In this document: positions 1 to 64,000 of the stretch, piece after piece
Layout of the letters: every line of letters starts with the position of its first letter
Numbering within the stretch: position 1 is the stretch's first letter
DNA from: Panopea generosa
Taxonomy: Eukaryota > Mollusca > Bivalvia > Adapedonta > Hiatellidae
Length of the DNA stretch: 64,000 nt
Direction: 5' to 3'
Assembly: GCA_029582155.1 (NCBI GenBank)
Contig: CM055909.1
Span: 45,204,218 to 45,268,217 of the forward strand
Position numbers and translations under genes: made by a program
Notes under the pieces: generated by a model
Told to the model about the DNA's origin: nothing
What the model saw: only the letters and a program-made list of their open reading frames with translations
Databases searched by the model: none

Positions 1-437
1 TCTTTGTTCTATATAAAATAAGGTCTAGGATTTCACTGGTAAAAAAAGAATTCTACATAGATTTTTTTTTAAAGTATTTTTTTTCAAACCAAGAATGTAT
101 ACACACATAAAAAAGCACAATAACTGGTAGGTTGACCACGTTGTTTTTTTTTTTAAGAGGGTGCAGTGACAAAAAAGAGAAGTCCTCAAATGCTCATAAA
201 TACATGCATATGTTGAAATCCTATAAAAGTCACATTTTTAACATCAGTGATGTCTTATTGCATAAAATGATATGCCAACTTTTGCTCTACTCATCTGCAG
301 CAAGAAATCACAGCCACTATGAACCATTTTGAAAATATTCTCAACAGAGATTATGTTAATGTACATAAGCCTATTTTTTAAGAGTAAGAATCTTGCTACC
401 GTGGCAAAAAAGGGGCGTAAGTGTGTAGTGAGACGTT
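1..437 (+). mobile_element. MITE family A, copy 1 (left end cut by window)
   Basis: This segment aligns by eye along most of its length with 31802-32208 (same strand) and with 54774-55105 (opposite strand). Shared landmarks include CTACTCATCTGCAGCAAGAA near 279 and a right end reading GTGTAGTGAGACGTT at 423-437. In the complete copy at 31802 the two ends form a terminal inverted repeat, so I infer a non-autonomous DNA transposon of about 405 bp. The left inverted repeat lies outside this window. A 66-codon open frame at 132-332 falls wholly inside the repeat and is not a gene. Confidence 0.7.
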
Positions 438-3310
438 AAGCTACTGAATATGTAGCGAACAGTTATTAAATGTGAATCTCTATCCGCTCGTACGCACACG
501 GGTTTGGTAATCGTGTGCGCTTTCTTACTGCTTTCTGTCCTATATTACAGTATGTATATTGTACCAATGCGAAGGGAACATTTAACATTTTTTAAAAATA
601 TATTTTCAAGCATAAAAAGCCAAGAATTCCGAAAATGGTAAGGAAATTAACGATAGACATGTTGGTATGTTGTAAGAGCTTTTGACATGTTTATACCTGC
701 TGCTATAAACACGTCGTAAAAATCGTAAAACGAAGTGTTTTATTAAGCTTTGCATTTGACTCCCTTACGTCCCTGAGATTTTTTGATCTTCTAACGATAA
801 CACAAATTTGCTAATACAATTAACTGAAACAAAACCAGACAATTAAATGTTAATGTTTGATAACTAATGTGTTTTGTGTGTTGGCTGCTGTTGAGACACG
901 GCCATGGCGATGTTGGCTTTATACTGAATTCTATGAAAAGTATTGAAATATCATAATATGTGTCCTTTATTTTTAAAACAGTGAGATAACAGTACAACAT
1001 ACGTTTTACTTGTATCCTAGTTTTTAATTATTCTGTCCCGTGAACTTAGCAGTAAAACAACATGCGAGAGACTCATTGAACGTCTGAAATGACAAGCTTT
1101 GTGACAATTTAAATACAGGCTTTGATCTTCCTGTTAAAATTGTGCAATGCCATGTTTATTTGAAGTCTAAGGAAGTTTTGCAAACGATGATACAGAGGAA
1201 ACACTTTCCTACAAGTAGTTCGAATGGGTAAGTATTTACAAAACTTGCAAAGATCAGTGCTTTTCTCTTTCCGATATACTAGTAGACCTTCACTAGCACG
1301 TGATCAGTCACATGGCCCGCCCGTAATTGCAACGGTCATTAATTTATGTTTTACTTAAGAAATATATGTACATTTGCATTCAATATTTATTTCGTGCTTT
1401 CTTAATGAAGCTCTGTTAAGTATCCAACCACATCAATATGCAGCTTGTTTTGCAAATTGGAATCAAAAGATACACAAATACCATGTTATGCGAACATGTC
1501 ATTTTATTTTACAATAAAATGACTATAATGTAATATATAATCGATTACATTATTATATAATGTGCATAGAATGTTATATGCATGACAATTTAACTAATAT
1601 TCTTACATAACATGACTAGTTAGAAAATTTCAATAATATATGTCTGTAATTAACACAAACATTCCCAAAGCAAAAGGCGGGCAACTATCCGCCCATACCG
1701 TGGACATAACACAAATATTGAAAATTCATAGAACAAATAATTAAAACAAACAACTCGCATGGCATAAGAAATGTTGAGTTAGGAATCCACCGTCCCAGCA
1801 TTAAAAATATAGACTTATAGCCATAATTCTACAAAACTCCATATCTTAATTTATTTCTTTACAAGTCAGGCGGCTGGTTGATGAAAAATGCGACTGCTAA
1901 AATAAGTAACACAGTTGATTTTTCTGTGTTGGAAATGGAAGGTAAGGGGTAACACGATATGTTCTTTGTGTGTACTTAACACAATGACAACTAAATACCG
2001 GCAACGACGGCTGGTTAACCACACAAACTCAATTATTTACAATAATTATATTTTATTTATATTTTTCTTTAAATAGTATATTGTCTAAAATGTTCTTAAA
2101 ACTAATTTGATTGATCTTAAGTTATTTTAGTGATCGTGAAATATAAAAAGTCTACTTCATAAACTTTTAACAGTAAACCAATTATTCAAAGAATTCCATA
2201 AATGTTAAATTAATTCTTTGCCAAACACATTCAACGCGTGCAAACATTTCTATTTCAGTCTTAATTACTTCTTGTCCTGCATTATTCATCATGGAGTGGA
2301 CACTTAAGGTGTGTCAACGATAATTAGAAATAACCGCAGGTGAAATATACTCGAGTAGATGCTCATGATGAACAAGAACATTAAAATCAAGAAGGCAGAC
2401 TGCATGTAAACTTGTTTATATTAGGTAAAAACTACTACGTAAAATTTAAACACATTGATCATAAAAACAATCAATACACTCTAGAAGTAGGACCTGTATT
2501 GAATCTAGATACACTTTCGTCGTTTATTTTCACAAACAATTACCTGGGAATGGTCATTTTTAGATTTAGATATATATTTTAATAAACACAATCCTTCTGA
2601 GATAAAGGATTAGTAATGCTTATTTTGACCAACATTTGCTACCTAAGCGATTCAATATAACTGAAATAGATTCCGTCAGCCGAGGCTTCGATTAAACATA
2701 TTTTATTGACTGTAAAACTGTAAAACTGGTACAATATTCATAGATATAACATGGTTTTAAACGATATAATACAATTATTATACTATTAGATTTTTTTTCT
2801 TCTCAAAGCTCAAACTTATCGTACAATAATGTAAATGCTGGTTAAAACGGTTGATAATTGATCAATGGGTATTGATCTTCTTTGAAATTTTCTGTTGAAC
2901 GTTCATCAGGTATACACGAATATCTTCGAGATTTATATACTTTGCATATAAGTTCATATCTCACTCACATATACATAATACACTTCAAACATGTTGAAAA
3001 TGCATGTTTGTGTGAATGTTTTGTTAATATTTCACCAAGATACATTACAATTGAAAATTTATAAAAAATGCCCTGAACAAATAATGGCTTTTGTTACAAC
3101 AAAATGTCAGATAAAACCATTACGCTGACCCGCCATATTTGTACTAGGCATATGACTTGATGTGAATAAATAAAATGTATACTGTTTTGAAATTTAGAGC
3201 TTAGATTTGAAATCCATTTAGAATTATAAACTATTCGACCAAAATAATAAAAAACTATATGACCAAAATGTGGCTGAAAATACACAGTAATCATGCAGTA
3301 ATATGAACTA
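438..3310. other. AT-rich non-coding stretch
   Basis: I find no splice-bounded exon, RNA gene or repeat copy here. Short open frames are what AT-rich DNA gives by chance. A small GC-richer patch at about 1295-1335 contains CACGTG but no further support for a regulatory role. Confidence 0.5.
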
Positions 3311-3365
3311 AGGCATTGCCTCTCTTGGGGTCGAGGGGTCCAGGGTTCGAGTCCACAATGGCTGC
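3311..3365 (+). repeat. tRNA-like relic (B-box half)
   Basis: The segment ends with a good pol III B-box, GGGTTCGAGTCC (3343-3354), followed by acceptor-arm-like sequence. The 5' half does not fold into a D-arm, so this is at most the eroded head of a tRNA-derived SINE. It is not a functional tRNA. Confidence 0.35.
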
Positions 3366-4121
3366 ATATTCTTTTTGCCTTGTTACATAAACATAATACA
3401 TGTCTATACTATAGTTTACACTGTGCAGATAACCAGTATGTATTTTACTGGGGTTTCAAAACAATTTCAAACATACCTAAAAGACATAAGAACGAATCTC
3501 AATACAGCCACCGTCCTCCTGTAAGTAATCTTAAATTTCTCATCAAATGATTCAACAACTTCGGCAGTGAGAAGTAAATGGTTATTTGACAACAACACTA
3601 TAGACAGCTCTGCCACAGAAGGAACCATTTCTATAATTCTTAAACCAGACATGCATACTGTATTCAAACATAAATACAGTTTTTACTGTTTAAATGTTGA
3701 AATATGACTTAACTAAATATATATTTCTGGACAGGGTCAATCAAATGTTGGAAACTTCAAGGACACAGGACTAGACTAAAAATTTAAGAGACGTCTCTAG
3801 ACATGGTAGTAACTTGAACCTCAATTTCCCATGTATCAAGAAAAAACAATAGCATTTTGCATGACTGCATACATAAACCAATACATTTATCAAGTTCCCA
3901 AATTAGCAGCTGATGCATCCAAATATATATGAAATATACAATCTGGACATTGGTTCCCTTAAGTTCTTTTCCAGAAACTTCTACAATCTGGTATTAATAC
4001 TAGACAAGACAAACAGATGAACAAAAAATATAGACCATGTATGAGTATAAAATGCAGTCCATTAAAAATGTAAAAGTATACATTTCGAATGCAAGGCAGT
4101 CAGAAAGAGTTAGCATAAGTT

Positions 4122-4258
4122 AGTTTAAACTTATTAATTTTACTTCGATTGTGAAATTAGACACTTTACTCTTGAAGTCTTCCTGGGTTGAACCAGTACA
4201 AAACATATACGGAAAAGGTGTCTTGCTCAAGGAAACCACACATAGCCGCAAAAACCCT
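4122..4258 (-). mobile_element. SINE family D, partial copy
   Basis: Read on the minus strand it matches the body and tail of the more complete copy at 28711-28923. Shared landmarks are the tail TTCACAATCGAAGTAAAAT (here TTCACAATCGAAGTAAAAT at 4137-4155) and the internal stretch that includes GGTTCAACCCAGGAAGAC. The tRNA-like head is missing or eroded. Three other copies or fragments lie in the window (17995, 19437, 48373). Confidence 0.65.
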
Positions 4259-4487
4259 GATGCCCCATAAAACTTGAAGTATAAAAGTTGAATTGAAAAT
4301 GTGAGCAGCCCAAATAAAATTTCTGCAGTACTGGTAAATACATGCAAAAAAAACATTGCACTAGCATTTTTTCAAGCAGCAGCGAACATTTTAAAAAAAT
4401 ATACATTTTTAAAAGAGAATAATTTTATTAAAAAATAAAACAGACATTTCTTTTTTCACCATATCTAAGCAATCTTTTCTTATGTTG

Positions 4488-4562
4488 TTCGCAACTGCTG
4501 GGATTCGAATCCAGAATTTCTACAAAAGTGTAGATGTGTTTTCCAGTTACACCACAGAAGCG
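4488..4562 (-). repeat. tRNA-derived relic
   Basis: On the minus strand the sequence shows an A-box-like GTGGTGTAACTGG and a B-box GGATTCGAATCCC in tRNA order. The acceptor stem pairs with two mismatches, and the anticodon loop appears to be six bases, so it is probably a pseudogene or a SINE head and not a working tRNA. Confidence 0.45.
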
Positions 4563-4952
4563 TATCATGTTGTACTAAGATAATGGACTTAAATATATAC
4601 CAAATCAAATTATGTAAATTAATAGAAATTAATATTTAAAATAGTCCAATTTTGTTTTAATAAAATGCACTCTTGTAACACAGCACTACATGTTTGTTTT
4701 CTAATACTATATACTTGTAGTATAATATTAAATTTTGTGAAATTAAAAATAAAAAATCAGGTTGACTCCTTTTTTATGGAGGGAAACGCTTCTACAATCT
4801 GGAAACTAGTCTTTAATCAAAATATACATGTATTGATTTCAAGTCTGGTTGAAATATTTAAAGCATCAGCTGTGTGTTTTATGTTATTTTTCAAATAAAT
4901 ATATGAACTTTTTAAAATGGTTACATTTGGATTTCTCGGTACCAAAAAATTG

Positions 4953-4975
4953 CCCCCCCCCCCCCCCCCCCCCCC
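4953..4975. repeat. Poly-C tract (23 C)
   Basis: Twenty-three consecutive C residues are followed by TTTTG. Such a homopolymer can adopt unusual structures and is prone to length error in assemblies, so the exact count should not be trusted. It sits just 5' of a bivalve-type dispersed repeat. Confidence 0.9.
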
Positions 4976-5011
4976 TTTTGTAAATAAATCACACCTTGGG
5001 TTAAGTCAATA

Positions 5012-5460
5012 ATGTGCCTGATTGTCAATTCAAGGGTTGTGGGTTCCAATTGATGGTACTTGTAAATAAGTCAAATAAGGGCAATAATTTGCATTATATT
5101 CATGCAAGAGTTATCTAACTTATTCATTGTAGTATGTTTAATGACTGGGAAGTCTTCTGTCAAGTTTAAATCAAATCAAATACATTTAGTGGTTGATGAA
5201 GTATTGACTAGATGGTACTTGCAAGCAAAACTTTAACCAGAATTTTAAGTCAAACAAGGGCAATAATTTGCATTATATTAATGTAAGAGTTATCGTACTT
5301 AGTTATTGTAGTTTGTTTGATGACTGGGGAGTGTTGTGTAAAGTTTCAAGTCAATACATGCAATGGTTATCGAGATGGGGACTTGCATACAAAAATTAAC
5401 CAAGGTGGGACGCTGACGCCCGGGTGAGCAGATATTCTTAGAACAGTCGAGCTAAAAAAC
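5012..5460 (+). repeat. Dispersed repeat with two ~179-bp tandem subunits
   Basis: The motif GGGCAATAATTTGCATTATA occurs near 5079 and again near 5258, about 179 bp apart, and each is followed by ATGACTGGG and AAGTTT. The 3' part (GGTGGGACGCTGACGCC at 5405-5421, then a TCGAGCTAAAAA end) resembles a repeat seen widely in bivalve genomes; that resemblance is from memory and not a database result. No coding capacity is evident. Confidence 0.6.
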
Positions 5461-5694
5461 AATTTGAAAATTGTTTACGGTAACAAAGTCAACTCCGTCA
5501 GAATTTACAGTGTATTTACCAAAACTAATGAAAACAAAGCCAAAGGCCAACTTACCATGGGCTATAAATGTATGTAATAAGTACTCTTCTCTGATTGAAA
5601 TAATTACATCATTACATGAATAGGGGGTAAATGACTTATATTTATATAATTATATGAGTACATACATAGCTGGAAACCGTAATTTAAGGATTTT

Positions 5695-6140
5695 TTTAAA
5701 CAAGAGGCCCATCTGCCCCAACAGTCATCTGATTATCAAAAAAAATTCACATAAATCTACTCAATCGAAAGAAATAACTTTTATTGGTTTATTTCTCTTT
5801 TATAGATTTAGTAAGGTAGGCCTCACTCCAAGTGCAAAACCGTTCGACCATGGGACATGCAATTCACATTTTTTGTAAAGGACCCATATATTTCCATAAT
5901 AATGCTTACCATTTGTTTTCCAGTGCTTCTCCTATATTGAAAACATGATTTTCAAAGTTTACCTTACTTTGACCGTTTTCACAATTTTGATTCACCCGTG
6001 GGTACCAAAGCTGCATACAATTTATCATTACAATTGATCTTACGGTTTCTGAGACGAAGTCGAAAAAGTCAATTGTTTACGGACACATGATGACGGACAA
6101 AAGATCCCTTGAGACAAAGTATCAGGTGACTTAAAATGAC
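5695..6140 (+). repeat. Bivalve-type non-autonomous dispersed repeat
   Basis: It begins with AAACAAGAGGCCCATCTG (about 5698) and ends near AGGTGACTTAAAA (6124-6136), with GTCGAAAAAGTCAATTGTTT at 6059-6078 before the end. This order of motifs matches a short non-coding repeat I know from bivalve assemblies. The 74-codon open frame at 5654-5878 lies across it and is not convincing as a gene. Family assignment needs a repeat library search. Confidence 0.5.
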
Positions 6141-6190
6141 GGACTGAGATTAAATATGAGGGCATTATGGTAGATTGAATCCATTTAAAG

Positions 6191-6290
6191 GGTCATCTGT
6201 GGCGGAGTGGTCTAAGGTGCCATCTCAATATCACCTACTTCTCACCGCTTAGGTCGTAGGTTCGAGTCCTGCTCGCTCCAAAAACTGTAT
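6191..6290 (+). mobile_element. SINE family B head, long-variable-arm tRNA type
   Basis: A-box-like TGGCGGAGTGGTCTAAGG (6200-6217) and B-box GGTTCGAGTCC (6259-6269) are separated by an extended variable region, as in Ser or Leu tRNAs. The ending GCTCGCTCCAAAAA is identical in the copies at 21680-21930 and 40412-40660. Downstream sequence does not follow the family B body, so the copy is truncated or belongs to a sister subfamily. Confidence 0.6.
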
Positions 6291-7745
6291 GTGAGAAAGT
6301 TTCCAAGTAGTTCGAGCATAGAGAGAAATTGGCAACATTGGTTTTGGAATGGTCAAAAGCTGAAACCTGGTGGACCTCGCTCTTGGTCAATTGTCACATC
6401 ACAAGACAAGGGAAATAAATATATCCCCGCTAGGCCTTCCTCTCGCAAATACAACACATAGCTACATACTGTTGTATAGCACCACTATCGGGCTACCATA
6501 ATATGCCTAAGCTTATCACTTAGCTACTTGGTCATAGTATACTCTTGGGATGTTCCGTGTGGCAAATCGTTATACTCTTTGGTCTGCTTTCGGCTTTTGG
6601 GTTAACATGTCTTTTTACTTCCACGTCCATTTTCCGTTTTCACGGACAATGACGGCTTAACGGCGTACCAGATTAACATTTATGTGGGCGTTTGACTGAT
6701 ACAAGTCATACCCCTTTTATGTGTTATAATATTTAAATGTAACTTGCTTCACTTTTTCTACATTAAGTATCCATAGCGATGGTCAGCGATGTTAAATTGG
6801 TCATTTCAGCTTCCAAATAATCTTCTTATAACATAAAATCACAATATGCCTTTTATTTTGAGCGGCTGTCGCGCCTCCTTGTAAATGTCCATGCCTAGGG
6901 TGTACTGCTTTCCAAACCTAAAATATTTTGCGGAAGCCGTATGCCACAGAAGTATCAGCTGATAATATATATATAATGACATGCAACTAATTCAAATGTT
7001 CAGTGTCAATATCACAGCAACTTCAACAGGAGAAGTTTTCAATGTTAACCAATAGTATTTAACAAGATGCTGCAGCGTTTAAATGAAGGCCAGTTAATGT
7101 TTTTCCGATACATTCCATGTGTTGTGACAGCACAAATACTGCAAACATAGATGGGGATTTCATATTATTACTATTGTAAAAGTCGTTGTGTATGAGGAAT
7201 AATTAGTTTGATACCTTAAGCAGGATATTTATTTATTTAAGGTGTTAGATTGTTTGTTTTTATGTTTGTATGTTATAAAAACTGATCTGTTTTAAACAAA
7301 TAAACAAATGATACATACATATGTTGTATCTGTATGCTGTTTTAATACATGCCTGTGCCGCACTGTTTTTTTAAGTTACTTTGTATGTATTTTTAATATA
7401 GTTGAGGTACTTATCTTCTAATAAAATAGAGTATTACCGTATGTTGAAGTCGAACATTGTTTATGATGTTTTCTTCGTGAGTTAAAGAGCAAACACGTGC
7501 AGCATGTCTGTTCTGCAGGCATTCAGTTTCAATGATCTTAATATAGTTGATGGTTGATACAGTTGATAATAATTAGTATTCAATATATGACAACGTTATA
7601 AAGCAGTTATATATAAGTTTGAGCCTTTTATTCAATATTAGAATATATCACAGTCTACAATCACACACACGGGTAAATCTGCTTCTATTTTATACGGAAA
7701 CTTAGGCTGATATTGCAGAAGTAACCATTACCAAGGGTATACAAG
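6291..7745. other. Non-coding stretch upstream of receptor exon 1
   Basis: No further repeat copy or exon is recognised. A weak 3' splice site (TATTGCAG ending at 7718) could start a 5'UTR exon just before the ATG at 7746, because an in-frame TAA at 7722-7724 stops the coding frame from extending upstream. I cannot identify a promoter. Confidence 0.4.
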
Positions 7746-7916
7746 ATGGAATGCAGGGACAGTCTTGGAGTATTTAATGAATCAGTGTTTAGCTTATGGA
7801 CTTGTTCATTGTGTTACATGTATCTTTTTCCAAACAAGGACTTTAAGTTTAATCGTAATCATACCGAACCGGGATTAGTGAAGAATGACGAAGAACTTCA
7901 CCAACCTTACATAAAG
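7746..7916 (+). CDS. Class B GPCR, putative first coding exon (57 codons)
   Basis: Open frame from ATG to a consensus donor (AAG then GTAATA), ending in phase 0, which fits the phase-0 start of the exon at 15434. An in-frame TAA at 7722-7724 makes this ATG the likely start. The peptide has a hydrophobic stretch at residues 14-28 (VFSLWTCSLCYMYLF) that could serve as an atypical signal or anchor segment, then a hydrophilic part with N-glycosylation sequons at N11 (NES) and N38 (NHT). Class B receptors normally start with a signal peptide followed by a short variable stretch, so position and character fit. The peptide itself is not recognisable by similarity, and phase match alone has a one-in-three chance of being accidental. 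Membership in the receptor gene is therefore an inference. Confidence 0.5.
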
Positions 7917-10366
7917 GTAATACTTTTATCATACTAGAATAGATAAGATAGTTGCCTTAGCATTTTAATTGTTAGTATACTACCTGACTTTTTATTATTT
8001 TTGCAATACCTTAATTATATTTCTAACATTTAATAGTATTCACAAACTAAAGCTTGTGTTTTATACTTAATATGGTATTAAGATATACGCTTGAACAGTA
8101 GTCAAAGAATAACGTTCATTATATTAGATTCAAAATATGCTTGAAATGCATGTTTCAGTAAAGGTTTGCTTTTATAAAAACGAGTACAGTGGTATATCTT
8201 CGAAATTTAGGTGCTTTGAAAATACGTCAAGTCATACCCAGTTTATTGTTGCCATAACAGCATACCTTTAGATATTTTGTAAACTAAAATTATCTTTTTT
8301 GTGATATTTCAAAATGTATCAAAATTGATTTTTAAATTTGACTATGTTATTTAAATAAATAAATAATGGAGACTGTTCAGATAACACTTGTTTGAAGTTT
8401 CCCAAAAAAGTGTATTAACAGAAATTTTAGTTCCATCAATTACTTATATATATAGATAATTCTAAGAATTGTAGTTTACTTTTTAACGGTATGATGTGAC
8501 CGTAACAAGTGTTTGTATTATAGCATGAACGTGTCAACAAAATGATATTCATGTTAATCAATGTATAGACTGTTTTAAATAGACACGGATTCAAGATTTA
8601 AGACTAAAAATTCTTTATTCAATAATTTAAACATATAATTATTTTCATTACATACAAATTCAAATAATAAATGCAACACATGACACGCAAATAATAGATC
8701 AATATCATGTTCGATTCTATTAAATTAGAAATACAGTATTACGTTATTTAAATACATACATTTTCCCTAGTTCTTGAGGTTGGACAAATATGAAATAAAC
8801 ATTTTAACACTTTGTCAAATATATGGTTGAGTAAATCCACACAAAAAAAAGATAGATATATACCTTATGTATTCTGATTTACAAGAAATTACGAACACTT
8901 AAAGCTTGATGAATTAAAATTTAACAAAACTGAATATTTCTAACTTTGCATTAACTCAATAAACTTTAACATACTTTGTCGTTTATAATACTATGATATA
9001 ATAAAGCTTTTTAAAGATATTCTGATATCTAGGAAATATTAACACAAAATGGTATTCATCTTCTATGTCGTTAAAGTTACATAGTGTGCAATAACTAGGT
9101 ATACTGCTTACTAGAATAGTTTTAATCATAACTTCAAGTGAAAACAACTATACATGTTTCTAGTTTGTTCATTTAAATAAGTTATGTCTATAACAATATT
9201 ATGACAATATTGTAATGATTACAAATCTGATTAATTTTAAGTTAGTATATAGTTGTTAACATTTATTTAGTATGTTTTAAATAGTATCAATACAACTATC
9301 CTCATCGTGTTCAATGTTATATTTTCATCATTTAACAAACTAAACTAAATTAAAACAAAACCGATTTCTTTTGCAAATTAAAACTACTACACTCACGTGT
9401 GTTAAAGTCAAAATATGTTTGTATTGATAAAAGCTTATATACTCTCGATTGAACTAAGCCGAAACACTCAAAATTAAAATCCGAGCTTTAATCAATATCA
9501 TAAATGTATTTCTTAAGTCCCATAATTTATGGAAAAACTTAAACAATATCGATAAAAGTTCTAACTATGTGGTGTGGTCTGTCATATTCAACATAAATTT
9601 ACAGCATCTAGATCAAAATCGTCTGGAAGTCGGCTAACGCCATATAAAGCCATACAATAGTGCAACTGTTGTACAGACGTCATGTTTATTTCATTCTTTC
9701 TGAATTAAATGTATTGATTACCAACACATGTATCAGATATGTCTCAAACCAGCGCAGTACTTAATTGAAATACTTATATCAATTATATGACCTGATAAAT
9801 AAAGTAGTTTCCCAACAAAGGAAGTAGATCGTTGATAGATGTATGTAACTTGTTTGCAATTTTAAACATATAATAGTCAATCATTAAAGTGTTTGAAGTG
9901 TCATATCACCATGTAGCTGCGTATATTTGTGTAAATTCATAATACATTTCTCTGTTTACTCTGTAAGTAAATACTAATTCAATGTTGCCATCTCTCTTAT
10001 ATGACTGCAACAACCTTATTTTGAAGTTTCAATACATTTTTTGTCGGTGTTGTTGTTGTATTGTGATTGTCCTACGTATATTATGTACTTCCTTTTCTCT
10101 TTGCGTTTATTTCTTGAACACGAAGTTATAAAAAGTAGCAGGGAAAACAGAATAATACGCGAAATTAAAAATGACAATTTTCGAAACCATGAATCACATA
10201 AAAAATCATGGGTGTCTAATTAGGAATATGAAAATATAGAATTACAAGGGCGCTGTTATCTAATATATCATTTCAATTTTTAGATAAAAGCTTTGTAAAA
10301 AAACAAATTTTGTGAAAGTCGTATATCTATGGACGAATATCAACTCTCATACTATTGAAATAAAAT
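7917..10366. other. Intron 1, 5' part
   Basis: Very AT-rich DNA with many short open frames and no recognised repeat copy. AAAT/AAAATAAATAAATAA runs occur near 8350. I see nothing that looks like an exon. Confidence 0.5.
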
Positions 10367-10512
10367 AATTCCGCATAATAAATATTGAAGACTTTAGCAT
10401 AATAAATATTAAATACTTCAGCATACTAAATATTTAAATATTTAAGATTCCAGCATAATAGATATTGAAGACTTCAGCATAATTAATATTGAAGACATCA
10501 GCATAATAATCA
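10367..10512 (+). repeat. 24-bp minisatellite, array 1
   Basis: About six degenerate copies of a 24-bp unit, best seen as CAGCATAATAGATATTGAAG plus ACTT (10450-10473). The same unit forms a cleaner array 1.1 kb downstream at 11554-11705. Copies here differ from one another, which suggests an older array. Confidence 0.8.
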
Positions 10513-11553
10513 TTGTCACAATACAGATTTTTATTGTTTTAACCCCTTTATTTTACCCTTTGCTTCATACGCACCTGTATTATTGTTTTTTATATTCCTT
10601 TGTTAGCTTGACTATTCACCCGTGAAATAAGCTAAGCACATGCCAATTAGACATGTACAGTAAGAGTGTGTAAGTGGTCAGATGAGAACAGTCATTGATA
10701 TGGTCAGATAGAGAGAAATTTGCAGATAAGTTGTATTCAAGTGAATCAAAAAGGAAAGATACTGTGAGTAGTTTATTTGTTTAAGTTATATTCTCTGAAA
10801 TGCTGAAGTGTTGTTATTTTGAAAATGTGTACCAAATGTTCATTCTAGTAAGAGTGTGTTTGTATAATTGTAGGTGGTTTATGGGTGATTGGAGTTTCTC
10901 AGTTGTTGAGATGTTAGCCTTGCAGCCTTATGGGTGATTGAAGTTTCGTCGGTAGAGGTGGTTCAACAATATTGATAAATATATATAGAGAGAATAAGTC
11001 CTAGCATACACCTGATGAGATGTCTACCTATGTGTAAAATATAATACGTCCTAAGTGGTACACGTGATTATTAAATGTGACATCGTATTGAATTTAATAC
11101 TATACGTCATATGTGGTATATGTATAATTATTAGTCGTCATGATGGAGACCTGTGTGGTAACAACAATATGATTTACAAAAAAAAAATATAGAGCAGCAT
11201 CCCTCGCGGACATCATTTAACGTCGAATCATAGCGAGCAAAGGGCTATATTTGGAAGAACGTAATAGCGGTGTTTTATCATTGTACAGTTTTCAAACGTT
11301 GAGTGAATTTTTAAACATTAGAGAACATATTGAGAATGTCTACATCAGAACCATTTGGATACAAGTGTCTTTAGAATTAGTGTTGTTATGTGTATACTTT
11401 GAACAATACATTATTATATTATATGCAATAAAAAACATTGATTGTAGCCATTTTGTTAAAGCGTCATTTCTTCATACAAAGGTCAATAACAAATAATAAA
11501 GAATCTGACTCACACTTAAGTGTGACAAACATGAATAAATTCAGCAAAAGTCA
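10513..11553. other. Intronic spacer between the two 24-bp arrays
   Basis: Contains two imperfect direct copies of about 57 bp around 11035-11145 (both with a TACGTC..A.GTGGTA core) and no exon I can support. The 81-codon open frame at 11251-11496 has no domain or splice context. Confidence 0.4.
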
Positions 11554-11705
11554 TATTAAATACTTCAGTCTAATAAATATTGAATTTTTCAGCATAATAG
11601 ATATTGAAGACTTCAGCATAATAGATATTGAAGACTTCAGCATAATAGATATTGAAGACTTCAGCATAATAGATATTGAAGACTTCAGCATAACAAATAT
11701 TGACA
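11554..11705 (+). repeat. 24-bp minisatellite, array 2
   Basis: About six copies of the unit seen at 10367-10512, four of them nearly identical (CAGCATAATAGATATTGAAG plus ACTT). Because 24 is a multiple of three, the array reads as an open frame with an eight-residue repeat (IDIEDFSI) inside an ATG-initiated 100-codon frame at 11438-11740. No splice sites, signal peptide or homology support translation, so I treat the frame as a by-product of the repeat. Confidence 0.85.
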
Positions 11706-12386
11706 GCTCATTAGTTTTTGACTCATGGTGTACTTTCTAAGTTGAGGCCTGTCAAATGTTCTCCGACTTCCCCTTTAATTGATACATTTTTTATTACTAC
11801 GATTGGCACTGTCTTATCTGAGGTTAAGTCATATATTATATAACATTGTGACCATGATTTAATAAAAGTTAGCTGACACCGGCTGTATATGAATAGGTCG
11901 GATTAGTTTATTATACATGTTAGCCGAGATTTAAAGTATGTTGTGTGTAAGCTTGTCCCTATTTATTATATTTATGAAATCTGTGTATTGCTTTTAACTT
12001 TATGTGGTTTGATAGTAACTCTTTACGCGATTGTTGAATTCCAGACCTGAGTCAAGAAGTCATGTTTTGTTTCTCACTCATTTTTTGCATTTGCATTTCG
12101 TTATTATTATCATTTTTCTTTGGCCTTCACAATTAATTGATTAATATATCTAAATAAGGTTTTTTATTTTATTTTTTTAAGATTGGTAACATTATCTTGG
12201 TTTACTATTTATCTATTCCGTAGCTTACGTCTTAGAACGTATCTACTGAACTCACAGTGTTAACTTTTACCTCTTAGAATGAGTTAACCTACGACCATTA
12301 TCAGTGTATCTCATTTGCACGGGGAACGGACCGTAAGTTAAATTGGCAGAACCTGTGACAAGGTCTTCTTGATTATATATGTGTGT
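11706..12386. other. Intronic spacer before the 35-bp array
   Basis: No repeats or exon-like sequence recognised. Confidence 0.4.
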
Positions 12387-15255
12387 AACTGTATTATATA
12401 GTTATACTACTACTGAAATGCAACTGTATTATATAGTTATACTGCCATTGTAATGTAATTGTATTACATAGTTATACTGTCATTGTAATGCAACTGTATT
12501 ATATAGTTATACTACTATTGTAATGTAACTGTATTATATAGTTATACAACAATTGTAATGCAACTGTATTATAAAGTTATACTGCTATTGTAATGCAACT
12601 GTATTATATAGTTATACTGCTATTGTAATGCAACTGTATTATTAAGTCATACTGCTATTGTAATGTAACTGTTTTATATAGTTATACAACAATTGTAATG
12701 CAACTGTATAATAAAGTTATACTGCTGTTGTAATGCAACTGTATTATATAGTTATACTGATATTGTAATGCAACTGTATTATATAGTCATACTGCTATTG
12801 TAATGCAACTGTATTATATAGTTATATTGCTATTGTAATGCAACTTTATTATATAGTTATACTGCATTTGCAATGCAACTGTATTATATAGTTATACAGC
12901 TATTGAAATGCAATTGTATTATATAGTTATACTACTATTGTAATGCAACTGTATTATATAGTTATACTACTATTGTAATGCAACTGTTTTATATATTTTA
13001 ATGCATTTGTAATATAACTGTACTATATTGTTATAATACGATTGTAATGCACATGTATTATATAGTTATACTGTTATTGTAATACAACGATATTGTATAG
13101 TCATACTGCTATTGTAATGCAGCTGTATTGTATATTTATACTACTTTTGTAATGTAACTGTATTATAGTGTTTTACTACTAGTGTAATGTAACTGTATTA
13201 TATAGTTATACTACTATTGTAATGCAACTGTTATATTACGGTTGTAATGCAACTGTATTATATAGTAATACTATGATTGTAATGCAACTGTATTATATTG
13301 TTATACTTCTATTGTAATGCAACTGTATTGTATAGTTAAAGTACTATTGTAAAGTAACTGTATACTATAGTGATACTGCTATTGTAACGCAACTGTATTA
13401 TATAGTTAAACTACTATTATTACGCAACTGTATAATATAGTCATACTACTATGGTAAAGTAACTGTATTATATAGCTATACTACGATTGTTAAGTATCCG
13501 TATTTTATAGGTATACTTCTATTGTAACTCAACTGTATTATATAGTTTTATTACTATTGTAACACAACTGTATTATATAGTGATACTTCTATTATAAAGC
13601 AACTGTATTATATAGTTATACTACTATTGTAAAGTAACTGTATTATATAATTATACTACTATTGTAAAGTAACTGTATGATATAATTATACTACGATTGT
13701 TAAGTAACTGTATTTTATAGTTATACTTCTATTGTAATGCAACTGTATTATATAGTTAAACTACTATTGTTACGCCACTATATTATTTAGTTAAACTACT
13801 ATTGTTAAGCAACTGTATTATTTAGTTATACTACTATTGTAACGCAACTGCATTATATAGTTTTACTGCTATTGTAATGCGACTGTATTATATAGTTATA
13901 CTACTATTGTAACGCAACTGTATTATATAGTTAAACTACTATTGTTACGCCACTGTATTATTTAGTTATACTACTATTGTTACGCAACTGTATTATATAG
14001 TTATTCTTACTATTGTAACGCAACTGTTTTATATAGTTATATTGCTATTGTAACGCGACTGTATTATCCAGTTATACTACTATTATAACGCAACTGTATT
14101 ATATAGTTAAACTACTATTGTAACGCAACTTTATTATATAGTTATACTACTATTGTAACGCAACTGCATTATATAGTTATACTACTATTGTAACGCGACT
14201 GTATTATATAGTTAAACTACTATTGTTACGCCACTGTATTATTTAGTTATACTACTATTGTAACGCAACTGTATTATATAGTTATACTACTATTGTTACG
14301 CAACTGTATTATTTAGTTATACTACTATTGTAACGCAACTGTATTATATAGTTATTCTTACTATTGTAACGCGACTGTATTATATAGTTAAACTACTATT
14401 ATAACGCCACTGTATTATTTAGTTATACTACTATTGTAACGCAACTGTATTATATAGTTATACTACTATTGTTACGCAACTGTATTATTTAGTTATACTA
14501 CTATTGTAACGCAACTGTATTATATAGTTATTCTTACTATTGTAACGCAACTGTATTATATAGTTATATTGCTTTTGTAACGCGACTGTATTAAATAGTT
14601 ATAATACTATTGTAACACAACTGTATTATTTAGTTAAACTACTATTGTTACGTAATTGTATTATATAGTTATACTACTATTGTAACGCGACTGCATTATA
14701 TAGTTATACTACTATTGTAACGCAACTGTATTATATAGTTATACTGCTATTGTAACGCGACTGTATTATATAGTTATACTTCTTTTGTAACGCAACTGTA
14801 TTATATAGTTAAACTACTATTGTTACGCCACTGTATTATTTAGTTATACTACTATTGTTACGAAACTGTATTATATAGTTATACTACTATTGTAACGCAA
14901 CTGCATTATATAGTTATACTACTATTGTAACGCGACTGTATTATATAGTTATACTGCTATTGTAATGCGACTGTATTATATAGTTATACTACTATTGTAA
15001 CGCGACTGTATTATATAGTTTTATAACTACTGTAATGCAACTGTATTATATAGTTTTACTCCTATCATAATGCAACTGTATTATATGGTTACACTTTTAT
15101 TGTAATGCAACTGTATTATATACTTATACTACTATTTTAACGTAACTATATCATATAGTTATACTACTGTTGTAATTCAACTATATTATATAGTTATACT
15201 ACTATTGTAATACAATTATATTACATAGATATACTACTATTGTAATGTATCTGTA
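12387..15255 (+). repeat. 35-bp minisatellite, ~82 tandem units
   Basis: The unit is 35 bp; its parts are AACTGTATTATATAGTTATA and CTACTATTGTAACGC. Most units match the consensus at all but a few positions. In the first kilobase and the last 250 bp the unit end is mostly AATGC or AATGT. Between about 13380 and 15000 it is mostly AACGC, often with a second CpG (CGCGACTG). A five-unit block of 176 bp is repeated almost exactly at 14231-14406 and 14407-14582; it carries a one-base-longer unit containing GTTATTCTTACTATTG. The array ends 178 bp before the receptor exon at 15434 and carries no coding capacity. Confidence 0.95.
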
Positions 15256-15433
15256 GTGTTATACGGAATAAATATGTTTAGATTTTATTAACAGTCACCC
15301 TATAGTACACTGATCCTAAAATAAAGTATTTACTTAATTTGTTGCTGAAGTGTGTAGTATGATTAAGTTTGTATTTTATTTTAAAGAATTCATGTGCTTT
15401 TAAAATTCATATCTTTCTTGTTTCTATTTCCAG

Positions 15434-15572
15434 GTGCCGTCGACTATGGAGTTTGTTTGCGAAAGTCTCGGTGTTCATGACTGTGCACGATGGACGGATT
15501 GCTGTAAATCAGCAGAGAAATGTTGTTCACGACAAAAATCTGCCAAAGCTGCAATGACTGGGACTGAATCAG
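15434..15572 (+). CDS. Class B GPCR exon 2, paired-cysteine N-terminal module
   Basis: A strong acceptor (TTTCTATTTCCAG) and donor (CAG then GTATAG) bound 139 bp with one open frame matching the phase of both neighbours (0 in, 1 out). The 46 codons encode cysteines at predicted residues 66, 74, 80, 81, 87 and 88 in the pattern C-x7-C-x5-CC-x5-CC, including CARWTDCCKSAEKCC. A C-x2-W-x2-CC-x2-A-x2-CC pattern just before the HormR domain is what I recall from class B receptors of molluscs and annelids (PDF- or calcitonin-like receptors); this needs a search. The exon is GC-richer than its surroundings. A 62-codon frame at 15369-15557 is a shifted reading of the same DNA. Confidence 0.72.
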
Positions 15573-17994
15573 GTATAGTATATATATACATGTAGCAGTC
15601 TTATGTTTTGTTCAACAGCCGTAAGAAATCGTCCTATAGTTTGACTCAGTGGTACCATTATTTCCGGAAATAGAATACCAGTGCTAGAAGGATTAGAGGG
15701 GTGTTGCATATTTCAACATCCTCACGGACAGACTTATTAACTCCAGTCTTGTTCTTTGATTTTTTGGAAATGTCCTGTGCTTCTAATTTATACATGTCGT
15801 ATACATCTTTAGATCCGGTACGACATCCATTAAGACACTAGATTCTATAGGACTCACACCACTATTATCTCCCTTGAGTACTTCGGACCTACAGATGAAG
15901 GTGGTAGAAATAAAACTTTTGTTCTCTTTTTCTTCTTTTTTCAGGGCTTTGTACTGCAATGTTTTGTGTTTTTGCTAGCATGAGTTAAATGATCAGTATT
16001 TTAGAAATCGCCACTGAAAATTTGATGCTGATACCAGCTTTCTGGACAATTCTGTGTCATTTCAGAATTGTTGGTTCGAACCGCATCTAGGGCGAATAGT
16101 TGTCATATTATTACTCTGGAAATTGATAGGTCTCACAAAAGCATTGAATTTAAAAAAACCGACCTGGTCAAGGTATACTTTTTTCCCTTTATAATTGCAT
16201 ATCTTGAATCAGTGAAGAATTTGAGCCCAGACACATGCTGCAGAATTAAATTTTTCACTCTGTTTTGGACATAAATGTTACAATGGAGCCCTATGGTAAA
16301 TGTAATAGTGGTGTGAGACGTATACGTGCCTTTTTATGAGCCGGACACCATGTTGTTTCGATCAGCAGCATCAATGTGTTACATTCATTTATGTTTCAGT
16401 CTGAATTTGACTGCCTAGATAAATCAGGGAAAATATGCTTACACCCTTAGCTGCATAGCTTACAACAGAACGGGGCCAGATTGAATGTGGTGAATGGGAC
16501 TTCGATCACAAATCAAACCTTACTCAAATACAGATTTCAAAATTGTTTTACTTTACATAAAACTATAGGTTCTTTCATAAATATCTTTCTTTTAAGATAC
16601 ACAGTTTGAAAGGCAAATTTTGTGTCTACATTTGCATTAAGATGCATTTATAAAATTTCCTGACAGGTAAACCGTTCATACGAAATGTGAATGGAAATAT
16701 ATTTTGATCCTTTTGCGTATCCCTCCTAATACTTTCAGTAACTTACTGCCCATAGCAGTTACTTCAGGTCTTAATTAAACTTCTTCGTTTCCCAATTGTA
16801 TTCCGATGTCAAATGCAAAGACTCACAACGGTGCCCTATTGACCCTAGCCAATATAGTTAAACTCTATTATTACACTTTCTCCAACAAAGGTTCTGTAAA
16901 TATAATACCCTATACACTTATTCTTCTACAGATTTCTGAAAATATCTATATATATTAAGATTGTTCGGTGCCGGTATTGGCAACTTTAGATCAATGCGGT
17001 CAAACTCTGAACCAAACACGGGGGTCATAAATAATCTGGTAGGAGACCATAATATAAGAGACGATGGGCATGGAAGACAGACACGGATGACGAACAACGA
17101 AGGGATTGCTATCATCATACCTCTTACGAGTTTATGAGCTAGGCGAACTACCGCCAACAGGAATAGTTAAAACAAAAATCATGAAACAAATGTAAAATAC
17201 TTCTATGTATATTTTACAAAAAACACTGATAAGAATGTATGTGTATCCCTCAAGAATAAAGTTTGCTATTGTTTTGGTTTACAGGTCGTTTAATTCCAAA
17301 ACATCGATTTTGAAACTACGTCGGTAACATAATAGAAAACAAATTACAATTTTAATAAAACAACAAAAAACTGTGACGCTCAATTACTGACACGAATATC
17401 TGTAAAGCCGATAACATTTTCAAAATTGACTGTTCGAATAGTTCTGTATTAATTCAATAGAAGGCACTACTGCATATAGTTGTAAACTCAGTGTCAATGA
17501 AATCGAGTTTGCTATATTCGTTTCGTAAATTACATCCTTTGCTTCCATAGATTATATTAATTATATATAGATAGTGTAAACATGTAATTTAGAACTCAAT
17601 TGTTTGTCATCAATTTTAAAATAAGTTTTTACACCTTGTTCAAATCACCATTTGTTGTTTTCTTTGGTAGAGCCAGTATAAAGCATACCCGGATAAGGCA
17701 ACCTACCCAATGTCATATCATGTCTTATTTAGATTTTTTGCCTGTAGACTCCACGCCTCATACACATAAAAATAAATGAAGTAGTTATAATAAACTTTAT
17801 CTAAAATGAACATTATGTATGGATGTTATAAACCTTTGGAAACCTTAGCCAATCAAAATACTGCTTACAGAATGTAAACTAGTCACAAACAAAATGACAT
17901 ATAAAATGACGTCATAAACTACGTTTCTATTACTAATTCTATAAACAATAAATACAATTGACCGCTATTGACCACTGAAAATTATGCCATTTAT
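15573..17994. other. Intron 2, 5' part
   Basis: No repeat copy or supported exon. A GC-richer patch at 16965-17140 is open on both strands (about 60 hydrophilic codons on +, 79 hydrophobic codons on -), but neither frame has good splice sites or recognisable similarity. Confidence 0.4.
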
Positions 17995-18175
17995 CGTTGA
18001 ACGCAAGCCTAAGGGTCTTAAGTTCGATCCTCCGCCATGGCTATGTGTAATGTCTTTAAGCTAGACACTTTATCACACATGCTTTGAACTGATTCTGCCC
18101 AGGAATACTTCGAAGATAATTTGCATCATTTGTAAGAACTTGTTTAAGAATCGAGGTAAAATAACTATCAGAATA
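17995..18175 (+). mobile_element. SINE family D copy (head truncated)
   Basis: Starts with the B-box half (AAGTTCGATCCTCCGCCATGG, with TTCGATCCTCCGCCA at 18023) and continues through the same body as the 28711-28923 copy, ending with AAGAATCGAGGTAAAATA. The tRNA-like 5' half is lost. Its 3' part is also the start of the duplicated segment at 18099-18655. Confidence 0.65.
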
Positions 18176-18655
18176 TTTAACGATGAGTTAGTGAGGAAAT
18201 GGTCCGCCTATATAGGAGCGTGCACGATTGGCAATCATCTTCAACTACACTTAAATAATCATGCTCATTTTCAACAAAATTGCATTTTGGGTTCTACCTA
18301 TTGATTTCCCATATCTTAGCATAAACAACCTTCATGGAAACAAGAGATAGTATACATGGATACATCATCAAACAGACATTGATTTTGCATTGTTTTGTTG
18401 TTCTCACACATTTTATTTGATTATTAAAGAAAAACCCGTGCATATTTTATAAGATGAAAGCAAATGGACCGTCTGTATAACAAGATCCATATTGTTGTTC
18501 TAGTCATGCATGGACTATAAACAATTGCATATCTCTAACAATAAGATGCTGAGATATCAATATCAACCATAAACGGTCCGTAGGACAACGCAACCTATCA
18601 GTTACACTGATAGATAAATCTTTAGAACAAATCATCTGTAGAAGGTCGATTAACA
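18099..18655 (+). repeat. Segmental duplication, copy 1
   Basis: This segment matches 19437-19950 in the same order and orientation. Landmarks are CCCAGGAATAC (18099), CTATTGATTT (about 18298), CACATTTTATTTGAT, GTGCATATTTTAT, GACCGTCTGTATAA, CAATTGCAT, ATCAATATCAACCATAAA and the end GATAGATAAAT. Similarity is partial with many indels, so it is old. A SINE A copy (19100-19418) lies between the two copies. Confidence 0.75.
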
Positions 18656-19086
18656 AATACGTATATTAGTTAATTAAAACTTTCTGACAGTGTATGGAAA
18701 TAACTAGTCAAAGGTGGTATTTAAGTGGTTCAAGGTTCATCGTTTTCTGAATGAGGGTTACTATAAATATCTAAACTTTATATGTAAATTACGAAATCCA
18801 ATTAGTTATAAATAATCTGGATACCGTTTAAACAATCTAAGTTAACCATAAGCTAGACTTTAACTTTACAATAGCAAAACTTCTTTCATTGAAGATAGAA
18901 AACCTACTCAAGCACATATTTCTGTGACATGCATATTTCATTGTAGAGACAAATCACGGACTATCCTAAGTAGAATCAGTATTTGCCATTCACTGAAAAA
19001 CAATCTGACTCTTGAGTCAAAACACTTTCAATGGAACGTTTTGACAATACGTTGAATCTTGATTGTATCGTCTTGCTTCCATATTC

Positions 19087-19431
19087 TTTATACAAGATAC
19101 CGTGGCGTGGTCTAGTGGTAGAGCATCCGCCTTGCATGCGGAAGGTTGTGGGTTCAACCCCCGGCCGGGTCATACCAAAGACTTTAAAAATGGTACTAGA
19201 AGCTTCCTCGCTTGACGCTCAGCATTTAGAGGAGAGTTCTAGGTTTGTTCGGCCCGGTGTCAGTATAATGTGGCTGGGTGGGGTATCATACCATGTGTCT
19301 GCGGCATGATAATCCAGTGTGACAGCGATTAGAATACTGACTCAAGTAGACACCGTCGCGATATGACTGAAAAATTGTTGAAAGCGACGCTAAACAGCAT
19401 ACAACAACAGCAACAACATTTATACAAGATA
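19087..19431 (+). mobile_element. SINE family A, complete, with 13-bp target duplication
   Basis: The element (19100-19418) has a tRNA-like head with A-box TGGTCTAGTGGTAGAGC and B-box GGTTCAACCCC, and an anticodon-loop-like CTTGCAT suggesting Ala-type ancestry. A 3' body follows, ending GCGACGCTAAACAGCATACA with a CAA-rich tail. It is flanked by perfect 13-bp direct repeats TTTATACAAGATA at 19087-19099 and 19419-19431. A second copy at 60388-60700 is inverted and highly similar. Mobilisation would require a LINE partner, which is not identified here. Confidence 0.92.
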
Positions 19432-19436
19432 TATAT

Positions 19437-19950
19437 CTACCCAGGAATACATGGAGCGTGACTAGTCTAAGTTGTAAGAACTTGTTTCACAATCGGTGCA
19501 AAATAAAAATGTTTGCAAGCTGCATATCGTTGTCAAAGCCCTATTTATATTTTTACGCACAGCACGAATACTTCAATAGGCTTCATCTATTGATTTTCCT
19601 ATCTTCGCCCAAACCTTTATGGTAGATGTGATGATATAAACCAGTCAGAAATAAATGTTCAAATTGACATTAATATTGTATTTGACACCTCCGACATGTA
19701 TTGTTCTGCCACATTTTATTTGATCGCTGTAGATACTCTGTGCATATTTTATTAGATGAAGACAGCAATTGGACTGTCTGTATAATAAAACCTATAATAT
19801 TGTTTTATTCACATACTGGTTATTAACAATTGCACATCATCGTTTACAATCAAATGCTGTGATAATCAATATCAATCATAAATTGTCCCAAGGGCACTGA
19901 AACCTATTAGGCCCAATGATAGATTAAAAGAAAAAATCAGCTGCTAATTA
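19437..19950 (+). repeat. Segmental duplication, copy 2 (with SINE D 3' fragment)
   Basis: Counterpart of 18099-18655. It opens with the 3' part of SINE D (CTACCCAGGAATACATGG to CACAATCGGTGCAAAATAAA, 19438-19507), so the duplicated unit included that SINE. Confidence 0.75.
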
Positions 19951-20220
19951 ACAGTTGCCCTTGTTATAGCAAATGAAGCACAAAGGAAGCACTTGTAACC
20001 GATGTGATATGTCAATGATAAGAAGAAACACGGGGTCCAACTCTTTGCGATTTTTATTTTAAATTTAATGTACATTCCTGCAAGTTACCCGTTTGGTATT
20101 GATTCATTTGATTATTTGAGAAGCCATTATTTTAAGAGAGGAAGAGCGATGTTTGGTAAACCAGTTTTAAAATTAGCTGGGTTTGCTATTGACCTTCCAA
20201 GGCTGCTCTTACTTCAATTA

Positions 20221-21125
20221 CATATTTATATATGTCCCTCCAGTGCAGATGTGTTGCATGGATGTAAGTCATGATTGACACCAATTTTATTGGTTTGGTA
20301 GATGCTTTGATCTTGTGCCTATGGTATGCATTGTAGATAGGCTCGCGCGTCGTAATCTGGTATGTATATTTATATCTGGTTGTTCAGAAATAATTATCTT
20401 CATATTATAATCATACATTGTTAACATGCATCTGAAAAGATCCCTAAAATTGGAAATTCCATTGTTGTGATTTCAATTATCTCCCTTTATGACATTAATA
20501 CAAAGTCACCTGATTTCACTTTATCTTCATGATCAAACGAGTTTCTATGTCTGTTCTAATATAGCATGTGAGTAGTTTTAAATCATTAACTGTATCCTAC
20601 TCATATAAATGTATCGGTTAATGCATATAAAGTGTCCCTCCAGTAGAAATATGTTGCATGTAAAACCATAGTATATAAGTCATGGTTGACACCAATTTGG
20701 TTGGTAGATACTTTGAACCTGCATCGATGTTTTGCATTGTAGCTAAGTGCGCTCATCCTTATATGGTCTGTAGATTTATGGCTGGATGTTCATAAATAAT
20801 TATCTTCATATATATAGATTGTGAATGTGCATCTGAAAAGATCCCAAACATAGGAAATACCGTTGTTGTGATTTCAATTACCGCCCTTTATGAAATTAAT
20901 ACATATGATTCCACTGTATCTTCATGATTTAAAGGGTTTCTATGTCTTTTCCTTTACATAGTGTGTGAGTAATTATGGATCCTTAACTGGATCCTACTCA
21001 TATAAAGCTACTAGTTCATGTATGTACATTGTCCGTCCAGTCCAGATGTGTTGCATGTAAAACAACAGCAATTCTATTGGATTGGTAGATGTCTTGATTT
21101 TGTATCTAAGGTTTGTCAATATAGA
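20221..21125 (+). repeat. 400-bp tandem repeat, ~2.3 copies
   Basis: The motif GTCC(C/G)TCCAGT recurs at about 20234, 20634 and 21031, giving periods of 400 and 397 bp. Each unit continues with TGTTGCATG, CAATT.T.TTGG.TTGGTAGAT and, in the complete units, GCATCTGAAAAGATCCC, TGTTGTGATTTCAATTA and CCTACTCATATAAA. The third copy stops around 21125. A 68-codon open frame at 20068-20274 overlaps the left edge and is unrecognised. Confidence 0.88.
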
Positions 21126-21679
21126 ACCGAAGTATACTTCTACGACATTTTATGTATTTAGCTGAAGTTGATGGCGTCGTTCGTGTTTAGTATCATTTCC
21201 GCTGTCTGTACTTATTTTGTCCACCTTCTAACGTAGGGTATACTTCTTTTATTCTGCAACTTAATGCATATTCGATTGTGACCCTTTTTAAAATCAGCCT
21301 AAATGTTTTCTCATTACTCGAAAAAAAAGACCAGAAAGTAAGGTCTTGAGACATAGTAATGGAGAATTCCTCTTAAATTCTTAACACCCTGAGGAACAGG
21401 AGTCTTTTATTTGTTTCAGTCTTGTCGTAATCTTTAATGTTTTTATCATACTTCTGCAAACTGAGAAAGTATATCCGCCTTTAGCATCGTGTACTCATGT
21501 TTTAAGACTGAGCAAATTTGTATATTACACCAAGAATTTGTATATGTTATAAGCAATTATTTACAGCAAAATATGTTGACCTCTAAATATCATATATTGC
21601 CCTCCTCTTAGACTCATGCATTATCTACCGAGGCCAATAAACGCGTTTTATCACTATGTCAATAACGCATCAATATAGA
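21126..21679. other. Intronic non-coding stretch
   Basis: No repeat or exon recognised. Confidence 0.4.
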
Positions 21680-21930
21680 TTTTTTTTAATAGGGTTTAAC
21701 GCCATTTTCAACACATTTCAGGTTATATAAATTATGGCATATCCAGTTTTACTGGTACAGGAAGACCCCAGATTGAGTGAGACTGAGTAGAACCACCTTC
21801 CTTCCGCAAGTAACTGGCAATCCTTCTTAATATTTTTGGAGCGAGCGGGACCCGAACCTACGACCTTAGCGGTAAGAGATAAGTGATTTTGAGACGGCGC
21901 CTTAGACCAATTGGCCACGGAGTATAACAT
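21680..21930 (-). mobile_element. SINE family B, near-complete
   Basis: Read on the minus strand: A-box CGTGGCCAATTGGTCTAAGG, a long variable region, B-box GGTTCGGGTCCCGCTCGCTCC, then a body with TTCTACTCAGTCTCACTCAA and AAAACTGGATATGCCA, ending AATGGCGTTAAACCCTATTA followed by an A-rich tail. The same body and tail occur at 40412-40660. The 70-codon minus frame here is internal to the element. Confidence 0.85.
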
Positions 21931-23615
21931 CGGGTTACAAAGGAAATGTAACCAGAAAAAAAGTTTTTGTTTTGATAGTTCGATGTATTCTTTGTGTTTG
22001 TGATGTTATGGTCATTCATTTGCTAGAAAATAGAATATAACTTAAACTGGTACTTGAGTGTGTGAGGGACGTTGCGTATTATATTTTCCTAAAAAGCAGC
22101 TTCATTAGATCCAAGTCTCCTATTTTTTTATGATTTATTCTTTGCGAACGTTTTTCCTGTTAGATATTATAAATCCATTACGTATTAATCGATAAAAATG
22201 AAATATAAATGTCTTTCTGATGACAATGTGAAGCACACATTTATGATCCAACAGCAGAACATACGCTTCTAAAAGTCATACATATAATCATATTAAACAC
22301 ACAGAGACATTTTCTTGTTGAATTAGATTTTCACTAATAGTATTTGTCTGTAAAAACTCACTGAGAGCGATATGATGGGTGTTTTTTATGATACCGTTAT
22401 TATGATAAGGTTAAACGCTGAACACGTTGCTGTAATACATCAGCATGCTATTGGAAACATTCAGATTCCACAGGCGCCAATCTGCACGAAAGTTATATAG
22501 TAGATAGCGAAAAAGGGTCTGCAAGAAACTGAAATATATCAATTAGAATGTTTTAAGCAATTAAGCGAACGGTGTTTAATAAGTGAAGTAATCAAAACGA
22601 CATGGTGTAACTTGTATTTTGATAACGAGAGAATAAAGTCAGTAAACAACACATAATGTCGTGCAATTTGAGCATTTTTTTGTATCGCAGTCTAAAAATA
22701 CGAAATTAAATGCATGAAAATAAGCAAAGTTATTGTTGTTTATGCAGTTGAACGGAACAGAAAAAACCGGAATGGACTGCATAAGCCTTTACGTTGCACT
22801 GATTAATAAGGCTTTAACGTTTTGAATAATCTACACTATAGTGTGTTTTACTGGAGTTTTATGGTAATGTGATTTTATAGTTTCGTTTGAATCTTGGTCT
22901 CTCTCACATTTTTAACGATAATTAAGTTTAGCTTTAGTATTACTGCAACATACTGCATTTGAGATGGTTAAGCATCATCTTCCTGATTGGCTGTATTGGC
23001 GAGTTCCTCCGTACCTGCGATCATATTTTGTTTTACATACATGTATTTGTTTTCTGTGATATTAATGTGGCCATTTTGAGAATAGCCTTATGTTTTGCTT
23101 TATGCATAATGTTAACCTCAGCAAGTTAATGTATTACACCATACACACATGGAAACTGTTTTTAAATTGATATTGTGGATGAGCTAAGTTTGTTAACATT
23201 TGTACACTGGTTAAAGAGCAAGGTTAGATGTACATATTAAACAAGTTTAAATTAACCAGTAGTCATTTTGTTACTGGTCGTTCAAATGTGGCGACCCCAT
23301 ACTCTGATGTTATTTGTTCTGTCGGTTTTTGTTTCATTATATTCTATGCATAGTAACATTGTCCTATTGCGTGTGTCGTACCTTTCCATTAATAAGAGTC
23401 CTTTTCTATTGCTCATGTCGTGGACAATCTTGATGAACTGTATAATATTCTGATAAAATACAGTTTGAGTTTCCAGCATAATAGTATGACCTTTTAAAAT
23501 GCTAGTTTTATTTTCACGTGTTATTTGAATAACTACTTAACATGTCAGGGTCAATGTTTTTAGTCCAGTCAATTGTATATCAATGAAATTATTTTTTATC
23601 GATTTTAACAAGATA
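21931..23615. other. Intronic non-coding stretch
   Basis: An open run of about 48 codons at 22358-22501 (+) ends at a TAG without splice support. Nothing else stands out. Confidence 0.35.
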
Positions 23616-23868
23616 CAGGGACCCGTTATTCTAACCTTCGTACGTCTTTAGATTTTCGTACGAAGACAAATGGTGTCACCAGGAATGTTTCATTTGTGCA
23701 GTTATTTTGCAAATTTTAAAAAGAATACTGTTTTAATGTGCATGACTAGAAAAAGTTCGTAATATTATGTGAATGAAACATCTACTGAATTTTCTGACTT
23801 TTTTGGTAACTTCAAATTTTACATGAAGAAGTTCGTAAACTTACGAACATTAGTGAAACGGACCTCTG
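23616..23868. mobile_element. MITE family D, 253 bp with imperfect terminal inverted repeats
   Basis: The left end CAGGGACCCGTTATTCTAAC and the reverse complement of the right end CAGAGGTCCGTTTCACTAAT align over about 30 bp and continue into CTTCGTACGT versus GTTCGTAAGT. Each arm also contains its own small dyad (CTTCGTACG...CGTACGAAG at 23635-23668, and GTTCGTAAACTTACGAAC at 23831-23848). No open frame. I could not find a convincing target-site duplication, and the superfamily is unresolved. Confidence 0.7.
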
Positions 23869-25122
23869 ACATTTCGGACAGACATGCTAGGTTACTTTCC
23901 ATTGCGTAGCTTAGTTTGTGGCTTAGTGTCATTTCCAAGTTCATGTTTACTCTAAAACGTCTAGGTCATGAACATTTAAATTCGAAAAAAATCCAAATTA
24001 TAGAATCAAATGAATCTGTACAGAGACATTGACTATAAAATATATCAACCGCCTATCACAGAAACAGAACGGATGAATTATTCAGACATTTGCATTTTAT
24101 CTTGAAGCGACAGGAAAAAATGGATCCCAACGGTGCTCATTATGTAGAAAATAACAAACGCCACATGTTCTAGGCCTGGTCTTGTTTTAATGTTGCTAAT
24201 TCTGATCATTTTGAGAATATAACTCCGAAATAGCGTGGATGTTTGTCAATGTACTGAAACTAGGTATTAAGGACAACGACACAGAACATTGAACAAAAAC
24301 ACATTACAGACAAATAAATTGAATTGTTATTGGACTTTGTTGTCGTTATTTTCTTAACTTGGAATAAAGAAAATCTAATGTTCTGTTCCTTATTTTCAAT
24401 AAAACACCGTTTTTCTAGATTAAGCACCGTAAACATGAGTCAAATGTACATTATACATTTATAATTTTGCAAACGATTTTTCTAAGCGGTTACATGACTT
24501 GAAAGAACCGAGATTAAAACTTCATATCAATTAAATTGAACGGACTTTTTACTAGATAGAATGTTTTTATATTACATATTAAGAGGTTAATGCTTTTAAT
24601 TAATATATACAATTTATGTTATTAAAAATGATGGATGTAAATAGTGAGTAGCTACTGATATTTGTATTCATATATGTGAATGTGTGTGATGTGGACTATT
24701 TTTTTCTTTTTTGCTATATCATGATAGAAATGTCTGTGTATGTGTTTTTCGAGTTAGATATGACAAAAGTGAAAGTATCGAATTGAGATATAATTTGAAT
24801 ATTATTTTTTAAAAATAACTTTTGTATTTTATATGGACAGCAACTATTTGTTTGAAAAGGGTGTATACGTTTATTATGATATGGTATTTAAACAATTTAT
24901 AAATATGATGCAAAACATGTGTTAACAGTGGCGATGTACATTTGTATAGTTTTTGGTTATAGCTAAATCATAATTTAGCTTCTCTTCTTCTACGGGTTTG
25001 ACATACAAACTCGTACCACTTGTCCCTCTTTCCTCTACTTTCAACTACTTTCCTTACTTTCACTGTCAATTTTTTTATATTTATAAAGCAATCTGTACAT
25101 TTTGTTTTTACTTCAACGTTAA
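23869..25122. other. Intronic non-coding stretch
   Basis: Mostly featureless. The pyrimidine-rich part near 24975-25070 could be the 5'UTR of the LINE that follows, but this is a guess. Confidence 0.35.
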
Positions 25123-26636
25123 ATGAGTATTAAAGTATGTACTTTTAATGTTAAAGGTTTATATGATTCATCAAAAAGAAATAATTATTTTACTTGCTTA
25201 AATTAAATAAATACTCTTAGACTATTTGCTTACTACATGAGCTACATTGTCAGGAACAAACTTGGAAGGGAATGGTGTGGGGATAGTAGTAATAGTTACT
25301 GTAGTGGAATGGGCAATTTGTCAATCCTAATTTTATGTATTTAGTCCAAGAATATAGTAATTTAATCGAAGACAGAATGCAGTCATTAAAAATAATAATA
25401 AATGAAAAAGAATAAACATTTTTAAATATCTATGCACCAAATAATTCAACATATAATTTAAACTTTCTTACAAAAATTGAAGATTTCATTTATTTAAATG
25501 ATAGTGAAACCATGATAGTAGGAAGGAACTTTAAAACTGTAATAAATGTTGAGTTAGATATAAAACAAAAACATGGACAATATTAACAATAATAAAAACA
25601 ACATGGGAAAAATAAACAATAATACAAAATAATGATATAAATGACATATGGAGGATATTAAACACAAGCACTAAACATTATACCTGGCATTCAAACAACA
25701 GGTTTTCGTTCGGACCGTTCTCTCGTATCTTTTAATCTTATTATTGGCAAACAACCACGTGTTATATTAGATAAAGCATATCAGGATAAAGTCAAACAAT
25801 CTATAAAAGAAGTAGCAGAAATAAATAATGAATCTAATCCAAATACATTATGGTAACTAATTAAAGGTACTATTAGGAATGAGTCTATTAAATACACGTT
25901 GAATAAAAAAAAGAATACATCAAAAAATGAAATAAAATTCAAAATGAAATCAATAATTTCGAAAAAGAATTAACTGAACATCCAAATGATAAAACAATTA
26001 CAGATAATATTAGTGAAAATAAAATCGGAGTTAAATCAAATTTATTTATTGAAACACAAACGAATGGAATTATATTAGAGTAAAAGCAGAATAGGTGGAA
26101 GGAGCCGAAAGAAATACAAAATACTTAAGTAATTTGAAGAAAAAAAAGATCTAAGAGTAGAACTATCAATAGACTTATTTAAATTGATAGAAAAATAACA
26201 CAATCTGGAGACATTAAAGGAAACAAACGGATAGTATGCAAAGGTATACAGTAAAATAGAAACAATGATAAATGATAATGAAGATTTTTTCCCAAATATT
26301 AGAGAAACTATACGAGAAACTATACCAAATGAAGAGCAAAAACAATCTTGTGAAGGTATTTAAATGAAGAAGAATGTGCACTTTAAAACAAATGAATTAT
26401 GGAAAATCTTCAGGATCTGATGGATTTACAACAGAATTCTATAAGATATTTTGTAACACGATCAAGACATTCTATATTAACTCTATAAACTATTATTTTG
26501 TAAATGGAAAATTAACAGAAATGCAAAAACAAGGTGTTATGTCTCTTCTTCCCCAAAAAGATAAAGATTTAACGTCTTTAAATAACTGAAGACCAATAAG
26601 TTTATTGAATATTGATTATAAAATTACAACTGTTTT
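25123..26636 (+). pseudogene. Dead L1/Tx1-like LINE ORF2 (endonuclease to early RT)
   Basis: Fragments in several frames keep the order of an L1-type ORF2. An endonuclease start (MSIKVCTFNVKGLYDSSKR at 25123) is followed by the NIYAPNNSTYN region near 25422 and an eroded GGDFN equivalent (VGRNFKTVINVE near 25519). Next come an FTWH-like segment (about 25680), a linker, and a reverse transcriptase start with KSSGSDGFTTEFYKIF (about 26407) and QGVMSLLP followed by RPISLLNIDYKI (about 26590). The Trp before RPISLLN is a stop codon, and frameshifts and stops are frequent. Similarity stops at about 26636, before the catalytic FADD region. It lies in intron 2 of the receptor and cannot be active. 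Confidence 0.88.
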
Positions 26637-26909
26637 TTTTAAGGATGGTAAAGGAATCCCTGACCTTTAAAGCTAGTTTGTATCTATATAATAACATAAA
26701 CATAGTACAACAAACTGCAAATGTACCAATGCGAGTGCACGTTCATCGTATAAAATACCTGATAATCGTATAAAATATACTAAACAAAATAAGTAACTTC
26801 CACTGTTTTCAGATATATGTAAATATGAAAAAAAGGGTTAACTTATTTTTATATGTATTGCAAGAGTATTTTAATGTGAAATTGTGTAGAAAATTTTATC
26901 GCCCTACGT
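26637..26909. other. Junction between LINE relic and Tc1 relic
   Basis: About 270 bp of AT-rich sequence, including a duplicated ATCGTATAAAATA at 26747-26759 and 26764-26776. It may contain the 3' terminus of the Tc1 element, but I could not define an inverted repeat. Confidence 0.3.
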
Positions 26910-27302
26910 TTACGGAAAACTGATAAAATAGTTGATTAAATGAGGTAGGGGTCGTACACCAATATCACACATTAATACCGGGGTAGGGCCACCTTGGGCA
27001 TCGAGGACTGCCTGGCATCGATGGCGCATAGAACCGACTAGTGTGTTGATATCGGCCTGTGGAATGTTGTTCCACTCCTGAATTAAGGCTTGTGTTATTT
27101 CATTGACGTTCGACGGTGGAATAGGGCGACGTCTAACACACTTGTCCAACTTATCCCACATGTGTTCGATGGGATTAAGATCTGGGCTTTTGGCGGGCCA
27201 GTCATCAATAAATGCAATGTTATTCGTCCAGAGATATTTCACAGTATCTCTTACTGTATGGCTTGTGACATTATCCTGTTGAAACAGTGGATATTGGCAT
27301 TA
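26910..27302 (-). pseudogene. Tc1/mariner transposase, C-terminal fragment
   Basis: The minus-strand frame preserves the second catalytic Asp (FQQDN, about 27296-27282) and the catalytic Glu in WPAKSPDLNPIEHMWD, then a C-terminus with EWNNIPQADINTLVGSMRHR. That is roughly the last 130 residues of a protein normally near 340. By hand count there are 35 residues between this Asp and Glu (DD35E), one more than in classical Tc1. Upstream on the minus strand the frame is interrupted and the DNA-binding domain and first Asp are missing. It is a truncated, inactive copy. Confidence 0.9.
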
Positions 27303-28710
27303 TTTTGAAACAGTGGGATGACATACCTCACATTATTAACCAACCCAACAATCATTTCTAAAGCAGAACACTTTATAACAAACGCTTTGATAAATCGGAT
27401 AACTTGATATTATTTAAATTTTGTTTAATATTTGTTAAAAACTTCTTAAATATATTTCATAATATTTAAATAGTATTGCATATTAATCAATGTAATGCTT
27501 TTACTCTTAAATTTACGATTGACTGTATTCTCGCCTTGAAACACCATTATTCTTTTTTAATAACTTATAAATGAATTTAGAAAATGTGTTATTTAAAAAA
27601 AGTTACAGATAAGCCTGTTTAGGTTTGGTACACAACTTTGTATTACAGCTATTATATTTGTTTGTCTATGTTTGTATTATTTTGAAATCATGTCACGTAA
27701 ATAAATAAATAATGGCAACAAAACCGTAAAGTGACTCTACTGGAGATTATCTATATGACAGTTTGATAAATACATACAATGCACATTCAGACATAGCTTC
27801 TGTTCAATATAAACGCTGGAAAAGCGAACGATATAAGCTCACTGAGTGTATTTTCATAAATTTATTATAATTGTGAAAGTAAAATTTAATTCCTTATTAT
27901 GTAAGAACATCTTTGGTAGTGCAAAACAAATTATTGAAAGGTTTCGAATACAAATGTATAGGTACAAGATCTATAATGAACTCGGAATTAACATTGTGAT
28001 CATGCAATACTTTCATAAAACACTAACATTAGCAAACGTAACGGTGCGTTCACATGACGAAAACATCTTACATCTTGCATATATGCAAACGTTACTTTGC
28101 ACTTGGTCTCCACGTGTTGCAAATTGACATATAGAGGAAATAATTAGGAAAATTGGCACCTCAGACTGTGTATCTGTGTTGTGGATATAAATTGGGGTAT
28201 TACATGTGTAGACATCAGCAAATATCTAAGAATAAAAATATACTCATATAATCGATAATGAATTTACATCCAACAGAAAGCTGCATTCCCCATCACCCGG
28301 CTTATCGTGTTTGTTGTGAAATGAGACCCAATATAACGTATCTTGTGGCACAATTATAAAGCTTTAAGGTTAAATTGATGTGCATTGTTGAAAAAATATA
28401 TTTACATAGTTATGTTTAAAAGCCAATATAGACAATTCTCATCCATAGTCCTTTATTCTTGAACTATATTAAATATAAATGCATGCCAATAGGAGAAACA
28501 GGACAAACACACTTAAGCAGCTAGACATGTCACCGCCTTGGATCGGTCATCAAAATGTCTAATTATACCTGACATATTTCTAGAGTCATAGACATACTTT
28601 ACAGCCAATAAGACATTGATATTAACATATATATTACGATATTTCAGAGAGGCGACCGTAAAATGTCGACCCGTATTTGTACTCAGTGTTTTAAATAGTT
28701 TTGAATCATT
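27303..28710. other. Intronic non-coding stretch, possible LINE 3' end
   Basis: At about 27640-27715 a TTTGTTTGTCTATGTTTGTA segment followed by AAATAAATAAATAA resembles the 3' end and simple tail of a LINE. It might belong with the 25.1-26.6 kb relic, split by later insertions. The 93-codon frame at 27846-28127 is unrecognised. Confidence 0.3.
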
Positions 28711-28923
28711 AGTTTAAACTTATTTATTTTACTTCGATTGTGAAACAAGGACTTTACAACGTAGACAAATCACGCTCAAAACCTTCCTGGATAGAACCAG
28801 TCCTAAGCATACGCGGAAAAATGTCTTGCTCAAAGATATCACATATGATAGCTGTGGCGGAGTATCGAACCCACGACCTTCCGATCATGACTTCGGTGCA
28901 CTACCGCCGGACCACGCACTCCA
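28711..28923 (-). mobile_element. SINE family D, most complete copy
   Basis: On the minus strand a tRNA-like head (TGCGTGGTCCGGCGGTAGTG, B-box GGTTCGATACTCC) leads into a body with GAGCAAGACATTTTTCCGC and GGACTGGTTCTATCCAGGAA, then TTTCACAATCGAAGTAAAAT. This is the reference for the fragments at 4122, 17995, 19437 and 48373. The 77-codon + frame at 28740-28973 is antisense to it and not a gene. Confidence 0.85.
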
Positions 28924-30483
28924 CATTCATTGGACTCAAGGAGCTAACTCGGTGGTGCTTGAGGTGGTATTAGTGGGGTGATGGGTTCTGTATGATTCAA
29001 AAGCACCCATGAACAATACAATATCTTTTTAGTTGCACTCGTTCTTCACTTGCACGGGATCCTTCAATAAGTCAGTGTTTAAATGTGCTTTTTAAGCGAT
29101 GGTCAGGTTGCGATCCCGGCATAACGAATTCAGTTTAATTTATTTGAATAAAATGTAACAAAACCTTCTACAGATAATTATTCAAGTGTCATCCGAACTT
29201 TCGTGTTAACAATTTGAAAACATTGTTTGTGTTGCATTGCTACTACTTGTATTGGTATTTTAATTGAATTAGAGCCTTAATTATTAAGATTGGTTTTCAA
29301 AAAATTGACATCAAATAATCAGCAAAACAAAGCGTTTGAATAAATTAATCCTGATTCGTGCAATTTATTTCCCTGTTATACAAATAACAGAGGCTAAGCA
29401 ATATTGGATGCAGATGTTTTTGTTCTAACTTGAATGTTGAATTATTCGAAACTTCTTTCTTATTGTGTATGTGTGTGTGTTTGATTTTACGATTTTGAGG
29501 CTCGCCACCTGAATGTTCCGAGACATCCCTCGAGATAGAGTTTAGAACAGATTTCCGACTTGTTGTAAAAGCACACGATGTATTCTGCAGAGTACGTTAG
29601 TGATACATAGATTAAAAGGCAACATATGGTTATTATTCAGTAAATTTATTCACTCGGGAGAACCAAAAGGAGATGATCTTCACATCCTTTGTAATTTAAA
29701 CGGTATTGCAGACCGGACCACTTCTAACGGACGCCTAGTAGTGTAAAACTGATATGTAGTTCTACCGATGAGAGCGAAGGTGTTACTGTAATACATATTA
29801 GGAAGGGGAAGTGCATGCATACATCTGCTCTGAATCACACCTCTTCAAGTTATGGAAGAATAAAAATAATCTTCAAATGCACTGACGTGATAGTCTAGGA
29901 TATGTAAGGATTTCGATATGAATCTTTTAATGTTGCTGTCTGGCAGGTGTTACAGAACAGATAAAGTACCGGTTTGTTGAAGAAATTGTCAAGTACAATC
30001 AGAAATTGATCGAATTGCCATCTTGTATTCAAATAAATGAATATGTTTGTTATAACAATATATACAGCAGTTTATTTAAGATGTTGCGTGATTTAAGTAT
30101 TTCGGTGTATAAATAGTAATTTCATTTTCTAAACGTGGCTTTTTTCCTTTAGAGTTTAGAATTTAATACACGGGACTCAATGATTGCGAATTTCTCCGGT
30201 CGTCGCAAAGACACATTGCCTTTGCAAATGTGTACAATGACCAATGATCCTATGAAGATTTAAATTTACTTATACCCTATTTAAAACAAAACTCACCCCT
30301 TCATCACTTAGCATTAATTATTTAATGAATATATTTGTAATATCACCAGGAATGTCACTGTTACACGCGTCAGCTGCGTGCTATATGTAGACTTTGACTT
30401 GGTATGATGATAGTGCTAGTAAGAATGATAGACGGTCTACCAAAACATGACAAGCGGCTGTCCAAACAGCGTGCTCGTATGTC
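28924..30483. other. Intronic non-coding stretch
   Basis: No repeat copy or exon recognised. Confidence 0.4.
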
Positions 30484-31536
30484 GCTGCTATGTAACGGTC
30501 CCCAGCAGGAAAAACAAGGACTGTTTTTTTTTTACAGTTGCTATGTATCAGTCCCAAGCGGGAATAACAAGGACTGTTTTTCTACAGGTGCTATGTATCA
30601 GTCCCCAGCGGGAGGAACAAGGACTGTTTTAATACAGCTGCTATGTAACAGTCCAAAACAGGAATATCAAGGACTGTTTTTCTACAGTTGCCATGTAACA
30701 GTCCCCAGCAGGAATAACAAGGACTGTTTTTCTGCAGTTGCTATGTAACAGTCCCCAGCGGGAATAACAAGGACTGTTTTTTCTACAGTTGCTATGTAAC
30801 AGTCCCAGCAGGAATAACAAGGACTGTTTTTCTACAGTTGCTATGTATCAGTTCCCAGCGGGAATAACAAGGACTATCTTTCTGCAGTTGCTATGTATCA
30901 GTCCCCAGCACGAAGAACAAGGACTGTTTTTCTATAGTTGCTTTGTATCAGTCCCCAGCGGGAAGAACAAGGACTGTTTTTCTATAGTTGCTATGCATCA
31001 GTCTTCAGCGGGAAGAACAAGGACTGTTTTTCTATAGTTGCTATGTATCGGTCTTCAGCGGGAAGAACAAGGACTGTTTTTCTATAGTTTGTATGTAACA
31101 GTCCCCAGCGGGAAGAATAAGGACTGTTTTTCTACATATGGTATGCAACAGTCCCAAGCGGGAAGAACAAGGACTGTTTTACTATAGTTGCTATGTATCA
31201 GTCCCCAGCGGGAGGAACAATGACTGTTTTTCTACCGTTGCTATGTAACTGTCCCCAGCGGGAAGAACAAGACTGTTTTCCACAGATGGTATGTAACAGT
31301 CCCCAGCGGGAAGAATAATGACTGTTTTTTTCTATAGTTGCTATGAATCAGTCCCCAGCGAGAAGAACAAGGACTGTTTTTCTACAGTTGCTATGTAACA
31401 GTCCCCAGCGAGAAGAACAAGGACTGTTTTTCTACAGTTGCTATGTAACAGTCCCCAGCGGGAAGAACAAGGACTGTTTTCTACAGCTGTTTTGTAACAG
31501 TCCCCAGTGGGAAGAACAAGGACTGTTTTTCTATAG
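30484..31536 (+). repeat. 50-bp minisatellite with internal hairpin, ~21 units
   Basis: The period is 50 bp (for example CTATGTATCA at 30541 and 30591). Each unit contains AACAGTCC and, after a loop of about 16-18 bases (CCAGCGGGAAGAACAA), GGACTGTT, an 8-bp perfect inverted repeat. Units are highly similar across the array, with an ATAAC versus AAGAAC variant shift after the first nine or so units. Because 50 is not a multiple of three, long open frames run through it in cycling frames on both strands; these are artefacts. The array ends 85 bp before receptor exon 3. Confidence 0.95.
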
Positions 31537-31621
31537 TATACATGTCTCGAGAATACCCAAGACATGACCCGATACGGAACGAAACGTTACCATATGTCTA
31601 ATATCAATAATTTCATTACAG

Positions 31622-31735
31622 GCATAAAACACTGCCCAAGGACTTGGGATGGATGGAGTTGCTTTGACGATACGTTACCAGGACAACGGGTAGATACAAG
31701 TTGCCCGGGCTTTATTAAATATGGAAGTTTGAAGG
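31622..31735 (+). CDS. Class B GPCR exon 3, first half of hormone-receptor domain
   Basis: Flanked by an acceptor (ATTTCATTACAG, with a possible branch site CTAAT at 31599-31603) and a donor (GGTAAG). It is 114 bp, phase 1 in and out, and joins in frame to exon 2. It encodes CPRTWDGWSCFDDTLPG followed by a CPGFI motif: the C-x3-(W/F)DG-x2-CW-x3-PG-xn-CP(x)(F/Y) signature of the HormR domain that binds peptide hormones in secretin-family GPCRs. Predicted residues 104-141. The Trp normally following the second Cys is Phe here (F118). The remaining HormR cysteines and the seven helices should be in further exons, which I did not find before 64000. Peptide ligand cannot be deduced; PDF-, calcitonin/DH31- and PTH-like receptors are all possible. 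Confidence 0.85.
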
Positions 31736-31801
31736 GTAAGATTTTTTATCCATTCTCACTATAACTGTTTATGGTCGTTATCCTAACATACATGCACAGT
31801 A

Positions 31802-32208
31802 AAGGTCTCACTACACAGTTGAATTTTGTTTTTTTGTTCTATATAAAAAAGCGTCTAGGATTTCCATGGTAAAAACAGAATTCCACATAGCATTCTTTCT
31901 AAAATATCTTTTTTTTCATAGCAGGAATGTATACCCACATAAAATGCACAATAACTGGTAGGTTGACCAGCTTGGTTTTTTAGTTTTTAGAGACGGTCAG
32001 TGACACCCTGAGATGTTTTGAACAATGAAGTCCTCATAAATACATGCTACGCCAAATGTTGCTCTACTCATCTGCAGCAAGAAATCACAACCACTATGAG
32101 CCATTTTGAAAATAATTCAAACCCAAATTGAATTGCATTGGCCATTTTTAAAGCGTAAGAATGATGTTACCATGGGAAAAAAGGGACGTAACTGTGTAGT
32201 GCGACGTT
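31802..32208 (+). mobile_element. MITE family A, complete copy with terminal inverted repeats
   Basis: The left end AGGTCTCACTACACAGTT (31803-31820) and the reverse complement of the right end (ACGTCGCACTACACAGTTAC) form a terminal inverted repeat of about 17 bp with one mismatch in the core. The interior matches 1-437 and, inverted, 54774-55105. No coding capacity. It starts 66 bp after the exon 3 donor, so it is in the next intron of the receptor gene. Confidence 0.82.
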
Positions 32209-35200
32209 ATTTATGAACAAGAGTAACGTTTACTCCATGTGGCACAGACAGATATTACAAATCGACGGGGACTTGTATTTACCTACCGATTGCGTCGTTT
32301 TATTCTGTATGTTTTCTCTTCTTGCCTCGCCTGTATGTTATAGCCTCTTCTGTTTGTTGTTACCTTTTATGCATGAACGGAAAAAACACAATCCAAAAGT
32401 ATAGTTAATGGACGTCTAATATCAAATAAGATTTTTTGTCCAATTGCACCATTGTATAAGATATAAACAGTAGCGTGTTTAAATGCCACTTCTTATCATT
32501 TTACGTATAAATTACGTATTAGTACTCCTTGTTTTCAGTAACATATATAGGCATCTCATGTTATATGGTTCTCGTATGTTAAGTTTACTTTGAACAACTC
32601 CATATAAAAATATTTCATTATAAATGCTATGTTTAACTTTCTAACCCATAACGTTGTGGGCGTTCTACGGGAAGAGATATATAAAAATAACAATTCATCG
32701 CAGCTTTATCATGTACCGGTTTTAGTTTCTATCCCGGAGTGCGAAACGCATTTAGTTTGGTAACCAGCACGTATCAATGGAAGGATTAACTGTTCTTGCG
32801 TGATTCTGCGACATTATTTTTCCAGCATTGTTTTAATTAAACTCCTTAATAGTCTTAAGCGCCCTGACCTTAATTCGCTATGGGATTTAAAATGCATTTG
32901 TTTCCATCCAACGCCGCGAAACGGTGCGTGGTTCTTGGCTGATTAATTATATCGGGAATCTTTTATCATCAAAGGTCAAACAGATTAAATTAACATGGAG
33001 TGCGACACCAAACTCACCTAGTTAAATTTATACATGTATATACACTTGTGAAGGCGCTCACGGAAAAAGTATTCCATTTTTTGTAAATTCCATGAAATGT
33101 GAATGAGTATGTTCATCGATTTAAAGCATGACTATTCCATTAAAAGAAACTAAAAAATCATTTCGCAATGTTGTAAAGTTCTCAAAAAAAAACAGCAAAA
33201 AAACCTTTAAGTTACATGTCAAACAACTGAATATGTTATGGACGTATTACAGTGATTTGTTCACCATTTTGGGAAGATGACCCTCTTGGAATTGGGAATT
33301 TTAGCGGCGTTTTAACATTAACATTTGGGAAAACGTTTGTGTTTAATATTTTGTTCAACTACATAAAGATGTGTACATTTACTTATCTGGCAATTAAATT
33401 CAATAATCAATGGCATATACAATTAAGAATGGGGTAAACCAAGGAATTATTGCAAGTTTCAATTTACAATTATTGAACCTTTCAACTGGGAATTTTTAAC
33501 ATTCAATTAGGAGCAAAGGTACTATTTACCATTGTGAGTATGACACAATAACGGCTACAAAAACGGCCGGTTTGGTTAAACGTAAGGTGTAAAAAAACTG
33601 CCATAGCTGCGTAAATATTTTCCCCAAATCGGATAATACATGTCGGTATTATTAGTAAAAGTGCGTAATTATAACCTTTGTGTATACATGCACATTTAAA
33701 CGTCCTTGGTCTAAGATGTTTACGATATTTTTATTTGAAGTTGCTTTAAATCAGACACTTTCAGACAATTGTATCAACATTTACATACATGTTATTATTT
33801 ATAATTTTTCTACAACTACTCGTCAGCATGATGCAGGCTGGATGTGCAAATTTCATTAGAAAGCTTTAGCTTAATTGTTTTGTGTTATTATATCAAATAT
33901 ATGCTCGTATCTGAAATAGTGATTAGGTTTATACCTTTGTCAGCGTTTACTGGTATATATGAAACATAACCAACCGCAAAGCAAAACAAATAGGTTAAAT
34001 GTTAAAGTATTTCAACAAATAGTAGCATTCTAGGGATATTTCCTGCTAAGGGAAAAATGACTGACGGTAATTTTACCAATATTGGCAGTAAACGATACAT
34101 TTTTGTTAAAGGTCGATAATTATAGTCTAACGCTGTTACGCATGATGGTTATTGTGATGTAATAAGATATTTTTAGGAATGGTTGGTTGGTGTCCTCAAT
34201 GAGTAAATTACTCTGTTATCCGTGACAACAAGGACCGCATCTTATCGGTTATTCTGGTAAAATTGCAACGCATAGAGAATATATATGTTTCGGAAACGAC
34301 TTGTTGATCATTTCGTTACATATGGTGTTCCGATCCAATTATTCTTTCTTCATTACTGTTTTACAAAGTTATGTGACAATTTCTATTCACTGTTTAAATT
34401 AAAACTTAATTATGCGATTTCAACGTTATTGATATACTACTATCACATGCAATATCGTAACTTGTCCTACTATTTCACAAAGCATAATAAAAATCGAACC
34501 CGCTTTAAACATTAATCAAAATTGTCTTCATGTCATACAGTACTGTTCTGATTAAATTCAACGTCACTGTAGACTCACTCTAGTTTCTGTTCGGAATAAT
34601 GACCATTCATGCAATCTACATCCATTCACTTTTATGTGAAACGATGGTTGTGCTCTCCATTTCAAATTTCTATTAGGCGCAGAGCACATAGCAAGCCGAA
34701 ATTGAATGTAAGGATAAAGTTGGATAAAAAATGGCATAGAATATAAACAGTAATAAAAACGAATGCAAGAAAGAGAAATAAATGTAAATTTATATTTTTT
34801 AAACATTTGAATTTCTTTTTTTTAACGTCAATAACAATCAATTTGTTGAATATTTATATAACACTACTATCCACGGGGAGCTCTTTGAAGCAGATGTCAT
34901 TGTTCATGTACATACACTGGTTACCCAAATGAAACTGCGATCATACACCTAGTGCATTACTTACTTGTCAATGAAACCGAAATTAATAGAATTATAGAAA
35001 TTTCTTAAACCTCTCATTTCTTCGTTAACAATTCATTGGCGGATGTAAAATAAGCCAATTTCATATTTCAACAATTATAGTTATATATCTTTTCTTATTA
35101 CACAAATCTTTATAACATTTTATATAAAAATGTTTTAAAATATCTTTAAGATATATTGAACATACATCCAAGTGTAGAGTACTTCTTGCCTAAATATTTC

Positions 35201-35473
35201 TAACAGGCAATTCAACGAGTAGGACCGACTGCCGGAATTGAAACTGCACACACTATGAAGATAGTTGTCGGAGCAAAACATTGTTACAGGAGTGGGTTAC
35301 AAATACGTAACATAAAGTTAGGTAACTGTGTTCACTGTGTCCTTTGTGTAAAACATCGACCTTAGTTAGAGTGTGCAGTCCGGGCCTACATTTCCCGATG
35401 TAGTTAAATATTTTTAAAGTAATGTGTTCTAGCCAAATGTAGCATACAATTTGAACAGGAGAAGTCATTGTGT
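32209..35473. other. Non-coding stretch downstream of exon 3
   Basis: Short open frames (32213-32404, 33252-33437, 34285-34515) have no recognisable domain or splice context. I looked for the next HormR exon (Cys, G-x-W pattern) and found none. Confidence 0.4.
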
Positions 35474-35590
35474 CTACTGCAGTTTCTTAACATTTCCGCG
35501 GAGGAAGTTATCTGGTTTCCCACCAGCGGAAGTGGAACCACCTTCACTCACCCTGTCCTGAGTATCTTGCAAAGCTGTCAGGCTACGCTT
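35474..35590 (-). CDS. Candidate terminal coding exon, unknown protein
   Basis: This block is clearly GC-richer than its surroundings. On the minus strand it is open for 38 codons ending in TAG at 35476-35474, preceded by a possible acceptor (TTATAACCAG). The peptide is hydrophilic and reads KRSLTALQDTQDRVSEGG, then STSAGGKPDNFLRG, then NVKKLQ. Charged and small residues dominate, unlike the hydrophobic chance frames nearby. The frame stays open 10 codons further upstream, so the exon start is uncertain, and the acceptor has a weak pyrimidine tract. I do not recognise the protein. On the + strand the same DNA is also open (about 50 codons) but less protein-like. It could be the 3' end of a gene whose other exons lie further right, or a pseudogene. 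Confidence 0.35.
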   Translation of the reverse strand, partial: KRSLTALQDTQDRVSEGGSTSAGGKPDNFLRGNVKKLQ

Positions 35591-37780
35591 CTGGTTATAA
35601 GCATGTCGTATATTGTTGAGCTTTTAGTTATTCATGCAGATTAAGATATTTGGAATACCGCTTAAAATACATTTTCATTACGTGGATATCAATATAACGG
35701 CAAGGGAATTTAACTAAATGTACCATATTTGTAGTTGCCAAGTTTAAATAGTAAAATACACCAAATGTAATAAATCAGCTTTTTACACTCGACGATTTTG
35801 TTTTATATAGCAGTTAATAATTGATATATAGACATTTTTAGAAGAAAATCCCATGGCGATTCTTATAAAGATAAAGAAAATGTTACTGTTAGACAAAAAA
35901 TAAGTTATATCATTTCAGAATCAGAGGTTTTGCTTTTGATTATAGGAAATAGAATGTAATACATAATTATACGTATATTTATACTAGCTTTGTAACTTGA
36001 ATTTGAAGATTGGATATAGCCAGAGAATATGGAGACTATGGCTAAATAATTAGATCTTACAAGTTTGAATGTACATGTAAGGTTTATGTTCTGATTATGA
36101 TTACATGTTTTTGTTTCATAAATATAACCTGAATTTCAGTTATGTCTATCGAATTAAACCATATTGTTCTAGCAATTATTATTAGATTGGAAATGGAGAG
36201 AATATTACAAGCACATTTTGGCTAATTGTGTCAGTTAAATAAGGTCTGAACCTTACACATACATAAACAAAACCACACAGAGATCTGAACTTTATAATTA
36301 TGAGAAAGTGTGCTAGCGGCGGTTCTAGTCGATTCACGACCGCCTTTTAGGTTATACTTAGGCGTATGGTTACATGTAGCTAAAATGTTAGGAATATCAC
36401 TTCAATGTGCTGTTAATCAACAGCCCCCGAGGGGGAACACAGTAAAGTGGCGTATTCTCTAAATACTATCTACTTAGATGCCGGTAATAGAACGGTGCCT
36501 CAGCATTCAGTCGTCTTCAATTTACTTCGTTAGACACGACTAATTTAGTTGGTTTTGATTTCTGACTTAGCTTTTACTGTAACAGTTCTTAATTGATGTA
36601 AAGGTTGACCTCATATTTACTTCAAATGATTCATCCTCGTATATCAGATAACATATTATATCGAAACCTTTGAAAATCAAATCTGCAGCATCAGTTGAAG
36701 ATTGTCTTAAAAAGTGCAATTGGTTTCTTGTCTTTAAAATTGCTCTCTTTTTTCTGTGGCTTCTGAAAACTTGTCGAGATCATCTGCCAATAACAATAGG
36801 ATACCTATACATATATAGATTATACCAGGTTACACTTAAATTGTGCGGTTTATGCAATACGCATGTGGGTGATTTGATATTTCCTACCGTCAAGTTTTAT
36901 TATCAATTGACGACATAGTCTGGAGTACACATGAACCTGTTTGGGCATTTTGGTTGTGCTTGGTCCACTAACCAACAAGATGCGATAATACGTGTTGTTT
37001 CTTTAGTGCTTTTGTGGCCTCCATATTTTAAATACCTAATGCATTGTTTTTATGACTGTTGTTGTTATACCTGCGTTCTTTAAATACTACGTGTTATAGC
37101 TTATGTTTCATTAACATTTTACTAATTTAAAAATATTTAAATAATTAACTAAGCTTTGATTGGCAATTTACCTATAATATTATCAATATCAACGAAACTA
37201 TATATATATATTTTACTGGAACCAGTCTATTATCATGATCACCTGACTGCTTTTCTTAGATTAACGGTGTTAAGTATTTAAGTATATGTTGGTGAGTACA
37301 GTAGCCATGTTGATGATTTTTATTTTTGCCTTCATGCATCAACCCAACATTGAGACATACAAGGTATAATGGAATTGTAGGCTTATGTCGTATCATATAC
37401 TTAAGTAAACAATATTAAATAACTCATGTAAAAATCTACTTTAACATAAACATGCTAGTCTGTTAAGTGGGATTCACGACATACGATGGAAAATAGTCTT
37501 GGATACTAGGAACTATCAGAACAAATTGAAATTCATTTTCTAAGACGTCATTGTTTGTTGCAATTACGTTACCATAATACAGATTTAGAGGTCTGTGTGG
37601 TGCCATCATAACAATGGCCAACGCAGCATTGTCATTGTTTACAAGTAAAATAATGCAATATATAATCATGACTGTCTCATTATACATTCATTTACCGCTC
37701 TTTCTACTGTCGAAGAATCATAAAATGGTACTAGACACTTTAAACATTATAATCATATTCAATTAATATAAGGTTATTTT
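35591..37780. other. Non-coding stretch
   Basis: The 82-codon frame at 36670-36918 starts with a weakly PAN/apple-like VEDCLKKC but then becomes a hydrophobic chance frame. No repeat copy is seen. Confidence 0.35.
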
Positions 37781-38168
37781 ACAGTGTTTTGTACAATATG
37801 GGAATATATTGTACGAGTACCTATTGTGGTGAAAACCATATTGGACGAGACGCCACAATACGTAAGAGTACAATATTTTCCCATAATGTACAAAACACTT
37901 TAAATTGATCTTTATTTTATGCCTCAATCTGAAAGAAATTTATCAAAAGAGTTAAGAAAAATCAAGATCCTTTTAAATAAATAAACTTGTGTTCAAAGCA
38001 GCAGACGAATAGCGAGATAGATATTCGGATTTTTTCAACGTCATTGTTATGCGGAACATTTTGTCGGTTATTTGTTTTTATGGTTGAAATTTTTTTCCCT
38101 TTAAGTTTTAGTTTCCATCTTGAATTTTGAGCTGTAGAATGTAAAATGTATTGGATCCAATAAACTTA
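37781..38168 (-). repeat. Dispersed repeat E, copy 1, with 46-bp inverted repeat
   Basis: The reverse complement matches 61798-62143 over most of its length (shared TTGGATCCAATA, AAAATTCAAGATGG, CCGACAAAAT.TTCCGCAT, CGTCTGC.GCTTTGA, AACTCTTTTGAT.AATTTC). At its left end 37784-37829 and 37853-37898 form an inverted repeat of 46-bp arms (about 40 of 46 paired by hand) around a 23-bp spacer. Both copies end in the palindrome TATTGGATCCAATA. No coding capacity; class unknown. Confidence 0.75.
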
Positions 38169-39108
38169 TACAAATTGTACGGTCACATGGTAACATCTGG
38201 AGTAGGTGAATGGCTATACACGTGCATGTATATAATTATACCGAATATGAAATCGACAGCTATTATACATATATATAGTATAGAGTTATGCTCGCTCACG
38301 TGTTATGATGTGTAAGTATGTATGGTAGAATATTAAAAATAATGAGTTATTCTTTTATGTGTATGATTTAGCTGACAAAAAGAAAATGCTAGATTCTAAA
38401 ATATGAAAAAAGGTGACCAACTGTAGCATTCAAAGGATACACCCACCCAAACTGCATAAACACGATACTGTTTTGTACCTATGATAGATGCAAAACATAA
38501 AGATAAAAACGTTTATAGGTTTGTTTGTATTATTCAGTATATCAATAAATATCGATTAAGTTTTATGAATGAAAATGTTTATAAAAATTGTAGCTGAAAA
38601 GTATCAACCTCGACTTCAATATATGGTTAAAAATGTCATTTCTTTAAAGTATTACATTTTTGTTTATTCCCGTCAGCTTAGAAGAATTGCTAACAATAAA
38701 CAATTCCAAATAATACGCCGAATTGTGTTTTAAAATGTTTATATCATCTTTTACATACATGCATATTTGTTATTAAGCATTGGCGTTATATTTTATCCAT
38801 ATACTGTTATCGTGGCTGGTATCAAATAGACAAGGCATAAAAGTAATTTGATTTCAAAGATGTATTCATTTAATGCACCCTTTCATAAAATAGTTACCAA
38901 ACAAACTTGTTCTTGAACATTGCCATTAATGTCGCCTGCGCTTTTGATTAATTGTTTGAATAAGAAATATCTAGCTAACCACTTTAATGGCTTTTCAGTA
39001 GTAATATAAACGACAAAATAGAGGTGATTAATGTGATATATGCGATATATAAAGTACAGCGAACCGAGTCAGACATGTTTGCATATTTCAAAAGAAACAA
39101 CGAAAAAC
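38169..39108. other. Non-coding stretch
   Basis: No repeat copy or exon recognised. Confidence 0.4.
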
Positions 39109-39415
39109 ATAAATAATCTTGGTAATACAACAGAAAGCACTGTTCATTTAGACAATACAACAGAAAGCATGGATCATTTAAACAATACAATGGAAATCAT
39201 GATTTATTTAGGCAATACAAAGAAAAATATAGTTACTTAAGCACATTAACGAAAAGTATGTTTTTTTTAGGCAATTTAACGGAAAGCATGGTCGAAGTAG
39301 GCAATATAACGGAAAGCATGGTCTATTGAGGCAATATAACGGAAAGCATTGTCGATGTAGGCAATATAACGGAAAGCATGGTCGATGTAGGCAATATAAC
39401 GAAAAGCAGGGTTTA
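39109..39415 (+). repeat. 30-bp minisatellite, ~10 units
   Basis: The unit is close to GGCAATATAACGGAAAGCAT plus GGTCGATGTA. The last four or five copies are nearly identical and the first ones have drifted (for example ACAATACAACAGAAAGCATG). Since 30 is a multiple of three, the older part reads as a ten-residue peptide repeat (NTTESxxHLx) in a 66-codon frame at 39040-39240 that soon hits stops. Confidence 0.9.
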
Positions 39416-40411
39416 TTTATATGTTTCGCCGTGTGATGTAACGATTGGGGAAAGAGTGAGGTCGGGTGAACTTGTTAACCAGATTTAAATTTCCCAGTTG
39501 ACTCCTGCTTTTCTATGTTCGTTTTATATTTATTTCAATTATTCCAGTATTGCGAAAATATACCTATGTTTCTTTTGAATTTACGTCTCATTATCTGTAT
39601 ATATGATTTAATTTTTTTAAGGATTGATAGTGAAGTAAACTTGATAAAGTGAGTATTTGGCTCATTCTTATAACGTTGCCACACTACTATATCCTCGATT
39701 ATTGGCATATCAGTCAAACGCGTATATAAATACATTCATCTGCTGTCAGTTGATCATTTGTAATATCTTATAAATCTTCTGTTGGCAAAACGTATCCGAG
39801 GCAAGATGAAAGACTTCGTTTAATTGCATTGGCTCATAGGATAAAACATTAATACAACGCTTTTAACGTCACTTAGCGCATTGGATATAGCTGATTGATA
39901 GGTCGTCTTTATCCTATGAAAAATAAATTAATTAATTAAATAAACAACTAAAGTCAATACTATTGTGTTCCCTTGCGTCTTTTACTCAGTTGTTATAATG
40001 TAAACGAAACGGAAACCCGAGTCACCATAACCTGTCATAATCTTTCGGTAACACTATTTTAACCGTAAAATGGTTCCAATTAAAACACTGACAGTTCATG
40101 CATACATGTATGCGTACATGTATGTAAACGACTAAATTCTCTATAGGTTCAATGATGGACTTAACGAAATGCTCATGTTACTTTTAAGTATAAGCAAGTT
40201 ACCATAACACCATCTTTATATTGGTTTAAGAAAATAAATCATTTCTGTGCTAATCAGGCTACTAGAATATATATGAATTGTATTATCCTTCCCAAACGTC
40301 AAATCCATTTTCCCGGAAGCATCATTGTATCCAATTAAGAATTAATTTTAATGAAAACTTTATAAAGCTAAACAATGATAATATATTAATATATTTTATA
40401 AGCAGAGTCAA
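39416..40411. other. Non-coding stretch
   Basis: Contains a short dyad-rich motif near 40099-40130 (CATGCATACATGTATGCGTA). Nothing else recognised. Confidence 0.4.
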
Positions 40412-40660
40412 GGGTCCTCCGTGCTCGAGTGATCTAAGATCTAAGATCGCCGTCTTAAGATCATTTATCTCTCAACACTAAGATCGTACGTTCGAGTCCC
40501 GCTCGCTCCAAAAAATATATTTGAGAAACGTTGCCAGTTTCCTGCGAAAGGACAATGATTCTACTCAGATTCATTCTGAGGTTTTCCCCTACCCATAAAA
40601 ACTGGATATACCATATATAACAATGTGTGCAAAATGGCGATAAAACCCATTAAAAGAATA
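40412..40660 (+). mobile_element. SINE family B, near-complete
   Basis: Head TCCGTGCTCGAGTGATCTAA with a duplicated GATCTAA segment, a long variable region, B-box CGTTCGAGTCCCGCTCGCTCC, body with GTTGCCAGTTTCCTGCGAAA and AAAAACTGGATATACCAT, and tail AAATGGCGATAAAACCCATT. Matches 21680-21930 on the opposite strand. A 67-codon frame at 40278-40481 overlaps its head and is not a gene. Confidence 0.82.
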
Positions 40661-42040
40661 AATACTTATTTGTTTTGTCCTTCGAACACTTACCCAATAC
40701 ATACGTAATTATGTTACTTTAAAGATCACTGAAAGCAATACCCACAACTGTCAAATCTGTTTACAGATTGAATATATTTCTATGTTATCTCCAGTTTACA
40801 ATTACTCCTATGGGGATATGAAAATTAGTTTTATGTTACATTGTACCGCCATTTATGTCTTTATGTCTAGAATGTTAGATTTGCATTCTTGAAATGATAC
40901 GCCCGCTAGTCTATAGATCTGTATACACATCGTTAAGTGAAAAAAAAATGATCTGGCTTTATTTATTTTTAATAATAATAATTTTTCTTAAAAAAAAAAA
41001 AACGGCAAAATTCTTAGTTTTTTTTTATTTTAAATAATTGTACTATCATTACAAACTAGACATGTGATAAATGAATAGCTTACCCATGTTATCCAAAGAC
41101 TTATTATTATAACTTACTTGACCATAGGAGCTAGTCTCTTATACCATAAGAACATGGAATAGAGGGAAACAAATATCTAACAACAGAATTTATATAAATA
41201 GATTTTGTACCAATAAACGCAAAAGTTAACAGTATTACACTAATTTTCTCATTTATTTCATGTGATTATCTTGTTATACATTTATATATAAAGAGAGAGT
41301 GAGCCGACTTGAATCAAATTGAATATATATATATAAAAGATTCATCCATAACAACTCAACCTTATTATATTAAACTTTTTTCGTTAAATATCAATTTAAG
41401 TGTCCATAATCCGCCATAATCCGCCATAAAAAACAAAATAATTGTTATAAATATCCAGGAAATTGTCCAATTGCATGTATTCTTTATATAGGAGAGAATA
41501 AAGTCGCTAGAAAAGCATTAAAGTCTGCAAGAATGATGAATGAAATAAAATAAAAACTAAAACGTGCAGTCTGCAAGAATGATGAAGTGCGGGTTAATTT
41601 AAAAATATTTTACAATTTCTCTATAAAAGTTTCTTTCAAAATGTTAATGTCATTTTGAATATTTTGGAAAGAATATTGATCCGGTAGTAGGTAAAGGACG
41701 ATGAAACATGGCAAATGTATAATAATGACAATGTGATGCCTTTTATCAATTTCAAATTTATTTCTTATTATTTAAGGCATCCGTAGTATTTCTCACCTGA
41801 TATACTACATGTACCTTTAATTTGATTGTACATCTTTTCGTACGATTAGTATCGTAATATCTAAAAAAGACTCGCTTGTCATATGGCAGCTGCGAAAGGT
41901 CACCTCGTTCTTATGACTCAGCGTTGGTAGTGTCTTTGTTCCTAGTGGGATCATGATTTTTATGCAATACGGCTCGAAAATAATATGACCTAGCCACTCT
42001 TTCCCGTTATCCGTGCTGGAAAACCAGAATTCGATCACAT
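40661..42040. other. Non-coding stretch
   Basis: Holds two short local duplications: CCATAATCCG repeated near 41405-41425, and a GTCTGCAAGAATGATGAA block at about 41523 and 41569. No exon recognised. Confidence 0.45.
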
Positions 42041-42125
42041 CTATACAGATATCAGCAAGTAACTAACAACATTCTCCATTCTAATTACACTGTGTGTAGC
42101 GGTGAGAGACGAATGACAACGAGAG
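42041..42125 (-). mobile_element. SINE family C, internal fragment
   Basis: Matches the middle of the inverted copy at 55838-56092: ATCAGCAAGTAACT at 42051 and AGCGGTGAGAGACGAATGA at 42099, with the same spacing. Neither end is present. Confidence 0.65.
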
Positions 42126-43212
42126 TTGATCACAGTTTTTTTATAGAAGCTTCTTTAAAATAGAATATACAAATATGGTCAGTCCTTTCTTACATCATTC
42201 CGTCTTTTAGAAATCATTTCTATAGTACATGTAAGTATCTCCACGAAGCCAAGTAACTCTGACGGGACCATAATTTGGTATATCCATGAAGCCGGTCATA
42301 AAAGTCATGTTTAAGAAGGGCTTGATATGTCTCTCAATCCTATGCATTAGACGCTTTGTTATGTGTTAAATAATTAATGAGCGTCTGATTGCGATGGCAA
42401 CCTTATATATAGAGATGAACTTTTCTTACATTTCCTCTTATATTCATTTAACTTCCGACGTAGACGTTACCTGCTGCAAGGGAATAGTTCTCTCATTTTT
42501 ACAACACACATACAGAGACGCATACATTGTGTCCTTTTTGTACAGGATCACACATATATACCCTGCCAAATGAATACAGTTGTTAAGGTGCTACATATGT
42601 AAAACCATTAATTATATGTGCATAAAATATATTCCATTTGGAAAACTATTATTTAACGTAAAGTATGACTCTAATTAAGAATTTGTGTTATGTGTATGAC
42701 TATAGAGGAACATATATATAGGGAGGGGATCTTGTTAAATTATTGTCGCAATCACAATATTTAAAAGGTCCACTCAACACTGAAATGAGTATACTTGGAA
42801 TTTTCAGCGCCAAAGTGAACTATTAACCTCGGAAAACTTATTGTGTTCAGAAGCTTAAATGAAGATTTGATTTTGGAACATTTTAGAATAGCTTTTGTGC
42901 TTGAACTTGACATAGTTCTGTATTTTTTGTTTTGATGTGACGTTTTAAGTTTGAACCAGTTTTCTAGCATAATGCTGTATAGACAACCTTTTAAGTGCTT
43001 AATTTATATTATTGTAATTTATTAAAAATGTCAAATTGTGCTGGTAAATGCCAGAAAATGCTCCTTGTAGCCTGTTTTTTTAGCCAGCCTGATTACATTA
43101 CCAAAGATTGTCATTATCGTTTTATCTAGGTCTACAATGAGTATTGAGTTGTCTTCAAAAAACTAATTTTATAATGGAAAATACACAAAATTGTTATATA
43201 AGAAAACACCGT

Positions 43213-43215
<3 letters not shown>
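42126..43215. other. Non-coding stretch
   Basis: No repeat copy or exon recognised. Confidence 0.35.

Positions 43216-43277
<62 letters not shown>
43216..43277. repeat. (TA)n microsatellite, 62 bp
   Basis: Uninterrupted alternating TA for about 31 units. It is self-complementary and probably highly length-variable. Confidence 0.95.
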
Positions 43278-43280
<3 letters not shown>

Positions 43281-44128
43281 TTATATGGATTTTTAAATAG
43301 ACCATACGTTACAGTCATTTAATATTACAAATCTTGGCTTTATTACTTGTAATTGACATTAATATAGTGAAATATAGTTTGAGCATATATACCAATTACA
43401 AAAATTCGAATATAACACCCATTTTAAGTTCAATAATTGCATTATACTAAGACAATTGGCTTCCTTTTTGAAATAAACATTAATAATATCCATTAATTTG
43501 ATAAAAATATGTCAAATTCGGATTTCTATAACTCAATTATAACAAATGTTTATATGAGTAATAGTAAAACGTCATCTGCGTACAGTGGGAAATATATCAG
43601 TAGTTGAATAATTATATAGTTTACTCAAAAGAACGCCAACAATGCATCAGTAGGGGACTTGAAAATAACACTTTTTTAAATATTCCGCAAAAAATTGATA
43701 TAAGTTATGTTTCTGCCTTTATATTAATCTACCTGCAGTTGTCTTGCTTTTATCTAAAACAACCGAAGTTTGAATCCCCGTCGTTGTTAATTGACGTTAG
43801 TCAATTGGCCCATTTCATGGGTTTGGATGAGTACCTAAGGTCAATATAGTGTAATCGTCGTTAATTTTGCTTTCAGAGAAAACTTTTAGAAAATGCACGA
43901 TTTGTTCTTTATTCTATATGTTTATCAACCAAGCCGGACTCAAACATTTAAACTCAGACAGTTTTCATTTCCTCATATCCAGCAGTTTGTTAAGAGATAT
44001 ATAGTAGATATTATTCGTCAGTATCACTTTTCTTTAGATAGTTCTTATATTTTTAGAGTCACTGTGTATGATTTTTTCGTGAAATGCACGATGTTTAAGT
44101 GACACGCTACATACATGTACTACTTTAC
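43278..44128. other. Non-coding stretch
   Basis: Two open frames of 69-81 codons (43604-43849, 43893-44102) have no recognisable domain. A good acceptor-like TTGCTTTCAG at 43875 is not followed by an exon with a usable donor. Confidence 0.35.
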
Positions 44129-45440
44129 ATATTTATATTAACATGTTACTGTTTAACGAACCGAACGCCAAATGATGCTTTATGTACGATTTCGTTTTCT
44201 ATGAATATAATAGATATATAATAAACATAAACTGCGACTAATGAGAAAATGAAGATATAATGATAACTAAAACTGTTAATATATGTTGGTTACCAGAATG
44301 TTAACATATGTCTATAACCATTAATTGCATAAAGACTTGTTTCGATTCATTTAAAGAAGTTTGAATAGACATTTACTTTACTTTGGCATCGTTACGTATA
44401 GTCGTATATACTCTGACATACGTAGATAGATATCAGATAGATATCAGAACATGCTCAATAAACAGAGTATGATGTTTTCATCTTTCGACTCATTCGTTAT
44501 AAAGGGATTCGATTAGAATAGTATCAATATTTATCAGCATGATATCATAATGACAACTTGATTTTATTTTGATAAAAATAAACCATGTCTTGTATATTAT
44601 GCCAACCTGATCTCTGCTGTGTTTGGCCTTGTTACTTTATTTACTTCTAACACTTTCAATTCACGTTAGTAGGAGTGTAATGGTATTTACTTTAGATTGT
44701 ATTTTAAATAAAACTTTATGAAGCCAAATAATAATAATTTAAAGTAGTGTGTAAACGGATGTGTGTATGTATCATCTTAATAACATCCATATATTATACA
44801 AAGTATATTACTTGAATCTTCTAAATCTGCAGAATGTATTACTTGTATAATTCTCGCTTTTTAGTGCCACTATGAGGGTGATATAATTAACTTTATGTTT
44901 ACACTGTACTGCTATACGCCTCCTCAAACATGGATTGTGTGACTTGCTTTAAAGAAAACGGAATTCTTACTTGTATGTTTAGATGTCTTTATATTTCTCA
45001 AGTAAAGTGCAAATATTGATGAAAATATCATGGAAACACGCAACAATGGAAACAACACCAAATAATTTAAATAACTAACATGCTTATCTTTACACATATA
45101 TGTAGTACAAATGTGTTTATCTTTAGCATATGTTTATCAAATGCTATTACAATTTAAATTTAGGTATTATTAACACATATTTATATAAATGTGAGGCTGC
45201 GTATATAATATAAATTGTACACTTCAAACAATTGTAACCAAATTTGAGTTGTATTACTGAGTCCTCTCTCATCCTTAAATACAAGATCACAATAGAACAT
45301 ATTGCTCTTTATATATACGGCAATGACGACTGCTTACACTTGTAAAGATTCAATTAGCAACTTTTATATGAAATATCCCATTTACCTTTGAAGCTCTCAA
45401 ATAATTCACTCCAGTACTCCCATGTGTTTTCACTAAACTG
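44129..45440 (+). repeat. Old segmental duplication, copy 1
   Basis: The first 270 bp align with 46427-46720 (TTAACGAACCGAACGCC, AATATAATAGA, TAAACATAAACTGCGACTAA, GATATAATGATA, GAAGTTTGAATAGAC). A second block near 45340 (GATTCAATTAGCAACTT) matches 47204. Similarity between these blocks is weak, so the duplication has many indels or consists of separate pieces. Confidence 0.6.
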
Positions 45441-45756
45441 TCTTAATTATGTATATTGGATTATGCTGCCTGAGATGATGTTTAAAAGTTGTATTTTCTA
45501 TAAGAGCCGGGTTATTCTGTTAAGGGGACATAACATTCAAAGTAGCTAGTTGATACGACAGTTATTACAAATATATATAGCCTGCACTAAATACAATCGC
45601 GTTCACAAAGTCGAACAGAAGGTGACAACAGAGTTACAGCCAAGGAATAGTATGACAAGCGGGAAATAAATGTAATGCACCACCCGAAAATGATAAATGT
45701 ATGCCGATCAAGACACGCAACACAGACACGATAACACCATTTACACAATAACTGCA

Positions 45757-45941
45757 TGTACGGTCAAATATGGGCAAGCAGTCACCTATGTTAAGCAGCC
45801 ATCTGTTCTAAGCAACTATGTGTTGTATTTCCCGTTTCTATGCTTTAAGAGTAAACTAACTTGTATTTAGCATCAACCTGTCTTAAAATGCCACTTTGCT
45901 CCTTCCATTGACTGGTTGCTTATGACAGATTTCGCTGTATG
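45757..45941 (+). mobile_element. MITE family C, copy 1
   Basis: About 185 bp, aligning end to end with 48134-48320: start ATGTACGGTCAAATATGGGC, interior AGCAGTCACCTATGTTAAGC and TTAGCATCAACCTGTCTTAA, end TTGACTGGTTGCTTATGACA then GCTGTATG. The terminal repeats are more diverged than in the 48134 copy. Confidence 0.7.
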
Positions 45942-45969
45942 TAGAACAATACAAACTTAAGTTAGTGGT

Positions 45970-46126
45970 TTCCTCTATAACGCAACCACTTTTCTTAAAC
46001 AGCCACATTGTCTATTAAACATATTGACAGTTATAGTATAAATCAACCTCACTTGTAATAAGCAGTCACATGTCTTAAGGTGTCATTTTTGCTCTTTTCC
46101 TTGAATGGTTGCGTAATACAAGTTAT
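45970..46126 (+). mobile_element. MITE family C, copy 2 (diverged)
   Basis: Begins about 30 bp after copy 1 and follows the same order of motifs (AACGCAACCACTTTTCTTAA, AAATCAACCTCACTTGTAAT, GTCTTAAGGTGTCATTTTTG, GAATGGTTGCGTAA). The left terminal repeat is not recognisable. The 69-codon frame at 46080-46289 starts inside it and is not a gene. Confidence 0.55.
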
Positions 46127-46426
46127 ACTGCATATACAACACAGTCAGTCATATAGAATACGTGACAACAGCGGTTGGTGTCGTTATCGTTTAAAGTCGG
46201 TTCAGCGTTCTTACGTTGTCCCGATGCATAGCATACATGATACTATTGTAAGATATACTTTTATAAGCGTCAATCTTCACATAGCATAATATACATTATT
46301 ATTATTGCATGTTACACTAACACATATAAGTACATGTGACACCCTCACATACATTTAGATCAACTCATACTGTTTATATGGCATTCAAATTAAATTTACC
46401 AATTTGTTACACATCCGTAACTATAT

Positions 46427-47300
46427 GTTTCTACATTTACCCCGTAACTGTATTTAATGAACCGAACACTAAGTATCGCTCTACATATATATTTTTGTTT
46501 TGTCTTGGAATATAATAGACCTGTAATAACATAGACTGCAACTAACGAAATAATGAGGATATAATGATAGAAATCAATCGAATTGGAACTATAAGCCGTT
46601 GTTGATTACCAGACTGCTAACATCTGTCTATAGCTACTAATTGCTAATAAACCTTTTACAGAGTTTGGAGAAGTTTGAATAGACCTTGAATTTATGTTTG
46701 CATTTTGTCTGTGTATTTATGATTTTAAAATATACATTTTTATTTTGTAGTCCTTTTAGGCAAACAAACACTTTCATCAGTGTACTGATCAACATTAGAA
46801 TACTATGGTAGTTATTAAACATTAGAATTGTTATCAACATATTCAATAAAACCAAGAATTGTGATAAGGATCACACACGCTATATCTGACGTGAACTTCC
46901 TACATTATATCCATTTTGTACCAACTGGCGCTTTCTTCTCTCTTTATTTGAAGCTGTGAATCGATGAATTGCGAAACGTCTACCCGTTGTGAACAACTCT
47001 GTGTTTTAGTTATGAGTCTAATCTTAATAAAGCCAGGGTGGTCTACAGTGCTTAAGCGTTGCTTTTGTGATTTGGCGCAAAACGTTTAGTAAATCTATAT
47101 TGAAGAAGACGAGCATCTTTGTAATTGATTGTCTAACTAAACACCACGTCGTTGTCCTTATTTTATCTATACGACAATTGGGATGACAATAACAATGTAT
47201 CTAGATTCAATTAGCTACTTGGTATGCAATACCTCATTTATTTGATATAAAGTTCGACGTTTGTTAGTCTTAACAAAGCGTGCACACCATTCGTGTATTT
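46427..47300 (+). repeat. Old segmental duplication, copy 2
   Basis: Counterpart of 44129-45440, shorter by several hundred bases. The clearest match is 46450-46700. Confidence 0.6.
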
Positions 47301-48133
47301 TAGATGATGTCTGTAACGTTTTATGTTGATTTGTCTGTTCGCTGGAATGGTATGGAAAATGGAATGTGAAGCAGGGCTACGGAAACATCTAAAAAAGAAC
47401 GAATATATATCCAATAATTTACTTGCACTTTAAAGGACACTGTCACCACAATATAATTAACACACTCAATATAATCTACAAACCTAATAAATACAAGATA
47501 CGTCAAATGAATGTGTCATCGGAGGTCGCTTCATATTGGAACGGTCAGTTCTGAACCGCCACTAGGGTTTTTTTCCACATTGTCACTAGAAGTTGTTCTT
47601 CGCTGTTTTGTCCTATCGTAAAATGAAATAAGGTTTTACATACTGTTAGGGTAACTCTATGTCGTTATTCAAGTTTTTATTCGTAATATCCAGAAGTTTA
47701 AGTTTTTGGTGTAAAATACAGCTGGTTTCTAAAATACTGTTATAATGAAAGTGAAAATGAAATCCATGATCTCATAAATTTCTTTTAAAAATTTTCTTTT
47801 GGACCGAAAGCATGAAGGAGACGGTCTACTTGTAAATGCTGTGTCTGTTTCGTACACATGTTTTCAAATAAGTGCCGCTTGCTTCATAGACTAACCAGTC
47901 TTAACCATTTTTGATGGTTGCTTTTAAAAATAAACAAACGTTAAAATGATAAAGATTAGTTAGTCACGCGTTATCGTTTACACTAACCGGGTCAGGTATT
48001 TAGTAAAAAAAGACCGGTTTGCTATATTTATTGCACATCCATTATAATATCAAACTAATATAGTATTTTCGTACACGAGCACGTCTCAAACCCGAGAATA
48101 GGTAAGAAAATTTACTATTTTTAAGTTTTTAAA
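47301..48133. other. Non-coding stretch
   Basis: No repeat copy or exon recognised. Confidence 0.35.
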
Positions 48134-48320
48134 TATACAGTAAAACCTGTGTAAGCAGTCACCTCTATTAAGCAGCCACCTGTCTTAAGCAACCATGTTT
48201 TATATGTCACATTTCTATACTTTTAGAGTAAATTAACCTGTATTAAGCAACAACCTGTCTTAAAATGTCACATTTGCTCTTTCCATTGACTGGCTGCTTA
48301 AAAACAGGTTTGACTGTATA
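48134..48320 (+). mobile_element. MITE family C, best copy with terminal inverted repeats
   Basis: The left end TATACAGTAAAACCTGTGTA and the reverse complement of the right end TATACAGTCAAACCTGTTTT agree at 15 of the first 16 bases, and both lead into AAGCAG. The TATA at each border would fit a TA target duplication as made by Tc1/mariner-type transposases (inference). 187 bp, no coding capacity. Confidence 0.82.
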
Positions 48321-48372
48321 AATTTTTAAACAATTGTTCGTTTTGACTTTTTTTAACTAAAAACAGCCATTT

Positions 48373-48510
48373 AGTTTAAACTTGTGTTATTTTATTTTGA
48401 TTGAGAAACAAGTTATTACAACCGATACAAAGAACGCTCGAAGTCTTCCTCGGTAAAACAAGTACTAAGCATATAAAGCGAATAAAGTGAATAAAGTAGC
48501 TGTGTCGGAG
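48373..48510 (-). mobile_element. SINE family D, partial copy
   Basis: Opens with AGTTTAAACTTG and TTTTGATTGAGAAACAAG as in the other inverted copies, continues through GCTCGAAGTCTTCCTCGGTA and ends in AGCTGTGTCGGAG. The tRNA-like head is missing. Confidence 0.65.
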
Positions 48511-51463
48511 AGGCCATTCTACAGGTTATTTGTTTATTATAAAAATGTTCAAAGTATCAAAACGATGAAATGACTTCAATTAAATCAACTTTGAACCGTT
48601 TCGAAAAATAAATATATCGAATTGTTGTATCTATATTCGTTAGTTACATGGTCATATTTAAATACGTACATTTAATATCAGTTGGCGACTATAAAAAAGA
48701 TACCCCCTGCTACAAATTGTTATTATTTCTGGTCATTTTGTATCATGGAGGTCAGTCAATATTGGTTGAAAATACAATACTGCACATGCTGATGGTATCG
48801 TGACCAGTCCTCGTTAAAGAGTATCTCTTATAAAAGTACCAAATAAAAAGATAATTCTGACATGGTCATTAACGTACGCAGAGAGGGAATTGGTGACATT
48901 ACCATTATGGTATATATAAATACATACCAGTATGGAGATATTATAAGATAGACAGTCTATCCATGCCAGGTTCTACGTCATAGAGTTAAACCAATATGCT
49001 ATAAAATAGAAGTATACAATATACAATGTATTTTCAAAGTATGTTTTCACTTTATAGTCGATAACAAAAAGATAATTGAATATATAAACCATGCTTATGC
49101 ATAATTCGTATCTTAGTTAAAGAGCAGAGGTACTTTTAAAAAACTAAAACCATTTCCAGAATATTGTCTATTTACATGCATTGTGTTTTATAAGAGTAAA
49201 TCAAATTTATAGTCATTCTAGTATATGTGAATGATGTATGAGAAATGATAAACATTTCTTTTACGAATGGACGACAAAAACTTCTGTTTTAAACACACAG
49301 GGCCCGATTTCACTTAACATCTCAACTTGAGATTTTCCTCAACTCATAAGTTTGAAATGATATAACTGCATTTACATTAATCCTTTTTCATGTTATCGTT
49401 GACCAATGAGTTAAGATTGTTCCGACTTTAGTTCTGTGTTGAATAACAGACACTCAACATGGGGTTTTGTATAAAGTCATTTTGTTCACATGTTTATATA
49501 TTTCGGAAATTCAAAGTCACAAAGCTAACATTTTAAACGCTCTAACGCTCGTCTAAAACCAAACCTAGTCTAAAACTGGACATGTTACACTGCTCGAGGT
49601 TACCTTCTAACTAATTGGCCTTTCCTCTCTAAAATCTTTCTCTGACTGAATAAACAACTATCCTATGATTAGTCAATTCATTGCTACCTCACATTTAGTT
49701 AATTTTTATATTATTTTGATTTAATTTCAATTTTATTTCGGTCATCATTAAATGTGTGTGGTACCCAAACTGTGTGTGTATTAAATCAAACAATTAAGAG
49801 GCAAGTATTTGATATTTGTTCAGGACGCACTTTCTTTGAACCGCGACCAACAGGTATAAATTAGTAAACTAAATGAAACATAAAATATTTATTATAAAAA
49901 TATAAATTTGCTTTGTGTTTGACAACATACCCATATAGTTGAAACAGATTTGTAAGAAAAAAGCAGTTGTGACTTCCTTTATTTAATCATTGAATTTTAT
50001 AATAAGAATACTTGGGAAAGAGCGAGGTCAGATACACACGTAAAGACAGTTTTAGCTTCCAGGTGGCCGTTTACCACTGACAGAAACAGTTTATTTTCAT
50101 TTATGTTTGAATCGTCATTATAATAGTAATTATGACAAACGTTATATGAGTTTGCCGTGTCATTTATGTTGTATACTGCATATTTATCACATGATCTCTT
50201 ACTTGTAATTGATCGAAATATCTAATGATAGTCAATTTGATTCCAGTTCATTCCCAAAATTCTCACGAAGCCTTTCATCATCGTCTGAAATGAGAAGTGA
50301 AGTGTTCTGTTGTTGTTGTTTCTTACAGAAAAATAACAATAAATATACAGATACTTCAAATAAAATGTCTTGTACTCAATTGATAAAATAAAGATATTAA
50401 CGGCGTTATTCAACGAAACAATATTGTAATCATTATATATCTAATGGCATATAAAACAATAATAATTTCCAAGTACAACCATTCGAAGATAAGACACATT
50501 TCAAATGACATAATTGCAAACATTTCAGATACTTGACTAATATTTGAAGTAGCAATAAACACTTTCACTTAATTTATATATAATTGCATTTTCCGAAGAT
50601 ATTGATTATAATAGACGTGCATTCCATTCTAAGTATATCTAAAACGTTATCTGTTGAAAGAGAGGTAATAACAAGCCCCAGGTGGATATATGCGTTATTA
50701 TAAAGTAAACAAAACAATTTATTGCACAATACTTGATTCTTCAATCTGTAAATACTTGCAGTATTCCGCATTGCATTCTCATTAAACAGTTCCGTACTTT
50801 TTGTATTTTCCCATTATGTACACTTGATCCTTTCCAAAACAGCACAGGTTTGAACCATTGCTGTTGTAATTTGAAGACTTTACCTCTCACGTAAGAAGGA
50901 CCTCCCTTGCATGACGGTAACAAGATTCTTACGATCAATTAATTAAAGCTGTGTAAAGCGGTTAAGCACTACTTTTGTTAAAAATGAATAAAATTGTCAT
51001 ATTTATTTGTGCATATTTTTGAACATTGGACCGTTTTCATGATTTCTGCCAAGTTTGAATGACATTTGGTACTGTTTAATGTAGGTATACCAGTTTAAAG
51101 ATGCGTAGTGACACACAGCAACAAATAGACATACTTTTCAAAAAAGGAGAGGTGTCATCAAACCATTAAAATTGTTAAAAAAAGAAATCTGGACCATATC
51201 TTTTTTCAGCATAATTGGACCAAAAGATGACTATCTATGGGGCTAAGGCAATTTTATGACCATTTGCAATGTATTCATTGTTCCAGAAGTGCATTTCTCT
51301 ATATGTAAAACAGTTCAAAATTAAATGTTGCCTATAAGGGTCTCCCATTCGGACACCTTCATGATTCTTTGACAGTCTCCAAGGTTAAGATTAATCGTTA
51401 ATTTGATTTCATCGAGAAATATTTCACTGTTCATGCAAATATTTATTTTATTTTTCGTTAATC
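48511..51463. other. Non-coding stretch
   Basis: At 49300-49340 CAGGGCCCGATTTCACTTAA resembles the end of a DNA transposon, comparable to MITE D, but I could not locate a partner end. Overlapping open frames at 50209-50413 and 50574-50938 have no support. Confidence 0.35.
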
Positions 51464-51730
51464 GGGCCCGATTAGTTTAGTTGGTTACGCGTCTGACTAT
51501 TAATCCAGGGTCGTTAGTTCAAATTCCCGCTCGGCAACAGTCTCCGTGATGATTGATATACGACATTGTGTCTCATTATCATTCGCTGATTCAAGTGGGA
51601 AGGTTATCAGTTACTTGCGGAGATGGGTGCGCTTGAATACTGGAAACATTTTATGATCCCAGGAAACAGAGGTTAACTCACCGTCTATTAGCACTCGATG
51701 GCATAAAATGACGCTAAATATTCAATCAAT
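51464..51730 (+). mobile_element. SINE family C, near-complete
   Basis: Head GGGCCCGATTAGTTTAGTTG (A-box-like), a B-box-like AGTTCAAATTCCC, body with ACATTGTGTCTCATTATCAT and GTTACTTGCGGAGAT, and the 3' end TCGATGGCATAAAATGACGC followed by TAAATATTCAATCAAT. The inverted copy at 55838-56092 matches throughout. Confidence 0.82.
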
Positions 51731-54405
51731 TGTATTTCATAATGAATAATAAAAATATAAAAAACAGTAGCATGTAAAAGCGGTTAAACGATTTGAAATC
51801 GGTCATGTCTTATTTTAATATATTAAGACAATAAATTTTATCCAAAAAACATTTCAACATTGCTAGTTGCATGAAATACTGCCTAAGGATCCCAAAGGCG
51901 AATTTTATTGCCTCATATCGGAGAGCTCGTGAAATGTCATATAACAGTTTGTAATGATTTTCAGTATTCCTTCAGCTACCCAACACATCCCAGATATGCT
52001 TAGTTTTAAATTTTATGTGATATAAAGAGATATAACGAGCTCGCTCCAAAACATGCACTGCAAAAAAACCTAAATAACTGTGTTGTATAAAAAACAATAT
52101 GCTTGCAATTGTTTCTTTCCTTAACTAAATGTTTATGCAAATTGTACTTCTTTCAAGATTTCCTTAGTACCTTTGAATCAGTTTTTAATGTGTGTTTATT
52201 CTATTATTGTAATGTTCATTTACCCCTCTGGTAATATGGACATTGTAGCCATGTTATAGTTAAACTGAATATTAATTGCTGTATTGTACATTGTCACGAA
52301 TGAATGCCACCTATTGCATCAAGCCATACATGTAGTAGCAAATATAACATAAGAAAACAAAAATGACAAATCAACCAGAGTATAAAAATGTATAGGGAAA
52401 AGGGCTACATACATATATCATAATGTGTACTACTTTTTCTGCATGGTTGTTACGTATTCCAAATGGTGTTCTAATTTATTGTTTGAGATGTGATGGTATT
52501 GAGATTGTGTTTATTGAATTAATGGATTCATATATAAAACAATGATAATAACAAGTTTACTTTTATACTTAAAACTTATAGTTTTAAATATATATGTACT
52601 TACTTCACAAACTTATCATTCCATTTATGATGGGTATTTTTGCTAACACAAAATATGTCAAATACGATGTCTAAAGATATGTTCATTCTTTTTTTCCTGT
52701 GGATTGAACTTGACGAGACTTCCCAGTATTTGAGAATAATTTTATTTAATGTATACACACTATAGAAATCTTCTTTAAGCTAGTTATTGTGAGATCTGTT
52801 ACAGCAACTATCAGTTTATAAAAGTATTCCTTAGATAGTTTAATAGTTAAAATCTGACAAATTTCAATATTTTTAAGGTATTTAAGCTGACTCTCGTAAA
52901 ATATAGAGGGATTTCAGAATCTCAAAGTAGTTTAAGTTAAACGGCATTTCTTATATATCAACAGGCGAATGTAAGTTATGTTATCGGACAATCAAATAAT
53001 TAGGTCATTGTATTGTTTATTATATTGCACTGCTGCAGAAACTGATGTAAGAATAAAACAATAATTGTCCAACCAAACCTTCCAGAACTCGGCCGCATAT
53101 ATACATATTGAATAGTATTATTTACATCTTGGATTTTGTTTGTTGTCCAAAGCACGTCATTTGGTCATATCTTACTGCTTTAATCACTGTCTGATGCATT
53201 AAGATGCGCCCAGATAGCCATAAACAAAATATTGATGTCAAACTTCTTGAAGTAGTGTACATCATAACGATATTAAACATGCTATAAAACAAAACAAAAA
53301 TGAATCATCAATCTTAAAAAAATCGAGGGTGTATATAGTTTTAAAATATACAATCACCATTCAGTAAAATTTGAATTATAAGTTGCATATTTAATTTCTT
53401 GGTTCAAAAGCTTTTGATTATAGATGCATAGCATGTAGATTTGCAATACACATGTAAAACGGGTTTTGATATATCGTTCTGTTGCATGCATTGGTTAACA
53501 TGAATGTCGTCATAAAGTCTACAATGTTGATTTACTTGAAATATTTCAAATTGGTTTTCAGAGCGTTTTCTGAATTTTACCTAATTCAAATTTGCATATT
53601 TCAGTGTATATAAAAAACAAGTTTGGTTGAGAATATTTTTATTAACACTCTCTCGTCCTGTGAATTGTCGACGTGGAAGACGCTTATTGAGGTGTACCCG
53701 TGTCGTTTGTTTGTTACTGCTTTTTTTTTCAAGCCAGTGGCCCCTGTTGTGATCTCCACTTTATGGATGAACTGATATTTTATTATACGTATTTTATATC
53801 TAGATTGTGTTTGTGATGCTATATGTATGTTGGCTGTGCCTTCTGATGTCACATGTAAACCTCTTGTTGGTTATATGTTTTCCTTTTAACTCTCAGTCAA
53901 CATGCGATTTTCTTGTTAAATTTTGAAAGAATACCATTTCTCATGTTTCAGCATGTTTGGTTTTACGTTAGAAAACAAATATCCGTCTATCTTAGTTGTG
54001 TTTGTTTGATTTTCATTTAATAGTTCGCGTCTATATTATGCCATCGCGGATAACATGCGACCATTTTACCTGACCACTCCAGATCCTAGAAATGAACATT
54101 GGATGCGTTGATCCCATTGACGCAGAAAATATTGTTTTGTATTCTATCCAACCTGTTGAATTAACAAAATACCTCTACACATAAATAAAAGGCTAAGATA
54201 TCCACAGCTGTTTATACCACTGTTGTTAAATACACATGGGTATCAAATTGAAAAGACTTCACATTTTAACTGACAATGGCTACAAAGGTCATGGCAATTT
54301 GATTGAATTAGTTTGTCCTCAGCTTTACTTCTTTTGGAAGATTCTCGTTTTAAGTTAACATTCGCGTATAAAGAACATAAGCATGTATGTCTTTCCTGTT
54401 CGCAA
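51731..54405. other. Non-coding stretch
   Basis: An 83-codon minus frame at 53601-53852 is hydrophilic but unrecognised and without splice context. Nothing else noted. Confidence 0.35.
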
Positions 54406-54512
54406 GGCCCGGATATCTTAGTCGGTAAAACATCTTACAATACAAAGCCTTATGGTGTTGAATAAATATTTTGCTGCTGCTGTGCAAAGTATCAGGTCTA
54501 GAACCTACACGC
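54406..54512 (+). repeat. tRNA-like SINE fragment
   Basis: GGCCCGGATATCTTAGTCGG plus TAAAACA resembles a tRNA D-arm/A-box, and AGGTCTAGAACCT about 80 bp later is a degenerate B-box. The spacing is long for a tRNA. Low-confidence relic of a fifth SINE type. Confidence 0.35.
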
Positions 54513-54773
54513 ATGCTGGTTCTGTTTAGTAAATTGAACCACGAATGAAATTCAATGTGTAACCAAAACAAGTGAAAATGCACAAATATATATACTAGTG
54601 TGAAATCTTAAATTAAACAAAGATATGAACATATGAAAATATGTTAAATATAAAATAATGATACAAAATTGATACAGCATATTTTTTTTTCCCGTGGAGC
54701 GGAGTTTTAGACAGGCTTAAGTGACTGGCAAATCAATATAAAACATGTTTGATCTGAAATATGAGTGTTCTTT

Positions 54774-55105
54774 TACGTCTCACTGCACAGTTACGCCCCT
54801 TTTCTCCATGATTCTTACACTTAAAAAAGTCCGATGTAATTCGGTTTTGAAATATTTCAAAATGGTTCATAGGTGTTGTGTATTTTTGCTGCAGATGAAT
54901 AGAGTAAAAGCTGGCATAGCATATACTGCAATAAGACATCACTGGTGTAAAAACGTGACTTTTATAGGGTTTCAAGATATGCATGTAAGGACTTCTTTTT
55001 TAAAAAATCTAAAGATGTCACTACACCTTTTAAAAAACAAGCTGGTACCTACCAGTGAATGTGCATTTTTATAAGGAGAAACATTCCTGCTATGAAAAAA
55101 GTGGA
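54774..55105 (-). mobile_element. MITE family A, copy 3 (inverted)
   Basis: Begins with TACGTCTCACTGCACAGTTA, the family terminal repeat, and aligns inverted with 31802-32208 through TTTTGCTGCAGATGAATAGA, CATAGCATATACTGCAATAA and CATTCCTGCTATGAAAAAAG. The far inverted repeat is not found, so the copy is probably truncated. The 109-codon + frame and 83-codon - frame overlapping it are internal to the repeat. Confidence 0.75.
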
Positions 55106-55577
55106 TTTATTTTACTTTATTTTATATAAATATATAAATAACCTTTACGGAATATGCATACTTTCGTACCTGACCAGTCTTACTAAAACAATAATTGATA
55201 CACGTCATCTAACTCATTTAAACGTCCTTTACACAAATCTTAGAACAGATTGAATAACTGATTCAACATAACCCGAACTGAAAGAAGCAAACATTTAATA
55301 TACATCATCCTTAACTATAACACGGTATGAAAGCTTCGGGTGAGTGACAGAAATCAGACGACATTTATCCCGAGGGATTGCTAAGCTTCAGTCAGCAGTG
55401 GTTATTTATCATCTGATCAGCAGACAAATCTTCGATAGCAAGAGTGTAAAACACGATTCGACTTAACCGCTCATGTCTTACACATTTAGAATTAAAAAAA
55501 ACGAGTCTATATAAAAAGAGTATTTTTATAAGAATTGATAAATGTTTAACCTGCTCTTTTAACCCTTTCCTTCATAC

Positions 55578-55630
55578 AGACGCCTTTGGACACCTCTAAT
55601 ATAGACGCCTTTGGACACCTCTTATATAGA
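55578..55630 (+). repeat. Two direct copies of a 25-bp unit
   Basis: AGACGCCTTTGGACACCTCT occurs at 55578 and 55603, each followed by a TATA-containing spacer. A third partial AGAAGGCTTTT follows. Confidence 0.85.
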
Positions 55631-55679
55631 AGGCTTTTGAATTATTGGGTTAACTATGTTTAATTTAAATGACAGAGTG

Positions 55680-55746
55680 GAAAACAGTGCAGGAAATGTT
55701 CAGATTGCTCGTAACGAGCAATCTGAACTCTTCCTGCACTGTTTTC
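55680..55746. repeat. 67-bp near-perfect palindrome
   Basis: Two 32-base arms (55680-55711 and 55715-55746) pair at 30 of 32 positions around a 3-base centre (TAA). The outer part begins GAAAACAGTGCAGGAA and the inner part ends TTCAGATTGCTCG. The only two mismatches are adjacent, 17-18 bases from the outer end. Too long and too well conserved to be chance, and it could extrude as a cruciform. No matching second copy in the window; it may be the core of a foldback element. Confidence 0.92.
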
Positions 55747-55837
55747 AAAGGCCTTCTGTGATTGGTGCGTAAAAAAGTGTATCTATGGAGAAACGGGTTA
55801 ACAAATTAATACCAGGTGTTATTTTTTTTTTTTGAAA

Positions 55838-56092
55838 GATTGATTAAATGTTTGAATATTCAGCGTAATTTGATTGCCATCGAGGGCTAAAAGACGATAA
55901 GTTAACCTAACCACTGTTTCGTGGGATCCTGAAAGGTTAACCAAAACTCGAGCACACACGATCTCAGCAAGTAACTTATTACTTTTCCACTTGAATCAGC
56001 GGTGAGAGACGAATGATAATGGGACACAATGTCTTACTCACGACCCCTGGATTTATAATCAGACGCATGACCGACACTGAGCTTATCGGGTC
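55838..56092 (-). mobile_element. SINE family C, near-complete (inverted)
   Basis: Reading from 56092 leftwards: GGACCCGATAAGCTCAGTGT, ATGCGTCTGATTATAAATCC, GACATTGTGTCCCATTATCA, CGTCTCTCACCGCTGATTCA, AAGTTACTTGCTGAGATCGT and the tail CCCTCGATGGCAATCAAATT then ACGCTGAATATTCAAACATT. It matches 51464-51730 in order. Confidence 0.82.
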
Positions 56093-56102
56093 CGGGTTTA
56101 TG

Positions 56103-56334
56103 AAGATATACGTTTAAGGAGATATACGTTTAAGGAGATATACGCTTAAGGATATATATGTTTAAGGAGATATAAGCTTAAGGAGATATACGTTTAAGGA
56201 AATATACATTTAAGGAGATATACGTTTAAGGAGATAAACGCTTAAGGATATATACGTTTAAGGAGATATACGTTTAAGGAGATTACGCTTAAAGAGATAT
56301 ACGCTTAAAGAGATATACGCTTAAGAAGATATAA
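56103..56334 (+). repeat. 16-bp minisatellite, ~14 units
   Basis: Tandem copies of GTTTAAGGAGATATAC, with a GCTTAAGGAGATATAC variant that becomes common towards the right end. A few copies have lost one or two bases. It starts 11 bp from the SINE C border. Confidence 0.93.
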
Positions 56335-56576
56335 AAGTTAGCACAAAGCGATCTTGCGCCTTTTTAGACAAACCATTTCACACGGAAATAGTATACATTG
56401 TAAAAGCGTTTTATTGATTAAAGGATCCGATATGTTTATGTTAAATGAGTAAATCTCTTGTGTATTTACCTCTTTAAATCATATGGACAGTGTTTGCTTT
56501 GAACATTTATGCAAATTTCTAATATATATCTTTTTAGTAACTAATATGTATAATTATGACGTAGATACTTCTCCAG

Positions 56577-56790
56577 TGTAAGGTAGATTAACCGTCTGCT
56601 GTATATATAAGAAGGACAATATAAGCCGGATTAACCATCTGCTGTATAAATAAGTATGACAATGTAAGCTGGATTAACCGTCTGCCGTATACATGTATAC
56701 GTAAGTATGACAATGTTAGCTTGATTAACTGTCTGCTGTATACGTAAGTAGGACAATGTTAGCTAGATTAACCGTCTGCTGTATACACTT
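56577..56790 (+). repeat. 43-bp minisatellite, ~5 units
   Basis: GATTAACCGTCTGCTGTATA recurs at about 56586, 56629, 56672, 56723 and 56766, so the period is 43 bp except for one unit with an 8-bp insertion (an internal duplication in GTATACATGTATACGTA). Each unit also has GACAATGT(A/T)AGC. Confidence 0.9.
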
Positions 56791-59700
56791 TTTGTGTTGG
56801 CTTTTTAAGTTTGATCTAAATGTTGGACATTAAATTTTTCTTAAAAGATCATACAAAGTATAGTTTGATATAATGTTTAAAATGCATGTTCACATATCAA
56901 CACTCAGTAAGATTCTACATGTTTACACTATTTGAGAAAAAATTAATTCTCCTAATTCTCTGAAAATAAATTCTTAGAATGATATCTATATCATAACAGA
57001 TATTAAAAGTACCACGTGGCTCAACCAAGAGTGGAAAATATCATCCAAGTATTTTGAGTCTTATATTCATCAGCTTTAATGTTACATACAACACTGTTTG
57101 TACACTCTAAGACCTACAGAATCAATAGCGTATTCCATTTCATATTGAATGAGTTATATTAGTAAGAAAAACATCATTGGATCAAATACACGATCAGTAA
57201 CATTGCTGTTGTGAACAATAACTAATAAACAAATTATTTTAATATAAACTGTATCAAGTCATTTTTGTGTATCAACCTCTTCGTATTGATAACATGACAA
57301 AGAAAAAGATAGCAGAACCAACTTCAAATTAAACAATAAAACTGACGAAAAGACGCATTAAGAAAATACTTTTATTGAGTAAAGGAAAATAGTCACGTAA
57401 CAATTGCTATCCAATTTGATCAGTTGAAACGTCAAAAGTATCTATCCATTTTTTAAGTTTAAAAGGACATAGCCACTACGTTAACACAAACAAATAAAAC
57501 AATCAAAAAACGTACAAGTGAAACATACAACAGGGTTGGTAAGTAACATCGTCCCCGGGAAACTTGACGATGACTAATGATGTCACTTCTTCCACGTGAA
57601 TGTATTGCAATTCAACTAGTCTATGTATTGGTGTGGTAGCAGGATCCACTGGATGCTTCAATATTGTATAAATACCACACCTGACATTTTACAGATAATT
57701 TAGGATAAGTGCGTTTAAATGTTTCCCGATCATTAACTGCTGATTTATACTAGTAAGATAGGGATTTTGGCTGATATACTGATAAGAAAAATACCATAAC
57801 TACATAGATCAATTTAATATACCTTGAAGCTAGAGAGTGTACATATGAAAAGCTATTAGATTTAAGCATTACCACTAAAAAACAGTTGCCTGGGAAACAC
57901 ATTTTACACTAATTTTCTAGGTGTGTGAATTTGCAACGATGTTATAAAATGCACTAGAGAATGCATAAACTAAAGATAATTAACATACTTGTTGAAATTG
58001 ATTTAAATTAAGCATGAATACATGGCGGTAATACTTACAATATAACAGTACTATTAAGCACGGAACCACTTCCAACACTTCACTTAATGAAGCAAGATTT
58101 AAACTCTTTGAACTGTATCAGCGATAAAAAGAAAGTGTACTGTTACAGTAGCAAACGTAGCATTGTACTGTTTGTTTATTATTTAACAACGATAAACTGT
58201 ATTTATTCAAGCCACTACCCTTACTGGTTTATATATGTGTTGTGCAAAATAGTGCAGCATTTATTTGAAATAAGAAGGCAGTTAGAACATTTATGCGCTA
58301 ATTGGGCTATTTGTTCTGCTGCGGTGGCTGTTTTCAGTGTTTTTTTTTAATATATATTTTTGCGATCGTCCAATTACAATATCTACATTCCGACAAAACA
58401 AGAAATCATATTTTATGAAAAAATGAAAAAAAAATGTAAAATATAGCTGACTCGCATCGTCAAAATTGGCATTTTCATTAAAGCAACGAGTGATCTATAG
58501 CGATATTTACATAAAAATCATTTTCGAAATAACGATAGAGTACTCAAGTTTCCGGGAGAGGGAAAATGACGAACATGTATAGCTCAAATCTCCTGCATTT
58601 TTTTCTTCATTTACTAAATAGTATAAAACTCGTATGGAAACATGAAGAGTTTGGTCCTACGAACGACAATCAGAGTAATGGCTGTAAAAATAAATACTAG
58701 AGGTTGGCACAATTACTTACTACTCAAGTATAGTTACTCTGTGTATAACTATGGTACATGCTACTGATCGAGGATATCAGTGAATGTAATAGAGAGGTAG
58801 CAGCAAGGTCGATAACTAAAATGTGATAGCACCAGTTCGTCGAAAAAAGATTTTCGTTAAGGATGTAAGTCGGTAAATGATCATGACCCCATGTTCGCGG
58901 TTCTTTCTGATTTTGCTAATTGCCGTTCCGATGCCACGAGCGATTGTCAGTTCATCTTTATATAATGTTATGATGTTTATTGGTCATGTGTATGCTGCTT
59001 TGTTTACGAAGACCTTTGAAAGATTCGTTTTATATTGGTAATGATCTTATATTCTATAATGTTTTATATATAATCAAATTAGTCCAGTTTCCTGTTTCAA
59101 TATTATTTATAATAACTGTCACTTATCACTTATTATGTACGTATTGAACTTATTTAACCATTATGTAGGATGATTTTGCTTATGCTACTGTAGCGGCTGT
59201 GTCGTTTTAATGCTACGTTTCCACTGCAGTTATCTATGTATTTATCTCGTTTTAAGACAATATCATCCCGACTTGATTTTACCACCATATAGTTCAAAGC
59301 ATAATACGTTAGACAATATAGAGCACAGATGTAATATACTTATACCAATGGTTTATTTATCAATTACAGAACGAAACGTACATTGTTTTACAAACCCGTT
59401 AAAAATAACAAATTTTCATAACATGTTTATAATTATAAAGCCAGTTTCTACTGACAAAACATGTTGTGGTGTTGCAGTATTGACGAACAATGCCCTTATA
59501 ATGTTAACCAATGTTCAGTGAGATAAGTAACATAAACAAAACATGTATTAAACTTTGTTAAATAATGCGTTGCTTTTAAACAATCATATCACTAAAATTG
59601 ATTTAGAAGCAGTTAACATAACTTAGGTCAGGTTATATAGACATAAGCACTGTTTTTTATAATAATAAAAGTTATAATGTGATATGTACTTTAAGCGGCA

Positions 59701-60373
59701 CAAAGTGTTCAATATACACAGATCAACAACAAGTTAACATTTATAATTGAAAAAAATATTGTCTTTAATGTGTAAGGTTCAAATGACTGTATCACGAGAA
59801 TTACTGTTACTGGTTCTGATGAAACTCTTGCTTTTTTGTCTTCACTTTTTTTGTTCTCATGTGCGAAGATTGATAGCATTCAGCCGTATTAAGACATCCA
59901 ATCTGCAGGATTAAAGATCTGATTCCCCAAAGAAATGACATAGTTTCTGCCACGATAATAACCAAATTTCCCCAGACACGTGGACATGTCAGTCATATAT
60001 AGTTTAAATTCTAACACTGTGTCTCGGAGCAGAGGGTAATGTCATTTTATTAAGAGCATTAATCCATTAGATCGTTTCAAATGAACATGTGAAGTCATGA
60101 AAAGTTTCCTTTTTTTTTCTGATATATAAATCGAAACATTATTTGATGAGCAGTTATTTCTATAAAAGTGTGACCAGTAAACCAAGTTAGAATGGATGTA
60201 TTTTGAATTAATATTGCCATTATGTCATTTTTCATATGTAATGATATGTAAAGATATGTAAATTGTCACTGAAATAAAATGAAAATATATAACATATGAG
60301 CATTATTTTTACATGTAAGCGGTGTGTTGTCTAGAATTGATAACCAGACATGGATCATTGACATATCGCAGTA
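56791..60373. other. AT-rich non-coding stretch
   Basis: The open frames at 58087-58350 and 59210-59521 (87 and 103 codons) have no recognisable domain and a composition typical of chance frames in AT-rich DNA. Confidence 0.4.
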
Positions 60374-60714
60374 TTTACTCCATTATGTCGTATGGTTGTA
60401 TGGTGTTTAGTGTCGCTTTCAACAATTTTTCAGTCATATCGCGACGGTGTCTACTTGAGACAGTATTCTGAGCGCTGTCACACTGGAGTATCATGCCGCA
60501 GACACATGGTATGATACCCCACCCAGTCACATTATACTAACACCGGGCCGACCAGACCTAGAATTCTCCTTTAAATGCTGAGCGTCAAGCGAGGAAGCTT
60601 CTAGTACCATTTTTAAAGTCTTTGGTATGACCCGGCCGGGAATCGAACCCACGACCTTCCGCATGCGAGGCGGACGCTCTATCACTAGACCACGCCGCGG
60701 TTTACTCCATTATG
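60374..60714 (-). mobile_element. SINE family A, complete, with 14-bp target duplication
   Basis: Inverted copy (60388-60700) of the element at 19100-19418. Reading leftwards: GTGGTCTAGTGATAGAGCGT, B-box GGTTCGATTCCCGGCCGGGT, CATACCAAAGACTTTAAAAA and the 3' end GAAAGCGACACTAAACACCA. The 14-bp sequence TTTACTCCATTATG is duplicated at 60374-60387 and 60701-60714. High similarity between the copies plus intact target duplications indicates relatively recent insertion. Confidence 0.93.
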
Positions 60715-61797
60715 ACTATGTAGATCTTTGTTCGGACACATCCCTATAGACACTGTCATACCAGAGGTAAAACTTTCATTCTTTTTTATATCTAATTGCG
60801 CTTAATTCGCATGTAATCTAAGAATACTACATAAAATATGACTGTTGATTCCTTTCGTAGTTGTGTTCAAGTACGGAGCTGTTTAAATGCATGTTGCACA
60901 AGTGGAGCACGTGTATCACATTTTTTTATTTGTATATAGTAATAGAAATTGAAAAATAGTTAATAATTTCAAGCTCCACAGAAAGACTGGCATTAAAATA
61001 TGGCCACCAAAGCCAGACAAAGGGCTTGCATCGTCAACAGAATTGTGATATATTAGGCACAACGAGGACATTATCTTGAAGTTGTTAAAAGACTGAACAA
61101 GTGTTTTTCTGTTAAAAGAGGAGACTTCTTTGACGATAAAACCAAATATAACAAGATAACATTAAATTGTGTTGTTTGCATTTTAATGCCAATTATAACA
61201 TGACATTTTCAACGCCCCTGTTATAAATAAGCTACAAAGAAGTTATGTTCTAGGAAAAACATTGCTTGTATTATACAATATAGGTGTCTTTTTGTAGTTT
61301 AGCTATTAATAGAAATTATATAAAATGTATCTCAGAATAAACAATGAATTAAAAGTTATAAGTTACTTGGCATACAAATGATATGATATATAAGTGCTAA
61401 TGAAAAACAGAAGCATGTTAATGCTAAATTTTGATAAATATTGATAAAGTATTGAAACTGAAAATGATAAAAGTAGAATTATATTCAAATATGTAGACCC
61501 TAATGTTTTCATTTTAGATATGCTATGTGTATTCTACGTGTTCATTTTCTAATACTGATGAATTTAACTTTTAGTGTTGTTTTTAAGATGAAATTTTATA
61601 TATGTGATATTGTATATTATTTGCTGTTGGTTGTATAGAGCCATTGTGACTACAGTATTTCGTAATTAATTGAAAGTCATAGAATTTGTGTCTTACATAC
61701 ACGTATATATTCAAAATCAAGATAACCTTGTTTATTCTATACCAGTACATGTATAGCCAATCACCTACCCAAGATATTATCACCGTATAATATTTAG
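60715..61797. other. Non-coding stretch
   Basis: No repeat copy or exon recognised. Confidence 0.4.
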
Positions 61798-62143
61798 AAG
61801 TTTATTGGATCCAATAATTTTTATATTATACAATTCAAAATTCAAGATGGCGACTAAAAAATGCAATAAATTTATTTGAAATTTCAACGATAAATACAAA
61901 CAACCGACAAAATATTCCGCATGAGGAGAAAATCGGAATAGTCACTGCAACTTCCTTCGTCTGCCGCTTTGAAATCACGGTTACTTGATTATCTTTACTC
62001 TTTTGATGAATTTCTTTCAGAATGAGGTAAAGAATAAGCAAAATCATTTTATATTGTTTTGTACAATAGGGGAATATATTGTACTCGTACGTTTTGTGAT
62101 TAAAACCATATTGGACTCGGCGACTACGGCGTCTCGTCCAATA
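61798..62143 (+). repeat. Dispersed repeat E, copy 2
   Basis: Inverted relative to 37781-38168. Starts with the palindrome TTATTGGATCCAATAA and runs through AATTCAAGATGGCGACTAAA, CCGACAAAATATTCCGCATG and CTTTTGATGAATTTCTTTCA. It ends in the ATTGTTTTGTACAATAGGGG block and a short inverted repeat ATTGGAC...GTCCAAT at 62109-62142. It lacks the large inverted repeat of copy 1. Overlapping open frames on both strands (61835-62253) are internal and not genes. Confidence 0.75.
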
Positions 62144-64000
62144 AACAGGTTTAAAATACCGTTACAAACAGCAAAATCACACGTGCTCGCTGATAGGTAA
62201 CACGTGCGACGTCGTGATTTATATATACTCTTATTGTTAAGTGGTATATGCAAGAGAGCAAACGTTTAAGGACGTGTCATTTGTGTAACACAAGTTGGGG
62301 GATATTTACATTGTACTTTATATATATAGATTTTATATCAAGTAAACATTGTCATACAGCTTTTAATTGACATGTAACTGAGAAGCTGTCTGTCTATGTT
62401 CACGCTGTTTACAAGGAAACACCATCAGGCGTATTAAAAGTTTTATGGCAGTATCAAAATAAAGCTGCTGCCGACACGTTAATATGAAGCTATCGTAGCG
62501 CCAGAAGTAGGATCATGTTAGGATTGCCATAATTATATCTTAACATGACATCCACAGGCAGAGGAGGACAAAGTCAATACTGCATCTTAGCGTTAACTTA
62601 CCCAAAATAGCAGAGTATGTCTCTATATATCAATCAAAGCGGAAACAAACTAGAAGTGTCGTTATTAGTCTGCAGATGGGTATACCGGTGAGACTTGTAT
62701 TAGTAAGATGAAGATATTAACAATTAAAGCAATATGGGTATTAGTTTTGACCTTCTTATATACTAAATATGCTAGACATGTTGATATCTGTACGTGTACC
62801 TGTCATTTTATCTGTTATAGTTTGTACAAAATATACCACGGTGCATGTATCGTCTGTCTCTATTGTACCAGAATAGTGATGTTGATTTGACATGGTCAAC
62901 GTCCATATCGCTGTGTACATATGCGTATATGATAACTTTGTGAGGAATTATAGAATAACATTTGGTTTTACGGCGCATCAATACATCAGGGTATTTGACG
63001 CAAAACAAAGCAAAATGCCTGGCTCATACTCAATATTCAAACAAACCAACAAATAGACACATAAAACTTGACTACGACAATAACAATAAATGAATTGGTA
63101 GAATAAAACCAGAACTGTGACACCTGCAGAACTGCAGAAATTATATTCAATAACCAAATTGTCGCCTCTTACGACACACATAAGTTACAGTGGTACTACT
63201 GAGGTGTCATCACTGATTTGTAACCCTGATTTCACACAGGGGGTGGTAATTTAATCAAAATAAAGTACATAACAGAATGATAAAATTGTGATATGACATC
63301 CATTGGGAGATTCTTACCGATCCGCTTTGCAATGGTCGTTAACAACAGTCCTTGAATACTTTTTACTGAAGTCTTTTATTCACACACCAAATTTTTATTG
63401 CACAGAGAAGGTATTTTATTGATCCCGAAAAGATCATTTAACTGCTCAGTTAACACATCTAAACCTTTGCTCCTTGAATTTATATTTATACAATGGCTCA
63501 GTTACAACTGCATTACAACTCAATATACTTTGTAATGTAGTTTGAAATGTATGTAATAAAATAAAATAAGTACTTGAAATGTTTTAGACACTTAATATAT
63601 ATGCTATATTTCGAATTTTTGTTTTACTTGTAAGCACCCATACTACTCTAGTCATTTATTAAATTGTCAATGACATAAAACTCATTCTCGAGCAAAACTG
63701 ACTCGGCTAAAATATTCCAAAGGGATCAGAAATAATGAAATAAAACATTGAGACAAATCACGGAGCGACTTTTCTATGGCCGCTTAACGTTCTTGTTTTG
63801 TTATTTTTGCCACAATAATAAGAAAGTATGAATATTCAAATCCTGTTTTGGTGACCTACTAAACAAATGCAGTAAATGATAACACAGTAATATTTTAGAA
63901 ATGTTATGACTGTCTTAAGTGATTATTTGCATGTTATGCATTTCGCGCATAGTTGTCGAGTATGGTTTACTGTTGTCATCCTGATAAATGAGGATGTTTA
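62144..64000. other. Non-coding stretch to window end
   Basis: No exon, RNA gene or repeat copy recognised. Open frames of 60-67 codons near 62708-63181 are unsupported. Confidence 0.4.

Follow-up and report, generated by a model that had tools for sequence, protein, structure and literature searches.

A predicted calcitonin-type class B1 receptor gene of Panopea generosa with a nine-cysteine domain ahead of its HRM

Calcitonin-type receptors of lophotrochozoans have been described as CALCR types I and II and Cluster A (PMC7200681; PMC8557429; PMC12638048), and in the parts of these papers drawn on here they are class B1 receptors related to CALCR/DH31R with lineage-specific duplicates, features shared with the gene analysed below. 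According to the same parts, their ectodomain contains six conserved cysteines, and the passages concerned include no added nine-cysteine domain. The window, i.e. the 64,000-nucleotide stretch of P. generosa DNA under analysis, carries three small coding exons spread over 24 kb of AT-rich, intron-dominated sequence, which the first-pass annotation correctly read as part of a receptor gene, and this gene reaches almost 100 kb past the window.

The three exons lie on the plus strand. Exon 1 (7746..7916, 171 nt) has a provisional 5' boundary and a donor in phase 0, and is identified by its translation and by homology to paralogues. Exon 2 (15434..15572, 139 nt), recognised from its translation and paralogous copies, starts in phase 0 and ends one base into its last codon, while exon 3 (31622..31735, 114 nt) is in phase 1 on both sides and encodes the first half of an HRM. 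A GT directly follows each of the three exons, an AG preceded by a pyrimidine-containing tract stands before exons 2 and 3, and the splice sites of exon 3 were compared with those of other class B genes on the chromosome (C16). Two introns of 7.5 and 16 kb separate the exons, whose in-frame joining yields 141 translated residues plus one base, and the coordinates, splice sites and phases first proposed for them proved exact on re-reading. The accompanying claim that no single open frame exceeds 66 codons was inexact, as the stop-to-stop frames of exons 1, 2 and 3 measure 70, 63 and 75 codons.

The start of a hormone-receptor domain (HormR), which had been placed on exon 3, was borne out by the profile search, in which this exon by itself matches the Pfam HRM (PF02793) with 36.3 bits (E 7.3e-9; cut-off 26.2 bits); the same locus reaches 34.2 bits in a genome-wide HRM scan. 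Exon 2 alone gave no match in Pfam and PDB searches. It contains six cysteines in 46 residues, a content unexceptional in the window, where other stop-free stretches of 46 residues contain 7 to 10, and it is therefore not singled out by its cysteines alone; instead it is taken as real because of four paralogous copies, and exon 1 is supported likewise. Positions 31736..64000 (plus strand) form the first third of intron 3, which is 99,479 bp long in total. A Pfam scan of the masked plus-strand frames of 31736-61587 returned no receptor exon and one chance match (E 3.4), a scan made insensitive by its pseudo-proteins of 5000 residues and run without a positive control; the later 12-exon model likewise has no exon in that interval. 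A first motif scan for the second part of the HRM within the window yielded nothing useful.

The annotation had also held that most of the receptor must lie downstream, and the seven-helix exons sought beyond position 64000 were indeed located there. Nine further exons (4-12) were identified from 120 kb downstream, at window-equivalent positions 131215-161324 outside the window, giving a model of 12 exons, 153.6 kb and 501 residues on the plus strand (C16:45211963-45365541). HRM part 2 (window-equivalent 131215, plus strand) scores 40.8 bits and is the sole strong match of its profile, the next reaching 8.5, and TM1 to TM7 follow on the same strand at 138767-161324. Among 12,140 open reading frames from both strands of 264 kb, the seven top seven-helix matches all come from the plus strand, where they follow one another in the order of the helices. 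The TM1 exon (C16 45342984-45343075, plus strand) was the sole candidate within the limits of length, phase, open frame and splice score, and then proved hydrophobic; a site first noted for TM1, 45340572, was dropped in its favour on reading of its sequence. All 12 exons are phase-compatible and the joined frame is open to a single stop; the donor of exon 11 is GC, and the acceptors of exons 3 and 10 are weak under a simple splice matrix.

In the complete model, the HRM reaches 60.1 bits (E 2.8e-16; profile positions 3-65 of 66) and the secretin-family domain 7tm_2 (PF00002) 164.3 bits (E 4e-48; 10-234 of 250), and the presence of both upholds the original assignment to the class B GPCRs. The HRM contains Cys 108, 117, 131, 148 and 170 and ends at residue 172, the TM1 exon begins at residue 175, and the cysteine pair linking TM3 to ECL2 is present as Cys 258 (ESCKV) and Cys 327 (DICW). 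No GAIN/GPS domain, typical of adhesion GPCRs (class B2), was detected, as the 501-residue model holds HRM and 7tm_2 alone at E <=0.01. Exons 1-3 are thus predicted to be the 5' part of a multi-exon class B1 (secretin-family) GPCR gene, with a probability of roughly 0.93 judged from sequence.

Exons 1 and 2 together encode a conserved nine-cysteine domain (N-domain) of about 90 residues ahead of the HRM, where exon 1 provides the first half with C3, C20 and C23, and exon 2 the second half with a pattern resembling CxxLxxxxCxRWTxCCxxAxxCCxxQ. Four sister genes with this domain are located on C16 at about 42.29, 46.69, 47.21 and 59.12 Mb. They share the nine N-domain cysteines and the HRM with the window gene, but encode the N-domain and HRM part 1 uninterrupted, with the segments in the same order, in a single open frame, whereas two introns interrupt this region in the window gene. 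Exon 1 matches the sisters in the same open frame as their HRM (E 3.2e-5, 1.9e-4, 0.057 and 0.50), and exon 2 has all four of its paralogous copies on C16, three with a scored HRM match shortly downstream; individually, three of the four exon 2 matches and two of the four exon 1 matches are weak (E 0.01 to 0.5). In the alignment of the five members the nine cysteines are invariant, and the window gene is 32-37% identical to its sisters over the N-domain and HRM part 1. The exons are short, their splice consensus is loose and the cysteine content of exon 2 is unremarkable, as would be expected if three unrelated open frames happened to be joinable by accident; nevertheless, all three have homologues, a complete receptor lies downstream, and the three segments recur in order within single open frames of four paralogues, so that chance has a negligible probability. 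Exon 1 had further been read as a hydrophobic N-terminus; this hydrophobic stretch is no separate leader but belongs to the cysteine domain, of which exon 1 forms the first half.

When the N-domain alignment was run as a profile against the PDB, a lone match to an antibody light chain appeared (E 0.28), and a Pfam scan of the five members hit three families, each through a single member (best E 0.1); all of these matches were taken as chance. The titles and abstract openings returned by a broadly aimed literature search included no paper on a nine-cysteine N-domain, and the domain is possibly undescribed. Together with the five HRM cysteines, its nine cysteines give an even total of 14, from which we infer that one N-domain cysteine may serve as the usual sixth HRM cysteine, while the other eight may form four additional disulfides.

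Class B1 GPCRs usually possess a signal peptide. A phase-0 acceptor was read before the first conserved cysteine in three paralogues, and the equivalent position here (7717..7724, plus strand) may be an ancestral acceptor AG, after which the exon would begin at 7719 in phase 0 and at once meet an in-frame TAA (7722-7724). The placement of the start codon is thus only provisional, ATG 7746 being the sole methionine codon that follows this TAA (7722) and still precedes the first conserved cysteine. A search for a signal-peptide exon in the 87.7 kb upstream, under arbitrary limits, gave no candidate on the forward strand and two on the reverse-strand control. Both observations would suit a decaying or 5'-truncated gene, in which the stop just after the ancestral acceptor has cost the signal peptide and with it delivery to the surface. 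Such decay is unlikely, however, as all 12 exons are open with compatible phases, the nine N-domain, five HRM and TM3/ECL2 cysteines are all retained, and a normal start would result from an alternative, if weak, acceptor, from a different start or from an exon outside the scanned stretch.

The predicted receptor probably belongs to the calcitonin-receptor type, judging from its ranking against proteins of solved structure, a reference set without protostome receptors, in which the CGRP type 1 receptor (CALCRL) scores 216.5 bits over an alignment of 333 query residues, the calcitonin receptor (CALCR) 201 and the secretin receptor (SCTR) 160. Membership of another class B1 subfamily (PDF-, CRH- or PTH/glucagon/secretin-like), with exons 1-2 still part of the gene, would be compatible with the TM3 exon, which on its own scores highest with the glucagon receptor (45% identity), and with the several class B1 subfamilies that lophotrochozoans possess according to the part of PMC7200681 drawn on. 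We regard this as improbable, as over the HRM and 7TM span SCTR trails CALCRL by 56 bits and CALCR by 41, with other receptors further behind among the best 60 of 108 matches, and on visual inspection of the alignment with CALCRL, HRM part 2 and TM6 appear to resemble those of calcitonin receptors. The TM3 exon of the window gene is nearest to those in the neighbourhoods of three N-domain paralogues (52, 46 and 43% identity), and the four share a one-residue gap found in none of 12 other TM3 exons of C16 compared. An attempt to place the other C16 genes in subfamilies by this exon alone was given up, since some 50 residues compared with five human references give too little information.

By homology, the product would act at the cell surface and recognise a neuropeptide or peptide hormone, with surface expression, a peptide ligand and G-protein coupling all expected by analogy with the family. 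The ectodomain (N-domain plus HRM) would capture the C-terminal part of the peptide, whose N-terminal part would enter the helix bundle, and signalling would proceed chiefly via Gs and cAMP; the most probable ligand would be a calcitonin-type peptide, with chances that seem about even.

Across the 1.47-Gb assembly, 15 of 18 HRM matches are on the chromosome of the window. The class B1 family is said to have arisen through local duplication, an idea tied to Hwang 2013, and the concentration of its genes on one chromosome bears on this origin. A restriction of class B1 genes to a single chromosome in a genome of this kind was the subject of none of the titles and abstract openings from the broadly aimed literature search. 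Tentatively, and at somewhat less than even odds, the product of exons 1 and 2 may be an extracellular domain not named before, which would lengthen the usual class B1 N-terminal helix, add four disulfides and mark a separate calcitonin-type subfamily with its own ligand recognition, within a class B1 repertoire located almost wholly on one chromosome. Should it be new to the literature, the domain would provide a concrete way into the diversification of calcitonin-type receptors in this animal group.

The window gene is a real and mostly ordinary class B1 receptor gene, of which the extra N-terminal cysteine-rich piece is the one unusual feature. With CALCR and CALCRL, to which its homology is distant, it shares an HRM with the motif CxRTWDGWxC, a similar HRM part 2 and WMxCEG in TM3; unlike them, it carries nine cysteines in a stretch of about 90 residues before the HRM.

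The exons at window positions 7746-7916, 15434-15572 and 31622-31735 join in frame to 141 residues plus one spare base, and their coordinates and phases are exactly those proposed in the first-pass annotation. As it had anticipated, exon 3 alone matches the Pfam hormone receptor domain (HRM, PF02793) at 36.3 bits (curated cut-off 26.2; E 7.3e-9), and the joined peptide does so at 33 bits (E 7.8e-8). Searched against solved structures, this peptide retrieves the secretin, calcitonin and CGRP type 1 receptors, the similarity falling mostly in its HRM part, and exon 2 alone has no match in Pfam or PDB.

The window (C16:45204218-45268217) is AT-rich. One minisatellite (12387-15245; 82 copies of a 35-bp unit) ends 189 bases before exon 2 and another (30486-31537; 21 copies of a 50-bp unit) ends 85 bases before exon 3; in genome searches that skip very common words, 44 of the 46 matches to the first and 12 of the 13 to the second are the arrays themselves, and the rest lie on contig C6. 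Intron 2 contains a transposase remnant (26910-27299, minus strand; DDE_3, 29.9 bits against a cut-off of 28.6), which we take to be Tc1/mariner-like. ARAGORN calls two tRNA-Ala genes (19100-19171, plus strand; 60629-60700, minus strand), which have no Rfam match at gathering scores and are probably SINE-like or false.

The remaining exons, which the first-pass annotation had expected downstream, were sought in a 264-kb region reaching from 80 kb upstream of the window to 120 kb beyond its end, and HRM part 2 and the transmembrane exons were found beyond the window. The TM3 exon (C16:45348388-45348552, on the contig carrying the window) was scored at 47.7 bits in a genome-wide search with the secretin-family seven-helix domain (7tm_2, PF00002). 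A helix profile built from five human class B receptors was run on 12,140 stop-to-stop open reading frames from both strands of the region, and its seven best matches (TM2, TM3, TM4, two TM5 pieces, TM6 and TM7) are collinear and all on the plus strand. A second profile, from seven receptor sequences, gave HRM part 2 as its single strong match (40.8 bits; next 8.5). For TM1, the interval from exon 4 to the TM2 exon held a single candidate that satisfied the limits on length, phase, open frame and splice score, and its translation is hydrophobic. With splice sites set by sequence reading and then scored with a simple matrix, the model has 12 exons (171, 139, 114, 98, 92, 151, 151, 61, 67, 83, 133 and 246 nt) whose frames connect throughout, giving 501 residues and a single stop; it spans 153,579 bp, of which intron 3 takes 99,479 bp. 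Exon 11 is followed by the intron that separates the TM6 exon from the TM7 exon (C16:45363419/45365296), and its donor is GC (CAG|GCAAGT), a known variant used at a minority of splice sites.

The 501-residue model matches 7tm_2 at 164.3 bits (E 4e-48) and HRM at 60.1 bits (E 2.8e-16), and nothing further in Pfam reaches an E-value of 0.01; this test is independent of the sequences behind the two search profiles and bears out the assignment to class B GPCRs. Among the best 60 of 108 solved-structure matches, HRM plus helices rank the CGRP type 1 receptor first (216.5 bits), followed by the calcitonin (201) and secretin (160) receptors, an unnamed chain (147), and the PTH1R, GLP-1 and glucagon receptors (at most 145). 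The subfamily call depends on this whole span, because the TM3 exon by itself is closest to the glucagon receptor. Overall, it is an ordinary, largely intact-looking receptor gene, one feature of which may be undescribed.

This feature lies ahead of HRM. A genome search with exon 2 recovered the exon and four further places (E 4.9e-7, 0.0103, 0.0103 and 0.0295), every one of the five on C16; three of the four have a scored HRM match directly downstream. Exon 1 gave six matches: its own position, those four places again (E 3.2e-5, 1.9e-4, 0.057 and 0.50) and one on C3 (E 0.24). Several of these values are weak taken singly, but the two queries converge on four common open frames, where their matches are correctly ordered and an HRM start comes next. 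When the five stretches are aligned, each shows nine cysteines, none of which varies, and no convincing relative appears in Pfam or PDB. By this alignment exons 1 and 2 encode a single domain (the N-domain), and exon 1, first described as a hydrophobic N-terminus, is therefore not a hydrophobic leader. A phase-0 acceptor lies ahead of the first conserved cysteine in the paralogues at 42.29, 46.69 and 59.12 Mb, whose signal peptide would accordingly be expected in an upstream exon; in the fourth paralogue the reading is ambiguous. In the window gene the matching AG (exon start 7719) runs into an in-frame TAA (7722-7724), and no signal-peptide exon was detected in 87.7 kb scanned upstream. This leaves three possibilities: a start at ATG 7746, use of a weak acceptor, or a damaged 5' end.

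The window gene has a phase-1 intron ahead of the first HRM cysteine. A phase-1 boundary lies within a few residues of this place in all five other C16 class B genes read (L002, L003, L004, L007 and L008) and is missing from all four N-domain paralogues, which suggests an old intron lost in these four. The window gene's TM3 exon shows 52% identity to the TM3 exon at 47.13 Mb, 46% to that at 46.78 Mb and 43% to that at 42.31 Mb; these three are close to the N-domains at 47.21, 46.69 and 42.29 Mb, respectively, and together with the window gene's TM3 exon they share a one-residue gap found in none of the 12 other C16 TM3 exons compared. By position and strand, each such pair would be one gene. 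For the N-domain gene at 59.12 Mb, the genome-wide 7tm_2 match list contains no TM3 exon.

The genome searched has 1,474,161,289 bases in 39 contigs; a lophotrochozoan, for instance a bivalve, would be in keeping with this size, the AT-richness and the set of class B genes. Of its 18 HRM matches, 15 fall on C16 (64.2 Mb; range 12.5-59.1 Mb); of the other three, C3 has two and C10 one. Visual reading of the 47.21 Mb paralogue showed a sixteenth HRM on C16, and as the search missed it the list is a lower bound. Only 25 of 95 7tm_2 matches are on C16 and most lie elsewhere, so the concentration is specific to HRM-bearing genes rather than to all secretin-type helices; the simplest reading is that these genes duplicated locally within one ancestral chromosome. 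Compared over about 50 residues with five human references, the 16 C16 TM3 exons are nearest to CALCR (9), CRHR1 (2), PTH1R, SCTR and GCGR (1 each, the last being the window gene's) or tied (2), which hints that more than one class B1 subfamily is probably represented, individual genes not being assignable from this length. Both C3 matches are intronless or nearly so: of L001 (C3:17905787-17908987, minus strand) and L006 (C3:56701898-56705020, minus strand), one is an intact 412-residue intronless receptor frame with HRM and 7tm_2 and the other its frame-broken near-copy, apparently a retrocopied gene and its decayed duplicate.

By homology, the product would be a peptide receptor signalling via Gs and cAMP, in which the ectodomain captures the peptide and the peptide N-terminus activates the helix bundle. 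The ectodomain of the model contains 14 cysteines, which would fit three standard and four extra disulfides. In a study of mussel calcitonin-receptor-like receptors, these are reported to be activated in cells by vertebrate calcitonin, and one of them by high concentrations of a mussel calcitonin peptide (PMC7200681).
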